Below, in pieces: positions 1 to 64,000 of a stretch of 64,000 bases of DNA. The stretch comes from Burkholderia sp. NRF60-BP8 (lineage in GTDB: Bacteria > Pseudomonadota > Gammaproteobacteria > Burkholderiales > Burkholderiaceae), in NCBI RefSeq assembly GCF_001522585.2, contig NZ_CP013373.1:2976001-3040000 (forward strand), in the 5' to 3' direction. The notes below the pieces were generated by a model. It was given only the letters and a program-made list of their open reading frames with translations. It was not told the origin of the DNA and made no database searches. The position numbers were made by a program, and so were the translations under genes. Positions within the stretch are counted from its first letter, which is position 1. Each line of letters starts with the position of its first letter.

Positions 1-761
1 CAACTGCCTTTTGCGATGCGATCCTGGATGTGCTGCGCACGGCTCGCCGACGACGGATGCGAGCTCATCATCGAGCTCTGGCCGCCATCCATCTGCGCGA
101 GCTTCTGGAAGCCGGTGACGAGGCCCTTCTGGCTCATGCCCTTCTGCTTCATCAGGTCGAACGAGTAGTCGTCGGCCGCGCTTTCCTGCGACTGCGAGAA
201 CTGCGCGTTGATGAACTTCTCGGTGATGTCGCCGAGCTGCGAGCTCGACAGCGCCGCCACGCCCGGCGATGCGGCGCCGGCCGCGCTGCGCGCCGCGCTC
301 ACGGCGTACGCCGTCTGCATCGCCTTCTTCGAGTGACCGAGTGCGACGTGGCCCATTTCGTGGCCGATCACGCCGCGCAGCTCGTCGTCGTTCATCATGT
401 CCATCAGGCCGCTGTACACGCGCACGCAGCCGTTGCCCATCGCCCAGGCGTTGACGTCCTTGGTCAGGTAGACCTTGTAGTTGATCTTCTGGCCGTTCAG
501 CGTCATGTCGCCGAAGCCCTTCATCACCTTCGTCAGGCGCTTCGCGTATGCGCTGTTCGGCGGCGCGATCTTCGATTCGGCGTCGCTCGACTTGCACGAT
601 TCGTTCGACAGCGCGGCGATGTCGCTGTCCGACAGCGTCGCCGCCTTGTACAGGTTGGTCCCCGCCGACGCCAGGCTGTTCGCGTCGAGGCTCTGTACCC
701 CGCCGCAGGCGCTCAACAGAAACGCCACGCCACACGCCGCCACCGCTTTCTTGAGTTGCAT
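1..761 (-). CDS. M48 family metalloprotease, lipoprotein (3' end outside window)
   Basis: Reading the minus strand from an ATG at 761 gives a 253-residue uninterrupted frame that runs off the window edge, so the C-terminus is missing. The N-terminus is a type II signal peptide with lipobox L16-S17-A18-C19, followed by GG, so the mature protein should be a lipoprotein facing the periplasm. The zinc-binding motif HEMGH is at residues 134-138, and a downstream ESAADD segment carries the third zinc ligand (Glu), as in the M48/Oma1-YcaL-LoiP-BepA group. Family members degrade or help fold misassembled outer-membrane proteins; the substrate here is unknown. It is transcribed away from the pigment cluster and separated from it by a terminator at 901-924. 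No partner gene is visible downstream. The family call is firm; the physiological role is inference. Confidence 0.93.
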   Translation of the reverse strand, partial: MQLKKAVAACGVAFLLSACGGVQSLDANSLASAGTNLYKAATLSDSDIAALSNESCKSSDAESKIAPPNSAYAKRLTKVMKGFGDMTLNGQKINYKVYLTKDVNAWAMGNGCVRVYSGLMDMMNDDELRGVIGHEMGHVALGHSKKAMQTAYAVSAARSAAGAASPGVAALSSSQLGDITEKFINAQFSQSQESAADDYSFDLMKQKGMSQKGLVTGFQKLAQMDGGQSSMMSSHPSSASRAQHIQDRIAKGS

Positions 762-900
762 CCCGGAATCCCTCGATAGTTGTATTTGGGAGCGGCGATT
801 TTGCATAATCCGGCAGAAAATTACCAGATGTTTACATCATATGACACGTTCATTACGCAGCGGATCGAAACGACACGGCGATCCGACACCGTATTGACGA

Positions 901-924
901 CAAAAAGCGCGGCAATCGCCGCAC
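901..924 (-). terminator. Intrinsic terminator closing the left arm of the pigment cluster
   Basis: On the minus strand a 7-bp stem (GTGCGGC / GCCGCGC, one G-U wobble) with loop GATT is followed at once by TTTTT. It lies about 50 bases beyond the glycosyltransferase stop and would end the ACP-FabG-chorismatase-glycosyltransferase transcript. Confidence 0.6.
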
Positions 925-974
925 GCCGGGGCGGCGAGCGGGACCGAAAACGGGCGGGCCTTCGCTCAGGCCGT

Positions 975-1748
975 CTAGTCGCGGCGCCGCGTCAGACGGC
1001 GCGCGACCAGCATCGGTAGCCGCATCGCGAAGCCGGTGAAAAGACGCAAGTGCATCCACGCGAGCAGCGCGTTGTCGCGGCCGTAGTGAAAGTGCGACAC
1101 GCCGCCTTCGTGGCGGCCGAAATAGCGCACCGGCGCGTCGATGCGGATCGGGCGCACGCCGGCCCAGCACAGCCGCACGGCCGCTTCGGGATCGAAGTCG
1201 AAGCCGCGCATCCACGGCTGGCGCCGCATGATCGCCGCCAGCGGCGCGACCGGATAGACCCGAAAGCCGTACAGCGAATCGCCGATCCCGGCCCACAGCG
1301 TCTCGAGGTCGGCCCACGCGTTCGACAGCCGGCGCCCCTGCACGCGCAACTGCGGCGCGCTCGCATCGAACTTCGGCACGCCGAGCACCATCGCGTCGGG
1401 CGCGGCCTGCGATGCCGCCATGAAAGCGGGGATCAGGTCGGCCGGATGCTGGCCGTCGGAATCCATCGTCAGCACGTGCGTGAAGCCGCTCGCGGCGGCC
1501 GCGTCGAGCCCCGCGAGCACCGCGGCGCCCTTGCCGCGATTCTCCGGCAGCACGATCACGCGCAAGCCGGGATCGCGCTCGGCCATCGCCTGCAGCCGTT
1601 CGGCGCTGCCGTCGGTGCTGCCGTCGACGACGACCCACACCGGATTCCACTGCTCGCGTGCCTGGCGCACGGTCGTGTCGACCTTGGCGCCCGGGTTGTA
1701 GCTGGGAATCAGGACGAGATGAGTGGACGACGCGTGCAGCTTGGACAT
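975..1748 (-). CDS. Family 2 glycosyltransferase of the pigment cluster
   Basis: A 257-residue GT-A fold glycosyltransferase. The N-terminal strand HLVLIPSYNPG is followed by the nucleotide-binding region VVVDGSTDGS, the ENRGKG segment and a metal-binding DSD (MDSDGQHPADL) near residue 96. It resembles short cytosolic GT2 enzymes seen in aryl-polyene and xanthomonadin clusters, where a glycosyltransferase is thought to add a sugar to the polyene or its lipid anchor; donor and acceptor are unknown. It is the last gene of the minus-strand arm. The start is uncertain. ATG 1748 fits the family and codon use. An upstream ATG at 1877 overlaps the chorismatase stop (ATGA) and has a GGAG ribosome site, but would add a 43-residue extension full of locally rare codons (ACA, CTT, TTG, TCA, GGA). 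Confidence 0.85.
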   Translation of the reverse strand: MSKLHASSTHLVLIPSYNPGAKVDTTVRQAREQWNPVWVVVDGSTDGSAERLQAMAERDPGLRVIVLPENRGKGAAVLAGLDAAAASGFTHVLTMDSDGQHPADLIPAFMAASQAAPDAMVLGVPKFDASAPQLRVQGRRLSNAWADLETLWAGIGDSLYGFRVYPVAPLAAIMRRQPWMRGFDFDPEAAVRLCWAGVRPIRIDAPVRYFGRHEGGVSHFHYGRDNALLAWMHLRLFTGFAMRLPMLVARRLTRRRD

Positions 1749-1873
1749 GGGAACAGCCGAGGGCGAAGACGGGGATCCTGACAAAAGTGTATGACGTGCC
1801 GACGACCGCCGACACGCGTCGTCGACACCGGCCGCATGCCGGACCGGCTGCCGGATCGTGAGGCTCTCGCGCT

Positions 1874-3115
1874 TCATGACAGCCACTCCGCGGCATGGCC
1901 GGCGCTGGCCTCGATCTCGACCAGCAGGTCGTCGCGACATACGTCCGCGTGAACGAACAGCGGCCGCACGTGAGGACCGGCCGCCTCGCGCAGCACTTGG
2001 CCGATCGCGGCGAGCGCCGCGGTATCGCCGGCATCGCGCACGTAGACGCGATAGCTCAGGTCGGCGAGCGAGAACGGGCCGTGCCCCTGCCGCGCGGCCT
2101 GCTCGAGTACCGCCGCGAGGTTCGCGACCGTCTCGCGCGTCTGCGCGACGACGTCGCCGCGATGCACGGTGCGGTGCCCGACGATGCTCGCGGTGCCCGA
2201 TACGAACAGCAGCGGCGTCGCGTCGCCGTCCGCCCACGCGGCGGCGCGCGCGAACGTCGGCGCACGCGGGCCGTACTGCGCCGGATAGTGATACGCGCTG
2301 ACCTGGCGCGGATTCTCGACGGAATCGGCCGGCGTTCGGCTCGCGAGGAAGTAGATCGCGAGCGGCGCGGCCGGCGACGCGTCACCCGCGACCGGCACGA
2401 CCGAGCCGAGCGCGCACGCGGCCGGCACGCTGCCCGTCAATGCACGGCGGCACGCGTCGAACGCACGCTGACGGCCGATGTTGAACTGACGGTAGCGCTC
2501 GATCCCGTCCTGCACCGCATTGATCGCCGGCACGGTATTCCAGATCCGCAGCGGATGCGGCATGCCGAGCGTATCGAGCAGGTCGAACAGCGCGCGGTAC
2601 GCGTCGAACGTCGCGCGTTCGAGCGGCGTGCCGCCGTCGCGCGGTGCGTCGCATGCTGCGTCCGTCTCGTGCACGACGAGGCTGCCGAACACGAGCCCCG
2701 CCGCTTCGCTGTAGCGATAGCGCAGCGCACCGCGCCGCGCGCTGCGCAGGTCGTGCGCAGTGCATTGCCACAGTTCGCAGACGGCATCGCCCGGCGCGAC
2801 CTCGGCGCCGAGCAGCGCCATCTGCACCGGCGCGACCGGCAGGCCGGGCGCGGCATCGGTCAGCATCCGTGCCATCGCCTCCGCGCGCGACTCGTCCGGC
2901 GTTCCGGTTGCGCCGATACACACCGCGCCCAGTATGCCGGGAAACGCGCGCTCGAGTCCGTCGCCGCCGCGGTGCGCTTCGTGCAGCAGCGCGACGAGCC
3001 GCGCGTGGCTCATCCGGACGAACCGCAGCGCGTGGCCGTCGCCGTGCGCGAACGGCGCGGCGGCGGGCAACGGGGAACACGGGCGCCGTTCGGCGTGGAC
3101 TGGATGCACGGACAC
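1874..3115 (-). CDS. Chorismatase, XanB2/FkbO/Hyg5 type (hydroxybenzoate-forming)
   Basis: A 413-residue protein of the chorismatase family (FkbO, Hyg5, XanB2, formerly called pteridine-dependent deoxygenase-like). Its C-terminal half has a YjgF/RidA-like fold: SYRVYVRD segment and the closing LLVEIEA block, where family members place catalytic Glu residues. Known members hydrolyse chorismate to a dihydrodiol or to 3-/4-hydroxybenzoate; XanB2 feeds xanthomonadin and ubiquinone synthesis. Which product forms here cannot be read from sequence alone. Start: GTG at 3115, chosen because GAGGA lies 7 bases upstream and the next ATG is inside the conserved region. It sits between the ketoreductase and glycosyltransferase genes, which supports a role in making the aryl starter of the polyene. 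Confidence 0.85.
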   Translation of the reverse strand: MSVHPVHAERRPCSPLPAAAPFAHGDGHALRFVRMSHARLVALLHEAHRGGDGLERAFPGILGAVCIGATGTPDESRAEAMARMLTDAAPGLPVAPVQMALLGAEVAPGDAVCELWQCTAHDLRSARRGALRYRYSEAAGLVFGSLVVHETDAACDAPRDGGTPLERATFDAYRALFDLLDTLGMPHPLRIWNTVPAINAVQDGIERYRQFNIGRQRAFDACRRALTGSVPAACALGSVVPVAGDASPAAPLAIYFLASRTPADSVENPRQVSAYHYPAQYGPRAPTFARAAAWADGDATPLLFVSGTASIVGHRTVHRGDVVAQTRETVANLAAVLEQAARQGHGPFSLADLSYRVYVRDAGDTAALAAIGQVLREAAGPHVRPLFVHADVCRDDLLVEIEASAGHAAEWLS

Positions 3116-3200
3116 TTCGATTTCCTCACTACTAGATGGCGCCGCCCGACACCGCGGCCCTGCACCGCGTTGCGCTACGTCAGGCCGACGCGGCGCTTCG

Positions 3201-3917
3201 TCATGCGAGCCCGCCGTTGACGGACAACACCTGCCCCGTCACATAGGCCGCGGCGTCGGACACCAGATACGCGACCATCGCCGCGACTTCGTCGGGCCGG
3301 CCCGCGCGTTGCGCGGGCACGAGCTGCTTGATCCGTTCGGCGGGAAACGCCTGTTCGGCCATCGGCGACGCGATGATGCCGGGCGCCACCGCGTTCACGG
3401 TGATGCCGCGCGACGCGAGCTCCAGCGACAGCGACTTCGTCGCGCCGATCAGCCCCGCCTTCGCGGCCGCGTAGTTGGCCTGCCCGCGATTGCCGGTCAC
3501 GCCGGCCACCGATGCGATGTTGACGATCCGTCCGCACCGCGTGCGGATCATCGGCAGCAGCAGCGGCTGCGTGACGTTGAAAAAACCGTTGAGCGTCACG
3601 TCGATCACGCTGTGCCATTGCCGGCGCGACATGCCGGCCATCGGCGCGTCGTCGTGAATGCCCGCGTTGTTGACGAGGATCTGCACCGGCGCATCGTCGA
3701 CGAACGGCTGCAGCGCGGCGAGCGTCGCATCGGCGTCGGTCACGTCGAACGCGATCGCGTGCGCGGCGCCGCCGGCCGCGACGATCTGCTGCGCGACGGC
3801 CTGCGCCTGCGCGAGATGGCGGTTCGCATGCACCCATACTTCATGGCCGGCTTGCGCGAGCGCCGTGCAGATCGCCTGCCCGAGCGCGCCGCTGCCGCCC
3901 GTCACGAGCGCCCGCAT
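3201..3917 (-). CDS. fabG: 3-oxoacyl-ACP reductase, FabG-like SDR
   Basis: A 238-residue classical short-chain dehydrogenase. It shows the NADP-binding TGGSGALG (residues 6-13), the NNAG motif, the catalytic Ser in IASVAG, the YAAAK active site (Tyr and Lys) and a C-terminal VNGG. In aryl-polyene assembly a dedicated FabG reduces the 3-keto group after each ketosynthase round. It lies directly between the acyl carrier protein and chorismatase genes on the same strand, so it is almost certainly a pathway copy and not the housekeeping fabG of the acpP-fabF operon. Length and motifs are normal for the family. Confidence 0.9.
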   Translation of the reverse strand: MRALVTGGSGALGQAICTALAQAGHEVWVHANRHLAQAQAVAQQIVAAGGAAHAIAFDVTDADATLAALQPFVDDAPVQILVNNAGIHDDAPMAGMSRRQWHSVIDVTLNGFFNVTQPLLLPMIRTRCGRIVNIASVAGVTGNRGQANYAAAKAGLIGATKSLSLELASRGITVNAVAPGIIASPMAEQAFPAERIKQLVPAQRAGRPDEVAAMVAYLVSDAAAYVTGQVLSVNGGLA

Positions 3918-4041
3918 CGAATGGCTCCGTTCATTGCGTTGTCACCTCGATCGACGCGGCCGCGCATCGTCCTTCGCGCGTCGCCGCATGCCGTCTTCGC
4001 CGTTGCGCCGCGCCCGTGCCCGACGCCCGTGCGCGACGCCG

Positions 4042-4305
4042 TCACTTCGTGCGATGCGCGGCGACGTAGGCAGCCAGCGCACCGAGCGTCGCAAAGATCG
4101 TCTGGTTGTCCGGATTGTCCGAGCGCAGTTCGAAGCCGTATTTCTTCGAAATCAGCAGCGCGATTTCCAGGATGTCGATGGAATCGAGCCCGAAACCTTC
4201 GCCATACAGCGGGGTATCGGCCGTCACCGTGTCGAGCGGGACGTCTTCGAGATTCAGTTCGCCGATGATCAGCGTGGCGAGCTCTTGTTCCAGTGCGTTC
4301 ATCAT
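4042..4305 (-). CDS. Acyl carrier protein of the pigment cluster
   Basis: An 87-residue acyl carrier protein, and the first gene of the minus-strand arm. The phosphopantetheine attachment Ser is in GLDSIDILE (Ser42), and the surrounding acidic helices are typical. The sequence differs from housekeeping AcpP (the motif is DSIDI, not DSLDT), as expected for a specialised polyene or XanC-type carrier. Two adjacent ATGs (4305 and 4302) are possible starts, and neither has a clear ribosome site. An upstream in-frame extension to 4542 exists but has non-coding composition. Only one carrier protein gene is visible, whereas many aryl-polyene clusters carry two. Confidence 0.9.
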   Translation of the reverse strand: MMNALEQELATLIIGELNLEDVPLDTVTADTPLYGEGFGLDSIDILEIALLISKKYGFELRSDNPDNQTIFATLGALAAYVAAHRTK

Positions 4306-4875
4306 GCGTGCGTGCAGGCGGCCCGCGGCAGCGGGAGGCGCCCGGAAACGGCAAGCCGTCGTGCACGCCCGGCGCGTGCGAATCTCCGTCCCTCCGGCCT
4401 CTGCCGGCTTCCCCGCCTGCGTCGTTTGGGGATCGTTTGTAAAAGTTACGCGGATTCTAGACGAAGGGTATCGGGCCGTATACCGCGAATGGTTACAAGA
4501 CTGGCGAGCCGCCGCAGCGGCCCGTTTCGAACGCGAATGCACGAGACGCTTGAGCCGCTTTGGACGGAAATGGACCGACCCCGCAAAATCGTTCGTCCGG
4601 TGCCATACAATCGGTTACAAAACCCGGTCGCGGCCGCCCCGAACCCGCGCTGCCGCGGCCCTAAAATGAGCGTGCCCGACCACCGGCCCGGACCCGCGTC
4701 CCGGCCGCCATTCATATGATGTTTCGACGGCCCGCCCGCGCGTTCCGTCCACGATTCGCCCGATGTCTCCAGTGATACCGCGTCCGCCCTTGCGCTCCGT
4801 TCCGGTTCGCCCGCCCGTCAGCCGCCGCAGCCCGGCCGCCGGCCGACGTGCGCGCCGCGCCGCCGGAGGCCGCCG
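4306..4875. promoter_or_regulatory. Divergent intergenic region of the pigment cluster
   Basis: This 570-base stretch has no convincing gene and should hold both divergent promoters. It is locally less GC-rich at 4435-4620. A sigma-70-like -10 hexamer TACAAT is at 4606-4611 for the right arm, with no good -35. GGTTACAA occurs twice on the plus strand (near 4489 and 4612), which might be a regulator half-site. The last 200 bases before the right arm are featureless and GC-rich. Confidence 0.45.
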
Positions 4876-5529
4876 ATGAGCCGGCTGCTGCCCGTCGTGC
4901 GCGGCGTCGCGGCGATCGGCGCCGTGGCCGCCTACCAGGCCGGCGCGCATTACGCGAGCGCAACGCCCGGCGCGCACGGCTTCGGCCTCGCGATGGCGCT
5001 CGTGCCGCCGCTGCTGCTCGCGCTAGGCGCGGCGTGGCGCTCGCCGCGGCGCGCCTGGCTCGTACCGGCATGGCTGCTGGCCGCCGCCGCGCTGTGGGCC
5101 GCGCGCGCCCCGCTCGCGCGGCACTTCGAATGGGGCCTGTATCTGGAGCACGTGAGCTTCAACGTCGCGATGGCGCTGCTGTTCGGCCGCACGCTCGCGG
5201 CCGGCGACGTGCCGCTGTGCACGCGCTTCGCGGCGACGATCCACGGCACGGTCACGCCGGCCGTCGCGCGCTACACGCGGCGGATCACGCTCGCATGGGC
5301 GTTGTTCTTCGTCGCGATCGCCGCCGTGTCGACGCTGCTGTTCGCGACCGCGCCGATCGTGACGTGGTCGACCTTCGCGAACTACCTGTCGCTGCCGCTC
5401 GTCGCCGTGATGTTCGCCGCCGAGCATGCGTGCCGGCGTGTCGCGCTGCCGCACGAGCCGCGGCCGCGCATGATCGACGCGGTGCGCGCGTATCGCGCGT
5501 CCGCCCACGCCACGCAGGCCTCGCAATGA
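4876..5529 (+). CDS. COG4648-type integral membrane protein of the pigment cluster
   Basis: A 217-residue hydrophobic protein with about six predicted membrane segments. Two of them follow the pattern of alternating Ala/Leu runs and short charged loops around residues 35-75, and two more are near residues 140-185. It resembles the uncharacterised COG4648 membrane family that recurs next to the ligase gene in aryl-polyene clusters. No catalytic motif is evident, so function is unknown; a scaffold or transport role is inference. It is the first gene of the right arm, with an ATG just after a GGAGG-like sequence, and only a short gap separates it from the ligase. Confidence 0.75.
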   Translation: MSRLLPVVRGVAAIGAVAAYQAGAHYASATPGAHGFGLAMALVPPLLLALGAAWRSPRRAWLVPAWLLAAAALWAARAPLARHFEWGLYLEHVSFNVAMALLFGRTLAAGDVPLCTRFAATIHGTVTPAVARYTRRITLAWALFFVAIAAVSTLLFATAPIVTWSTFANYLSLPLVAVMFAAEHACRRVALPHEPRPRMIDAVRAYRASAHATQASQ

Positions 5530-5587
5530 ATTCATGACCGGCGCGGCCCCACGGCCGCGCGGCCTTCGTCCCCGTCTTGACCGATTT

Positions 5588-7339
5588 ATGCCGACTCACC
5601 CGCTGGTATTCCATGCCTCGCCCGACCAGACGATCGCCTGGCGCGACGGCTCGCCCGTCACCGTACGCGCATTCGTCGCCGACGTCGCGCGCGTGGCCGC
5701 CGCGCTGCCCGCGGGCGGCCACGTGTTCAACGTGTGCCGCGACCGCTATCGCTTCGCGGTCAGCCTGTGCGCGGCGCTCGTCGCCGGCAAGATCAGCCTG
5801 CTGCCGTCGACGCACACGCCGGAAATGGTCCGCCAGCTCGCGTCGTTCGCGCCCGACGCGTTCTGCCTGCACGATGCGCCCGATTGCACGATCGACCTGC
5901 CGCGCTTCGCGTATCCCGATGCCGCGCCCGACGAACGCGCGGGCGACGCGCCGTTCGCCGTCCCGCAGATCGACGCGGCGCGGATCATGGCCTACGTGTT
6001 CACGTCCGGCTCGACCGGCGCGCCGGTGCCGCACCGCAAGACCTGGGGCTTCCTGGTCGGCTGCGTGCACGCGGCGGCCGATCGCCTCGGGCTGCTCGAT
6101 GGCCGCGCGGCCACGCTGATCGGCACGGTGCCCGCGCAGCACATGTACGGCTTCGAATCGACGGTGCTGCTCGCGCTGATCGGCGGCCTCGCGTTCAGCA
6201 ATCGCCAGCCGTTCTACCCGGGCGACATTCGCGACGAACTCGACGCGATCCCGCAGCCGCGCGTGCTCGTCACGTCGCCGATCCACCTGCGGGCGCTGCT
6301 GTCGGCCGACCATGCGCTGCCGCGCGCGGCGCTGGTGCTGTCGGCCACCGCACCGCTGTCGGAGAAGCTCGCGTGCGAGGCCGAGGCCGCGCTCGACGCG
6401 CCGCTCGTCGAGATCTACGGCAGCACCGAGACCGGCCAGATCGCGACCCGTCGCACGTCGCAAGGCGCGGCGTGGGAACTGTTCCCGGATATCCGGCTCG
6501 ACGCCCGCGACGCCCCGGACGGCGACGACAGCGGGCCGACGGTCTGGGTATCGGGCGGACACGTCGAGGCGCCCGTGCCGATGGGCGATGCGCTCGAACT
6601 GCTCGGCGGCGGCCGGTTCCTGCTGCACGGCCGCAAGGCCGATCTCGTCAACATCGCCGGCAAGCGCACGTCGCTCGCGTACCTGAACCATCAGCTCAAC
6701 GCGATTCCCCAGGTGGTCGACGGCGTGTTCTTCATGCCCGACGAAGCTGCGCCCGCACAGGGCGACACCGCCGTCGAGCCGGTCACGCGCCTCGTCGCGC
6801 TGGTCGTCGCGCCGACGCTCGCGGCCGCCGATCTGCAACGCGCGCTGCGCGAGCGGATCGATCCCGCGTTCATGCCGCGCCCGCTCGTGTTCGTCGATGC
6901 GCTGCCGCGCAATGAAACGGGCAAGCTGCCGCGCGACGTACTGGCCGCGCTCGTGGCGCAACATGCGCGTGGCGCGGGCACGACGGCCGCGCCGCCGGCC
7001 GAACACGACCCGGCCGGCACGCCCGTGCTCGCGTTCACGATCGCCGCCGACCATCCCGCGCTGCCCGGTCACTTCCCCGGCCATCCGGTCGTGCCCGGAG
7101 TCGTGCTGCTCGATCACGCGATCCACGCGATCGGCGCGGCGCTGAACCGTCCGCTGCATGCGTGGCGGCTCGGATCCGCGAAATTCCTGAGCCCGGTCGC
7201 GCCCGGCGAAGCGCTCGCGCTCGCGTACGACGCCGCGGCCAGCGGCGCGATCCGCTTCACGGTGCGCGCCGGGTCGCGCGAGGTCGCGACCGGCGTGCTG
7301 TCCGCACCGCCGCCCGCGCAGGACGGCACGCAACCATGA
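5588..7339 (+). CDS. AMP-dependent acyl/aryl ligase fused to a hotdog dehydratase
   Basis: A 583-residue fusion. Roughly the first 450 residues form an adenylate-forming ligase: P-loop FTSGSTGAP, the YGSTETG motif, and C-terminal LPRNETGKLPRD with the catalytic Lys. The last ~110 residues form a FabA/FabZ/ApeI-like hotdog domain with active-site HFPGHPVVPG, but VLLDH carries Asp where FabZ has Glu. The ligase probably activates the hydroxybenzoate starter for loading onto the carrier protein, and the hotdog domain would dehydrate 3-hydroxyacyl intermediates. The start was set at ATG 5588 because the ligase homology begins there; an ATG at 5534 would add 18 low-complexity residues. The stop overlaps the next gene by 4 bases (ATGA). 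Confidence 0.88.
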   Translation: MPTHPLVFHASPDQTIAWRDGSPVTVRAFVADVARVAAALPAGGHVFNVCRDRYRFAVSLCAALVAGKISLLPSTHTPEMVRQLASFAPDAFCLHDAPDCTIDLPRFAYPDAAPDERAGDAPFAVPQIDAARIMAYVFTSGSTGAPVPHRKTWGFLVGCVHAAADRLGLLDGRAATLIGTVPAQHMYGFESTVLLALIGGLAFSNRQPFYPGDIRDELDAIPQPRVLVTSPIHLRALLSADHALPRAALVLSATAPLSEKLACEAEAALDAPLVEIYGSTETGQIATRRTSQGAAWELFPDIRLDARDAPDGDDSGPTVWVSGGHVEAPVPMGDALELLGGGRFLLHGRKADLVNIAGKRTSLAYLNHQLNAIPQVVDGVFFMPDEAAPAQGDTAVEPVTRLVALVVAPTLAAADLQRALRERIDPAFMPRPLVFVDALPRNETGKLPRDVLAALVAQHARGAGTTAAPPAEHDPAGTPVLAFTIAADHPALPGHFPGHPVVPGVVLLDHAIHAIGAALNRPLHAWRLGSAKFLSPVAPGEALALAYDAAASGAIRFTVRAGSREVATGVLSAPPPAQDGTQP

Positions 7340-8313
7340 AGCGCACCGCGTGGGCCGAGCGCCAGGAGCGCAGCAACGCGGGCTTGCTGCGCGCGATGAC
7401 GTGGATTTCGCTGCGCTTCGGCCGGCAGCGCGCGCGCATCGTGCTGCACCTGATCGCGACGTATTTCGTGCTGTTCTCGCCGGTCGCGTGCGCGGCGTCG
7501 CGCGACTACCTGCGCCGCGTGCTCGGCCGCCCCGCGCGCTGGCGCGACGTGTACCGGCACGTGTTCACGTTCGCGGCGACGATCCACGATCGCATCTACC
7601 TGATGAACGGGCGCTTCGACCTGTTCGACATTCGGTTGCACGGCGAGACGCTCGTCGACGACGCGCTCGCGGGCGGTCGCGGCGCGTTCCTGATGGGCGC
7701 GCACCTCGGCAGCTTCGAGGTCGTGCGCGCGATCGGCCGCACGCATCCGGACCTGCGCGTGGTCGTCACGATGTACGAGAAGAACGCGCGCAAGATCAAC
7801 GCGACGCTCGCCGCGGTGAACCCGGCCGCGCAGCCGGAAGTGATTCCGCTCGGGCAGGTCGACTCGATGCTGAAGGTGCGCGAGCGCCTCGACGCGAACT
7901 GCATGGTCGGCATGCTCGCCGATCGCACGCTGCTCGACGACGCGGCCGCGTCACTGCGACGCTTGCCGCTGCTCGGCGCGCCGGCCGCATTCCCGCTCGG
8001 CCCGCTTTACATGGCCGCGATGCTGAAGCGCCCGGTGATCTTCATGACGGGCCTTTATCGCGACGGCAACCGCTACGACGTGCATTTCGAGACGCTCGCC
8101 GATTTCTCCGACGTGCGGCGCGACGCGCGTGCGGCGGCGGTCGATGCGGCACTCGCGCGCTACGTCGCGCTGCTCGACAAATACTGCCGCATGGCGCCGT
8201 ACAACTGGTTCAACTATTTCGATTTCTGGCAAGACGGCGATGCCGCGGCCGCGCGCCGCGACGCGGTGCGCACCGGCGCCGACCTGCCCGCCACGAGGGA
8301 TTCCGACGCATGA
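7336..8313 (+). CDS. LpxL/HtrB-family lysophospholipid acyltransferase
   Basis: A 325-residue member of the bacterial lipid A biosynthesis acyltransferase family. A membrane-anchoring segment lies near residues 32-52 (IVLHLIATYFVLFSPV). The catalytic HX4(D/E) box is HLGSFE near residue 118. Aryl-polyene and xanthomonadin clusters carry such an acyltransferase, thought to attach the polyene or a fatty acid to a lipid anchor at the inner membrane. The exact acyl donor is not readable. Its ATG overlaps the ligase stop and its own stop overlaps the next ATG, so translation is probably coupled along the arm. Confidence 0.87.
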   Translation: MKRTAWAERQERSNAGLLRAMTWISLRFGRQRARIVLHLIATYFVLFSPVACAASRDYLRRVLGRPARWRDVYRHVFTFAATIHDRIYLMNGRFDLFDIRLHGETLVDDALAGGRGAFLMGAHLGSFEVVRAIGRTHPDLRVVVTMYEKNARKINATLAAVNPAAQPEVIPLGQVDSMLKVRERLDANCMVGMLADRTLLDDAAASLRRLPLLGAPAAFPLGPLYMAAMLKRPVIFMTGLYRDGNRYDVHFETLADFSDVRRDARAAAVDAALARYVALLDKYCRMAPYNWFNYFDFWQDGDAAAARRDAVRTGADLPATRDSDA

Positions 8314-8951
8314 CCGCCGTTCGCCGCCGCCCGTTCCCGTTCTCGTTTTCGTTGCCCCACGTCGCCCGCGTGCTCGTCGCCGGCGCCGCCGCGATTGCGC
8401 TGGCCGCGCCCGCGCACGCGGCCGACGCCGGGCCTGCGTGGAGCCTCGACCGGCTGATGTCGACGCTCGCGCAGCACAAGTCGGGCCGCGCGACCTTCAC
8501 CGAGACGAAGACCTTGTCGATCGCCGCGCAGCCGATCGAATCGTCGGGCGAGCTGGTGTTCGTCGCGCCCGACCACCTTGAAAAACACACGCTGAGCCCG
8601 AAGCCCGAACACCTCGTCGTCGACGGCGACATGCTCACCGTCGAGCGCAACAACCGCAAGTACACGCTCGCGCTCGCGCGCTATCCGGAGCTCGGCGCGT
8701 TCATCGACAGCATCCGCGCGACGCTCGCCGGCAACCGCTTCGCGCTCGAGCAGGTGTACAAGGTCGCGCTTTCCGGACGCGGCGACGACTGGACGCTGAC
8801 GCTCACGCCGCTCGACTCGCGGATGCTGAAGGTCGTCAGCACGATCACGCTCGACGGCACGCGCGACGTGTTGCGCAGCGTCGCGATCCGGCAGGCCGAC
8901 GGCGATCGTTCGGTGATGCGCCTGCACCCCATCGCGGCGGACGCGAACTGA
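8310..8951 (+). CDS. LolA-like outer-membrane lipoprotein carrier family protein
   Basis: A 213-residue protein with a Sec signal peptide: arginine-rich start, hydrophobic core at residues 20-35, and cleavage near AHAADA. A LolA/LppC-like beta-barrel half follows (WSLDRLMSTLAQHKSGRATFTETK, then repeated beta strands). This family recurs in aryl-polyene clusters and probably shuttles the lipidated polyene across the periplasm. It is not the housekeeping LolA, which is longer at its C-terminus and not clustered this way. It overlaps neighbours by 4 bases upstream and 1 base downstream (TGATG). Confidence 0.82.
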   Translation: MTAVRRRPFPFSFSLPHVARVLVAGAAAIALAAPAHAADAGPAWSLDRLMSTLAQHKSGRATFTETKTLSIAAQPIESSGELVFVAPDHLEKHTLSPKPEHLVVDGDMLTVERNNRKYTLALARYPELGAFIDSIRATLAGNRFALEQVYKVALSGRGDDWTLTLTPLDSRMLKVVSTITLDGTRDVLRSVAIRQADGDRSVMRLHPIAADAN

Positions 8952-11419
8952 TGGACGATCGCACGCGCCCCTCTCCCGTCGCGCGCCGCGTGCCCGCGTG
9001 GCGGCAGCGCGCGGTGCTCGTGTGGCTGCTCGCGCTCGTCGTGTGCGGCGTCGCGATCGGGCGCGCGCACTTCACGGCCGACCTGTCCGCGTTCCTGCCG
9101 AATGCGCCGAGCGCCGGGCAACGCGTGCTCGTCGACCAGTTGCGCGACGGCATCGTGTCGCGCCTGATCCTCGTCGCGATCGACGGCGGCGATGCGAGCA
9201 CGCGCGCCGCGCTGTCGCGGCGCGTCGCCGACACGCTGCGCGCCGATCCGCAGTTCGCGGCCGTGCACGACGGCGCAGCCACGAACGACGCGCGCGACCG
9301 GCAATTCATCTTCGATCACCGCTATCTGTTGAGCCCGGCCGTCACGCCGCAGCGCTTCAGCGCCGACGGCCTGCACCGGGCGCTCGGCGACAGCCTCGAC
9401 CTTTTGAGTTCGTCGGCCGGCCTCGTCGCGAAAGCAATGCTGCCGCGCGACCCGACCGGCGAAGTCGCCGCGCTCGTCGACGGCCTCGACCGCGCGGCCG
9501 AACCGGCGAGCCGCGACGGCGTGTGGGCGTCGCGCGACGGCACGCGCGCGGTGCTGGTCGTCCAGACGGCCGCCGCCGGCTCCGATACCGATGCGCAGGC
9601 ACGCGCGATCGACACGGTGCGTCGCGCGTTCGCCGCCGCGAAACGGGCCATCCCGAATGCAGCGGCCACCACGCTCGCCATGACGGGCCCCGGCGTGTTC
9701 TCGGTCGACACGCGCGACACGATCCGGCACGACGTCGAACGGTTGTCGACGGCAAGCGTCGTGCTGATCGTCGCGCTGCTGCTCACGCTGTACCGTTCGC
9801 CGCGCACGCTCGCGCTCGGCCTGCTGCCGGTGCTGACGGGCGTCGCGGCCGGGATCGCGGCGGTCGGCGTCGCGTTCGGCACGGTCCACGGGCTGACGCT
9901 CGGGTTCGGCACGACGCTGATCGGCGAAGCCGTCGACTATTCGATCTACCTGTTCGTGCAATCGGCGCACGCCGGCACGCGCGGCGCCACGCGCCCGGCC
10001 GACGCGACGCGCGCGTGGGTCGCCGCATACTGGCCGACGATCCGGCTCGGCGTGCTGACGTCGGTGTGCGGATTCGCGTCGATGCTGTTCTCCGGATTCC
10101 CGGGCCTCGTGCAGCTCGGGCTCTATTCGATCGTCGGGCTGACGGCCGCCGCGCTCGTCACGCGCTTCGTGCTGCCGCACCTGCGCGGCGAGCATGTCGC
10201 GATCCGCGACGTCTCGCGCGTCGGCGCCGTACTCGCGCGCGCGGCCGACGCCGCGCCGCGGCTGCGCTGGCCGCTCGCGGTGCTCGCGGTCGCCGCATGC
10301 GCGACCCTCGCGCTGCATCGCGACAACCTGTGGAGCCGCGAGCTCGCCGCGCTCAGCCCGGTTCCGGCGACAGCGCAGGCGCTCGACGCACGGCTGCGCG
10401 CGGATGTCGGCGCGCCCGACGTGCGCTATCTCGTCGTGATTGCCGCGCCGACCGAACAGGCCGCACTCGAAGGGGCAGAAAAAGTCGCCGCGCAATTGCA
10501 GCCGCTCGTCGACCGGGGCACGCTCGGCGGTTTCGAAAACCCCGCCCGCTACCTGCCGAGCGACGCCGCGCAGCGCGCGCGCCGGGCGAGCCTGCCGGAT
10601 GCGGACGCGCTTGCCGCACGGATGCGCGACGCCGTCGCGCACCAGCCGATCGCGGTGAAGCCCGACCTGTTCGCGCCGTTCCTCGCCGACGTCGACGCCG
10701 CGCGTCACGCACCGCTGCTGACGCGCGCGGACCTGCGCGGCACGTCGATGGCGCTCGCCGTCGATGCGCTGCTGACCGAACGCGACGGCCGCTGGAGCGC
10801 GATGCTGCCGCTGCGTGCGCCGGACGCGGCCCGCACCGCGCAGCCGGCGTCGGGCCTCGACGCCGCGCCGATTCGCGCCGCCGTGGCGCGCGCGGGCGTG
10901 CCCGATGCGCTGTTCGTCGACATGAAAACCGAAGCCGATCGGCTGTACGTGAGCTATGTGCACGAGGACATCCGGTTGTCGCTCGCCGGGTTCGCCGCGA
11001 TCGCCGTGCTGCTGCTGATCGCGCTGCGCTCGCCGCGCCGCGCGGTGCGCGCCCTCGCGCCGCTCGTCGCGGCCGTGCTGGTCGTGACGGCCGGCTTCGC
11101 GCTCGCCGGCGTACAGCTGACGATCCTGCACCTCGTCGGGATGCTGCTGATCGTCGCGGTCGGCTCGAACTACGCGCTGTTCTTCTGCCGGCGCGACGAC
11201 ACGCAGCCCGTCACGCCGTACACGCTGGTGTCGCTGCTGATCGCGAACCTCGCGACGGTCGCCGGCTTCGGGCTGCTCGCGCTGTCGCGCGTGCCGCTGC
11301 TCGAAACCTTCGGGCTGACCGTCGGCCCCGGTGCGATGCTCGCGCTCGCGTTCGCGGCGATTCTCGCGCCGCGCGCCGCACCGGCGCTCGGCCATCGCGA
11401 ACGAGGAGGCCGCGCATGA
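8951..11419 (+). CDS. MMPL/RND-superfamily exporter of the pigment cluster
   Basis: An 822-residue exporter with the MMPL layout: one N-terminal membrane helix (about residues 20-42), a large periplasmic domain, a block of five helices around residues 255-390, a second periplasmic domain, and five C-terminal helices from about residue 680. The paired charged residues typical of MMPL helices are present (GEAVDYSIYLF in the first block). It matches the exporter found in aryl-polyene and xanthomonadin clusters and would move the finished glycolipid-like pigment out of the inner membrane. Coupled start and stop with both neighbours support one operon. Confidence 0.9.
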   Translation: MDDRTRPSPVARRVPAWRQRAVLVWLLALVVCGVAIGRAHFTADLSAFLPNAPSAGQRVLVDQLRDGIVSRLILVAIDGGDASTRAALSRRVADTLRADPQFAAVHDGAATNDARDRQFIFDHRYLLSPAVTPQRFSADGLHRALGDSLDLLSSSAGLVAKAMLPRDPTGEVAALVDGLDRAAEPASRDGVWASRDGTRAVLVVQTAAAGSDTDAQARAIDTVRRAFAAAKRAIPNAAATTLAMTGPGVFSVDTRDTIRHDVERLSTASVVLIVALLLTLYRSPRTLALGLLPVLTGVAAGIAAVGVAFGTVHGLTLGFGTTLIGEAVDYSIYLFVQSAHAGTRGATRPADATRAWVAAYWPTIRLGVLTSVCGFASMLFSGFPGLVQLGLYSIVGLTAAALVTRFVLPHLRGEHVAIRDVSRVGAVLARAADAAPRLRWPLAVLAVAACATLALHRDNLWSRELAALSPVPATAQALDARLRADVGAPDVRYLVVIAAPTEQAALEGAEKVAAQLQPLVDRGTLGGFENPARYLPSDAAQRARRASLPDADALAARMRDAVAHQPIAVKPDLFAPFLADVDAARHAPLLTRADLRGTSMALAVDALLTERDGRWSAMLPLRAPDAARTAQPASGLDAAPIRAAVARAGVPDALFVDMKTEADRLYVSYVHEDIRLSLAGFAAIAVLLLIALRSPRRAVRALAPLVAAVLVVTAGFALAGVQLTILHLVGMLLIVAVGSNYALFFCRRDDTQPVTPYTLVSLLIANLATVAGFGLLALSRVPLLETFGLTVGPGAMLALAFAAILAPRAAPALGHRERGGRA

Positions 11420-12300
11420 ATGCGCCGTCGGCGGTTCCGCCGCACCCCGCCGGCGACGCGCGGCGCTGGAAACCCACGCCGCTGATCGCGGGCGCCGCCG
11501 CACTGCACGCCGGCGCGGCCGCCGCCGCGATCGCGCAACCGGCCACGTGGCCGTGGGCCGTCGGCGGCGTGGTCGCGTCGCATCTCGCGCTGACGGCGGC
11601 CGGCCTGTGGCCGCGCAGCACGCTGCTCGGTCCGAACTGGACGCGCCTGCCGCCCGGCGCGGGCCGCCGCATCGCGCTGACGATCGACGACGGCCCGGAC
11701 CCGGACGTCACGCCGCGCGTGCTCGACCTGCTCGACCGTTACGACGCGCGCGCGACGTTCTTCTGCATCGGCGATCTCGCGCGCCGCCATCCGCGCTGGA
11801 TCGAGGCGATCGTCGCGCGCGGCCATGCGGTCGAGAACCACAGCCAGCGGCACCGCCATACGTTCTCGCTGTCGGGGCCGGCCGCGCTGCGACGCGAAAT
11901 CGCGGCCGCGCAGCAGACGCTGACCGACGTCGCCGGCACGCGACCGCTGTTCTTCCGCGCGCCGGCCGGCCTGCGCAATCCGTTTCTCGAACCGGTGCTG
12001 TGCGAACTCGGCCTGCAACTCGCGAGCTGGACGCGACGCGGCTTCGACACGCGTGCGCACGACGCCGCGACCGTCACGCGCCGCCTGCTGCACGGCCTCG
12101 ATGCGCGCGACATCCTGCTGGTCCACGACGGTCATGCGGCGCGCGACGCGCGCGGCGAACCGATCGTGCTCGACGTGCTGCACGAAGTGCTGCGCGCGGC
12201 CGCCGATGCGCAGCTGCACTGGACCACCTTGCGCGCGGCGCTCGCGCCCGAACCGTCCGGCCAGCCGGGCGTTCCGGCACCCCCGTTTGATAAAATCTGA
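11416..12300 (+). CDS. NodB-type polysaccharide deacetylase family protein
   Basis: A 294-residue protein. Two hydrophobic stretches near residues 24-65 suggest membrane anchoring, and a carbohydrate esterase family 4 (NodB) domain follows. Motif 1 TIDDGPD holds the catalytic and metal Asp pair, motif 2 HSQRH the metal His residues, motif 3 RAPAG, and a late LLVHDGH the last catalytic His. Family members remove N-acetyl groups from amino sugars in a metal-dependent way. A deacetylase within an aryl-polyene operon suggests the pigment carries or is linked to an N-acetylated sugar, perhaps the one added by the cluster's glycosyltransferase; that is inference. It overlaps the exporter by 4 bases and is followed by a 63-base gap before the ketosynthase. 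Confidence 0.87.
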   Translation: MNAPSAVPPHPAGDARRWKPTPLIAGAAALHAGAAAAAIAQPATWPWAVGGVVASHLALTAAGLWPRSTLLGPNWTRLPPGAGRRIALTIDDGPDPDVTPRVLDLLDRYDARATFFCIGDLARRHPRWIEAIVARGHAVENHSQRHRHTFSLSGPAALRREIAAAQQTLTDVAGTRPLFFRAPAGLRNPFLEPVLCELGLQLASWTRRGFDTRAHDAATVTRRLLHGLDARDILLVHDGHAARDARGEPIVLDVLHEVLRAAADAQLHWTTLRAALAPEPSGQPGVPAPPFDKI

Positions 12301-12363
12301 CCTCGAACGGCGCGCCCGCCAGCCCTGCTGCAGCGCCCGTTCCGGCCACCGGAAGCGACCCTC

Positions 12364-13575
12364 GTGAAACCTCTCCTGCTCTCGCACTTCACCGCCACCA
12401 GCTGCATCGGGCGCGGCCTCGACGCGACCCTCGATGCGCTGCGCCACGCCCGCGGCGGACTCGTGCCGTGCAACTTCGAGCGTGCGGACCTCGACACGTG
12501 GATCGGCGCGGTGGACGGCGTCGATGCGCACCCCGTGCGCGCCGATCTCGCCGACTTCGAATGCCGCAACAACCGCCTCGCGCAACTCGGCCTGACGCAG
12601 GACGGCTTCGACGCACGCGTCGCGGCGGCCGTCGCGCGCTACGGCGCCGCACGCGTCGGCGTGTTCGTCGGCACGAGCACGGCCGGCATCCTCGAAACCG
12701 AGCGCGCGTATCGGCGCCGCGACCCGGCGAGCGGCGCGCTGCCGGCCGACTTCCGCTACGCACACACGCACAATCCGTATTCGCCGGCCGCGTTCGTGCG
12801 CGCGTATTTCGCGCTGCGCGGGCCGGCGATGGCGATCTCGTCCGCGTGCTCGTCGGGCGCGAAGGTGTTCGGCTCCGCGCGCCGCATGATCGAAGCCGGG
12901 CTGATCGACGCGGCCGTCGTCGGCGGCGTCGATTCGCTGTGCCTGACCACGCTGTACGGCTTCAATTCGCTCGAACTGCTGTCGCGCCGGCCGTGCCGGC
13001 CGTTCGACGTCGCGCGCGACGGCATCTCGATCGGCGAGGCCGCCGCGTTCGCGCTCGTCGAGCGCGTCTCCGCCCCGCCCGCCACGCTCGACGGCGACGC
13101 GATCCTGCTGCTCGGCATCGGCGAATCGAGCGACGCGCACCACATGTCGTCGCCGCATCCGGAAGGGCGCGGCGCGCGCGCCGCGATCGAGCAGGCGCTC
13201 GCGTCCGCCGGCCTCGGCCCGGACGATATCGACTACGTGAACCTGCACGGCACCGCGACGCCGAGCAACGATGCAGCGGAAAGCCGTGCGATCGGCGCGC
13301 TGTTCGCGCGCACGCCGTGCAGCTCGACGAAAGGGGCGACCGGCCACACGCTCGGCGCGGCCGGCGCGCTGGAGGCGATCGTCGCCGCGCTCGCGCTGCG
13401 CGAGCAGTTCGTGCCGGCCGGCGTCAACACGACGCAGCCCGACCCGGCGCTCGCAGCCGATTACGTGCTCGCGAGCCGCGACACGCGCGTGCGCGCCGTC
13501 CTCTCCAACTCGTTCGGCTTCGGCGGCACGAACTGCAGCCTGATCCTCGGCCGCGCCGATCACGCCCGCCGTTGA
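12364..13575 (+). CDS. Beta-ketoacyl-ACP synthase of the pigment cluster
   Basis: A 403-residue FabF-like ketosynthase. The Cys-His-His triad is visible: Cys162 in SSACSSGAK, His295 in NLHGTAT, and His328 in KGATGHTLGAAG, with the closing FGFGGTN. This is the chain-elongating enzyme for the polyene. The start is GTG at 12364, the first codon that gives the normal N-terminus; the nearest ATG is well inside the fold. The gene begins after a short spacer following the deacetylase. The chain-length-factor-like gene follows 8 bases later, as in KS/CLF pairs of type II polyketide-like systems. Confidence 0.92.
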   Translation: MKPLLLSHFTATSCIGRGLDATLDALRHARGGLVPCNFERADLDTWIGAVDGVDAHPVRADLADFECRNNRLAQLGLTQDGFDARVAAAVARYGAARVGVFVGTSTAGILETERAYRRRDPASGALPADFRYAHTHNPYSPAAFVRAYFALRGPAMAISSACSSGAKVFGSARRMIEAGLIDAAVVGGVDSLCLTTLYGFNSLELLSRRPCRPFDVARDGISIGEAAAFALVERVSAPPATLDGDAILLLGIGESSDAHHMSSPHPEGRGARAAIEQALASAGLGPDDIDYVNLHGTATPSNDAAESRAIGALFARTPCSSTKGATGHTLGAAGALEAIVAALALREQFVPAGVNTTQPDPALAADYVLASRDTRVRAVLSNSFGFGGTNCSLILGRADHARR

Positions 13576-13583
13576 GGTCCGCC

Positions 13584-14402
13584 ATGACACTGACCGCCTT
13601 CATCGAAAGCATCGGCCTCGTCGGGCCGGGATTGAACGACTGGCCGCACGCGGCCGACGTGCTCGCAGGCCGCGCGCCCTATGCGCCCGCCCGCACCGAG
13701 CTGCCGCCGCCGGCCGGCCTGCCGTCCGCCGAACGGCGTCGCACGGGCCCCGTCGTGCGCGCCGCGCTCGCGGTCGGCCACGAAGCGGTGGCCGCGAGCG
13801 GCCGCGACGCCGCGACGCTCGCGACCGTATTCAGCGCATCCGGCGGCGACGGCCAGAACTGCCACGCGATCTGCGAAACGCTGGCCGGCGACGATCGTCA
13901 GCTGTCGCCGACCCGCTTCCACAACTCGGTGCACAATGCCCCGGCCGGCTACTGGAGCATCGCGACCCGCTCGACGGCGACGTCGAACGTCCTGTGCGCG
14001 CACGACGGCAGCTTTGCCGCCGGCCTGCTCGAAAGCCTGTGCCAGGTCGTCGTCGATCGCGTGCCGAGCCTGCTGATCGCGTACGACACCGACTATCCGG
14101 AACCGCTGCGCACGGTGCGGCCGATCGACGACGCGTTCGGCGTCGCGCTCGTGCTCTCGCCGCACGCAAGCGAGCGCACGCTCGCCCGCATCGACGTGCA
14201 GCTCACCGATGCCCCCGCGACCACGCTCGCCGATACCGGACTCGACGCACTGCGCGCCGGCAATCCGGCCGCCCGCGTGCTGCCGCTGCTCGATGCGCTC
14301 GCCGCGCGGCGGTCGACGCGCGTCGTGCTCGACTATCTGGCCGATACGCGCGTGCAGGTCGACGTCGCGATGCCCGAACCCGTCGCGGAGCACGCGTCAT
14401 GA
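13584..14402 (+). CDS. Beta-ketoacyl synthase chain length factor-like protein
   Basis: A 272-residue protein matching only the N-terminal ketoacyl-synthase half (the family with domain Ketoacyl-synt_2). It has the NSVHNAPAGYWS block and the HDGSFAAGLLE region, but where an active KS has its nucleophilic Cys the sequence reads through ATSNVLC without the usual ACSS context. It is therefore probably a non-catalytic partner that shapes chain length, like ApeC or CLF proteins of aryl-polyene systems. Start ATG 13584 follows an AGG at short spacing. The stop overlaps the dehydratase ATG (ATGA). Confidence 0.83.
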   Translation: MTLTAFIESIGLVGPGLNDWPHAADVLAGRAPYAPARTELPPPAGLPSAERRRTGPVVRAALAVGHEAVAASGRDAATLATVFSASGGDGQNCHAICETLAGDDRQLSPTRFHNSVHNAPAGYWSIATRSTATSNVLCAHDGSFAAGLLESLCQVVVDRVPSLLIAYDTDYPEPLRTVRPIDDAFGVALVLSPHASERTLARIDVQLTDAPATTLADTGLDALRAGNPAARVLPLLDALAARRSTRVVLDYLADTRVQVDVAMPEPVAEHAS

Positions 14403-14902
14403 CCGCAACGGCCCTCTTGACCCCGCCGCTCGACCATGCGTGGATTGCCGCGCACATTCCGCACGTCGGCACGATGTGCGTGCTCGATTCGGTCGATGCG
14501 TGGGATGCCGAACGAATCCGCTGCACCGCGACGAGCCACCGCGATCCGCACAACCCGCTGCGCGCGCACGGGCGGCTCGCGTCGGTCTGCGGCATCGAAT
14601 ACGCCGCGCAGGCGATGGCCGTGCACGGCGCGCTGCTCGGCGCGCACGAAGCGCGCCCGCGGGTCGGCTATCTCGCGAGCGTGCGCAACGTCGACGCGTT
14701 CGTCGACCGGCTCGACACCGTCGAGCAGCCGCTCACCGTCGACGCGCAACGCGTGAGCGGCGACGGCCGCTCGGTCCTGTACGGCTTCGCGCTGCGCTGC
14801 GGCGAGCGCGTGCTGCTGTCCGGCCGCGCGACGGTGATGCTCGACGCATCGGCCGCCGGCGCGTTTCAACCGGCGCCCGCCGGCCACACGAATCCTCGAT
14901 GA
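14399..14902 (+). CDS. ApeP-like 3-hydroxyacyl-ACP dehydratase
   Basis: A 167-residue hotdog protein of the ApeP/FabZ-like group found in aryl-polyene clusters. Characteristic segments are IPHVGTMCVLDSV near the N-terminus, the HNPLRAHGRL block with candidate active-site His, and CGIEYAAQAMAVHG, which carries the acidic residue on the central helix. It would remove water from 3-hydroxyacyl-ACP to create the conjugated double bonds. Together with the hotdog domain fused to the ligase, the cluster has two dehydratase units, which matches heterodimeric ApeI/ApeP-type dehydration. It overlaps the CLF gene by 4 bases. Confidence 0.86.
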   Translation: MTATALLTPPLDHAWIAAHIPHVGTMCVLDSVDAWDAERIRCTATSHRDPHNPLRAHGRLASVCGIEYAAQAMAVHGALLGAHEARPRVGYLASVRNVDAFVDRLDTVEQPLTVDAQRVSGDGRSVLYGFALRCGERVLLSGRATVMLDASAAGAFQPAPAGHTNPR

Positions 14903-14928
14903 AGAGGCTTACCTCAAGGAAACCGGTC

Positions 14929-15228
14929 GTGAAAGTTCGTCAGTTCATTGGCGCCGCGCTCGTTTCGGCGCTGCTCAGCCCGCTCGCGCACGCGGACATG
15001 TCGGAAGTGAAGCAGGACATCAAGCGCGATTCGAAGGAAGCCGCGCACAAGACCGGCGACGCGGCGCGCAGCTTCGGCCACGCGACCGCGAGCGCCGCGA
15101 AGGCGGTCGGGCACGGCGTCGCCCATGCGTCGCGCGAAGGCTGGGAAGCCACCAAGCGCACGACGAAGCGGATCTTCCACAAGAACGACTCGGGCGAGTC
15201 GGCAGGAAAAAGCCAGAAGAACGACTGA
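14929..15228 (+). CDS. Small secreted Ala/Lys-rich protein at the end of the pigment operon
   Basis: A 99-residue protein with a clean signal peptide (VKVRQFIGAALVSALLSPLAHA) and a mature part rich in Ala, Lys, Ser and His. Repeated amphipathic turns (KRDSKEAAHKTGDAARSFGHATASAAKAVGHG) recall histone H1-like or late-embryogenesis-like repeats, and the tail is highly charged. Start: GTG at 14929 is preferred because AAGGA lies 8 bases upstream and the signal peptide starts there. An ATG at 14899 overlapping the dehydratase stop would add ten residues before it. I do not recognise a family. Possible roles include binding the pigment or outer-membrane polymers, but nothing in the sequence proves it. 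Confidence 0.7.
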   Translation: MKVRQFIGAALVSALLSPLAHADMSEVKQDIKRDSKEAAHKTGDAARSFGHATASAAKAVGHGVAHASREGWEATKRTTKRIFHKNDSGESAGKSQKND

Positions 15229-15234
15229 TCGCGC

Positions 15235-15270
15235 GTCCCGCGCGCGTTGCCGACGGCATGCGCGCGGGAC
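15235..15270 (+). terminator. Large GC-rich inverted repeat after the pigment operon
   Basis: Perfect 11-bp arms (GTCCCGCGCGC / GCGCGCGGGAC) flank a 14-base loop just after the small secreted protein's stop. No T-run follows, so if it ends transcription it does so imperfectly or with help from Rho; it may instead protect the mRNA 3' end. Confidence 0.45.
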
Positions 15271-15329
15271 TCGGCCACTCACTGGTCGCTCACCGGTCGC
15301 TCGCCGATCGCGACGCGCCAGCACCGCCG

Positions 15330-15536
15330 TCAGCGGGCGCCGCGCATGCGCCGTAGCGGCCTCGCTGGCCTGCGCGCGAAGCACTTGCCGTACGCGACCA
15401 GCCAGCAATCGCGATGATCGAAGTTCCGCAGCAGCCGCGCGCGGCGCCGCTCGAGCCAGTAGAGCGAGATCGCCATCGCCAGCGCGACGGCCAGCGCCGC
15501 GCCGCCGATCACGAGTCCCATCCAGGTGTCGCCCAT
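15330..15536 (-). CDS. Small single-pass membrane protein, unknown function
   Basis: A 68-residue protein with one strong membrane helix (LVIGGAALAVALAMAISLYWL) near the N-terminus and a very basic cytoplasmic tail ending in an Arg-rich segment. Start ATG 15536 is supported by a GGAG 6 bases upstream. No family recognised. It lies downstream of phaB on the same strand with a gap of about 100 bases, and may be co-transcribed with it. Confidence 0.5.
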   Translation of the reverse strand: MGDTWMGLVIGGAALAVALAMAISLYWLERRRARLLRNFDHRDCWLVAYGKCFARRPARPLRRMRGAR

Positions 15537-15642
15537 GCGTTCTCCGGAATGCAAGGCCGAAGCGGCGCCTGCCGCCGCTCCGGCGCGGGATAGTGGGGAA
15601 CGCGGCCTGCACGGCTTCGAACGCCGTGCGGGCCGCCGCGCG

Positions 15643-16386
15643 TCAATGCATGTGCTGACCGCCGTTGATCGCGATGTTGGAGCCCGTCACGAAGCCGGCC
15701 TCCTCCGAGCACAGGTAGGCCACCAGCGCCGCGACTTCCTCGGGCTTGCCGAGCCGGCCCGCCGGAATCTGCGGGAGGATCTTCGTGTCGAGGATGTCCT
15801 GCGGGATCGCGGTGACCATCTTCGTCGCGAGATAGCCCGGCGACACCGTGTTCACCGTCACGCCCTTGCGCGCGACCTCGAGCGCGAGCGACTTCGTGAA
15901 GCCGTGCATGCCGGCTTTCGCGGCCGCGTAGTTGGTCTGGCCGACCGAACCCTTCGAGCCGTTCACCGACGAGATGTTGACGATGCGGCCCCAGCCGCGC
16001 TCGACCATGCCGTCGCACACCGGCTTCGTCATGTTGAACACGGAGTCGAGGTTCGTGCGGATCACCGCGTCCCAGTTGACCTTGTCGAGCTTGCGCAGCG
16101 TCATGTCGCGCGTGATGCCTGCGTTGTTCACGAGAATGTCGACCGGGCCGACGTCCCGCACGATCTTCTCGATGCATTGCCGGCACGAGTCGTGATCGGC
16201 CACGTCCACCGGGTATGCATGGAACGCGCGGCCGGCCGCATGCATCTCGGTCAGCCAGCGGTCCGCGTTGGCGTTGTTCGGCGAATACGTGACGACTACC
16301 CGGTGACCCGCGTCGTTCAACCGGATGCTGACCGCTTCGCCAAGGCCACCCATCCCCCCTGTCACAACTGCAATTCGCTTAGTCAT
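15643..16386 (-). CDS. phaB: Acetoacetyl-CoA reductase
   Basis: A 247-residue SDR closely matching PhaB/PhbB. It has NADP-binding TGGMGGLG, the NNAG motif, catalytic Ser in ISSVNGSKG, YAAAKAGMHGFTKSLA with the catalytic Tyr and Lys, the PGY(L)AT segment, and C-terminal NGGQHMH as in Ralstonia PhaB. It reduces acetoacetyl-CoA to (R)-3-hydroxybutyryl-CoA with NADPH for polyhydroxybutyrate. The start was set at ATG 16386 because the family begins MTKRIAVVTGG; the upstream in-frame extension is AT-rich and lacks homology. It lies downstream of phaA on the same strand. Confidence 0.95.
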   Translation of the reverse strand: MTKRIAVVTGGMGGLGEAVSIRLNDAGHRVVVTYSPNNANADRWLTEMHAAGRAFHAYPVDVADHDSCRQCIEKIVRDVGPVDILVNNAGITRDMTLRKLDKVNWDAVIRTNLDSVFNMTKPVCDGMVERGWGRIVNISSVNGSKGSVGQTNYAAAKAGMHGFTKSLALEVARKGVTVNTVSPGYLATKMVTAIPQDILDTKILPQIPAGRLGKPEEVAALVAYLCSEEAGFVTGSNIAINGGQHMH

Positions 16387-16604
16387 CCTATTAATTACCG
16401 ACAAAAAAATGTAATCGATGAAAGGCCGGGCGACGGCATCGCACATGCTGCCGCCCCGCCGCTTCGATGCGCATCCGCCCGCGTCGCGGGCGCGGCACGC
16501 ACCGGCACCTCGCGCGTATCGTCGACTGCCTGTCTTGCGCGAAAACCGCCCGGCTCACCCGCGGCGCTGACCCGCGCCGCAAGCGAACCGTACCGTCACC
16601 CCGC

Positions 16605-17786
16605 TCAGGCGCGCTCGACCGCGAGCGCGACGCCCATCCCGCCGCCGATGCACAGCGACGCCAGCCCGCGCTTCGCGTCGCGCTTGACCATCTCGTGCAG
16701 CAGCGTCACCAGGATCCGGCAGCCCGACGCACCGATCGGGTGGCCGATCGCGATCGCGCCGCCGTTCACGTTCACCTTCGACGTGTCCCAGCCCATCTGC
16801 TTGTGCACCGCCAGCGCCTGCGCCGCGAACGCTTCGTTGATCTCCATCAGGTCCAGGTCGCCCGGCGTCCAGCCCGCGCGCTCCAGCGCACGGCGCGACG
16901 CCGGCACCGGGCCCATGCCCATCACGCTCGGATCCACGCCCGCGTTCGCGTACGCCTTGATCCGCGCGAGCGGCGTCAGGCCCAGCGCCGCCGCCTTCTG
17001 CGCCGACATCACCAGCACCGCCGCCGCGCCGTCGTTCAGCCCCGACGCGTTCGCCGCCGTCACCGAGCCGTCCTTCGCGAACGCCGGCTTCAGCCCGGCC
17101 AGCGACTCCGCCGTCACGCCGTGACGCACGAACTCGTCGGTCGCGAACTGCAGCGGCTCGCCCTTGCGTTGCGGAATCGACACCGGCACGATCTCGTCGT
17201 CGAAGCGCCCGGCCTTCTGCGCGGCTTCCGCCTTGTTCTGCGACAGCGCCGCGAACGCGTCCTGCGCTTCGCGCGTGATCCCGTATTCCTTCGCGACGTT
17301 CTCCGCCGTGATGCCCATGTGGTACTGGTTGTACACGTCCCACAGCCCGTCGACGATCATCGTGTCGACCAGCTTCGCGTCGCCCATCCGGAACCCGTCG
17401 CGCGAGCCCGGCAGCACGTGCGGCGCCGCGCTCATGTTCTCCTGGCCGCCCGCGACCACGATGTCCGCGTCGCCCGCGACGATCGCGTTCGCCGCCAGCA
17501 TCACGGCCTTCAGCCCCGAGCCGCACACCTTGTTGATCGTCATCCCCGGCACGGCGTTCGGCAGCCCCGCCTTGATCAGCGACTGCCGCGCCGGGTTCTG
17601 CCCGGAGCCGGCCGTCAGCACCTGCCCCATGATCACTTCGCTGACCTGCTCGGGCTTCACGCCCGCACGCTCCAGCACTGCGCGGATCACCGTCGCGCCC
17701 AGTTCCGGCGCCGCAATCTTCGCCAGCGAGCCGCCGAATTTGCCGACCGCGGTCCGCGCGGCCGATACGATCACTACATCCGTCAT
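16605..17786 (-). CDS. phaA: Acetyl-CoA C-acetyltransferase (beta-ketothiolase)
   Basis: A 393-residue biosynthetic thiolase. Acyl-enzyme Cys88 is in [11 protein letters not shown], the GGQENMS segment is typical of PhaA, the catalytic His is in GHPIGASG, and the second Cys is in SLCIGGGMG. It condenses two acetyl-CoA to acetoacetyl-CoA, the first step of polyhydroxybutyrate synthesis. Start ATG 17786 gives the family's usual length; an upstream in-frame ATG adds a few residues without homology. The gene precedes phaB, but a polymer synthase (phaC) is not in the window. Confidence 0.96.
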
Positions 17787-18076
17787 GTTCAATCCCTGCA
17801 TTGAAATCAGTTCGTCGTTCCGACGCCGGCACGAGGCGGCTGCACGTGGCGATGGCGTGCGTCGGGCCATCCGGCGCGAGCGCGGTCGCATGCCGCCGCA
17901 TGGCGGGCAACATCCGTTCGCACCGGCGGCACGGCACACCGCGGCACGGGCAACCGTGCACGGTCGTCTTGCGGCGCACCGGGCGTTCGCCGGACCCCGC
18001 GTGGCACACGCGGCGTCCGGCGCCATCCGGCGCCGGTCAATCGTGTCGCGCCTGCGCGCGACACGCACTCACGCGG
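17787..18076. other. Intergenic spacer between phasin and phaA
   Basis: This 290-base GC-rich spacer has no convincing coding frame or hairpin; it probably contains the phaA promoter. I see no clear -10/-35 pair. Confidence 0.4.
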
Positions 18077-18661
18077 TTACGCTGCCGATTCGCGCGCAGC
18101 CGCTGCGTCCTTGCGGGCAGCGGCCGCCGTCTGCTTGGCGCCGCGCGCGGCCGTTTCGCTGACCGCATCGAAGCCGCTCTGCGCCGCTTCGAGCGCCTGC
18201 CCCGTCGCCGCACGCACGGAGTCGGCCGCGGCGCTCGCCGCGGACAGCGCCGAATTCAGCGCGGCCACCACCGGCGCCGAGCCGGCCGGCGCATGCTTCG
18301 ACAGTTCGCCGAGCACGTCCTTCAGGCGCTTGTCGTTCTGCTCGTACTGCGCCTGCGCGACCTTCGCCCATTCGGACTGCGTCGACACCGCGATGTCGAA
18401 CAGATGGCGGCCGTACGACACGACCTTGCCGGCCGCTTCCTGCGGCGCGGCCACCTGCTGCGCGAAGCCTGCGGCCGGGTTGTTGCCGTTGAACGCGTTC
18501 TTCAGCTTGTCCTCGTATTCCTCGAGCGCCGTCCGGGCCGCCTGCAGGTTGAGTTCGACGACGGCTTCGAAACCGTGGATCGCCGGACGGGCGATCGCGA
18601 ACCAGGCGGCGATACCGGATTGATAATCGGCGGCGAGTTTTTCGGGGGCAAATACGGACAT
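18077..18661 (-). CDS. Phasin family granule-associated protein
   Basis: A 194-residue protein of the PhaP/phasin_2 family. The N-terminus SVFAPEKLAADYQSGIAAW is followed by FEAVVELNLQAARTALEEY, then a long Ala-rich amphipathic helical region and a low-complexity Ala/Lys tail. Phasins coat polyhydroxybutyrate granules and control their size. Start ATG 18661 is supported by AGGAG 9 bases upstream; an ATG further upstream would add a hydrophobic stretch without family match. It sits upstream of phaA on the same strand, but a 290-base gap suggests its own promoter in the AT-rich region beyond 18662. Confidence 0.92.
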   Translation of the reverse strand: MSVFAPEKLAADYQSGIAAWFAIARPAIHGFEAVVELNLQAARTALEEYEDKLKNAFNGNNPAAGFAQQVAAPQEAAGKVVSYGRHLFDIAVSTQSEWAKVAQAQYEQNDKRLKDVLGELSKHAPAGSAPVVAALNSALSAASAAADSVRAATGQALEAAQSGFDAVSETAARGAKQTAAAARKDAAAARESAA

Positions 18662-18792
18662 CGGGCACGCTCCTGTTAGCAATGCGAGAGACGACTTGAA
18701 GAAAAATGGAAGCTTGATCGACAGCTGCTTCCTTATTGACAACCCGTCACCTTTTTGTGCACGGGTGGTTGAAGGAAGCCATTTTAGAGCGA

Positions 18793-18807
18793 TTAATTGT
18801 CAATTAA
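18793..18807. promoter_or_regulatory. Operator-like palindrome upstream of the phasin gene
   Basis: TTAATTG-T-CAATTAA is a perfect inverted repeat with 7-bp arms about 130 bases upstream of the phasin start. The minus strand contains a consensus -35 hexamer TTGACA inside it (18803-18798), but no well-spaced -10. A repressor site (for example for a PhaR-type regulator) is possible; this is inference. Confidence 0.4.
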
Positions 18808-18936
18808 GTGGCATTAATGATAGGTATAAACCCTTATTACCCTTTGGGGCGCCTGCGAAGCCCCCGGCGCGTCGACGTCGTGGCCGTGATATCGCTTGCT
18901 CCGACCCGCAATGCTTTTTTACCTTTTTACAGCATA

Positions 18937-18955
18937 GCGCAACATGATGTCGCGC
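18937..18955. repeat. Imperfect palindrome GCGCAACAT/ATGTCGCGC
   Basis: Nine-base arms around a central G differ at one position. It lies in the AT-rich region between the phasin and parA genes, nearer to parA's 3' end. Function unknown; it may be a protein-binding site. Confidence 0.3.
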
Positions 18956-19109
18956 AATATTTACCAATTCATTATTCTGCTTATTAGAAAACCGGCCCTC
19001 ATTGGGAATTCAGCGACCACCCATGTAACCGTTTTTCTGGATTCTTTATGAAATCGTTTTCTACATTATTAATACCGAATTCAATAATCGGACGAATTAC
19101 GGGAGCGAT

Positions 19110-19131
19110 AAAAAAGGCCGCTTGAAGCGGC
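19110..19131 (-). terminator. Intrinsic terminator of the parA-like gene
   Basis: On the minus strand GCCGCTT-C-AAGCGGC forms a tight hairpin directly followed by CTTTTTT. It lies 27 bases past the parA stop. An outer pair CGGGAGC/GCTCCCG (19100-19106 with 19130-19136) could form an alternative structure. Confidence 0.75.
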
Positions 19132-19157
19132 TCCCGTCGACGCGGTCGGGCGCGGGA

Positions 19158-19922
19158 TCAGCCCGCCAGTTCGCGATGCAGCGCGCGAAACTCCTGCGCC
19201 AGTTTGTGCGTCGGCTCGAGATGGATCACCGGCGTCGACTGCTGATGCGATTCGCGGATCTTCACCGACGCGGACAACCGCGACGCGAGTACCGGCAGCC
19301 CTTCGTCGACGAGCTCGTCGACCAGCCGTTGCGGCAGACTCGCGCGGGGCTGGAACTGGTTGATGACGATCCCTTCCACCTCGAGCGCCGCGTTGTGGTC
19401 CTGCTGGATTTCCTTCACGTTCTCGAGCAGCGTGTACAGCGCGCGGCGCGAGAAATCGTCGCAGTCGAACGGGATCAGGCAGCGTTCGACCGCGATCAGC
19501 GCCGAGCGCGTATAGAAATTCAGCGCGGGCGGCGTGTCGATGTACACGGCGTCGTACATGTCGAGCTCGTTCAGCGCGTCGCGCAGCTTGTAGATCTTGT
19601 AGCGCGATTCGAGCTTGCCGTGCAGCGTGTCGAGATCCGGATGCGCGGGCATCACGTCGAGCCCGTCGAACGGGGTCGCGTGGATGAACGACGCGATGTC
19701 GACCGGACGGAAGTTGAAGGTCAGCGCGGTTTCGAAGAAGCCGGCGACGCCCGGTTGCGCATCGGCCGCGGCGTCGCCGAGCAGGTAGCGCGTCGAGTTC
19801 GCCTGCGCGTCGAGATCGATGACGAGCGTGCGCAATCCTTCGCTCGCACTGATCGCCGCCAGGTTGCAGACGATCGTCGACTTGCCCACGCCGCCCTTCT
19901 GGTTGAATACGACCCGCCGCAT
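19158..19922 (-). CDS. ParA family ATPase, no ParB partner nearby
   Basis: A 254-residue MinD/ParA-type ATPase. The deviant Walker A KGGVGKST is at residues 9-16, switch I region DLDAQANST follows, and Walker B-like YIDTPPALNFYTRSAL is downstream. Such ATPases position chromosomes, plasmids or protein clusters along the nucleoid. There is no parB or kinase partner next to it, so it is an orphan and not the chromosomal parAB pair, which lies near oriC. Start ATG 19922 is supported by GAGGGG 6 bases upstream; a longer frame upstream lacks homology. The neighbouring phasin gene may be coincidental, though ParA-like proteins can position polyhydroxybutyrate granules in other bacteria. Confidence 0.9.
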   Translation of the reverse strand: MRRVVFNQKGGVGKSTIVCNLAAISASEGLRTLVIDLDAQANSTRYLLGDAAADAQPGVAGFFETALTFNFRPVDIASFIHATPFDGLDVMPAHPDLDTLHGKLESRYKIYKLRDALNELDMYDAVYIDTPPALNFYTRSALIAVERCLIPFDCDDFSRRALYTLLENVKEIQQDHNAALEVEGIVINQFQPRASLPQRLVDELVDEGLPVLASRLSASVKIRESHQQSTPVIHLEPTHKLAQEFRALHRELAG

Positions 19923-19995
19923 GGTGTCCCCTCGATCGAAACGTCGAAACGGCCAGCTTAGCCGGTCAATCATGGCGGCGGCGTGACGCGGGTCG

Positions 19996-20028
19996 AATTG
20001 GGCGCGAAGTGGACGCGAACTGGGCGCG
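19996..20028. repeat. Three tandem 11-bp direct repeats upstream of the parA-like gene
   Basis: Three adjacent copies of AANTGGRCGCG (19996-20006, 20007-20017, 20018-20028) lie 74-106 bases upstream of the parA start. The 11-bp period places them on one face of the helix. They could be an iteron-like or operator array for the ParA protein or another regulator. Confidence 0.45.
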
Positions 20029-20035
20029 GCACCCG

Positions 20036-20659
20036 TCACGTGCGCGGCGCCGCGCCCGATACGTACCGGTTGCCGGGCACGCTCCACCGCCACGGCAGAT
20101 CCTGGCCGACGCGAATGCCGACGCGCGGCCCGCCCGCCAGATCCGCGGGCGGCGCCATCCCGTCGTCGACGATCGCGAACCCGTCATGCGCGCCGACCAG
20201 GTCGACGCCGTCCTGCGCGCCGCCGATCCCCATCGCCTGCGTCAACCGCGCCGGCCCACGGCACAGGTCGCGATCGCGCGTGCGCGGCGGCCGCGCCGCA
20301 CGCATTCGTTCGAGCCCGTGCAGCGGCTCCAGCGCACGGATCAGCACGCCCGTTCCCGCGCCGTCCGGGCCGCACACGCAGTTGCAGCACCAGTGCATGC
20401 CGTACGTGAAATAAACGTAGAAGTGCCCGGGCGGCCCGAACATCGTCGCATTGCGCGGCGTCTTGCCGCGATAGGTGTGCGCGGCCGGATCGAGCGCGCC
20501 CGCATACGCTTCCACTTCGACGATGCGGCCGGCCCGGCCGTCCGCGGCCGCGAGGATCTTGTTGAGCAGTTGCGGCGCCACCTCGGTGGCCATGCGGTTG
20601 AAGAATGCGCGCGGCACGATGGTGCCTGGCCATGGATCCGCGGTCTTACTGCGTCGCAT
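20036..20659 (-). CDS. 3-methyladenine DNA glycosylase, AAG/Mpg type
   Basis: A 207-residue protein of the alkyladenine glycosylase (Mpg) family. It has the RIVEVEAY segment with the catalytic Glu, AAHTYRGKTPRNATMFGPPGHFYVYFTYGMHWCCN, and GPARLTQAMGI. It removes alkylated and deaminated purines in base excision repair. Start ATG 20659 overlaps the 3' end of the upstream uracil/mismatch glycosylase gene by 14 bases, so the two repair genes form an operon. Length and motifs are normal. Confidence 0.93.
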   Translation of the reverse strand: MRRSKTADPWPGTIVPRAFFNRMATEVAPQLLNKILAAADGRAGRIVEVEAYAGALDPAAHTYRGKTPRNATMFGPPGHFYVYFTYGMHWCCNCVCGPDGAGTGVLIRALEPLHGLERMRAARPPRTRDRDLCRGPARLTQAMGIGGAQDGVDLVGAHDGFAIVDDGMAPPADLAGGPRVGIRVGQDLPWRWSVPGNRYVSGAAPRT

Positions 20660-21176
20660 CGTGCTTCTCTGCCGTCGCCACGAGACGAAGCTCACGATAC
20701 GCATCGACCAGATCGTCGAGCGCGAATGCGAGGTTTCTCCCGCTGGGGTTGGGCAGCACCCACACTCGCGCTTGCCGGATGCGCGATGGCTGCGAACCCC
20801 ACGCGACTTCGCGCTGCCCCGACAGCGCCGAATACGCTGCCTTGCCGAGAAACGCGACGAAGCGCGGTGCATGCTGCGCGACCTTCCGTTCGAACGCGGC
20901 GGCCGCGGCCACGAATTCCGCGCGCGAGAGCTGATCGGCACGCGCGGTGGGCCGCGGCACCACGGTCGTCAGCCCGCAGCCGTAACCGAGTATCGCGCGA
21001 TCGTCCCGCGGCGCAAGTTCCATCGGCGTGAAACCCGCGAGATGGATCACGCGCCAGAAGCGGTTGTTTCTCCCCGCGAAGTGATGGCCGCTCGCGGCCG
21101 CGATCAGGCCGGGATTGATCCCGCAGAACAGGACGTCGAGACGGGGAGCGATGAGGTCGGGAAGTGCGTCAGCCAC
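20646..21176 (-). CDS. mug: Mismatch-specific (G:T/U) DNA glycosylase, Mug/TDG family
   Basis: A 176-residue single-domain glycosylase. Motif 1 is LFCGINPGL (with the catalytic Asn) and motif 2 is VLPNPSGRN near the C-terminus, the two signatures of Mug/TDG enzymes. It removes U or T mispaired with G and ethenocytosine. Start: GTG at 21176 gives the usual N-terminus (VADALPDLIAPRLDVLFCG); only a weak GGGAC lies upstream. An ATG at about 21273 would add a segment resembling intergenic sequence. It overlaps the alkyladenine glycosylase gene downstream. Confidence 0.88.
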   Translation of the reverse strand: MADALPDLIAPRLDVLFCGINPGLIAAASGHHFAGRNNRFWRVIHLAGFTPMELAPRDDRAILGYGCGLTTVVPRPTARADQLSRAEFVAAAAAFERKVAQHAPRFVAFLGKAAYSALSGQREVAWGSQPSRIRQARVWVLPNPSGRNLAFALDDLVDAYRELRLVATAEKHDATQ

Positions 21177-21220
21177 GTTTCGTCCCGAGCGCGACGGGTA
21201 TGCGCGACGTAAACGAAGCA

Positions 21221-21240
21221 AGGCCCGAAAACCCGGGCCA
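21221..21240 (-). terminator. Probable terminator after ssb
   Basis: GGCCCG/CGGGCC with a 6-base loop lies between ssb and mug on the minus strand. The T-tract after it is interrupted (TTGCTTCGTTT), so termination may be partial. Confidence 0.4.
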
Positions 21241-21297
21241 AGCGACTGGCTTGACGCGGACATTCGGGCCCATCGTGATGCGGGGTGCGACTTGCGA

Positions 21298-21849
21298 TCA
21301 GAACGGAATATCGTCATCCATCTCGTCGAAGCCGCCGCCTGCCGGCGCGCTCGGACGGCTCTGGCCGCCGCCACCCGCACCGCCACGCGCCGCGCCGCCA
21401 GCACGGCCGCCGCCACCACCGCGCTCCGCCTGCTCGCCGCGACCGCCGCCGCCACCACCGTAGCCGCCGCCATAACCGCCTTCGTCACCGCCGCCACCGC
21501 CGCCGCCCGAACCACCACGGCCGCCGAGCATCTGCATCTGTTCGGCGACGATTTCGGTCGAGTAACGATCCTGGCCGTCCTGACCCTGCCACTTGCGCGT
21601 ACGGATGCGGCCTTCGATATAGACCGACGAACCCTTCTTCAGGTATTCGCTGACGATTTCCGCCAGACGGCCGAAGAACGCGACGCGATGCCACTCGGTC
21701 ATTTCCTTGAAATCGCCGCTTGCCTTGTCCTTGTACCGATCGGTCGTCGCGAGACGGATGTTCGCAACCGCGTCGCCGCTCGGCAGGTAACGGACTTCAG
21801 GATCGGCGCCGAGATTGCCGACGAGGATGACCTTGTTGACGGATGCCAT
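21298..21849 (-). CDS. ssb: Single-stranded DNA-binding protein
   Basis: A 183-residue SSB. The OB-fold is at residues 1-110 ([21 protein letters not shown], then [13 protein letters not shown] and [13 protein letters not shown]). A long Gly-rich flexible linker follows at about residues 112-165, and the acidic tip DDDIPF recruits replication and repair proteins. SSB coats single-stranded DNA in replication, recombination and repair. Its position next to an MFS transporter gene and uvrA is a conserved Burkholderia arrangement. The linker's repeated GGC/GGT codons make the other strand look like Pro-rich frames, which are not genes. Confidence 0.97.
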
Positions 21850-21952
21850 GTGTTTCTCCAGTAAATTCGATGCGGGGCCGCCCGCGAAAGCCGTCCGAGC
21901 GGCCCGCCGGGCTAGCCGGCGAACGCCGCCCGCGCCTGCCCGACGATCAGAT

Positions 21953-23140
21953 TCAGGCCTTGCGCGGCGGCGCTTTCATGCTGGCCGCGATTATAAGCCA
22001 CGCGGCAACGAGCCCCGAACACGTGTAGAACACCGTATTCGCGCCGCCGTGCTTGAGCAGCCAGCCGCCCACGATGCCGCCGAGCGCGAGCCCGACCGAC
22101 TGCGTGGTGTTGTAGACACCCGTGGCCGCGCCCTTGCGCGAACCCGGCGCGAGCTTCGACACGAGCGACGGCTGCGACGCTTCCAGGATGTTGAACCCGA
22201 GGAAGTACACGAACAGGATCGCCGCCACAATCAGAATGGTATGCGGTGCGCTGCCGAGCAACAATTGGCCGATCAGGATAGCCAGAATGCCGCCGAGCAG
22301 CACCGGCTTCATCTTGCCCCGCTTTTCCGCGACGATGATCGCCGGCACCATCATCACGAACGCGAGCCCCATCACCGGCAGGTAGACCTTCCAGTGCGCG
22401 GCGACCGGCAGCCCGCCGTCCACCAGCAGGCGCGGCACGACGAGGAACAGCGCCGTCTGCGTCGCATGCAGCACCAGCACGCCGAAGTTCAGGCGCAGCA
22501 GCTCGGCGTTGTGCAGCACCTCGGCGAACGGCGCGGGCACGTGCACGGGCTTGGCCGCGTCGGGCACGATCCACAGCACGACGCCGATCGCGAGGATCGA
22601 CAGCACGCCGACGATCGCGAACAGCCCGCTCATCCCGACCCAGTGGAACACGATCGGCGCACCGACGATCGCGACCGCGAACGACACGCCGATCGAGCCG
22701 CCGACCATCGCCATCGCCTTCGTGCGGTTCTGCTCGGAGGTCAGGTCGGCGATGAACGCGAGCACCGCGGACGACACCGCGCCCATCCCCTGGATCACGC
22801 GGCCGACGATGATCCACGTGATGTCGTGCGCGAACGCGGCGACGAAGCTGCCGAGCGCGAAGATCACGAGGCCCGTGGCGATCACCGGCTTGCGGCCGAA
22901 CTTGTCGGACGCCCAGCCGTAGAAGATGTAGAACAGCGACTGCGTGACGCCGTAGGCCCCGAGCGCGACCCCGACGAGCAGCACGTTGTCGCCGCCCGGG
23001 ATGGTTTTCGCGTAGACCGAGAACACCGGCATGATCATGAACAGGCCGAGCATGCGCAGCGCGAAGATCGCCGCGAGCGACGTGGTCGCGCGCAGTTCGG
23101 GCGCGGTCATGCGGGAAGACGTGGCAGACGGATTGGACAT
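21953..23140 (-). CDS. MFS transporter
   Basis: A 395-residue major facilitator with 12 predicted helices. The loop 2-3 motif [14 protein letters not shown] (G-x3-D-x-x-G-R-K) is at about residues 75-88, and the GRVIQGMGA motif in helix 4 suggests a drug:H+ antiporter-like or YajR-like efflux protein. The substrate is unknown. It lies between ssb and the divergent uvrA, so both genes share the 263-base region to 23403. A link to DNA repair beyond conserved neighbourhood is not shown. Confidence 0.9.
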
Positions 23141-23403
23141 CGGGAATGAATTTCGAATGATCGGAATGTCCGCCCGGCAGCGGGCGGCGGAAGATCAGGA
23201 CCGGCGGCCGGGCGGCCTTTCGGGCGACACGTCGGGGCCGGATGCAGGCGGCCCGCGGGCCGCCCGGAACGTGCGGCGCGACCGCTTTCCCCGGCGCAGG
23301 CGTCGCCTTGCTGCCACCTGCTGTAAAGGCTGAGGGCCGTAAACGACGGTCTCGAAAAGCCGTTATAGTAGCAGGTTTGGTTCCCTCCATTTTCGCCAGG
23401 TTC

Positions 23404-26289
<2,886 letters not shown>

Positions 26290-26550
26290 CCCCGGTCCGC
26301 CGGTTCCCCCCTTCCCCGCGCGCGGCGCCCGGCCGCGCGCGCGTCGACGGCAGACCGCCCCCTCGTTTTCCCTTCTGCGTTTACACCACGCGCCAAACGG
26401 CCCGTTTGCGGACCATAATGGCAGCTATACTTTACGGTCGTAAGGTTCGCCATCCGCACCAATCCGGTGCGGCGCCGGGCGACCGGCATCGGGCGACCGG
26501 CGCTCTGCCTCGCACTGCGCGGCCCGACACACCGACGACAGGAATCCACG
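26290..26550. other. Intergenic region between uvrA and the permease
   Basis: No gene is seen. A sigma-70-like -10 (TATACT) lies near 26427 with a poor -35. This is the likely promoter region of the permease. Confidence 0.3.
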
Positions 26551-27633
26551 ATGGAGAAGCAACAAGAGTCGCGCGACACGCAGAACCGCGAGCCGCACCT
26601 GCGCAGTGTGCGGCTGACGAGCGACTTGAGCCTGCCGAAGCTGTCGGCGCTCGAGATCGGCAGCTACCTCTTCGCGCTCGCCATGATGTGGCTCGTCCTC
26701 GAGCTGCGGCTGCTCGGCGGGATGCTGGCCGGCCTGCTCGTCTATCAGCTGATCCACACGATCGCGCCCGTGATCGAGCGCCATACCACCAGCATGCGCG
26801 CGCGCTGGGTCGCCGTCGTGCTGCTGTCGATCGCGATCGTCGGCGGGCTCACCGGCCTGACGATCGGCATCATCGAGCATTTCGAGCACACGGTGCCGAA
26901 CCTGCAGAGCCTGCTCGACCAGTTGATGCAGATCGTCGAACAGACGCGCGCACGCACGCCGGCGTGGATCGCGAACCTGCTGCCCGTCGACGTCGAACAG
27001 ATGAAGACGAAGGCGGCCGTGCTGATGCATTCGCACATGGACCAGCTCCAGCAAAGCGGCAAGAGCGTGGCGCGCGGCTTCGGCCACGTGCTGTTCGGGA
27101 TGATCATCGGCGCGATGATCGCGATCGGCGTCGAGCAGGGCAAGGTGCGCCGGCCGCTGTCGACCGCGCTCGTCACGCGCGTGTCGCGCTTCGCCGATGC
27201 GTTCCGCCGCATCGTGTTCGCGCAGATCAAGATCTCCGCGATCAACGCGGCCTTCACCGGCATCTACCTGCTCGTCGCGCTGCCGATCTTCCACCAGCGG
27301 CTGCCGCTGTCGAAAACGCTCGTGCTGGTCACGTTCATCGTCGGCCTGCTGCCGGTGATCGGCAACCTGATCTCGAACACGCTGATCGTCGCGGTGTCGC
27401 TGTCGGTCAGCATGGGCACCGCGATCGCGTCGCTCGCGTTCCTCGTGATCATCCACAAGCTCGAATATTTCCTGAACGCGAAGATCATCGGCGGCCAGAT
27501 CGAGTCGCGCGCGTGGGAGCTGCTGCTCGCGATGCTGATCATGGAAGCCGCGTTCGGGCTGCCGGGCGTGATCGCCGCGCCGATCTTCTACGCGTACCTG
27601 AAACGCGAGCTGCACCTGCTGCGGCTGATCTGA
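26551..27633 (+). CDS. AI-2E family (YdiK/TqsA-type) permease
   Basis: A 360-residue membrane protein of the AI-2E transporter/PerM family. Paired N-terminal helices (about residues 35-65 and 87-110) precede a soluble helical insert with MKTKAAVLMHSHMDQLQQ and C-terminal helices. The family signature region is GLLPVIGNLISNTLIV followed by a C-terminal LPGVIAAPIFYAYLKREL. The family exports diverse small molecules and Na+/H+, so autoinducer transport should not be assumed. Start ATG 26551 has an AGGA about 9 bases upstream. A strong terminator follows. Confidence 0.85.
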   Translation: MEKQQESRDTQNREPHLRSVRLTSDLSLPKLSALEIGSYLFALAMMWLVLELRLLGGMLAGLLVYQLIHTIAPVIERHTTSMRARWVAVVLLSIAIVGGLTGLTIGIIEHFEHTVPNLQSLLDQLMQIVEQTRARTPAWIANLLPVDVEQMKTKAAVLMHSHMDQLQQSGKSVARGFGHVLFGMIIGAMIAIGVEQGKVRRPLSTALVTRVSRFADAFRRIVFAQIKISAINAAFTGIYLLVALPIFHQRLPLSKTLVLVTFIVGLLPVIGNLISNTLIVAVSLSVSMGTAIASLAFLVIIHKLEYFLNAKIIGGQIESRAWELLLAMLIMEAAFGLPGVIAAPIFYAYLKRELHLLRLI

Positions 27634-27657
27634 AGCCGCCCGCTCGCCGACGGCGAT

Positions 27658-27692
27658 AAAAAACGCCGCGCCCCGAAGGGCGCGGCGTTTTT
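27658..27692. terminator. Bidirectional intrinsic terminator
   Basis: CGCCGCGCCC and GGGCGCGGCG form a perfect 10-bp stem with loop CGAA, flanked by A6 on the left and T5 on the right. It ends the permease on the plus strand and purU on the minus strand. Confidence 0.9.
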
Positions 27693-27723
27693 GCTCGTGG
27701 GGCCGACCTTTCGGGCCGGCGGA

Positions 27724-28608
27724 TCAGCGGAACACGACCGTCTTCGTCCCGTTCAGCACGATCCGGTGCTCGACATGCCACTTCACCGCGCGCGCGAGCG
27801 TCACGCACTCGACGTCGCGGCCGATCGCGGTCAGTTGGTCGGGCGTCATGCTGTGGTCGACGCGCTCGACTTCCTGCTCGATGATCGGGCCTTCGTCGAG
27901 ATCGGTCGTCACGTAGTGCGCGGTCGCGCCGATCAGCTTCACGCCGCGGTCGAACGCTTGGTAGTAAGGCTTCGCGCCCTTGAAGCTCGGCAGGAACGAA
28001 TGGTGGATGTTGATCGCGCGCCCGGCGAGCTGCTCGCACATGTTCGGCGACAGGATCTGCATGTAGCGCGCGAGCACGACGAGATCGGCCTGATGCTCGT
28101 CGATCACTTCCAGCACGCGCGCTTCCTGCGCCGCCTTCGCGGCATCGGACGAACCGCCGACCAGCGGGAAGTGATGGAACGGAATGTTGTAGCTCGCGGC
28201 GAGCTGGTAGAACTCCTTGTGATTCGACACGATCGCCGGAATCTCGATCGGCAACTGGCCGGTGCGATAGCGGAACAGCAGGTCGTTCAGGCAGTGGCCG
28301 ATCTTCGACACCATGATCACGACGCGCGGCTTCACGGCCGCATCGTGCAGCTCCCAGCGCATCGAGAACTGTTCGGCGAGCGGCGCGAATTCCTTGCGAA
28401 GCGTGTCGAGCGCCGACGCGGCATCCACGCCGCCGCCGTCCTGCTCGAAGTGCACGCGCATGAAGAACTCGCCGGTGCGGCTGTCGCCGAACTGCGCGGA
28501 ATCGAGGATGTTGTTGCTGCGCTCGAACAGGAAGCCCGAGACCGCATGGACGATGCCGTGCCGGTCGGGGCACGACAGTTTCAAGATAAAGCTGTGATCG
28601 GTCGGCAT
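27724..28608 (-). CDS. purU: Formyltetrahydrofolate deformylase
   Basis: A 294-residue PurU. An N-terminal ACT domain (residues 5-85, FILKLSCPDRHGIVHAVSGFLF) is followed by a formyltransferase-like catalytic domain with INIHHSFLPSFKGAKPYYQAFDRGVKLIGATAHYV and DEGPIIEQ. It hydrolyses 10-formyl-THF to formate and THF, supplying formate for purine synthesis by PurT and balancing the one-carbon pool; apt lies three genes away. Start ATG 28608. A longer upstream in-frame extension exists but has no homology. Confidence 0.95.
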   Translation of the reverse strand: MPTDHSFILKLSCPDRHGIVHAVSGFLFERSNNILDSAQFGDSRTGEFFMRVHFEQDGGGVDAASALDTLRKEFAPLAEQFSMRWELHDAAVKPRVVIMVSKIGHCLNDLLFRYRTGQLPIEIPAIVSNHKEFYQLAASYNIPFHHFPLVGGSSDAAKAAQEARVLEVIDEHQADLVVLARYMQILSPNMCEQLAGRAINIHHSFLPSFKGAKPYYQAFDRGVKLIGATAHYVTTDLDEGPIIEQEVERVDHSMTPDQLTAIGRDVECVTLARAVKWHVEHRIVLNGTKTVVFR

Positions 28609-28702
28609 GACCGCTACTCCCTTCGTTTCGGTATTCGTCAAATTGGCGCTCGTTCGGCCGCGCCACGCGCCACGCGCACGCGCAGGCCCCGCATGGGGCG
28701 CG

Positions 28703-29560
28703 CTATGCGGCCGCCGTGAACAGCGCGTCGATGCCCGCGGCGTCGGCCGCCGCCAGCCAGCGATGGCGCAGCAACGTGTCGAGCATCGCGAGGCTCGCGT
28801 CCATCGTCGCGCGGCCTTCGCGCAGCCAGGCAATCACTTCGGGCACGCCGGCCAGCAGATGCTCGGCCACTTCGCCGTCCTGGTTGTGCGGCGCGAAGTC
28901 GCGCGGCAGCGGCAGGTCGTACACGAAGATCAGTTCGGATTGCGTGCCTTCCGGCAGCGAGCACAACACCTGCACTGCCCGGCCCGCAATCGCGCGTGCC
29001 GCGAGTTCCGCCGGCATGCCAGCCTCTTCCCAGCACTCCTTGATGAGCGTCTCGTGAACGCCCAGGCCCCAGCCGATGCCGCCCGCGACGACGTTGTCGA
29101 GCATGCCGGGGTCGGTGGCCTTGGTCGCGCTGCGGCGGCCGAGCCACATTTTCGGTGCAGCGGGCGACCCCGGTGCAACCGCATATTCTACGATGCCGTT
29201 CAGGTGCACCGCATAGGTCTGCGTGCCGAAGAAGCGCGACGCGGCGCGCTCGATGTAGGCGAGCGGCGGATCGTCGAAGCGATTGCGGATCGCGTAGATC
29301 TCGTCGCGCCAGCCGGGAATCGCGCCTTCGGCGGCGAGCGCGCCGATCGCGCCGGCCAGCGCCATGCTGCGCGCGTCGACCGAATCGTAGCGCGCCGACA
29401 GCACGACCCGCTCGCCGGTCAGCTCGAACACGTCGGGCCAGCGCGCGAGCCTGGCGACGTCCTGGCGGCGCACCCAGCCGACCGCCTGGCCGGCGATCTC
29501 GAAACGCAGGTGCGCGGCCGGATCGAAGCGGCGCGCGGCCGCGATGCACGGAAACGTCAT
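28703..29560 (-). CDS. DUF4743 Nudix hydrolase
   Basis: A 285-residue two-domain protein. The N-terminal DUF4743 part (about residues 1-120) precedes a Nudix domain with the degenerate box GGIGWGLGVHETLIKECWEEAG. The fungal and bacterial Tnr3-like group (putative thiamine-diphosphate hydrolases) shares this layout. Such enzymes cleave nucleoside-diphosphate-linked substrates; the substrate here is unproven. It starts (ATG 29560) six bases after the stop of the LysE gene, so the two are probably co-transcribed. Confidence 0.85.
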   Translation of the reverse strand: MTFPCIAAARRFDPAAHLRFEIAGQAVGWVRRQDVARLARWPDVFELTGERVVLSARYDSVDARSMALAGAIGALAAEGAIPGWRDEIYAIRNRFDDPPLAYIERAASRFFGTQTYAVHLNGIVEYAVAPGSPAAPKMWLGRRSATKATDPGMLDNVVAGGIGWGLGVHETLIKECWEEAGMPAELAARAIAGRAVQVLCSLPEGTQSELIFVYDLPLPRDFAPHNQDGEVAEHLLAGVPEVIAWLREGRATMDASLAMLDTLLRHRWLAAADAAGIDALFTAAA

Positions 29561-29565
29561 CTCGC

Positions 29566-30180
29566 TCAATCCTTCAGCGCGACGCGAATGCCGATCGCGA
29601 TGAACGTCGCGCCGGCGATCCGGTCGAGCCACACACCGACCTGCGGGCGACGCTTCAGCCACGCGCCGATCATGCCCGCGCCGACGCCGAACAGCGAGAA
29701 GACCGCGGCCGTCTGCAGCATGAACAGCGCGCCGAGCTCGAACATCTGCAGCGTCACGCCCTGCGCGCCGTGCGGATCGACGAACTGCGGCAGGAACACG
29801 ACGAAGAACAGCGTGACCTTCGGGTTCATCAGGTTGCCGATCACGCTCTGCCGGAAAATCGCGCCGAGCGGCTGCGGCGGGCGCGCATGCGCGTTCGCGA
29901 GGCCCTGGCTGCGCAGCGCCTTGATGCCGATCCACACGAGGTACGCGGCGCCCGCGAGCTTCAGGATCTGGAACGCGACCGGCGACGAACGCAGCACGGC
30001 CGCGACGCCGAGCGCCGCGAGCGTCGTGTGGAACAGGATCCCCGCCGTGAAGCCGAGCGCGGCGACGAAGCCGGCCGCGCGGCCCTGCGAGATGCCGCGT
30101 GCGAGCACCTGCAGGTTGTCGGGCCCCGGCGCGAACGTGATCGCGATCGACGTGGCGAGAAACAGCATGAAGTTGGGCAT
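29566..30180 (-). CDS. LysE/RhtB family amino-acid exporter
   Basis: A 204-residue membrane protein with the LysE-type N-terminus (FAPGPDNLQVLARGISQGRAAGFVAALGFTAGILFH), five to six predicted helices, and the SVIGNLMNPKVTLFFVVFLPQF block. Homologues export amino acids or homoserine lactones by proton antiport. The substrate is not readable. It lies upstream of the Nudix gene and 87 bases downstream of apt, all on the minus strand. Confidence 0.9.
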   Translation of the reverse strand: MPNFMLFLATSIAITFAPGPDNLQVLARGISQGRAAGFVAALGFTAGILFHTTLAALGVAAVLRSSPVAFQILKLAGAAYLVWIGIKALRSQGLANAHARPPQPLGAIFRQSVIGNLMNPKVTLFFVVFLPQFVDPHGAQGVTLQMFELGALFMLQTAAVFSLFGVGAGMIGAWLKRRPQVGVWLDRIAGATFIAIGIRVALKD

Positions 30181-30267
30181 CGTGACCTCGCTGCGTAACG
30201 TGAGCCAAGCGTGAACCAGGCGTGAACCCGCGCAAGCCGGGGCGGCAAGCCGCGGCAGGACCGGCGT

Positions 30268-30834
30268 TCAGTGGCCGGGGAATTCGGTAACGGTATAGAC
30301 GGGCAGGCCGGCATTGCGCAGCAGCGCCGAGCCGCCGAGATCCGGCAGGTCGATGATCGCCGCGCCTTCGACGACCACCGCGCCGAGCCGCTGCAGCAGG
30401 TTGCGCCCCGCCATCATCGTGCCGCCGGTCGCGATCAGGTCGTCCATGATGATCACGCGGTCGCCGGGGCGGCACGCATCTTCGTGGATCTCGACCGTCG
30501 CGCTGCCGTATTCGAGGTCGTACGATTCCGAACGGGTCTTGTACGGCAGCTTGCCGACCTTGCGGATCGGCACGAAGCCGACGCTCAGCTCGTACGCGAC
30601 GATCGGCGCGATGATGAAGCCGCGCGCATCGAGGCCCGCGACGTAATCGAGCTTCGCATCGACATAGCGTTCGACGAACAGGTCGACGAGGATGCGCAGC
30701 GCCTTCGGGCTCTGCAGCAGCGTCGTGATGTCGCGGAACTGCACGCCCGGCTGCGGCCAGTCGGGCACCGTGCGGATCTGGCTGTGAATGAAGGCGACCG
30801 GATCGAGCGGTGCGCCCGACGACGAATGCGGCAT
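30268..30834 (-). CDS. apt: Adenine phosphoribosyltransferase
   Basis: A 188-residue type I phosphoribosyltransferase. The PRPP loop is [17 protein letters not shown], and the adenine-specific hood region [22 protein letters not shown] is near residue 25. It salvages adenine to AMP using PRPP. Start ATG 30834 has GGAGAG upstream; a start at 30873 would add 13 residues overlapping the terminator. The gene follows the KefB-like gene on the same strand but is separated from it by a terminator. Confidence 0.95.
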
Positions 30835-30844
30835 GAAACTCTCC

Positions 30845-30878
30845 GAAAAAAACGGTGCGCGAAGATCGGGCACCGTTT
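30845..30878 (-). terminator. Intrinsic terminator between kefB-like and apt
   Basis: AAACGGTGC/GCACCGTTT, a 9-bp stem with an 11-base loop, is followed by a T-run on the minus strand. It ends the antiporter transcript just ahead of the apt ribosome site, so apt needs its own promoter or read-through. Confidence 0.75.
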
Positions 30879-30911
30879 CTGATCAATACGGGTCAGGTTG
30901 TGATTCGCGGC

Positions 30912-32918
30912 TCACGCAGCCGCGGCCGGCGGATCGCGCCGATGGCGCGACAACCGCTCCTCCGCGAGCGCGAGCGCCTCGGGCAACCCGCGCAGCACCA
31001 CGATGTCGCTCGCGCGCAGCTTGGTCTGCGGATCGGGTTCGACGCCGCGGATGCCGTGCCGGCGGATCGCCGTGACTTCCAGCCCGAGTGCGTACAGCCC
31101 GAGTTCTTCCAGCGAACGCCCGACCGCGTCCGCGCGCGCGTCGACCGGCACCGATTGTAGCCGCACCTGCTCGTGATCGTCGTCGTCCGCGTCGTCCGCG
31201 CCGCGGAAATAGCCGCGCAGCAGGCTGTAGCGCTCGTCGCGCATCTCCTCGACGCGCCGCACGACCTTGCGCATCGGCACGCCGACCAGCACCAGCGTAT
31301 GCGACGCGAGCATCAGGCTGCCTTCGACGATCTCCGGAATCACCTCGGTCGCGCCGGCCGCGAGCAGCTTCTCCAGATCGGCATCGTCGACGGTGCGCAC
31401 GATCGCCGGCAGCGTCGGCTCGAGCTCGTGCACGTGGTGCAGCACCCGCAGCGCGGACGGCGTGTTCGCGTAGGTGATCGCGACGGCCGCCGCACGGTGG
31501 ATACCGGCCGCGAGCAGCGACTCGCGGCGCGCCGCGTCGCCGAACACGACCGATTCGCCGGCCGTCGCGGCCGCGCTCACGCGATCGGGATCGAGGTCGA
31601 GCGCGACGTACGAAATGCCTTCCTGCTCGAGCATGCGCGCCAGGTTCTGGCCCGCGCGGCCATAGCCGCAGATGATCACGTGGCCGCGCTGCTTGAGGCT
31701 TTGCGTCGCGATCCGCGTCATCTGCAGCGATTGCTGCATCCACTCCGTCGACGACAGCCGCATCACGATGCGGTCGGCGTTCTGGATCAGGAACGGCGCG
31801 GCGAGCATCGACAGCAGCATCGACGCGAGGATCGCCTGCAGCAGCGTCGAATCGACGAGATGCCGGTCGAGGATCAGGTTCAGCAGCACGAAGCCGAATT
31901 CGCCGGCCTGCGCGAGGCCGATCCCCGTGCGCATCGCAACGCCCGGCGTCGCGCCGAACAGCCGTGCGAGCCCCGCGATCATCGTCGCCTTGAACAGGAT
32001 CTGCCCGACGAAAAAGCCGAGCACGATCAACGGATGCTCCCAGATCACGCGCGGGTCGAGCAGCATCCCCGTCGTCACGAAGAACAGGCCGAGCAGCACG
32101 TCGCGGAACGGCTTGATGTCCTCCTCCACCTGATGGCGGAACGGCGTCTCGGAAATGAGCATCCCCGCGATGAACGCGCCGAGCGCGAGCGACAGGCCGA
32201 AGCGGTCGGTGACGAACGCGGCGCCGAGCGTGACGAGCAGCAGGTTCAGCACGAACAGCTCCTGCGAGCGGCGCCGCGCGACGACGTTGAGCCAGCGCGT
32301 CATGAAACGCTGGCCGATGACCAGCAGCAGCGTGAGCGCGATCACGATCTTCAGCGCCGCGAAGCCGAGCGTGATCGCGAGGTCCTTCGACGATTCGGCG
32401 CCGAACGCGGCGATCACGATCAGCAGCGGCACGACCGCGAGATCCTGGAACAGCAGCACGCCGAAGATGTTGCGGCCGTGCTCCGTCTCGATCTCGAGCC
32501 GCTCGGCGAGCATCTTCGACACGATCGCCGTCGACGACATCGCGAGCGCGCCGCCGAGCGCGATGCTGCCCTGCCACGTGATGTGCACCCAGCGCTCGAA
32601 CAGCACGCCGAGCACGAGCGCGAGCACGAGGGTCGCGACGACCTGCAGCAGGCCGAGCCCGAACACGAGCCGCTGCATCGCCCTCAGCTTCGCGAGCGAG
32701 AATTCGAGGCCGATCGAAAACATCAGGAACACCACGCCGAACTCCGCGAGGTGCTCGGCCCGTTCGAGATCCGCCGCGACGCCGAACGCGTGCGGGCCGA
32801 CCAGGATGCCGACGGTCAGGTAGCCGAGCATCGGCGGCAGGTTCAGCGAGCGGAATACGACGACGCCCACCACCGAGGCCAGCAGCAGCAGCAGGGTCAT
32901 TTCGAGCGGGGAAATCAC
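30912..32918 (-). CDS. KefB-type monovalent cation:proton antiporter
   Basis: A 668-residue CPA2 family protein. About 12 membrane helices span residues 1-385, with the GLAQAGEFGFVLL motif of Kef/RosB transporters. A TrkA-N (RCK) domain begins at GHVIICGYGRAGQNLARML and a TrkA-C domain at the end. Kef-type systems move K+ out against protons, gated by NAD(H) or glutathione adducts; here gating is unproven. Start: GTG 32918 chosen for its weak AGGA upstream and fit to the family; GTG 32948 and ATG 32900 are alternatives. It is divergent from kdsD. Confidence 0.9.
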   Translation of the reverse strand: MISPLEMTLLLLLASVVGVVVFRSLNLPPMLGYLTVGILVGPHAFGVAADLERAEHLAEFGVVFLMFSIGLEFSLAKLRAMQRLVFGLGLLQVVATLVLALVLGVLFERWVHITWQGSIALGGALAMSSTAIVSKMLAERLEIETEHGRNIFGVLLFQDLAVVPLLIVIAAFGAESSKDLAITLGFAALKIVIALTLLLVIGQRFMTRWLNVVARRRSQELFVLNLLLVTLGAAFVTDRFGLSLALGAFIAGMLISETPFRHQVEEDIKPFRDVLLGLFFVTTGMLLDPRVIWEHPLIVLGFFVGQILFKATMIAGLARLFGATPGVAMRTGIGLAQAGEFGFVLLNLILDRHLVDSTLLQAILASMLLSMLAAPFLIQNADRIVMRLSSTEWMQQSLQMTRIATQSLKQRGHVIICGYGRAGQNLARMLEQEGISYVALDLDPDRVSAAATAGESVVFGDAARRESLLAAGIHRAAAVAITYANTPSALRVLHHVHELEPTLPAIVRTVDDADLEKLLAAGATEVIPEIVEGSLMLASHTLVLVGVPMRKVVRRVEEMRDERYSLLRGYFRGADDADDDDHEQVRLQSVPVDARADAVGRSLEELGLYALGLEVTAIRRHGIRGVEPDPQTKLRASDIVVLRGLPEALALAEERLSRHRRDPPAAAA

Positions 32919-33031
32919 AGGCGAAGCGTCCTCGTTCGTCGGGGCCACGGCAATGCGGGCGCGGGTGGTGGCGGTGGACAGGCGACGTCGGACGAGTCCG
33001 AAGGCGCGGCGCGGCGAACAAACGCCTTTGC

Positions 33032-33037
33032 TATACT
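33032..33037 (+). promoter_or_regulatory. -10 hexamer of kdsD, possible leaderless promoter
   Basis: TATACT ends 6 bases before the kdsD ATG (33044), so the predicted transcription start falls on or next to the start codon. No consensus -35 is seen 17 bases upstream, and no ribosome site fits in the gap. Confidence 0.45.
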
Positions 33038-33043
33038 CCGCGC

Positions 33044-34027
33044 ATGATAGCGAAAATCAATGATGATCGGGCGCTCGCGCTCGCCCGCGACGTGCTCGAC
33101 ATCGAGGCGGACGCCGTGCGCGCGCTGCGCGACCAGCTCGACGGCGGCTTCGTCCAGGCCGTTGCGCTGCTGCTCGGCTGCCGCGGCCGCGTCGTGGTCT
33201 CCGGGATCGGCAAATCGGGGCACATCGCCCGCAAGATCGCGGCCACGCTGGCCAGCACCGGTACGCCGGCCTTCTTCGTCCACCCTGCCGAGGCCAGCCA
33301 CGGCGACCTCGGGATGGTCACCTCCGACGACGTCTTCATCGGCATCTCCTATTCCGGCGAATCGGAAGAACTCGTCGCGATCCTGCCGCTCGTGAAGCGG
33401 ATCGGCGCGAAGCTGATCGCGATCACGGGCCGCGCGGGGTCGAGCCTCGGCACGCTCGCCGACGTGAACCTGAACGCCGCGGTGTCGAAGGAAGCGTGCC
33501 CGCTGAACCTCGCGCCCACCGCGAGCACGACCGCCGCGCTCGCGCTCGGCGATGCGCTCGCCGTCGCCGTGCTCGATGCGCGCGGCTTCGGCTCGGAAGA
33601 TTTCGCGCGCTCGCATCCGGGCGGCGCGCTCGGCCGGCGCCTGCTCACCTACGTGCGCGACGTGATGCGCTCGGGCGACGACGTCCCCTCCGTCGGGCTG
33701 AACGCGACGCTGTCGGACGCGCTGTTCCAGATCACCGCGAAGCGCCTCGGCATGACGGCCGTGGTCGACGCCGACGGCAAGGTCGTCGGCATCTTCACGG
33801 ACGGCGACCTGCGCCGCGTGCTCGCGCGCGACGGCGACTTCCGCACGCTGCCGATCACCGAAGTCATGACGCGCGACCCGCGCACGATCGCGCCGGATCA
33901 CCTGGCGGTCGAGGCCGTGGAACTGATGGAGCGCCACCGGATCAACCAGATGCTGGTCGTCGATGCCGACGGCGCGCTGATCGGCGCGCTGAACATGCAC
34001 GACCTGTTTTCGAAGAAGGTGATCTGA
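33044..34027 (+). CDS. kdsD: D-arabinose 5-phosphate isomerase
   Basis: A 327-residue protein of normal length. The SIS sugar-isomerase domain carries GIGKSGHIARKIAATLASTGTPAFFVHPAEASHGDLGM, followed by SYSGESEE and KEACPLNLAPTASTT, and then two CBS domains (from about residue 205 and 270). It makes A5P for Kdo synthesis in LPS inner core. It is the first gene of a conserved kdsD-kdsC-lptC-lptA-lptB run. The stop overlaps the kdsC start (TGATG). The ATG follows the -10 hexamer closely, suggesting a leaderless mRNA. Confidence 0.97.
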   Translation: MIAKINDDRALALARDVLDIEADAVRALRDQLDGGFVQAVALLLGCRGRVVVSGIGKSGHIARKIAATLASTGTPAFFVHPAEASHGDLGMVTSDDVFIGISYSGESEELVAILPLVKRIGAKLIAITGRAGSSLGTLADVNLNAAVSKEACPLNLAPTASTTAALALGDALAVAVLDARGFGSEDFARSHPGGALGRRLLTYVRDVMRSGDDVPSVGLNATLSDALFQITAKRLGMTAVVDADGKVVGIFTDGDLRRVLARDGDFRTLPITEVMTRDPRTIAPDHLAVEAVELMERHRINQMLVVDADGALIGALNMHDLFSKKVI

Positions 34028-34563
34028 TGAGCGCAGCGCTGACTGCGGCCGAACGCGCGAGCCGCGTGAAGCTGATGATTTTCGACGTCGACGGCGTACT
34101 GACCGACGGCGGCCTGTTGTTTACAGCGACCGGCGACGCGATGAAGTCGTTCAATTCGCTCGACGGCCACGGCGTGAAGCTGCTCGGCGAAGCCGGCATC
34201 GCGACCGCGATCATCACGGGCCGCCGCTCGGACATCGTCGCGTCGCGCGCGAAGGAAATGAAGATCGCGCACCTGTTCCAGGGCGTCGAGAACAAGCTCG
34301 CCGTGTTCGCCGACCTGATCGCGTCGCTCGGCCTGACGGCCGACGCATGCGGCTACATGGGCGACGACTGGCCCGATCTGCCGGTCATGCTGCGCTGCGG
34401 CTTCGCCACGGCCCCCGCGAACGCGCACCCCGAGGTGATCGCCCGTGCGCACTGGGTCGCCGAAGCCCGCGGCGGCCACGGCGCCGTGCGCGAGGTCTGC
34501 GATGCGATCCTGCGCGCACAGCGCCGCTACGACGCGCTGCTCGCCGCCGCCTGCGGAGCCTGA
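34027..34563 (+). CDS. kdsC: 3-deoxy-D-manno-octulosonate 8-phosphate phosphatase
   Basis: A 178-residue HAD phosphatase. Motif I FDVDGVLTDG holds the nucleophilic Asp, motif II TGR, and motif III GDDWPDLPVM. It removes phosphate from Kdo-8-P, completing free Kdo for LPS. It is translationally coupled to kdsD by a 1-base overlap, and lptC follows after 3 bases. Length matches the KdsC tetramer type without an extra cap domain. Confidence 0.97.
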   Translation: MSAALTAAERASRVKLMIFDVDGVLTDGGLLFTATGDAMKSFNSLDGHGVKLLGEAGIATAIITGRRSDIVASRAKEMKIAHLFQGVENKLAVFADLIASLGLTADACGYMGDDWPDLPVMLRCGFATAPANAHPEVIARAHWVAEARGGHGAVREVCDAILRAQRRYDALLAAACGA

Positions 34564-34566
34564 CCG

Positions 34567-35181
34567 ATGAGCACGCATTTCCGCTGGACCCAGCTGCTGC
34601 CGCTCGCCGCGGTCGCCGCGCTCGCGGGCGTCACCTGGTGGTTGCTGCAGGCCACGCTGCCGCCGCCCGGCGAGGGCGTCGCGCAGCCGAAGCGCCATAC
34701 GCCCGACTATTTCGCGGACAACTTCTCGGTCACCGAGCTCGACCAGTCCGGCACGACCCAGTACCGGCTGACGGCCGCGAAGCTGGTCCATTACGAAGAC
34801 ACCGAAAGCAGCGACCTGACCGATCCGGCCATGCGCGCGTTCCAGCCCGGCAAGCCCGTCGTGACGACCACCGCGAAGCGCGGCACCGTCAACGGCGACG
34901 TGTCGATCGTCGATTTGTACGACGATGCGCGCATCCTGCGCGCGGCCGGCGGCGGCGATCCGCAGATGCAGGCCGATTCCCAGCATTTCCGGATCTTCGT
35001 CAATGACGATGTGATCCAGACCGAAAAGCCGGTTAAACTTCAGCGCGGCCTGTCGCTCGTCAACGCGACCGACGGCATGAAGTACAACAACGTCACCCGG
35101 GTCATCGAGCTTTACGGCAACGTGCGCGGCACGATCGCCGCGGCGGACACGTCCGGCGGCTCGAAAGGTCAACCCAAGTGA
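34567..35181 (+). CDS. lptC: LPS export system protein LptC
   Basis: A 204-residue bitopic protein. One membrane helix (residues 9-28) precedes a periplasmic beta-jellyroll with TPDYFADNFSVTELDQSGTTQYRLTAAKLVHY and SDLTDPAMRAFQPG. LptC bridges the LptB2FG transporter and LptA in the LPS transport bridge. lptF and lptG are not here, as is usual in proteobacteria. Its end overlaps the lptA GTG by 4 bases. Confidence 0.93.
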   Translation: MSTHFRWTQLLPLAAVAALAGVTWWLLQATLPPPGEGVAQPKRHTPDYFADNFSVTELDQSGTTQYRLTAAKLVHYEDTESSDLTDPAMRAFQPGKPVVTTTAKRGTVNGDVSIVDLYDDARILRAAGGGDPQMQADSQHFRIFVNDDVIQTEKPVKLQRGLSLVNATDGMKYNNVTRVIELYGNVRGTIAAADTSGGSKGQPK

Positions 35182-35867
35182 CGCATCCCTCACGTGACTG
35201 CATGAACGAACCGTTCCCTCGACAGATTTCCGGCGGCGCTGCGCGCGCCGTCCGCGCCGCGCTCGCCGCGACGCTCGTGGCGCTCCCGCTCGTCGGGCTG
35301 GCGCCGCTCGCCCATGCCGAGAAGGCCGACCAGAACAAGCCGATCAACGTCGAGGCCGACAACCTGACCTACGACGATCTGAAGCAGGTCACGGTCGCGA
35401 CCGGCAACGTCGTGATCACGAAGGGCACGATCATCATCAAGGGCGATCGCGTCGAAGTGCGCCAGGACCCGGAAGGCTACCAGTATGCGACGTCGTTCGG
35501 CAGCGGCAAGAAGCACGCGACGTTCCGCCAGAAGCGCGAAGGCCTCGACGAATACATCGACGGCGATGCCGAGCGCATCGACTACGACGGCAAGCAGGAC
35601 CTGACCACGCTGACCACCGCGGCGACCGTGCGCCGCCTGCAGGGCACGTCGACCGTCGCCGATACCGTGCACGGCAGCGTGATCACGTATGACGGCCAGC
35701 GCGACTTCTACACCGCGAAGGGCGGCAAGGACGTCGCGGCGCCGGGCAACCCGAACGGCCGCGTGCGCGCGATGCTGTCGCCGAAGAACGGCGGCCCCGC
35801 GCCGCTGAACGGGGCGCCGGCCAAGCTGTCGCCGTCGACCACGATCCAGGGAGCGCCGGGCCAATGA
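35178..35867 (+). CDS. lptA: LPS transport periplasmic protein LptA
   Basis: A 229-residue protein with a signal peptide (cleavage near LAHAEKAD, about residue 47) and an OstA-like beta-jellyroll ([28 protein letters not shown], then [20 protein letters not shown]). It forms the periplasmic bridge for LPS. The start was placed at GTG 35178 since AAAGG lies about 9 bases upstream and the codon overlaps the lptC stop; ATG 35202 is possible but has no ribosome site. The C-terminal tail is Pro/Gly-rich. The lptB ATG overlaps its stop. Confidence 0.93.
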
Positions 35868-36640
35868 ACGCGCTCCCGAATCGCCAGCCGGCCGGCACCA
35901 CGAGCTCGCTCGTCGTCCGCAACCTGAAGAAGCGCTACGGCTCGCGCACGGTCGTCAAGGACGTGTCGCTCGACGTGAAGAGCGGCGAAGTCGTCGGCCT
36001 GCTCGGCCCGAACGGCGCCGGCAAGACCACGTCGTTCTACATGATCGTCGGCCTCGTGCCGACGGACGGGGGCGAAATCTCGCTGAACGGCAGCTCGATC
36101 GGCCTGCTGCCGATCCACAAGCGCGCGTCGCTCGGCCTGTCGTACCTGCCGCAAGAGGCGTCCGTGTTCCGCAAGCTGACCGTCGAGGAGAACATCCGCG
36201 CGGTGCTCGAGCTGCAGCACGGCGAAGACGGCAAGCGGCTGTCGAAGGATGCGATCTCGTCGCGCACCGAAGCGCTGCTCGACGAGCTGCAGATCGGCCA
36301 CCTGCGCGAGAACCCCGCGCTGTCGCTGTCGGGCGGCGAACGGCGCCGCGTCGAAATCGCGCGCGCGCTCGCGACCAACCCGAACTTCATCCTGCTCGAC
36401 GAACCGTTCGCCGGCGTCGATCCGATCGCGGTGCTCGAGATCCAGAAGATCGTCAAGTTCCTGAAGCAGCGCAACATCGGCGTGCTGATCACGGACCACA
36501 ACGTCCGCGAAACGCTCGGCATCTGCGACCACGCGTACATCATCAGCGACGGTTCGGTGCTGGCCGCGGGCGCGCCGAGCGAAATCATCGAAAACGAAAG
36601 CGTGCGCCGCGTGTACCTCGGCGAGCACTTCCGCATGTAA
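35864..36640 (+). CDS. lptB: LPS export ABC transporter ATP-binding protein
   Basis: A 258-residue ABC ATPase. Walker [10 protein letters not shown] is at residues 48-56, Q-loop [12 protein letters not shown], signature [15 protein letters not shown], Walker [17 protein letters not shown], and H-loop [10 protein letters not shown]. It powers LPS extraction by LptF/LptG. It overlaps lptA by 4 bases and is followed 160 bases later by rpoN, the usual beta- and gamma-proteobacterial arrangement. Confidence 0.97.
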
Positions 36641-36800
36641 CGTTCTCCTCGTGGCTGGCTGCACCCCGCCCGGCATGGCCGCGCGGGGCCGCGTCCCGCT
36701 TCGCGGCCATGCCCGCGGCCACGCGGCGCGCCGCGCGTAATCGCGGATGGCTCAATGCGCCTGGGTCGTGGCAAACTGCCGGTATGACTCCCTCCTTGCC

Positions 36801-38306
36801 ATGAAAGCCAGCCTCCAACTTCGCCTGTCGCAACATCTGGCGCTGACGCCGCAGCTGCAGCAGTCGATCCGGCTCCTGCAGTTGTCGACGCTCGAATTGC
36901 AGCAGGAAGTCGCGATGGCCGTCGCGCAGAATCCGCTGCTCGAAACCGACGACGAATGGATCGCGAGCCCGCTGCGCGTCGCGGCGGACGGATCGCTGAT
37001 CGCGCAGACGCCGCCCACACAGAACACCGAACCCGTCGCGACGAACGGCAGCGGCACGTCCAGCGATCGCGCGGAGCGCGACGAGCCGGCCGGCGCCGAC
37101 GAATACGACGGTTACGGGTCCGGCGACGGCAACGACGGCCCGCAATGGAACCTCGACGAATACGGCCGCTCGGGCGGCGCGTCCGACGACGACGACCTGC
37201 CGCCGCTGCAGGTGCAGGAAGCCGCGACGTCGCTGCGCGACCACCTGTCCGCGCAGTTGCGCGTCACGCAGGCCGGCCCGCGCGATCGCGCGCTCGTGAT
37301 GTTCCTGATCGAATCGCTCGACGACGACGGCTACCTGACCGCCACGCTCGACGAAGTGCTCGCCGACCTGCCGCCCGAACTGGAAATCGACGGCGACGAA
37401 CTGAACGCGGCGCTCGCGCTGCTGCACAGCTTCGACCCGGCCGGCGTCGGCGCGCGCTCGGCCTCCGAATGCCTGAAGCTGCAGTTGCTGCGTCTCGATC
37501 CGTCCCCGACGCGCACGCTCGCGCTCGAGATCGTGTCGCAGCATCTCGAGCTGCTCGCCGCCCGCGACTTCACACGGTTGCGCAAGCATCTGAAGGCGAG
37601 CGACGACGCGCTGCGCGACGCGCACACGCTGATCCGCTCGCTGGAGCCGTTCCCCGGCGCCGCATACGGCAAGGCCGAGGCCGACTACGTCGTGCCCGAC
37701 ATCATCGTGAAGAAGGCCGGCCAGGGATGGCTCGCGGAACTCAATCCGGAGGTCGTGCCGCGCCTGCGGATCAACAACCTGTACGCGAACATCCTGCGCA
37801 ACAGCCGCGGCGATCCGTCGGCCGGATCGCTGAAGCAGCAGCTTCAGGAAGCGCGCTGGCTGATCAAAAATATCCAGCAGCGTTTCGACACGATCCTGCG
37901 TGTCGCGCAGGCTATTGTCGAGCGTCAGAAGAATTTCTTTGCGCACGGCGAAATTGCCATGCGCCCCTTGGTTTTGCGGGAAATAGCTGATACGCTGGGC
38001 CTACACGAGTCGACTGTCAGCCGTGTGACAACCGGGAAGTACATGCTGACCCCGTTCGGGACGCTTGAATTTAAGTACTTCTTCGGATCTCACGTTTCGA
38101 CCGACACCGGTGGCGCCGCCTCGTCGACCGCCATCCGAGCCCTCATCAAGCAACTGATAGGAGCTGAAGACCCAAAATCGCCACTTTCGGACAGCCGCAT
38201 TGCCGAGCTGCTGGCAGAACAGGGGTTCGTGGTCGCGCGCCGCACGGTTGCGAAATATCGCGAAGCCCTCAAGATCCCGGCAGTGAATCTGCGCAAGTCT
38301 CTTTAA
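36801..38306 (+). CDS. rpoN: RNA polymerase sigma-54 factor
   Basis: A 501-residue sigma-54. Region I is Gln/Leu-rich ([29 protein letters not shown]), an acidic region II follows at about residues 80-135, then the core-binding domain. The HTH is near [24 protein letters not shown] and the RpoN box is [12 protein letters not shown] near the C-terminus. It directs transcription at -24/-12 promoters with enhancer-binding proteins. Start ATG 36801; an upstream TTG/ATG frame adds non-homologous residues. From about 37860 the codon use shifts to lower GC (ATA, CTA, GGA, ACA codons). Confidence 0.97.
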
Positions 38307-38464
38307 GCCTGCTGCCTGCCCGGCGGCAGGCGTGTTCCGGCCACCGCGCACACGGGGAACAGGCCGGGCGACCTGTCCGCGATACGCCGCCTCGTGCGGC
38401 ACGGGCAAGTCGACCGGAGCGCCGCCTCGATGCGGCCGGGTGGTCACTCGCTTGGAGAAGCACT

Positions 38465-38824
38465 ATGAACCTGAAGATCAGTGGACATCATCTCGAAGTC
38501 ACGCCTGCGATTCGCGAATACGTGATCACCAAGCTGGACCGGGTGCTACGGCATAGCGATCAGGTGATCGATGGCACTGTGATCCTCTCGGTCGACAACC
38601 ACAAGGAAAAGGACAAGCAGCAGCGCGCGGAAATCAATCTGCACCTGAAGGGCAAGGACATCTTCGTCGAAAGCGCGAACGGCAACCTGTACGCCGCGAT
38701 CGATCTGCTGATCGACAAGCTGGATCGCCAGGTCGTCAAGCACATGGAGCGCCTGCAAACGCACGCGCACGATCCGATCAAGCTGCAGCCGTCGATCGAC
38801 CAGATCGAACTGCCGCCGCAATAA
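38465..38824 (+). CDS. hpf: Ribosome hibernation-promoting factor
   Basis: A 119-residue short-to-medium Hpf/Yhb[31 protein letters not shown] is the dsRBD-like fold, followed by [34 protein letters not shown]. It binds 30S subunits and promotes 100S dimers in stationary phase; the long C-terminal dimerisation domain is absent, as in the short form. SD AGAAG precedes ATG 38465. It forms the conserved rpoN-hpf-ptsN run. Confidence 0.96.
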
Positions 38825-38845
38825 CCGTCACTGCAACACGCACGC

Positions 38846-38871
38846 CGCCCGGTTCGCCGGGCGTTTTTTTT
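38846..38871 (+). terminator. Intrinsic terminator after hpf
   Basis: CGCCCGG-TTCG-CCGGGCG, a UUCG tetraloop hairpin, is followed by eight T residues. It separates hpf from ptsN, which must then have its own promoter or rely on read-through. Confidence 0.9.
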
Positions 38872-39075
38872 GCGACTCCGCGCGAAGGTGCAGCCGGTCC
38901 GTCCGTGCCGCGCCACGCACGCGGCTGTGCTCTATAATGTTCCGGTTATCGCCGGGGGGTGTTGGATGCGGTAGCGGCGTTGCAGGTTGCCATGCCACAT
39001 GCCTTGATATCGCCGAACATGGAAAATCAGTCCGCCGCCGCAAGGAGACCCCAGGCCGCCCAATCGCCTGCCAAC

Positions 39076-39531
39076 ATGAATCGCCTAGCCAAAATCCTGC
39101 CCATAGAGAACGTCGTCATCGACCTCTCGGTCACCAGCAAGAAACGCGTCTTCGAACAAGCCGGGCTGATGTTCGAGAATCAGAACGGCATCGGCCGCAG
39201 CACCGTCACGGACAACCTGTTCGCACGCGAGCGCCTCGGTTCGACCGGGCTCGGCGAAGGTGTCGCAATTCCGCACGGCCGCATCAAGGGCCTCAAGCAC
39301 CCGCTCGCCGCGTTCGTCCGCCTCGCCGATGCGATCCCGTTCGAAGCGCCCGACGGCCAGCCGGTCGGCCTTCTGATCTTCCTGCTCGTCCCCGAGCAAG
39401 CGACCCAGCAACACCTCGAGATCCTGTCGGAAATCGCGCAACTGCTGTCCGATCGCGACGCACGCGAGCGTCTGCACAACGAAACGGATATCGCCGAGTT
39501 GCATCGCCTGCTCACTCAGTGGCAACCTTGA
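39076..39531 (+). CDS. ptsN: Nitrogen-PTS EIIA component (EIIA-Ntr)
   Basis: A 151-residue PTS EIIA type-2 domain. The phosphorylated His67 is in GVAIPHGRIKG, followed by LLVPEQATQQHLEILSEIAQLL. It links PTS phosphorylation state to nitrogen, potassium and sigma-54-related functions. The start was placed at ATG 39076 (NRLAKILPIENVVIDLSV) to match the family; ATGs further upstream would add a non-conserved 19- or 39-residue extension. It lies between hpf and hprK. Confidence 0.94.
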   Translation: MNRLAKILPIENVVIDLSVTSKKRVFEQAGLMFENQNGIGRSTVTDNLFARERLGSTGLGEGVAIPHGRIKGLKHPLAAFVRLADAIPFEAPDGQPVGLLIFLLVPEQATQQHLEILSEIAQLLSDRDARERLHNETDIAELHRLLTQWQP

Positions 39532-39660
39532 GTTGTTCCGGGCGGAATATTTCCCCGTACCAGGCGGCACGCGCCGCCGTCCAGGGCCGCCCGGCGCCGG
39601 CCCGGCATGGCGACGTCCGTCGCCGCGCGCCCGCACCGGCCCATTGGAGTGACGAGAGTC

Positions 39661-40629
39661 ATGGATACGTCCAGCATCAACGCCCAGAGCATCTTCGACG
39701 ACAACGCAGCCACGCTGAAACTGAGCTGGCTGACGGGGCATGAAGGCTGGGAACGCGGCTTTTCGGCCGACACGGTCGGCAACGCAACGTCGAGCGCCGA
39801 CCTCGTCGGCCACCTGAACCTGATCCATCCGAACCGGATCCAGGTGCTCGGCGAAGCCGAAATCGACTACTACCAGCGACAGACCGACGAAGACCGCTCG
39901 CGCCACATGGCCGAGCTGATCGCGCTCGAGCCGCCGTTCCTCGTCGTCGCCGGCGGCGCCGCGGCGCCGCCCGAACTGGTGCTGCGCTGCACGCGCTCGT
40001 CCACGCCGCTGTTCACGACGCCGATGTCGGCCGCCGCGGTGATCGACAGCCTGCGGCTCTACATGTCGCGCATCCTCGCGCCGCGCGCGACGCTGCACGG
40101 CGTGTTCCTCGACATCCTCGGGATGGGCGTGCTGCTCACCGGCGATTCGGGCCTCGGCAAGAGCGAGCTCGGCCTCGAGCTGATCAGCCGCGGACACGGC
40201 CTCGTCGCCGACGACGCGGTCGACTTCGTCCGCCTTGGCCCCGATTTCGTCGAAGGGCGCTGCCCGCCGCTGCTGCAGAACCTGCTCGAAGTGCGCGGCC
40301 TCGGCCTGCTCGACATCAAGACGATCTTCGGCGAAACCGCGGTGCGACGGAAAATGAAGCTGAAGCTGATCGTCCAGCTCGTGCGGCGCCCCGACGGCGA
40401 GTTCCAGCGACTGCCGCTGGAGAGCCAGACGGTCGACGTGCTCGGTTTGCCGATCAGCAAGGTCACGATCCAGGTCGCGGCCGGCCGCAACCTCGCGGTG
40501 CTCGTCGAGGCAGCCGTCCGGAACACGATCCTGCAGTTGCGCGGAATCGACACGTTGCGCGATTTCATGGATCGGCAACGACTCGCGATGCAAGATCCCG
40601 ACAGTCAGTTCCCCGGCAAACTGGTGTAA
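39661..40629 (+). CDS. hprK: HPr kinase/phosphorylase
   Basis: A 322-residue bifunctional kinase/phosphorylase. The Walker A motif GDSGLGKS is at residues 161-168, after the conserved LHGVF His, and the phosphorylase signature region is [16 protein letters not shown]. It phosphorylates and dephosphorylates HPr on Ser46. In beta-proteobacteria it is part of a regulatory PTS without sugar permeases. It follows ptsN by 129 bases and precedes rapZ. Confidence 0.95.
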
Positions 40630-40703
40630 CCCGCACGCGCCGGCCACGCAACGCCGACGCGTCGAGCCGGTGCTATGATGAAACGTCAGGATTCTCCGTT
40701 CCC

Positions 40704-41612
40704 ATGCGCATCGTCCTCATTACCGGCATCTCCGGCTCAGGCAAGTCCGTCGCGCTGAACGCGCTCGAAGACGCAGGCTATTACTGCGTCGACAACCTGC
40801 CGCCGCACGTGCTCCCCGAACTCGCCCGCTACCTCGCCCAGGACGGCCAGCGCCGGCTCGCGGTCGCGATCGACGCGCGCTCGAGCGCGTCGCTCGATGA
40901 AATGCCCGGCCTGATCCGCGAGCTGTCCCGCGAGCACGACGTGCGCGTGCTGTTCCTCAACGCGAGCACCCAGGCGCTGATCCAGCGCTTCTCCGAAACG
41001 CGCCGCCGCCATCCGTTGTCCGGCTCGCGGTCGCACGATGCGGACGTCGGCCTGCTGTCGTCGCTCGAGGAAGCGATCGAGCGCGAACGCGAGCTCGTCG
41101 CGCCGCTCGCGGAATTCGGCCACCAGATCGATACCAGCACGCTGCGCGCGAACGCGCTGCGCACCTGGGTCAAGCGCTTCATCGAGCAGAAGAACAACGA
41201 CCTGATGGTGATGTTCGAATCGTTCGGCTTCAAGCGCGGCGTGCCGCTCGACGCCGACCTGATGTTCGACGTGCGCGCGTTGCCGAATCCGTACTACGAC
41301 CACCAGTTGCGCCCGCTCACCGGGCTCGACCAGCCGGTCATCGCCTTTCTCGACGCACTGCCGATCGTCCATCAGATGATCGACGACATCCATGCGTTCC
41401 TGATGAAATGGCTGCCGCACTTCCGCGATGACAACCGCAGCTACCTGACCGTCGCCATCGGCTGCACGGGCGGCCAGCATCGCTCGGTGTTCATCGCGGA
41501 AACGCTCGCCGCGCGCCTCGCGCGCGACGCGAACGTGATCGTGCGGCATCGTGACGCGCCAGTGGATGTCGACGCGTCGTCGCGGCTCGTCTCCGAGGTC
41601 GATCGACCCTAG
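40704..41612 (+). CDS. rapZ: RNase adapter RapZ (YvcJ-type GTPase/ATPase)
   Basis: A 302-residue protein. Walker A GISGSGKS is at residues 8-15 and Walker B-like VAIDARS follows; the C-terminal RNA-binding/kinase-like domain ends with [17 protein letters not shown]. In enterobacteria it guides RNase E to the GlmZ small RNA; here the substrate is unknown because GlmZ-type RNAs have not been shown. It follows hprK by 74 bases. A -10-like TATGAT lies at 40674-40679. Confidence 0.95.
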
Positions 41613-41639
41613 CGACACCCGCCCCCACGCCCGCGCGCC

Positions 41640-42275
41640 ATGTCCTCCCTATCGACCACCCTGATCGACTTGCCGCTGTTTCCGCTGCACACGGTGCTGT
41701 TTCCGGGAGGGCTGCTCCCGCTCAAGGTGTTCGAGGCGCGCTATCTCGACATGTCGCGCGCATGCCTGCGCGACGACGCGCCGTTCGGCGTGTGCCTGCT
41801 CAAGAGCGGGCCCGAAGTCGCGCAGGACGGCGCGGTGTCGGTGCCCGAAACCATCGGCTGCATGGCGCGCATCACCGAGTGCGATACCGGCGAGTTCGGG
41901 ATGCTTTATCTGCAGGCGGTCGGCACGCAGCGTTTCGAGTTGCTGTCGTATCGCGTCGAAAGCAACGGGCTGCTGGTCGGCATCGCGGAGCCGCTGCCCG
42001 ACGACATCCCGCTCGAAGGCGAGCAGGCGCTCGCGCAGTTCGGCTCGTGCGCCGAGGTGCTCGAGCGCATCATCGACGCGCTGAAGAAGTCCGATCCGGA
42101 GAAAATGCCGTTCGGCGAACCGTTCCGCCTCGACGATCCGAGCTGGGTATCGAATCGCCTCGCGGAACTGCTGCCGCTCGACCTGCGCGCGCGGCAGAAG
42201 CTGATGGAGTTTCCGGACGTCGGCGCGCGCATCGACGCCGTGCACCACGTGCTCGACCGGCACGGCTGGCTGTAA
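41640..42275 (+). CDS. LON peptidase substrate-binding domain protein
   Basis: A 211-residue stand-alone Lon N-terminal domain (PUA-like): LPLFPLHTVLFPGGLLPLKVFEARYLDM, then FGVCLLKSG and MARITECDTGEFGML. It lacks the ATPase and protease parts, so it is not a protease; it may act as an adaptor that binds peptides. It follows rapZ with a short gap on the same strand. Confidence 0.9.
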   Translation: MSSLSTTLIDLPLFPLHTVLFPGGLLPLKVFEARYLDMSRACLRDDAPFGVCLLKSGPEVAQDGAVSVPETIGCMARITECDTGEFGMLYLQAVGTQRFELLSYRVESNGLLVGIAEPLPDDIPLEGEQALAQFGSCAEVLERIIDALKKSDPEKMPFGEPFRLDDPSWVSNRLAELLPLDLRARQKLMEFPDVGARIDAVHHVLDRHGWL

Positions 42276-42391
42276 CGCCGCAGCCTCCGTCGCGCAGCGC
42301 ACCTGCCCGGCGAGCCTGCCTGCGCGACGGCACAGCCGCGACAGTCAGGCGCCTTCCCGAACGCGGCCCGCGCCGCGCCCCACGCCGTTCG

Positions 42392-43498
42392 TTACAGCAG
42401 CGGCCCGCTCAGCGCATCGAGCAGCTTGCGCACGGGCGCCGGCACGCCGTACGCGTCGAGCCGGCTCAGCGGCACCCATGCGGTGTCCGCGTCCCGCGCC
42501 GGCGACGGCAGGCCCTTGCCTTCCGTCAGATCGCTCAGCCGCGGCTCGATCTCGAGCCGGAAATGCGTGAACGTATGCGTGAGCGGCGCGAGCGGCACCG
42601 TGCCGCCGCCGCCGAAGCCGCGCGCGAGATCCGCGAGCGCGGCATCGCCGTCCGCTTGCGGCAGGCTCCACAGTCCGCCCCAGATGCCGGTTGGCGGCCG
42701 GCGCTCGAGCAGCACGGCGTCGCCGTCGCGCAGCACGAGCATCCAGGTCTTGCGCGTCGGCACGGCCTTCTTCGGCCGCGCGGCCGGCAGTTCGCGCTGA
42801 CGGCCGGTCGATTGCGCGACACAGTCGCCCGCGAACGGGCATCGCGCGCAGTCGGGTTTGCCGCGCACGCACAGCGTCGCGCCCAGATCCATCAGCCCCT
42901 GCGTATACGCGCTCACGTCGGCCGCGTTCGCGGCGTCGGGCAGCAGCGATTCGGCGAGCGCCCACATGTCGTTCTCGACGCGCTTCTCGCCCGGAAAGCC
43001 CTCGACGCCGAATACCCGCGCGAGCACGCGCTTCACGTTGCCGTCGAGGATCGTCGCGCGCGCGCCGTACGCAAACGACGCGATCGCGGCGGCCGTCGAA
43101 CGACCGATGCCCGGCAGTTCGGCCAATGCGTCGGGGGTCGCCGGAAACGCGCCGCCGTGCTCGGCGACGACGACCTGTGCGCAGCGGTGCAGGTTGCGCG
43201 CGCGCGAGTAGTAGCCGAGCCCCGCCCACAGCGCCATCACGTCGTCGCTCGGCGCGGCCGCGAGCGCGGCGACGTCGGGGTAGCGGTCGAGAAAACGCGT
43301 GTAATACGGAATGACGGTCGATACCTGCGTCTGCTGCAGCATGATTTCCGACAGCCAGATCCGGTACGGGTCGCGGGTGTTCTGCCACGGCAGGTCATGG
43401 CGGCCATGCTCGCGCTGCCACGCGACGAGACGCGTGGCGAACGTGCGGTGCAGCGGCGTGACGGGGAACGGAGCGGGGGCGATGCGGGGCGGCTTCAA
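42392..43498 (-). CDS. mutY: A/G-specific adenine DNA glycosylase
   Basis: A 368-residue MutY. HhH motif LPGIGRSTAAAI, catalytic Asp in ILDGNVKRVLARV, and the iron-sulfur cluster CVRGKPDCARCPFAGDC are visible, plus the C-terminal Nudix-like 8-oxoG-recognition domain (TWMLVLRDGDAVLLERRPPTGIWGGLWSLPQ). It removes A mispaired with 8-oxoguanine. No ATG or GTG gives a full N-terminus, so TTG at 43498 was chosen; it has no strong ribosome site. It follows mutM by 25 bases on the same strand, forming the GO repair pair. Confidence 0.93.
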   Translation of the reverse strand: MKPPRIAPAPFPVTPLHRTFATRLVAWQREHGRHDLPWQNTRDPYRIWLSEIMLQQTQVSTVIPYYTRFLDRYPDVAALAAAPSDDVMALWAGLGYYSRARNLHRCAQVVVAEHGGAFPATPDALAELPGIGRSTAAAIASFAYGARATILDGNVKRVLARVFGVEGFPGEKRVENDMWALAESLLPDAANAADVSAYTQGLMDLGATLCVRGKPDCARCPFAGDCVAQSTGRQRELPAARPKKAVPTRKTWMLVLRDGDAVLLERRPPTGIWGGLWSLPQADGDAALADLARGFGGGGTVPLAPLTHTFTHFRLEIEPRLSDLTEGKGLPSPARDADTAWVPLSRLDAYGVPAPVRKLLDALSGPLL

Positions 43499-43523
43499 GT
43501 TTGTCTGATGGCGGAAAAGGGTT

Positions 43524-44351
43524 TCAACGCTGGCACGTCGGGCAGAAATAGGTCGATCGCTGGCCCTGCACGATCTGGCGGATCGATGTGCCGCATACGC
43601 GGCACGGCTGGCCGGCGCGATCGTAGACGAAGCAGTCGAGCTGGAAGTAGCCGCTTTCGCCGTTGCTGCCGACGAAATCGCGCAACGTGCTGCCACCGCG
43701 CTCGATCGCGTCGGCGAGCGTCGCGCGTACCGCATCGGCCAGCCGCTCGTAGCGCGGCAGCGACACCTTGCCGGCGGCCGTCGTCGGCCGGATGCCGGCG
43801 CGAAACAGGCTCTCCGACGCGTAGATGTTGCCGACGCCGACGACCATGTCGCCCGCGAGCAGCGCCTGCTTGACCGACACCGTGCGGCCGCGCGTGCGCG
43901 CATGCAGCAGCGCGCCGGTGAACGCCGGCGAGAACGGCTCGACGCCGAGGCTCGCGAGTAGCGGATGCGCATGCACGTCGCCTGCTTCACGCGGATGCCA
44001 CAGCACGGCGCCGAAGCGGCGCGGATCGCGGAACCGCAGCACGAATTCGTCGAAGATCCAGTCGATGTGGTCGTGCTTCGCCGCGACCGGCACGCCGGTT
44101 GCGGGTAGCACGCGCAGCGTGCCGGTCATCCCGAGATGGACGATGAACCAGCCTGCATCGACCTCGAACAGCAGGTACTTGCCGCGGCGCTCGACGGCGA
44201 GCACCTCCCGCGCGCGCAACTGCTCGGCGAGCCCCGCCGGCACGGGCCAGCGCAGCATCGCGGTACGGACGTCGACACGCTCGACGCGGCGGCCCGCGAC
44301 AAAGGGCGCGATGCCCCGGCGCGTGACTTCGACTTCTGGCAACTCTGGCAT
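43524..44351 (-). CDS. mutM: Formamidopyrimidine-DNA glycosylase (Fpg)
   Basis: A 275-residue protein. The N-terminal PELPEVEV holds the catalytic Pro and Glu, a beta-sandwich with HLGMTGTLR follows, the H2TH region includes VGNIYASE, and the C-terminal zinc finger is [24 protein letters not shown]. It excises 8-oxoG and formamidopyrimidines. Start ATG 44351; longer upstream sequence in frame is not homologous. Its upstream region is shared with the divergent TPR gene. Confidence 0.96.
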
Positions 44352-44565
44352 GTTTTGCGGGTCTGAGGCTACGGTCTGTTTACATAGGAACGCGCGTGCG
44401 CCGCCACGAAAACGGCCGCGCTCGCGGCGCCCCCGAACGAGACACGGGAATACCCGAAATCGCCCGCCCGGCAGCACGCGAGACGGGCGATTTCGGGCAT
44501 TCGCATGGGGATTCCACAGGTAAGCGGACCCTATCACGATCGTGCGTGTATTGTAGCGAGCGCGT

Positions 44566-44571
44566 TACAAT
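44566..44571 (+). promoter_or_regulatory. -10 hexamer for the TPR-lolB-ispE transcript
   Basis: TACAAT lies 26-31 bases before the TPR start; the -35 position (TGCGTG) is weak. The same TACAATCGGTT string occurs at 4606-4616 in front of the pigment operon. Confidence 0.4.
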
Positions 44572-44596
44572 CGGTTGAAACATCGAACGGATTTCC

Positions 44597-46420
44597 ATGA
44601 CCCTGCCCTCGAAGCTGCTTCAGAAGCGCCCCGCCGCCGTGCGCGGCGCGCGCGCCTTCCCGGTCCGCCGTGCACTCGGTGCCGCGCTGCTTGCCGCCTG
44701 GACCCTCACCGCCTTTCCGGCCCACGCGCAGGATCCGGCCTCGGACGACGCGGAGCCGCAGGGCGCGTTCGAGCATGTGATGCCGGACGAGCAGAAGAAT
44801 CTCCCCGGCGTGCCGCTGACGAGCCAGATCGTCTACCAGGTGCTCGCCGCCGAGGTCGCGCTCCAGCGCAACCAGCCGGCACCGGCCTACCAGACCTACC
44901 TCGCGCTTGCCCGCGACACGCGCGATCCGCGCATGGCGCAGCGCGCGACCGAAATCGCGCTCGGCGCGCAGAGCCCGGCCGACGCGCTGTCCGCCGCGAA
45001 TCTGTGGCGCCAGTACGCACCGGATTCGAACCGCGCGTCGCAGGTCGACGCCGCGCTGCTGGTGCTCGCCGGCAAGCCGGCCGACGCGCAGCCGATGCTC
45101 GCGCGCGAGCTGGCCCGCGCGACCGGCGACACGCGCGGCCCGGCGATCCTCGCGCTGCAGGCGCTGCTCGTGCGCGGCCCCGACCGCGTCGGCGGCCTCG
45201 CGGTGCTGAAGGACATGTTGAAGAACGACATGAATCGCCCCGAGGCGCAGCTGGCGATCGCGCGGCAGCAGCTCGCGGTCGACGACAAGGACGGCGCCGC
45301 GCAATCGCTGAAGCAGGCGCTGCAGATTCGCCCCGATTACCTGCCGGCGGCGCTGATGCTGTCGCAAATGGGGCCGGCGGAACGCGCGGCGGGCATCGCG
45401 TCGTTCGAGAAGTATGTTCAGCAGAATCCGAAGTCGCGCGACGCACGGCTCGCGCTGTCGCAGCTCTATCTCGCCGACGATCGCCTCGACGACGCACAGA
45501 AGCAGTTCGAGACGATGCGCAAGCTCGACTCGAAGGATCCGACGCCGCTGATGGCGCTCGCGCTGATCAAGATCCAGCAGAAGAAGCTCGACGAGGCGAC
45601 CGGCTACCTGAAGCAGTACGTGCAGCTCGGCGACAAGCAGCCGAACCTCGACGTCGGCCAGGGCTACATCTACCTCGCACAGATCGCGATCGACCAGAAC
45701 AACGACGCGCAGGCGTCGCAATGGCTCGACAAGGTCGACCAGACGAGCCAGCACTACCTGCCCGCGCAGATCACGCGCGCGCAACTGCTGCAGAAACAGG
45801 GCAAGACCGACGAGGCGCGCAAGGTGCTCGACAACCTGCCGATCACGGATCCGCGCGACGCGGCCGTGGTGGCGCGCACCGATGCGTCGATCCTGTTCAC
45901 GGCGAAGCGCTATCCGGAAGCGGAGGCGCGGCTCGGGCAGGCCGTCCAGGACTTCCCGGACGATCCCGACCTGCGCTACGACTACGCGATGGCGGCCGAA
46001 AAGACGGGCCACTATGCGACGATGGAAAAGCAGTTGCGCGAGCTGATCCGCACGCAGCCCGACAACCCGCAGGCCTACAACGCGCTCGGCTATTCGCTCG
46101 CCGACCGCAACCAGCGCCTGCCCGAGGCCAGCAAGCTGATCGACAAGGCGATGGCGCTCGCGCCGAACGACGCCTACATCATGGACAGCCTCGGCTGGGT
46201 GAAGTACCGGATGGGCGACACGGCCGGCGCGACGAAGGTGCTGCAACGTGCATACGAACTGCAGCCGAACGCCGAAATCGGCGCGCATCTCGGCGAAGTG
46301 CTGTGGAAGAGCGGCGCGCAGGAAGACGCGCGAAATGCGTGGCGTGCCGCGCAGAAGCTCGAGCCCGACAACGAAACGCTCGTGCAGACGCTGAAGCGCC
46401 TGCAGATCAACGGCCTCTGA
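44597..46420 (+). CDS. Secreted TPR-repeat protein upstream of lolB
   Basis: A 607-residue protein with a long, Arg-rich N-terminal signal sequence (hydrophobic core at residues 26-41, cleavage near PAHAQDPA) and then TPR repeats through the C-terminus. Characteristic segments are ALQIRPDYLPAALMLSQM, the repeated LDEATGYLKQY/LDDAQKQFETM units, and AYNALGYSLADRNQRLPEASKLIDKAMALAPNDAYIMDSLGWVKYRMGDTAGA. Similar TPR proteins precede lolB in Burkholderia and relatives; a role in outer-membrane lipoprotein or LPS delivery is inference from context. The stop overlaps lolB (TGATG). Confidence 0.85.
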   Translation: MTLPSKLLQKRPAAVRGARAFPVRRALGAALLAAWTLTAFPAHAQDPASDDAEPQGAFEHVMPDEQKNLPGVPLTSQIVYQVLAAEVALQRNQPAPAYQTYLALARDTRDPRMAQRATEIALGAQSPADALSAANLWRQYAPDSNRASQVDAALLVLAGKPADAQPMLARELARATGDTRGPAILALQALLVRGPDRVGGLAVLKDMLKNDMNRPEAQLAIARQQLAVDDKDGAAQSLKQALQIRPDYLPAALMLSQMGPAERAAGIASFEKYVQQNPKSRDARLALSQLYLADDRLDDAQKQFETMRKLDSKDPTPLMALALIKIQQKKLDEATGYLKQYVQLGDKQPNLDVGQGYIYLAQIAIDQNNDAQASQWLDKVDQTSQHYLPAQITRAQLLQKQGKTDEARKVLDNLPITDPRDAAVVARTDASILFTAKRYPEAEARLGQAVQDFPDDPDLRYDYAMAAEKTGHYATMEKQLRELIRTQPDNPQAYNALGYSLADRNQRLPEASKLIDKAMALAPNDAYIMDSLGWVKYRMGDTAGATKVLQRAYELQPNAEIGAHLGEVLWKSGAQEDARNAWRAAQKLEPDNETLVQTLKRLQINGL

Positions 46421-47040
46421 TGCGGATGTTCGCGATGTTTTCCCTGTCTTCCCGCGCGCAGCGCACGCTGGCCGCAGCCGGCGCAGCGCTCGCGCTCGCC
46501 GGCTGCGCGAGCACGCCGCCGTCGGCCGGCACGCCGGCGGGCGCCGCACTGCAGACGGCGGCGACGCATGCGTACCACGGCCGCTTCGCGGTGCGGTACG
46601 ACGATCGTCTCGGCAACCCGCAGAACGTGTACGGCAACTTCGACTGGCAGGAACACGGCGACGACGTGTCGCTCGAACTGCGCAGCCCGCTCGGTCAGAC
46701 GCTTGCGGTCGTGAAAACGACGCCGCGCGCGGCGTCGCTCGAATTGCCGAACCGTCCGACCCAATATGCGTCGGACGTCGGCGACCTGATGCAGAAAACG
46801 CTCGGCTTCGAGTTGCCGCTCGCGGGCCTGCGCTACTGGCTGCTGCCGAGCGCCGCGCCCGCGACGCCCGCGGAAACCGTGCGCGACCCGGCCGACGGCA
46901 CGCGCCTCAAGCAGCTCCGCCAGGACGGCTGGACGATCGACTACCTCGCCTACGCGGATGCCCCGGCCACGGGCGTCAAACGCGTCAACCTCGTGCGCGC
47001 GACGCCGCCGCTCGACATCAAGCTCGTGCTCGATCAGTGA
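46420..47040 (+). CDS. lolB: Outer-membrane lipoprotein receptor LolB
   Basis: A 206-residue lipoprotein. Lipobox L26-A27-G28-C29 follows a short signal sequence. The mature part has the LolB fold: [27 protein letters not shown], a hydrophobic loop at [19 protein letters not shown], and WLLPSAAP. It receives lipoproteins from LolA at the outer membrane. It is translationally coupled to the TPR gene and followed by ispE, the typical lolB-ispE-tRNA-prs order. Confidence 0.94.
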
Positions 47041-47068
47041 GCACGCGCGCCTAGCCCCCGATACCCGC

Positions 47069-47950
47069 ATGACCGATTCGACCCGCTCGCTGCGCAACTG
47101 CCTGGCGCCCGCGAAACTCAACCTGTTCCTGCACATCACCGGCCGTCGCCCGAACGGCTATCACGATCTGCAGAGCGTATTCCAGCTGCTGAACTGGGGC
47201 GACACGCTGCACTTCGCGCGGCGCGACGACGGCCGCGTCGCACGCGTCACCGACGTGCCCGGCGTGCCCGAGGAAAGCGATCTCGTCGTGCGCGCGGCCA
47301 ACCTGCTGAAAGCGCATACGGGCACCGCGCACGGCGTCGACATCGAGATCGACAAGATCCTGCCGATGGGCGCCGGCCTCGGCGGCGGCAGCTCCGACGC
47401 GGCGACGACGCTGCTCGCGCTGAACCGCCTGTGGCAACTCGATTTGCCGCGCGCCGAACTCCAGTCGCTCGCCGTCAAACTCGGCGCCGACGTCCCGTTT
47501 TTCATTTTTGGAAAAAATGCGTTCGCAGAGGGTATCGGAGAAGAATTAGCTGAGGTAGAATTGCCGACTCGCTGGTTCCTGGTTGTGACGCCACGCGTTC
47601 ATGTCCCGACCGCTGAAATATTTTCAGATGAGCTGTTGACAAGAGATACGAAGCCCGTCACAATTGCTGACTTTCTTGCACAGCAAACCAGCGATGCGGG
47701 ATGGCCAGATAGCTTCGGTCGGAACGATATGCAGGAAGTTGTAACAAGGAAGTACGCGGAAGTTGCGCAGGTGGTCAAATGGTTGTATGATGTGACCCCC
47801 GCGAGGATGACCGGCTCCGGAGCAAGCGTGTTTGCAGCGTTTCACAGCAAGCACGAGGCAGAAGCGGCGAAAGCCAAACTGCCCGCCAGTTGGAATGGCG
47901 CAGTTGCCGAGAGCCTGAACGAGCATCCGCTCTTCGCTTTCGCGTCATGA
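47069..47950 (+). CDS. ispE: 4-diphosphocytidyl-2-C-methyl-D-erythritol kinase
   Basis: A 293-residue GHMP kinase. The N-terminus [31 protein letters not shown] and the ATP-binding [24 protein letters not shown] are intact, as is the C-terminal [14 protein letters not shown]. It phosphorylates CDP-ME in the MEP isoprenoid pathway. The second half, from about 47490 to the stop, is strikingly lower in GC and rich in rare codons (TTA, AGA, AGG, ATA, GTA, ACA), unlike the first half and the neighbouring genes. The frame and motifs are preserved, so it is probably functional. It lies just upstream of a tRNA gene. Confidence 0.95.
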
Positions 47951-48005
47951 AGTTTTACTTTGCCGAACGGCCTACACGAGTTCGGTGAAGTTATCAGTTA
48001 AGTGT

Positions 48006-48082
48006 AGGGGAGTCGCCAAGTTGGTCAAGGCACCGGATTTTGATTCCGGCATGCGAGGGTTCGAGTCCTTCCTCCCCTGCCA
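48006..48082 (+). tRNA. tRNA-Gln (anticodon TTG)
   Basis: A 77-base cloverleaf including CCA. The acceptor stem is AGGGGAG/CTCCCCT with discriminator G and encoded CCA. The D-arm is GCCAAGTTGGTCAAGGC, the anticodon arm CCGGATTTTGATTCCGG with anticodon TTG, and the T-arm GAGGGTTCGAGTCCTTC. It sits between ispE and prs, as is conserved in Burkholderia. Confidence 0.95.
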
Positions 48083-48126
48083 AAAATTTTCCCGCATTTC
48101 CCGCCCAAGCCTGAAGCAGGTGCACG

Positions 48127-49089
48127 ATGAGCAGCCACAGCCATGATGGCCTGATGGTCTTTACTGGCAACGCGAATCCCGCGCTCGCCCAGGAAGTCGT
48201 CAATATCCTTGGTATCCCCCTCGGCAAAGCGATGGTCAGCCGTTTCTCCGACGGCGAGATCCAGGTCGAGATCCAGGAAAACGTGCGCGGCAAGGACGTC
48301 TTCGTCCTGCAATCCACGTGCGCACCGACGAACGACAACCTGATGGAACTGATGATCATGGTCGATGCGCTCAAGCGCGCGTCCGCCGGCCGGATCACTG
48401 CAGCCATCCCCTACTTCGGCTATGCGCGTCAGGATCGCCGCCCGCGTTCGGCGCGCGTCGCGATCTCGGCGAAGGTCATCGCGAACATGCTGGAAATCGC
48501 CGGCGTCGAGCGGATCATCACGATGGATCTGCACGCCGACCAGATTCAAGGCTTCTTCGACATTCCGGTCGACAACATCTACGCCACGCCGATCCTGCTG
48601 GGCGACCTGCGCAAGCAGAACTACTCGGATCTGCTCGTCGTGTCGCCGGACGTCGGCGGCGTGGTGCGCGCCCGGGCACTCGCGAAGCAGCTCAACTGCG
48701 ATCTCGCGATCATCGACAAGCGTCGCCCGAAGGCGAACGTCGCCGAAGTGATGAACATCATCGGTGAAGTCGAAGGCCGCACCTGCGTGATCATGGACGA
48801 CATGGTCGATACGGCCGGCACGCTCTGCAAGGCTGCGCAAGTGCTGAAGGACCGCGGTGCGAAACAGGTGTTCGCGTACGCGACGCACCCGGTGCTGTCG
48901 GGCGGCGCCGCGGAACGCATCGCCGCATCGGAACTCGACGAGCTGGTCGTGACCGACACGATTCCGCTGTCGGCCGAATCGCTGGCGTGCTCGAAGATCC
49001 GCTCGCTGACGAGCGCGAGCCTGCTGGCCGAGACGTTCTCGCGGATTCGCCGCGGCGATTCGGTGATGTCGCTGTTCGCGGAATCCTGA
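48127..49089 (+). CDS. prs: Ribose-phosphate pyrophosphokinase
   Basis: A 320-residue Prs. The [14 protein letters not shown]-terminus, [37 protein letters not shown] and the PRPP-binding [18 protein letters not shown] are all present. It makes PRPP for nucleotides, His, Trp and NAD. It is followed by a strong terminator, and rplY starts 158 bases after its stop. Confidence 0.97.
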
Positions 49090-49119
49090 TCGCGAATCGA
49101 CGGAATATAGTATGCGCGG

Positions 49120-49147
49120 AAAGCGAAGCGGCAACGCTTCGCTTTTT
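49120..49147 (+). terminator. Intrinsic terminator after prs
   Basis: AAAGCGAAGCG-GCAA-CGCTTCGCTTT, an 11-bp perfect stem with a GCAA tetraloop, ends in a T-run. It closes the prs transcript upstream of rplY. Confidence 0.9.
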
Positions 49148-49247
49148 GCACAATCGGACGGGATAGACGAAACCCCGGCCGTTTCATCGGGGGCCGCTTG
49201 ATGGCCCCGTTTCACTGCCTGGTCGCGGGCAGCCATTGGAGAATCAC

Positions 49248-49856
49248 ATGAAAGTCGTCGCTTTCGAGCGCCAACAGCAAGGTACGGGTGCGAGCCGCCG
49301 CCTGCGCAACGCCGGTAAGACCACGGGTATCGTCTACGGTGGCGAAGCCGCCCCGCAAAAGATCGAACTCGATCACAACGCCCTGTGGCACGCCCTGAAG
49401 AAGGAAGCCTTCCACTCGTCGATCCTCGACCTCGAAGTGGCCGGCCAGTCGCAACAGGTTCTGCTGCGCGACGTGCAATACCACCCGTTCAAGCAACTGG
49501 TGCTGCACGTGGACTTCCAGCGCGTCGACGCGAAGAAGAAGCTGCACACGAAGGTGCCGCTGCACTTCCTGAACGCTGAAGTCAGCCCGGCCGTGAAGCT
49601 GTCGAGCGCAGTCGTTTCGCACGTCGCGACGGAAATCGAAGTCGAGTGCCTGCCGGCTGCCCTGCCGGAATTCCTCGAAGTCGACCTGTCGAAGATCGAA
49701 GCCGGTCAATCGCTGCACGCGAAGGACATCGCGCTGCCGAAGGGCGTCGCGCTGGTCGCGCACGTCGACGCGGAAAACCCGGTCGTCGCCTCGGCAACGA
49801 TCCCGGCTGGCGCCGTGTCGGACGCAGCAGACGAAGGCGAAACGCCGGCTGCCTAA
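49248..49856 (+). CDS. rplY: 50S ribosomal protein L25/general stress protein Ctc
   Basis: A 202-residue two-domain (CTC-type) L25. The N-terminal 5S rRNA-binding domain is [31 protein letters not shown] and the C-terminal TL5-like domain runs [14 protein letters not shown]...[33 protein letters not shown]. It binds 5S rRNA. Start ATG 49248 with GGAG upstream; a TTG start at 49236 is not needed. pth follows, as is usual. Confidence 0.97.
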
Positions 49857-49906
49857 GCGGCCGCTCACGCGCCCCATCGATCCGTTTCACGAAACGATCG
49901 ACGCAA

Positions 49907-49934
49907 CCCGCCGCGGCCTGCCCGGCGGGTTTTT
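49907..49934 (+). terminator. Intrinsic terminator after rplY
   Basis: CCCGCCG/CGGCGGG with a 9-base loop is followed by TTTTTCTTTTT. It lies between rplY and pth, about 50 bases after the rplY stop. Confidence 0.85.
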
Positions 49935-49976
49935 CTTTTTCTGCGCCCAGGCGGCAACCGCCGCCTTCGAAACGTC

Positions 49977-50576
49977 ATGATCAAACTGATCGTCGGCCTC
50001 GGCAATCCCGGGGCGGAATACACCGCGACGCGCCACAACGCCGGCTTCTGGCTGATCGACCAGCTCGCCCGCGAAGCCGGCACGACGCTGCGCGACGAGC
50101 GCCGCTTCCACGGCTTCTATGCGAAAGCGCGCCTGCACGGCGAGGAAGTCCACCTGCTCGAGCCGCAAACCTACATGAACCGCTCCGGCCAATCGGTCGT
50201 CGCGCTCGCGCAGTTCTTCAAGATCCTGCCCGACCAGATCCTCGTCGCGCACGACGAGCTCGACCTGCCGCCCGGCACCGTGAAGCTGAAGCTCGGCGGC
50301 GGCAGCGGCGGCCACAACGGCCTGAAGGACATCTCCGCGCACCTGTCGTCGCAGCAGTACTGGCGGCTGCGGATCGGCATCGGCCATCCGCGCGACCTGA
50401 TTCCGGAAAGTGCGCGCGCCGGCGCGAAGCCCGACGTCGCGAACTTCGTGCTGAAGCCGCCGCGCCGCGAGGAACAGGACGTGATCGACGCATCGATCGA
50501 ACGCGCGCTCGCCGTGATGCCGATGATCGTCAAGGGCGAACTCGATCGCGCGACGATGCAACTGCATCGCAACTGA
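49977..50576 (+). CDS. pth: Peptidyl-tRNA hydrolase
   Basis: A 199-residue Pth1. [20 protein letters not shown] holds catalytic His20, and [13 protein letters not shown] with [31 protein letters not shown] carries the conserved Asn and Asp. It recycles peptidyl-tRNAs. The ATG lies just after the rplY terminator. Confidence 0.97.
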
Positions 50577-50693
50577 CCGCCCGTCGCACCGGCCTGGTGC
50601 ATCGGCCGTTCGGCGCAACCGGACGGCCCCGCCCGCCCCACCGCGACGCGCACATGCGGTACTCTCGACGTTTTGCCCGTCAGGAGCCAAGCG

Positions 50694-51761
50694 GTGAGCC
50701 GTTACTGGAGCGACGTCGTTCAGCAACTCGTGCCTTACGTGCCGGGCGAACAGCCCGCGCTTGCACACCCCGTCAAGCTGAACACCAACGAGAATCCCTA
50801 TCCGCCTTCGCCGCGCGTCGTCGCGGCGATCGCACGCGAACTCGGCGACACCGGCGACTCGCTGCGCCGCTATCCGGACCCGGTCGCGCGCGCGCTACGC
50901 GAGACGGTCGCGGCCCATCACCGCATCGCGCCCGAGCAGGTGTTCGTCGGCAACGGCTCCGACGAGGTGCTCGCGCACGCGTTCCAGGCGCTGCTCAAGC
51001 ACGACCGGCCGCTCCGCTTTCCCGACATCACGTACAGCTTCTATCCGACCTACGCGCGCCTGTACGGCGTCGAGACCACGATCGTGCCGCTCGCGGACGA
51101 TTTCTCGATCCGCGTCGACGACTATCTCGACGACGCCGGCGGCGTACTGTTTCCGAACCCGAATGCGCCGACCGGGCGCGCGTTGCCGCTCGCGGACGTC
51201 GAGCGGATCGCGGCCGCGAATCCGTCGTCGGTCGTCGTGATCGACGAAGCGTACGTCGATTTCGGCGCGCAGTCGGCGATCACGCTGATCGACCGTCATC
51301 CGAACCTGCTCGTCGTGCATACGACGTCGAAGGCGCGCTCGCTCGCGGGCATGCGCGTCGGCTTCGCGTTCGGCGATGCGGCGCTGATCGACGCACTGAA
51401 CCGCGTGAAGGACAGCTTCAACTCGTATCCGCTCGACCGGCTCGCGCAGGTGGCCGCGCAGGCCGCCTACGAGGACGCCGATTATTTCCACGCCACCTGC
51501 CGGCGCGTGATCGACAGCCGGGCGCGGCTCACGCATGCGCTCGACGCACTCGGCTTCGAGATCGTGCCGTCGGCCGCGAATTTCGTGTTCGCGCGCCATC
51601 CCGCGCACGACGCGGGCACGATCGCGGCGAAGCTGAAGGAACGGGAAATTTTCGTGCGGCACTTCCGGCTGCCGCGGATCGACCAGCACCTGCGCATCAC
51701 CGTCGGCACCGATGCCGAATGCGATGCGCTCGTCGCGGCGCTGCGCGAGCTGCTGGGCTGA
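50694..51761 (+). CDS. hisC: Histidinol-phosphate aminotransferase
   Basis: A 355-residue class II aminotransferase. [12 protein letters not shown] (substrate phosphate), [20 protein letters not shown], and [15 protein letters not shown] with the PLP Lys are intact. It converts imidazole-acetol phosphate and glutamate to histidinol phosphate. Start GTG 50694 has an ideal AGGAG 7 bases upstream. It is not in the main his operon, so it is likely a second HisC copy; a role in aromatic amino acid transamination is possible. Confidence 0.92.
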
Positions 51762-51843
51762 CACGAAGGAACCGGCGCCGGGCGGCACCGATCCGAAAGC
51801 ACGACGCGCGCGAGCCAAGCCAGGCGCGCGCGTCAGCGCAGGA

Positions 51844-52125
<282 letters not shown>

Positions 52126-52169
52126 TCAGGCCGCCGGCGGGCTTCGCAACGAAACCGGCCGGCGCCGCG

Positions 52170-52778
<609 letters not shown>

Positions 52779-53393
52779 TTATTCATCATTTTCGCGCCGC
52801 AGCAAATGATAGTGAACCGCACCGGCCTTGCCGTGCTTCGCCACCTGCCAGCCCGCGAGCGCGTCGTGCGCGGCCGGATCGAGTTCCGCCCCCGTTTCGA
52901 CGTACAGCGCGCCGCCGGCCGCGACGAGCGGCGCCGACAACGCGATCGCGCGCTCGAGCGCGGCCAGGTCGTCGAACGGCGGATCGAGGAACACGACGTC
53001 GAACGCGCCCGGCGTGAGCCCGGCCGCGAGCCGCAGCGCGTCGGCCTCGGCGATCTCGACCGAACGGGCGCCGAGCTTGTCCTTGATCGCACGAAGCTGC
53101 TGCGCGGCGCGCGGATGGCGCTCGACCATCACGACGCTCGCCGCGCCGCGCGACGCGGCCTCGAAGCCGAGCGCGCCGGTGCCCGCGAACAGGTCGAGGC
53201 AGCGCCAACCGTCGAGATCCTGGCCGAGCCAGTTGAACAGCGTCTCGCGGACGCGATCGGGGGTCGGGCGCAGGCCGTCGAGATCGAGCACCGCGAGCGG
53301 CGTGCGTTTCCAGTCGCCGCCGATGATGCGGATCGTGTGCGGCTTGCCGCGGCCAAGGGGGGCCGCCGGGCGGCCGGAAGAGGAACGGGACAT
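52779..53393 (-). CDS. rsmD: 16S rRNA (guanine(966)-N2)-methyltransferase
   Basis: A 204-residue methyltransferase. IRIIGGDWKRTPLAVLDLDGLRPTPDRVRETLFNWL is followed by the SAM-binding DLFAGTGALGFEAASRGA and catalytic DPPFDDL. It methylates G966 of 16S rRNA. Start ATG 53393; the 20-residue upstream extension is non-homologous. It is divergent from ftsY, the common ftsY-rsmD pair. Confidence 0.94.
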   Translation of the reverse strand: MSRSSSGRPAAPLGRGKPHTIRIIGGDWKRTPLAVLDLDGLRPTPDRVRETLFNWLGQDLDGWRCLDLFAGTGALGFEAASRGAASVVMVERHPRAAQQLRAIKDKLGARSVEIAEADALRLAAGLTPGAFDVVFLDPPFDDLAALERAIALSAPLVAAGGALYVETGAELDPAAHDALAGWQVAKHGKAGAVHYHLLRRENDE

Positions 53394-53608
53394 ACGGGAT
53401 ATCGACAACGGAGGGACCGGGCGCGCGCAGAGGGCGCCGCCAAACAGGCGCACGTTACCACAGCGGCGACGCGCACCGACGCGAGCGCCACGCCGCGCTG
53501 ATAAAATGCACGGTTTCGGCCGCCGTGCGCCGCGCCCGCGCGAACGCAGAACGGCCCGTCCGGCGCCCCGCCCTCGGCGGCGGCCCGCCCTCTTCCCGAC
53601 GTCAGACC

Positions 53609-54763
53609 ATGTTCAGTTTCTTCAAACGATTCAAGAAAACGCAGGAGCCCGATCCGGCGGAATCGCCATCGGCCGACGCGCAGCAAGCGGACGAAGCGTC
53701 CGACGCCGACGCGCGCGCGACGCCGCCCGCGGCCGACGTGCCGCGGGCGCCCGCGCAACCAGCCGCGCCGGCCGTCGTGATGACGGTCACGCCGACCAAC
53801 GACGGCCGCGACGAAGTCGTCGAGACGGTCGAGATCGTCCCGCCACCGCAGCAGGACGCGTCCGCGAAGAAGTCGTGGCTCGCGCGCCTGAAAACGGGTC
53901 TCGCGAAGACGGGCTCGAACATCACCGGCGTCTTCGTCAACACGAAGATCGACGAGGATCTGTACGAGGAGCTCGAAACCGCGCTGCTGATGTCCGACGC
54001 GGGCGTCGACGCGACCGAATACCTGCTCGGCGCGCTGCGCGAGAAGGTGCGCGCGGGCCGGCTGACCGATCCGCAACAGGTGAAGAATGCACTGCGCGAC
54101 CTGCTCGTCGAGTTGCTGACGCCGCTCGAGAAATCGCTGATGCTCGGCCGCGCGCAGCCGCTCGTGATGATGATCGCCGGCGTGAACGGCGCGGGCAAGA
54201 CGACCAGCATCGGCAAGCTCGCGAAGCATCTGCAGAGCTTCGACCAGTCGGTGCTGCTGGCCGCCGGCGACACGTTCCGCGCGGCCGCGCGCGAACAGCT
54301 CGCGGTCTGGGGCGAGCGCAACAACGTGACGGTCGTGCAGCAGGAAAGCGGCGATCCGGCCGCGGTGATCTTCGACGCGGTCAGCGCCGCGCGCGCGCGC
54401 AAGATCGACGTGATGATGGCCGACACGGCCGGCCGCCTGCCGACGCAGCTCCATCTGATGGAAGAGCTGAAGAAGGTGAAGCGCGTGATCGCGAAGGCGC
54501 ACGACGGCGCGCCGCACGAAGTGCTGCTGGTGATCGACGCGAACACCGGCCAGAACGCGCTCACGCAGGTGAAGGCATTCGACGACGCGCTCGGCCTCAC
54601 CGGCCTGATCGTCACGAAGCTCGACGGCACCGCGAAGGGCGGGATTCTCGCCGCGATCGCGCGGCAACGCCCGGTGCCCGTCTACTTCATCGGCGTCGGC
54701 GAGAAGGTCGAGGACCTGCAGCCGTTCAGCGCGGCGGAATTCGCGGACGCGCTGCTCGGCTGA
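53609..54763 (+). CDS. ftsY: Signal recognition particle receptor FtsY
   Basis: A 384-residue FtsY. An acidic, low-complexity A domain (residues 8-85) precedes the NG GTPase: [55 protein letters not shown]. It brings ribosome-nascent-chain complexes to the membrane. The start was placed at ATG 53609 (FSFFKRFKKTQEPDP); an upstream Arg-rich extension is non-homologous. Confidence 0.95.
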   Translation: MFSFFKRFKKTQEPDPAESPSADAQQADEASDADARATPPAADVPRAPAQPAAPAVVMTVTPTNDGRDEVVETVEIVPPPQQDASAKKSWLARLKTGLAKTGSNITGVFVNTKIDEDLYEELETALLMSDAGVDATEYLLGALREKVRAGRLTDPQQVKNALRDLLVELLTPLEKSLMLGRAQPLVMMIAGVNGAGKTTSIGKLAKHLQSFDQSVLLAAGDTFRAAAREQLAVWGERNNVTVVQQESGDPAAVIFDAVSAARARKIDVMMADTAGRLPTQLHLMEELKKVKRVIAKAHDGAPHEVLLVIDANTGQNALTQVKAFDDALGLTGLIVTKLDGTAKGGILAAIARQRPVPVYFIGVGEKVEDLQPFSAAEFADALLG

Positions 54764-54792
54764 ACGCCGCCGGCTCGCGTCGCACCTCGCAC

Positions 54793-54815
54793 GGGCGCCT
54801 TCGGGCGCCCTTTTT
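54793..54815 (+). terminator. Intrinsic terminator after ftsY
   Basis: GGGCGCC-TTCG-GGCGCCC with a UUCG loop is followed by TTTTT, 30 bases after the ftsY stop. Confidence 0.9.
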
Positions 54816-54855
54816 CATGCGCGCCCGATCGTTGCCCGCCACGGGCGCGCCGCGC

Positions 54856-55500
54856 TCATTCCGCGTCGGGTTGCACGCCCGGCTCGGCGGCCTTGAACGC
54901 ATCGATCGTCGCCGCATGGTCGACGATGCGCTGGATCGTCGGGAAACGCGTCGTGTCGATCGAGAAGCGGTTCGCGTTGAACACCTGCGGCACGAGGCAT
55001 ATGTCGGCGAGCGTCGGCGTGTCGCCGAAGCACAGCGTGCCGGTGCGCGGATCGTTCGCGAGACGCGCCTCGAGCGTTTCGAAACCGGCCTCGATCCAGT
55101 GCCGGTACCACGCGTTCTTGGCGTCCTCGGGCACCTGCAGCGTGTGCTTCAGGTACTTGAGCACGCGCAGATTGTTGAGCGGGTGGATTTCGCATGCGAT
55201 CTGCAGCGCCACCGCGCGCACGTACGCGCGATCGACCGGCTGCTTCGGCAGCAGCGCGGGCTCGGGATGGGTTTCGTCGAGATATTCGATGATCGCGAGC
55301 GACTGCTGCAGCGTCGCGTCGCCGTCGATCAGCGTCGGCACGACCGCATCCGGATTCAGCGCGCGGTACGCGTCCTTCAGTTGCTCGCCGCCGTCGCGCA
55401 GCATGTGCACGGGTGCGTAGTCGAACGGCAACTGCTTGAGGTTCAGGGCAATCCGCACGCGGTACGACGCGGAACTGCGGAAATAGCTGTAGAGCTTCAT
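54856..55500 (-). CDS. maiA: Maleylacetoacetate isomerase (zeta-class GST)
   Basis: A 214-residue zeta GST. The N-terminal SSASYRVRIALNLK replaces the common SSCS motif but keeps the second Ser, and QSLAIIEYLDE and DTPTLADICLVPQVFNANRF are conserved. It isomerises maleylacetoacetate in tyrosine/homogentisate breakdown; other genes of that pathway are not here. Start ATG 55500 (KLYSYFRSSASYRVRIAL). The 179-base region to ybiB (55680) is divergent. Confidence 0.88.
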   Translation of the reverse strand: MKLYSYFRSSASYRVRIALNLKQLPFDYAPVHMLRDGGEQLKDAYRALNPDAVVPTLIDGDATLQQSLAIIEYLDETHPEPALLPKQPVDRAYVRAVALQIACEIHPLNNLRVLKYLKHTLQVPEDAKNAWYRHWIEAGFETLEARLANDPRTGTLCFGDTPTLADICLVPQVFNANRFSIDTTRFPTIQRIVDHAATIDAFKAAEPGVQPDAE

Positions 55501-55679
55501 GGGATGTCTCTCGTTGTCGTATTCGGCCGGCAACGGCACGGGTGCGGCGCAGCCGGTGCGCGCGTCGCCGGGAACCAGAGTGTAGCGCGGCACGATGCGC
55601 GGCCGCGCCCGTGCGATACTCGGGGCATTCCTGATCGCTCACCGCGCGGCCCGATGCCGGCCGCCCGCCCCACGCCCCG

Positions 55680-56654
55680 ATGACCGCTTCTCACGATCCC
55701 GCCGCCGCGCCGTTCCCCTGCGCCCGCTTCATCAAGGAAATCGGCCGCGGCCCGAACGGGGCGCGCGCCCTGTCCGCCGAGGACACGTTCGAGCTCTATC
55801 GCGCGATGCTCGATGGGCGCGTGTCGGACGTCGAACTCGGCGCGATCCTGATCGCCTATCGGCTGAAAGGCGAATCCGCCGACGAACTGGCCGCGATGCT
55901 CGCCGCCGCGCAGGCGTCGTTCGAGCCCGTGCACGTACAGGACGCCGCGTTCCGGCCGGTGTCGATCCCGAGCTACAACGGCGCGCGCAAGCAGCCGAAC
56001 CTCGTGCCGCTGCTTGCGCTGCTGCTCGCGCGCGAAGGCGTGCCGGTGCTGGTGCATGGGGTGGAGCGCGATCCGGGCCGCGTGACGAGCGCCGAAATTT
56101 TCTCGGCACTGTCGCTCGCGCCGTCGACGTCGCACGATGCGATCGAGGACACGCTCGCCGAACGCCGTGTCGCGTTCGCCCCGATCGACGTGCTGGCGCC
56201 GCGCATCGCGCGCCTGCTGTCGATGCGCCGCGTGCTCGGCGTGCGCAATTCGACGCATACGCTCGTGAAGATCCTGCAGCCGTTCGCGCCGGCCGGGCTG
56301 CGGCTCGTCAACTACACGCATCCGCCGTACCGCGACAGCCTCGCGCAGTTGTTCCGCGACCATCCGGACGCCGCGCGGGGCGGCGCGCTGCTCGCGCGCG
56401 GCACCGAAGGCGAAGCGGTGGCCGACACGCGCCGTCAGGTGCAGGTCGACTGGCTGCACGACGGCGTGTGCGACACGCTGATCGACGCCGAGCGTTCGTC
56501 GACCGATGCGCCGCCCGTCGCACTGCCCGAGTCGCGCGATGCGGCGACCACGGCCGCGTGGACGGACGCCGTGCTGCGCGGCGAGGTGCCGGTGCCCGAC
56601 ACGGTGGCGCGACAGGTCGCGACGATCGTCCGGATCGCCCGCGTCGCGCACTGA
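55680..56654 (+). CDS. ybiB: DNA-binding protein YbiB (TrpD2-like fold)
   Basis: A 324-residue protein of the TrpD-like (YbiB) family: N-terminal helical bundle (FIKEIGRGPNGARALSAEDTFELYRAMLDGRVSDVELGAILIAYRLKGESADELA) and a glycosyltransferase-like fold with SIPSYNGARKQPNLVPLLALLLAREGVPVLVHG. The family kept the AnPRT fold but binds nucleic acid nonspecifically in E. coli. It is not the trp operon trpD. It lies directly upstream of the leucine leader and leuA; whether it shares their transcript is not clear. Confidence 0.9.
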   Translation: MTASHDPAAAPFPCARFIKEIGRGPNGARALSAEDTFELYRAMLDGRVSDVELGAILIAYRLKGESADELAAMLAAAQASFEPVHVQDAAFRPVSIPSYNGARKQPNLVPLLALLLAREGVPVLVHGVERDPGRVTSAEIFSALSLAPSTSHDAIEDTLAERRVAFAPIDVLAPRIARLLSMRRVLGVRNSTHTLVKILQPFAPAGLRLVNYTHPPYRDSLAQLFRDHPDAARGGALLARGTEGEAVADTRRQVQVDWLHDGVCDTLIDAERSSTDAPPVALPESRDAATTAAWTDAVLRGEVPVPDTVARQVATIVRIARVAH

Positions 56655-56689
56655 GGGCGCCGCGGCGACCCGCCCCTTTATCCCGACAT

Positions 56690-56719
56690 TTGACACGCGA
56701 GCGCATCCTGGCATAGAGT
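56690..56719 (+). promoter_or_regulatory. Sigma-70 promoter of the leuA leader
   Basis: A perfect -35 TTGACA (56690-56695) is 18 bases upstream of a -10-like TAGAGT (56714-56719; ATAGAG gives 17). The predicted start is at about 56726, next to the ATG of the leader peptide. Confidence 0.65.
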
Positions 56720-56726
56720 GGCCGTC

Positions 56727-58677
<1,951 letters not shown>

Positions 58678-58761
58678 GCGCGGGCTTCGATGCAGGGTTG
58701 AAACGTCAGCGAGCGGTGCGTGACCGCCCGTGCGCCGCGCGATCCGCGCCGCACGAGGCAG

Positions 58762-58786
58762 CAAAAAGCGGCTCAGAAGGCCGCTT
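58762..58786 (-). terminator. Intrinsic terminator after the NTF2-like gene
   Basis: AAGCGGC/GCCGCTT with a 7-base loop is followed by TTTTT on the minus strand, just past the NTF2-like stop. Confidence 0.7.
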
Positions 58787-58817
58787 CGGTCGACACATGA
58801 AACGAAGCGCCACGCGC

Positions 58818-59201
58818 TCAGGTTTCGGTCGCGCACCGCGTCGCCTGCCACGCGAACAGGCACCAGCGGCCCTGGGCGTGCGTGTGGACGGACGTATAGG
58901 CAATCGGGAAGACGAGGCCGCCGTTGTTCGTTTCCATCTCGATCAACGCGCGCCCGGTGACGACGCAGGTCTCGTCGCCGACCGGCAGCACGTCCTGCGA
59001 CTGGATTTCGATCTGGCGATAGCGGCGGCGGCCGGCGACGATGGCGTCGATGAACTGCTGCTTGGTTTCGCGTTTGCCGTTGGTGTGGACGAAAAACACC
59101 TTGTCCGACAACAGCGCGTCGAGCGCCTCGCCGTCGCCGTCCACCATCGCCCGGAACCGATCGCGCTCGAGCGCGCGGATCGCATCGACCACCTTCGCCA
59201 T
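58818..59201 (-). CDS. NTF2-like (SnoaL/DUF4440) domain protein
   Basis: A 127-residue single NTF2-fold domain: VVDAIRALERDRFRAMVDGDGEALDALLSDKVFFVHTNGKRETKQQFIDAIVAGRRRYRQIEIQSQDVLPVGDETCVVTGRALIEME. Such proteins serve as small hydrolases, isomerases or ligand-binding domains; the function here is unknown. ATG 59201 has GAGGAG upstream. It lies between leuA and pagL, separated from leuA by a terminator. Confidence 0.8.
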   Translation of the reverse strand: MAKVVDAIRALERDRFRAMVDGDGEALDALLSDKVFFVHTNGKRETKQQFIDAIVAGRRRYRQIEIQSQDVLPVGDETCVVTGRALIEMETNNGGLVFPIAYTSVHTHAQGRWCLFAWQATRCATET

Positions 59202-59246
59202 CGCCTGACTCCTCGGCAACGCGCCCGCCTTGCTCGGGCGTACGGA

Positions 59247-59816
59247 TCAGAAGTTGTACTGCAGGTAGAACTGGTGGAAATTTATACCAGGATTCGGCTC
59301 TTTGATACCCGCGTTAGACACATGTTCGAAACGGTAGCCGACCTGATACTGTTGCCGTTGACCGAACTGCACGCCCACGCCGCCGGTCGGCGCGAACTGG
59401 AACGCGGTCGACAGCGAGAAATTGTTCGAGATCGTCGGGTGCGTCAGAAGCCGGACGCCGCCGCCCGCCTCGATGAACGGGCGAATCTCCCCGCTACTCT
59501 TGATGAAACGGAACATCGGCGTGACGCCGAACTCGCCGATGCTGCCATGGACGTTGCCGCCCGTGTGCCAGTAGCCGGCGTGCCCTTCGACGACGAACGC
59601 GAAGTGCCAACCGCCGATTTCCCACCAGTTCCAGCCCGGATCCCACACCACGCCGATATCGGCCTTGTCGATCCCGCGACGATCCGAAAACCCGCCGCCC
59701 GCCTGGATCCCCCATCGATCCGCGAAAGCCGCACCCGATCCACCCAGAAGAGATGCCGCCAGCATCGCATGCAGCACCAGCCGGCTGCGGGGCCGGCGAT
59801 TCTTCTTATTGTTCAT
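59247..59816 (-). CDS. pagL: Lipid A 3-O-deacylase (PagL family)
   Basis: A 189-residue outer-membrane beta-barrel. A signal peptide (LVLHAMLAASLLGGSGAAFA, cleavage before DRWGIQ) is followed by an 8-stranded barrel. The C-terminal signature FEHVSNAGIKEPNPG carries catalytic His and Ser (H-x-S), and the last strand ends in an aromatic residue (F), as for BAM substrates. PagL removes the 3-O acyl chain of lipid A. In the P. aeruginosa enzyme the third triad member, a Glu 14 residues after the His, aligns with Asn here. Start ATG 59816; upstream sequence in frame is AT-rich and not homologous. Confidence 0.88.
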   Translation of the reverse strand: MNNKKNRRPRSRLVLHAMLAASLLGGSGAAFADRWGIQAGGGFSDRRGIDKADIGVVWDPGWNWWEIGGWHFAFVVEGHAGYWHTGGNVHGSIGEFGVTPMFRFIKSSGEIRPFIEAGGGVRLLTHPTISNNFSLSTAFQFAPTGGVGVQFGQRQQYQVGYRFEHVSNAGIKEPNPGINFHQFYLQYNF

Positions 59817-60055
59817 CTGACACTCCAACTTTGTGGGTTGAATGGAGCCTGCCGCAACGGCCGGGCCCGAGCGAACTGAATGGTATGGTAAAGGACTTTT
59901 CGGATCGGCATCACGAAGCGAAATAGCTTGCTTCCAAAAAGACAAAAATCGAAATCGTCTACCGATTCCCCTCGAAAACAACGGCTTACGGAACTTCGAG
60001 GCATACCCCTTGTCGCAGAATAGACTATCGACTCAACCGGTTCGATAGAAAATGG

Positions 60056-60083
60056 GGAACTCGGATGCCCCCGCCCGCTCTAA
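60056..60083 (+). promoter_or_regulatory. Sigma-E-like promoter of rpoH
   Basis: GGAACTC (60056-60062), 16 bases, TCTAA (60079-60083) closely match the extracytoplasmic sigma-E pattern (GGAACTT-N16-TCnnA). The expected start at about 60090 falls inside the CIRCE element. E. coli rpoH has a comparable sigma-E promoter (P3). Confidence 0.55.
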
Positions 60084-60087
60084 GGAA

Positions 60088-60114
60088 TTAGCACTCGCCT
60101 TGCGGGAGTGCTAA
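60088..60114. promoter_or_regulatory. CIRCE element (HrcA operator) upstream of rpoH
   Basis: TTAGCACTC-N9-GAGTGCTAA is a perfect inverted repeat with the full CIRCE consensus. It begins 87 bases upstream of the rpoH GTG and lies at the predicted start site of the sigma-E-like promoter. HrcA binding here would repress rpoH until heat shock. Confidence 0.9.
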
Positions 60115-60174
60115 GATGACTTCCGGAATCTCATCCGAGACCGGGGTTTGTCCCTGATTCCAAAGGAGTTTTTA

Positions 60175-61110
<936 letters not shown>

Positions 61111-61138
61111 ATCCCCGACGATTCAGAGCGCTTCATCG

Positions 61139-61171
61139 AAAACCGCTGCCCGACCGGCAGCGGTTTTTTTT
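61139..61171 (+). terminator. Intrinsic terminator after rpoH
   Basis: ACCGCTGCC-CGACC-GGCAGCGGT followed by a run of eight T residues. It closes the rpoH transcript. Confidence 0.9.
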
Positions 61172-61290
61172 CATCCGTTTTCCGCCGCTTTTCACCCGCT
61201 TTTCAGCGCGTTTCACGCTCCGTTTCTTCGCCGATCAATTGACCCGATTCATCGGGTATGACGTCATTTGCGGCGCCCTTCCGCATAACC

Positions 61291-61304
61291 TTGATCTGCC
61301 TCAA
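61291..61304. promoter_or_regulatory. FNR/ANR-like box upstream of cydP
   Basis: TTGAT-CTGC-CTCAA matches the FNR consensus TTGAT-N4-ATCAA at 9 of 10 positions. It lies 173-186 bases before the cydP start. FNR/ANR control of cydAB is common, so the site is plausible. Confidence 0.5.
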
Positions 61305-61421
61305 TTTCTACCCCATGTTTCGCGACGGTCTGCCGCAGCGCAGCACTCGGCATCGGAAAGCCGTCCTTTTAAAATTGGCATGTCAGGCGCAAAAGGATTA
61401 AAACAGCTTCACGGCCGTCAT

Positions 61422-61460
61422 CAATCCGACGTAAAGTCGCCCCCAATCCGACCTAAATCG
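61422..61460. repeat. Two direct repeats spaced two helical turns upstream of cydP
   Basis: CAATCCGACGTAAAGTCG (61422-61439) and CAATCCGACCTAAATCG (61444-61460, one base deleted) are 22 bases apart, start to start. This is typical of tandem response-regulator half-sites. The regulator is unknown. Confidence 0.5.
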
Positions 61461-61476
61461 ATTCAGGATAATCGCC

Positions 61477-61490
61477 TTGATCTCGATCAA
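61477..61490. promoter_or_regulatory. Perfect FNR/ANR box overlapping the cydP start
   Basis: TTGAT-CTCG-ATCAA matches the FNR consensus exactly. Its first three bases are the TTG proposed as the cydP start codon. If it acts as a class II activator site, transcription would start about 61525, inside the annotated cydP. Confidence 0.65.
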
Positions 61491-61752
61491 TAAAGAGCCT
61501 GCATCGCCTTCGCGGCCGGCCGGCACGATCGGCTGGCGCGCGCGCATCGCCGCGTGGGCACGCGGACCGACCCTCGCCCGCGACATCACCCTGGTGCTGA
61601 TCGTCAAGCTGATCCTCCTGATGTCGCTCAAATACGCATTCTTCAATCATCCGCAGGCCGAACACATGTCGTTGCCGCCTGCCGCCGTGGCCGAGAAGCT
61701 GCTCTCGGTGCCGGCGCCTGCATCTACCGAGGGAGACCACCATGATAAGTAG
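61477..61752 (+). CDS. cydP: Cytochrome bd oxidase putative small subunit CydP
   Basis: A 91-residue protein with one membrane helix ([20 protein letters not shown] near residues 38-57), matching CydP found upstream of cydAB in beta-proteobacteria. It is thought to be a small accessory subunit of cytochrome bd. The TTG start at 61477 has AGGA 8 bases upstream but coincides with an FNR box; no better start lies before the helix. Its 3' end overlaps cydA by 11 bases. Confidence 0.8.
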
Positions 61753-63322
61753 CGAAGTCGTCGATCTGTCGCGTCTGCAGTTCGGCATCACGGCGCTCTA
61801 CCACTTCCTGTTCGTGCCGCTGACGCTCGGCCTGTCCTGGCTGCTCGTCATCATGGAAGCGGTCTACGTGATGACCGGCAAACAGGTCTACAAGGACATG
61901 ACCCAGTTCTGGGGCAAGCTGTTCGGGATCAATTTCGCGATGGGCGTGACGACCGGCATCACGCTCGAATTCCAGTTCGGCACGAACTGGTCGTACTACT
62001 CGCACTACGTCGGCGACATCTTCGGCGTGCCGCTCGCGGTCGAAGGCCTGATGGCGTTCTTCCTCGAATCGACGTTCGTCGGCCTGTTCTTCTTCGGCTG
62101 GAACCGCTTGTCGAAGGTCAAGCACTTGATCGTCACGTTCCTCGTCGCGCTGGGCTCGAACCTGTCGGCTCTGTGGATCCTCGTCGCGAACGGCTGGATG
62201 AACAATCCGGTCGGCGCCGAATTCAATTACCAGACGATGCGCATGGAGCTGACGAGCCTGTTCGACGTGCTGTTCAACCCGGTCGCGCAGGTGAAGTTCG
62301 TGCATACGGTGTCGGCCGGCTACGTGACGGCCGCGATGTTCGTGCTCGGCGTGTCGTCGTGGTACCTGCTGAAGAAGCGCGACGTCGACTTCGCGCTGCG
62401 CTCGTTCGCGGTCGCGGCCGGCTTCGGCCTCGCGGCGACGCTGTGCGTGATCGTGCTCGGCGACGAATCGGGCTATACGACCGGCGAAGTGCAGAAGATG
62501 AAGCTCGCCGCAATCGAATCCGAATGGGAAACGCAGCCGGCGCCCGCATCGTTCACGCTGATCGGCATTCCGAACCAGGCGGAACAGCGCACCGACTACG
62601 CGATCAAGATCCCGTATGCGCTCGGCCTGATCGCGACGCGCTCGATCGACGAGCCGGTGATCGGCCTGCGCGAGCTCGCGAAGCACAGCGAGGAGCACAT
62701 CCGGAGCGGGATGGTTGCGTATGGCGCGCTGCAGAAGATCAAGGAAGGCGACACGAGCGACGCGACCCGCGCACTGTTCGACCAGCACAAGCAGTATCTC
62801 GGCTACGGGCTGATGCTCAAGCAGTTCACGCCGAACGTGGTCGACGCGACGCCCGAGCAGGTCAAGGCCGCCGCGCAGAAGACGATCCCGCCGGTCGCGC
62901 CCGTGTTCTTCTCGTTCCGGATCATGGTGTTCCTCGGCTTCCTGTTCCTCGCGACCTTCGCCGCCGCGTTCTGGTTCTGCGCGCGCCGCGAACTGCTGCA
63001 GGACAACCGCCGCTGGTTCCTCCGCTACGCGGTGTGGGCGATCCCGCTGCCGTGGCTCGCCGCGGAATTCGGCTGGGTCGTCGCCGAACTCGGCCGCCAG
63101 CCGTGGACCATCGCCGGCATCCTGCCGACGCACCTGTCCGCGTCGAGCCTGCAGCCGAGCGACCTGTACCTGAGCCTCGCCGGTTTCATCGCGTTCTACA
63201 CCGCGCTGTTCGTCATCGAGATCAAGCTGATGTTCAAGTACGCGCGCCTCGGCCCGTCGTCGCTGCATACCGGCCGCTATCACCACGAACTCGCCGCTGC
63301 CGGCGAGCGGGCCGCAGTCTGA
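61742..63322 (+). CDS. cydA: Cytochrome bd ubiquinol oxidase subunit I
   Basis: A 526-residue CydA. The haem ligand His21 is in [15 protein letters not shown], the second His in [17 protein letters not shown], and the b558 Met is in the [14 protein letters not shown] helix. The [15 protein letters not shown] motif and a long (L-type) Q-loop around residues 250-370 are present. It oxidises ubiquinol and reduces O2 at low oxygen. Start ATG 61742 with GGGAG upstream. cydB follows after 31 bases. Confidence 0.97.
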
Positions 63323-63353
63323 GCACGCCCTCGCAACCGAACAAGGAATCGCT

Positions 63354-64000
63354 ATGGACTATGCAACTCTCAAGCTGATCTGGTGGCTGCTCGTCGGCGT
63401 GCTGCTGATCGGCTTTGCCGTCACCGACGGCTTCGACATGGGCGCGACCGCGCTGCTGCCGTTCCTCGGCAAGACCGACGAGGAGCGCCGCATCATCATC
63501 AACACCGTCGGCGCGACGTGGGAAGGCAACCAGGTGTGGCTGATCACGGCCGGCGGCGCGATGTTCGCCGCGTGGCCGCTCGTCTACGCGGCGTCGTTCT
63601 CCGGCTTCTACTTCGCGATGCTGCTGGTGCTGTTCGCGCTGTTCTTCCGGCCGGTGGGTTTCGACTACCGCAGCAAGCGGCCCGACCCGCGCTGGCGCGC
63701 GGGCTGGGACTGGGGCCTGTTCGTCGGCGGCTTCGTGCCGGCGCTGGTGTTCGGCGTCGCGTTCGGCAACCTGCTGCAGGGCGTGCCGTTCAAGTTCGAC
63801 AGCGACCTGCGCGTGACCTACTACGGCGGCTTCTGGGCGTTGCTGAATCCGTTCGCGCTGCTGTGCGGGCTCGTCAGCCTCACGATGCTCGTCGCGCACG
63901 GCGCCGCGTTCATCAAGATGAAGACCGACGGCGCGATCGCGCGCCGCGCGTCGATCGCGCTGCGCGTCGCGTCGTTGCTCGCGGTCGTGCTGTTCGTGCT
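63354..64000 (+). CDS. cydB: Cytochrome bd ubiquinol oxidase subunit II (5' part)
   Basis: The first 215 residues of CydB (the gene runs off the window). It begins [30 protein letters not shown], then [29 protein letters not shown] and [18 protein letters not shown], all typical of subunit II. AAGGA lies 6 bases upstream of ATG 63354. It pairs with CydA in the bd oxidase. Confidence 0.96.

Follow-up and report, generated by a model that had tools for sequence, protein, structure and literature searches.

Aryl-polyene clusters are known from 49 of 60 Burkholderia species (PMC8506256), and several described pigment systems can be set beside the locus found in the window, the whole 64,000-nucleotide stretch of Burkholderia sp. 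NRF60-BP8 DNA that was analyzed. The mutant-verified arc (arcuflavin) genes of Azoarcus sp. BH72, as far as the accessible passages of PMC3949708 list them, correspond nearly one to one to those of the window, sharing a chorismatase (ArcB, described there as XanB2-type), ligase (ArcT), single ACP (ArcV), ketosynthase (KS, ArcK), KS-like protein (ArcJ), dehydratases, ketoreductase (KR), acyltransferase, LolA protein, exporter, glycosyltransferase and polysaccharide deacetylase, while the hypothetical ArcU occupies the place of a window membrane protein. According to the same passages, the Azoarcus genes form two unlinked loci, whereas the window has one, and a halogenase, methyltransferase, second acyltransferase, MipA-like protein, two-component pair and DAR cluster occur in Azoarcus only; no dialkylresorcinol genes were found within the window cluster. 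By published description, as far as accessible, the Xanthomonas xan/pig system (XanB2, XanC) resembles the window in its 3-HBA-forming chorismatase, HBA:ACP ligase, one dedicated ACP, type II PKS and outer-membrane localisation genes, but its halogenase is missing in the window. A single ACP is a known trait of xanthomonadin clusters (PMC8253772, accessible text). XanB2 is also described, in the available part of PMC3949708, as giving 4-HBA for ubiquinone, whereas Burkholderia has UbiC besides (65/65 genomes), which ruled out that ubiquinone depends on the chorismatase as in Xanthomonas. UbiC is also a possible source of 4-hydroxybenzoate.

A Xanthomonas xanC mutant regains xanthomonadin when given AcpP2 of Ralstonia solanacearum, which comes from a pig-like cluster and is reported to carry Ser at position 41 (PMC9542644, accessible passages). 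Five named Ralstonia loci were syntenic with the window, their ACP being 81-84% identical; the ACP of Ralstonia locus L156 has Ser at position 41, and we infer from this residue and the cluster type that AcpP2 is their counterpart. The chorismatase was missing in all five loci, in line with the absence of a xanB2 homolog stated in the accessible text of PMC9542644, and the KR in four. The E. coli/Xenorhabdus APE clusters, as described in the available part of PMC8253772, share with the window a KS and chain-length-factor (CLF) pair, KR, two dehydratases, ACP, ligase, LolA-like protein, RND exporter, acyltransferase and COG4648 protein, whereas their second ACP, thioesterase, methyltransferase, ApeR and DUF3261 protein are missing in the window, which in turn has a chorismatase and deacetylase extra and its ligase and dehydratase fused.

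The window cluster (975-15228) is divergent and consists of 14 genes, four on the minus strand (GT2, chorismatase, KR and ACP) and ten on the plus strand, most of the latter joined by one- and four-base overlaps. Its features are as follows.

975..1748, minus strand: GT2 glycosyltransferase, 257 aa (PF00535, DSDG motif); extra N-terminal starts possible upstream
1874..3115, minus strand: FkbO/Hyg5/XanB2-family chorismatase, 413 aa, predicted hydroxybenzoate synthase (PF21168, PDB 5ag3_A, residue signature)
3201..3917, minus strand: ketoreductase, FabG/ApeQ-like, 238 aa (NF004200, 349.4 bits vs cut-off 273)
4042..4305, minus strand: acyl carrier protein, 87 aa, GLDS phosphopantetheine site (NF006617, 152.6 bits vs cut-off 70; PF00550, 31.6 bits)
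4306..4875, no strand: divergent intergenic region, 570 bp, presumed promoters (gene map)
4876..5529, plus strand: membrane protein, 217 aa, COG4648/ApeG/ArcU-like by position (sub-threshold IspA/IspZ matches only; place conserved)
5588..7339, plus strand: AMP-forming aryl:ACP ligase with C-terminal hotdog dehydratase, 583 aa (PF00501, PF13193, FabA, ApeI-like); longer start at 5534 possible
7336..8313, plus strand: LpxL-like acyltransferase, 325 aa (PF03279, 32.7 bits, above cut-off)
8310..8951, plus strand: LolA-like periplasmic carrier, 213 aa (PF19574, 78.9 bits)
8951..11419, plus strand: MMPL/RND exporter, 822 aa (PF03176, 62.1 bits)
11416..12300, plus strand: polysaccharide deacetylase, 294 aa, NodB motifs TIDDG, HSQRH and HDG present (PF01522, 96.5 bits)
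12364..13575, plus strand: ketosynthase, ApeO-like, 403 aa (PDB 6qsp_A, 7f28_B; NF006618)
13584..14402, plus strand: chain-length-factor-like partner, ApeC-like, 272 aa, no active-site Cys (PF13723; PDB 7f28_A, 6qsp_B)
14399..14902, plus strand: dehydratase, ApeP-like, 167 aa (family profile to PDB 6qsr_B)
14899..15228, plus strand: predicted secreted amphipathic Lys/Ala/His-rich protein, 109 aa (conserved in relatives)

The preliminary description of this region as a xanthomonadin-like aryl-polyene cluster is borne out by gene families and PDB matches, and every element that it named is encoded here (Pfam, NCBIfam or PDB matches). Curated Pfam cut-offs were exceeded for GT2, PF21168, KR, ACP, AMP ligase, Lip_A_acyltransferase, LolA_3 (PF19574), MMPL, polysaccharide deacetylase, KS and Ketoacyl-synt_2. 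The dedicated ACP, aryl ligase, KR, dehydratases and ApeO/ApeC-like pair that characterize an aryl-polyene or xanthomonadin-type cluster were all present. The KS (NF006618, 570 vs cut-off 407) matched 6qsp_A (E 7e-77) and 7f28_B (E 4e-72) best and retains the ACSSG Cys and the His in the alignment, while its CLF-like partner (PF13723, 86.7 bits; 7f28_A, E 4e-8; 6qsp_B, E 1e-5) lacks the active-site Cys. The two dehydratase units described earlier correspond to the C-terminal hotdog domain of the ligase protein (FabA 22.3 bits, cut-off 23; ApeI-like 17.7 bits, cut-off 28.5) and a separate gene at 14399-14902, which was below the reach of Pfam (ApeP-like 14.7 bits vs cut-off 27) and whose family profile matched 6qsr_B (E 2e-9). 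The top PDB match of the KS, CLF and dehydratase was in each case a chain of 6qsp, 7f28 or 6qsr, which we take to be ApeO-ApeC and ApeI-ApeP complexes. The ligase (PF00501, 58.6 bits; PF13193, 25.5 bits) had no PDB relative at E 1e-8. The single ACP and the lack of methyltransferase and thioesterase noted in the preliminary description were confirmed as well: these two, a halogenase and a second ACP gave no match in the cluster, the gene map leaves no space for them, and a third, ApeR-like KS was absent from the cluster.

The acyltransferase, LolA-like protein (which also matched the flexirubin LolA2 model NF053544 below its cut-off) and MMPL/RND exporter make up the lipid attachment and outer-membrane export set typical of aryl-polyene clusters. 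GT2 was recognized by PF00535 (72.9 bits), the nearest NCBIfam models being far under their cut-offs. Two further genes belong to the cluster, namely the membrane protein, presumably COG4648/ApeG-like given its conserved position among relatives, and the 109-residue predicted secreted protein. The latter had no family match in profile searches, is conserved in Burkholderia, Paraburkholderia, Ralstonia and Trinickia loci, and by eye has a signal peptide and an amphipathic nature.

The chorismatase belongs to the FkbO/Hyg5 fold family with a YjgF/RidA-like C-terminal domain. Its N-terminal domain scored 97.3 bits with PF21168 (cut-off 27), Ribonuc_L-PSP, the C-terminal domain, was slightly under its cut-off (25.1 vs 27.3), and the FkbO/Hyg5 chorismatase model TIGR04444 gave 205.8 bits, short of its cut-off of 325. 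The alignment with PDB 5ag3_A (E 1e-41), which we take to be Hyg5, extends through the C-terminal part, and relatives are annotated at source as 'chorismate transformation enzyme, FkbO/Hyg5 family'. The Hyg5-type (CH-II) signature is Gly, Gly and Cys at Nat-Hyg5 164, 231 and 318 (PMC7170507); with Nat-Hyg5 164 equated to Hyg5 173 by the constant offset of 9, the window protein matches it incompletely, having Ala, Gly and Cys at Hyg5 173, 240 and 327. Together with the catalytic E334 this gives the signature A-G-C-E; of 30 homologs belonging to other families of the class (L207-L236), 26 show it too. In the FkbO type (CH-I), as we understand its definition, Ala occupies both FkbO 244 and the position of Hyg5 Cys-327, where the window protein has Gly and Cys. 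The earlier recognition of a chorismatase is supported, the protein keeping Hyg5 G240, C327 and E334 and showing no FkbO pattern. Family and residues make 3-hydroxybenzoate the most likely predicted product, with the warning in the accessible text of PMC3949708 that the hydroxybenzoate made by such a chorismatase is unpredictable from sequence. The gene is under purifying selection (omega 0.27-0.34, three pairs).

Our analysis covered gene content, order, families, motifs and co-occurrence, from which the chemical steps and the product are deduced. Read in this way, the locus very probably encodes a xanthomonadin-type aryl-polyene pathway with a chorismatase-supplied hydroxybenzoate starter, whose product would be anchored to lipid or sugar and exported to the outer membrane. 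The chorismatase would convert chorismate to hydroxybenzoate, most likely 3-hydroxybenzoate, with which the ligase half of 5588-7339 would charge the single ACP, as suggested by the work on ArcT and XanC. The KS and its Cys-less partner would then elongate the chain by malonyl units, each keto group being reduced by the KR and acted on by the fused and free dehydratases to give a conjugated polyene carboxylate. The LpxL-like acyltransferase may transfer this to a lipid or sugar anchor built with the help of GT2 and the deacetylase, and the MMPL and LolA-like proteins, perhaps with the small secreted protein, would carry the product to the outer membrane, where it would absorb light and quench oxidants.

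The cluster type is already known and ordinary for Burkholderia; a full map of the locus is now given. Of 65 Burkholderia genomes, 48 retain the gene set (three of these clusters being split over contigs and two cut short where a contig stops), as do named Burkholderiaceae loci, which puts the cluster far beyond chance. The locus is established as a widely shared xanthomonadin-type cluster. What is new here is that the chorismatase is a switchable slot. It lay between GT2 and KR in 39 of the 48 clusters, the others comprising six clean absences, one remnant and two genome-wide absences with cut contigs, and nearly all remaining frames were open in clusters without it. The tree of 70 loci required at least seven chorismatase changes. 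Among 249 Burkholderiaceae, a strong CLF match was found in 44 of 45 genomes with a chorismatase vs 51 of 204 without (Fisher p 5e-21, kinship ignored). Outside the genus Burkholderia, 21 of the 70 CLF-positive genomes of the family sample had a chorismatase and 49 did not, so chorismate feeding cannot be generalised to the cluster family. Of the 12 CLF-positive genomes in the genus coded g10, 11 had a chorismatase, and in all 11 it lay on another contig. The unlinked chorismatase of genome G010 probably serves a different cluster, since it adjoins asparagine-synthase-like and ligase-like genes.

As stated previously, the cluster has no ammonia lyase, the genome's two PF00221 proteins being located elsewhere. 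An ammonia lyase was also rejected as the 1.4-kb slot gene of other relatives, which was a PF04820 halogenase-like flavoprotein in the three tested. A space of 4.2-4.5 kb separates an M48 gene from GT2 in B. ubonensis, B. stagnalis, SRS-46, G022, G010 and the chorismatase-bearing Bp8963. A replacement starter enzyme was discarded as its content: the insert of G022, the one genome read by eye, looks like genes for 2-oxoacid dehydrogenase E1/E2 and a small GYD-like protein.

The repeated gain and loss points to the possibility that different acids prime the same pigment in related species, a 3-hydroxyaryl polyene being predicted for the source strain and perhaps a 4-hydroxyaryl polyene for species without the chorismatase. 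We tentatively propose, with somewhat less than even confidence, that the position flanked by GT2 and KR/ACP serves as a head-group slot, holding the chorismatase (3-hydroxybenzoyl start), the PF04820 halogenase-like flavoprotein, both or neither. Across the Burkholderiaceae loci examined, seven or more gains or losses of the chorismatase would have taken place with the polyene machinery retained; losers (e.g. the B. ubonensis/B. stagnalis lineage) would have switched to 4-hydroxybenzoate from the ubiquinone pathway (UbiC), giving isomeric pigments in close relatives by gene loss alone, and the Caballeronia-like g10 would obtain 3-hydroxybenzoate through a different, unlinked Hyg5-like gene.

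Alternatively, this could be an ordinary aryl-polyene cluster running mainly on UbiC 4-hydroxybenzoate, with the chorismatase as an auxiliary (e.g. for secreted 3-hydroxybenzoate, a diffusible factor) that is hence easily lost. The universal UbiC of the Burkholderia sample and the retention of the cluster without any genomic chorismatase (8 of 48 Burkholderia, 51 of 95 CLF-positive family genomes) agree with this, as do the in vitro use of 3-HBA and 4-substituted benzoates by ArcT (PMC3949708) and the predicted UbiC-made 4-HBA start of the E. coli APE (PMC8253772), both as given in the accessible text. We nevertheless consider it rather unlikely, as the chorismatase sits inside the minus-strand gene run, is under purifying selection and, unlinked cases included, is almost restricted to cluster-bearing genomes.

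Quite doubtful is a structurally new glycosylated, deacetylated product, as proposed in the preliminary description. In its favour, the cluster has GT2 and an intact-looking deacetylase and no methyltransferase or halogenase. Single ACP, glycosyltransferase, deacetylase and chorismatase all occur in the Azoarcus arc clusters (PMC3949708, accessible passages), and both the glycosyltransferase and deacetylase genes recur in almost all relatives with a locus of sufficient length; they are therefore markers of the family, not of a variant, and a distinct variant is not supported. That the cluster is silent or decayed is highly improbable: no sigma-70 consensus was found in 4306..4875, a scan that says little for Burkholderia, but frames were open in 12 of 12 tested genes, omega was well under 1 and 48 of 65 species genomes retain the cluster.

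The slot pattern offers a natural experiment: some species carry the gene that makes the starter and matched ones do not, so that mass spectrometry, with no construction needed, could show which head group is chosen, how tolerant the ligase is and whether a ubiquinone precursor is used. Weak support for the main reading comes from B. seminalis TC3.4.2R3, which is reported to be yellow and to have an antiSMASH arylpolyene cluster, the accessible passages of PMC6445077 not tying colour to cluster; a different strain of this species (L127) carries a cluster of the source type.

The cluster comprises 14 genes organized in two divergent runs (window 975-15228) that are separated by 570 bp, with 1- or 4-base overlaps at six of the nine gene joints on the plus strand:

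975-1748, minus strand, GT2, outermost gene of the minus-strand run
1874-3115, minus strand, chorismatase (PF21168), third outward from the middle
3201-3917, minus strand, ketoreductase (KR), second outward from the middle
4042-4305, minus strand, acyl carrier protein (ACP), innermost
4876-5529, plus strand, membrane protein, first gene of the plus-strand run
5588-7339, plus strand, ligase-dehydratase
7336-8313, plus strand, LpxL-like protein
8310-8951, plus strand, LolA-like protein
8951-11419, plus strand, MMPL protein
11416-12300, plus strand, polysaccharide deacetylase
12364-13575, plus strand, ketosynthase (KS)
13584-14402, plus strand, chain-length-factor-like (CLF-like) protein
14399-14902, plus strand, dehydratase
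14899-15228, plus strand, small predicted secreted protein, last gene of the operon

The flanks encode an M48 peptidase as well as a PHB-type reductase, a thiolase and a phasin. The only Ketoacyl-synt_2 protein of the genome (7.08 Mb, 3 contigs) is the cluster's own. Nine large frames scanned in window 18743-64000 included several housekeeping genes (UvrA, sigma-54, an FtsY-like SRP54 protein, an isopropylmalate synthase-like protein and cytochrome bd subunit I) and no pigment-linked gene.

Comparison with PDB chains identified 6qsp_A as the best solved relative of the KS, 7f28_A followed by 6qsp_B for the CLF-like protein and 6qsr_B for the dehydratase; we take 6qsp/7f28 and 6qsr to be the ApeO-ApeC and ApeI-ApeP complexes. 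In the alignment the KS retains its Cys and His; the CLF-like protein lacks this Cys. The parts list matches that of the Azoarcus arc clusters as described in PMC3949708, including ArcB (chorismatase), ArcT (ligase), ArcV (ACP), ArcK/ArcJ, ArcN (PS-deacetylase), ArcE (glycosyltransferase), ArcP (exporter) and ArcQ (LolA), and the same paper already names Burkholderia among the taxa with arc-type genes. Aryl polyene clusters have been counted in 49 of 60 Burkholderia species (PMC8506256), and AcpP2 of the Ralstonia solanacearum pig-like cluster restored xanthomonadin in a Xanthomonas xanC mutant (PMC9542644); five named Ralstonia loci were syntenic with the window cluster. Judged from these likenesses, the cluster therefore belongs to an already known type of locus.

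A variable part of this locus was the slot between GT2 and KR/ACP. A strong CLF ortholog (E <= 5e-130, two weak matches not counted) was present in 48 of 65 Burkholderia genomes, and all 40 genomes with a chorismatase family member fell within these 48. In 39 of the 40 the gene was located between GT2 and KR; the remaining one, in genome G010, lies on a different contig from the cluster and is 35% identical to that of the window. Nine of the 48 clusters had a slot without chorismatase. In G010, G022, G048, G059, G062 and G063 about 100 bp separate GT2 and KR with no chorismatase between them, in G020 and G041 the cluster is cut by a contig edge and no chorismatase match was found anywhere in the genome, and in G064 just end fragments are left, a clear chorismatase loss. 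The literature consulted on this cluster in Burkholderia, which comprised surveys, antiSMASH listings and the papers cited here, yielded no description of the slot, which may still be in print; the lack of xanB2 in a homologous cluster is already published for R. solanacearum, from which a homolog is absent according to PMC9542644.

Frames of 12 other cluster genes were open (at least 90% of length) throughout in six of seven chorismatase-lacking Burkholderia loci, and 11 of 12 were open in G063. There the KR is split over two frames (L071, 13567-14284) in a locus also missing the chorismatase, reflecting either sequencing error or decay. Three pairs lacking the chorismatase, two of which share one locus, gave omega values of 0-0.55 (mostly 0.1-0.5), versus 0.06-0.50 (mostly 0.1-0.3) for the same genes in three chorismatase-bearing pairs. 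Selection is therefore retained without the chorismatase and may be weaker there, which would speak mildly against full function of these clusters. UbiC, the 4-hydroxybenzoate source of the ubiquinone pathway, was encoded in all 65 genomes, so that the supply of 4-hydroxybenzoate does not depend on the chorismatase; the pathway proposed for E. coli likewise has such a supply (PMC8253772).

The comparison across the Burkholderiaceae drew on the window, on four loci without a name and on the 80 best-scoring named loci out of 229 relatives; 76 of these carried the required genes and 9 were left out. Of the 76, 29 carried a chorismatase in the stretch from GT2 to ACP and 15 a halogenase-like gene (Pfam family confirmed on three), which in 14 of them sits in the slot; four loci had both. 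On a quick tree of five joined proteins from 70 loci (six lacked needed genes), chorismatase presence required at least 7 changes versus a mean of 21.8 in shuffles, with gain and loss not distinguishable in direction; the row closest to the window by path was B. cenocepacia NCTC13227. KR of this kind was missing from 14 of the 76 loci (Ralstonia-type, Cupriavidus, three Paraburkholderia and one other: L156, L159, L160, L162, L168, L174, L182, L184, L187, L188, L171, L175, L177 and L193), which are presumably served by FabG.

Among 249 Burkholderiaceae genomes, 95 had a strong CLF ortholog (E <= 6e-68; the negatives include three genomes with E 1e-42 to 1e-44 at roughly 40% identity, as well as many with weaker matches) and 45 a chorismatase. 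Both were present in 44, chorismatase alone in one, CLF alone in 51 and neither in 153 (Fisher p 5e-21, not corrected for kinship). The single chorismatase-only genome is a 3.9-Mb assembly in 430 contigs. Outside Burkholderia, 21 of 70 CLF-positive genomes encoded a chorismatase. In genus g10, taken as Caballeronia-like, it was present in 11 of 12 CLF-positive genomes and on another contig in all 11, these assemblies being mostly drafts.

The window chorismatase scored well above the PF21168 cut-off and 205.8 against a cut-off of 325 for NCBIfam TIGR04444. In an alignment with PDB chains, its residues at Hyg5 positions 173, 240, 327 and 334 are Ala, Gly, Cys and Glu. Since the Hyg5-type mark is Gly, Gly, Cys with Glu-334 as catalytic acid (PMC7170507), the enzyme is unlike FkbO and appears to deviate from the Hyg5 mark at one position. 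A-G-C-E was found in 37 of 52 aligned family members. G-G-C-E marks 11 of them, namely Hyg5 itself, L231, the L074 copy of G010 and all eight of the unlinked g10 copies examined. Of the remaining four, two read V-G-C-E, one is FkbO and one is an incomplete row. The window enzyme is a putative XanB2-type chorismatase. Among the best 120 of 5791 matches (7997 proteins scored), Burkholderia relatives carry the database name FkbO/Hyg5-family enzyme and a B. lata relative that of 3-hydroxybenzoate synthase.

Two g10 chorismatase loci read over about 19 kb held no other cluster genes. At L237 (6849-9697) and L239 (9041-10039) a stand-alone Hyg5-like chorismatase was observed with polyene-cluster genes absent nearby; that of L237 (TIGR04444, 400.9 bits) adjoins, as read by eye, an EamA-like exporter and LysR regulators. 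In G010 (L074, 1608-8162) the chorismatase has as neighbours a PaaK-like ligase, an asparagine-synthase-like protein and, as read by eye, an MFS transporter, which may belong to a different hydroxybenzoate-using cluster.

In the pathway we propose, 3-hydroxybenzoate would serve as starter and be loaded on the ACP for chain building, and the product would then be anchored to a sugar-lipid and exported. An amino sugar is known from aryl polyene lipids. Genes, gene order, motifs and distribution are the part of this scheme resting on data. The protein encoded by 14899-15228 (109 residues, amphipathic, Lys/Ala/His-rich and conserved) had no match in Pfam or NCBIfam; among the loci compared it was not detected in Cupriavidus or Caballeronia and was present in Burkholderia, Paraburkholderia, Ralstonia and Trinickia. 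It could act as a periplasmic shuttle replacing the LolB-like protein of other clusters.
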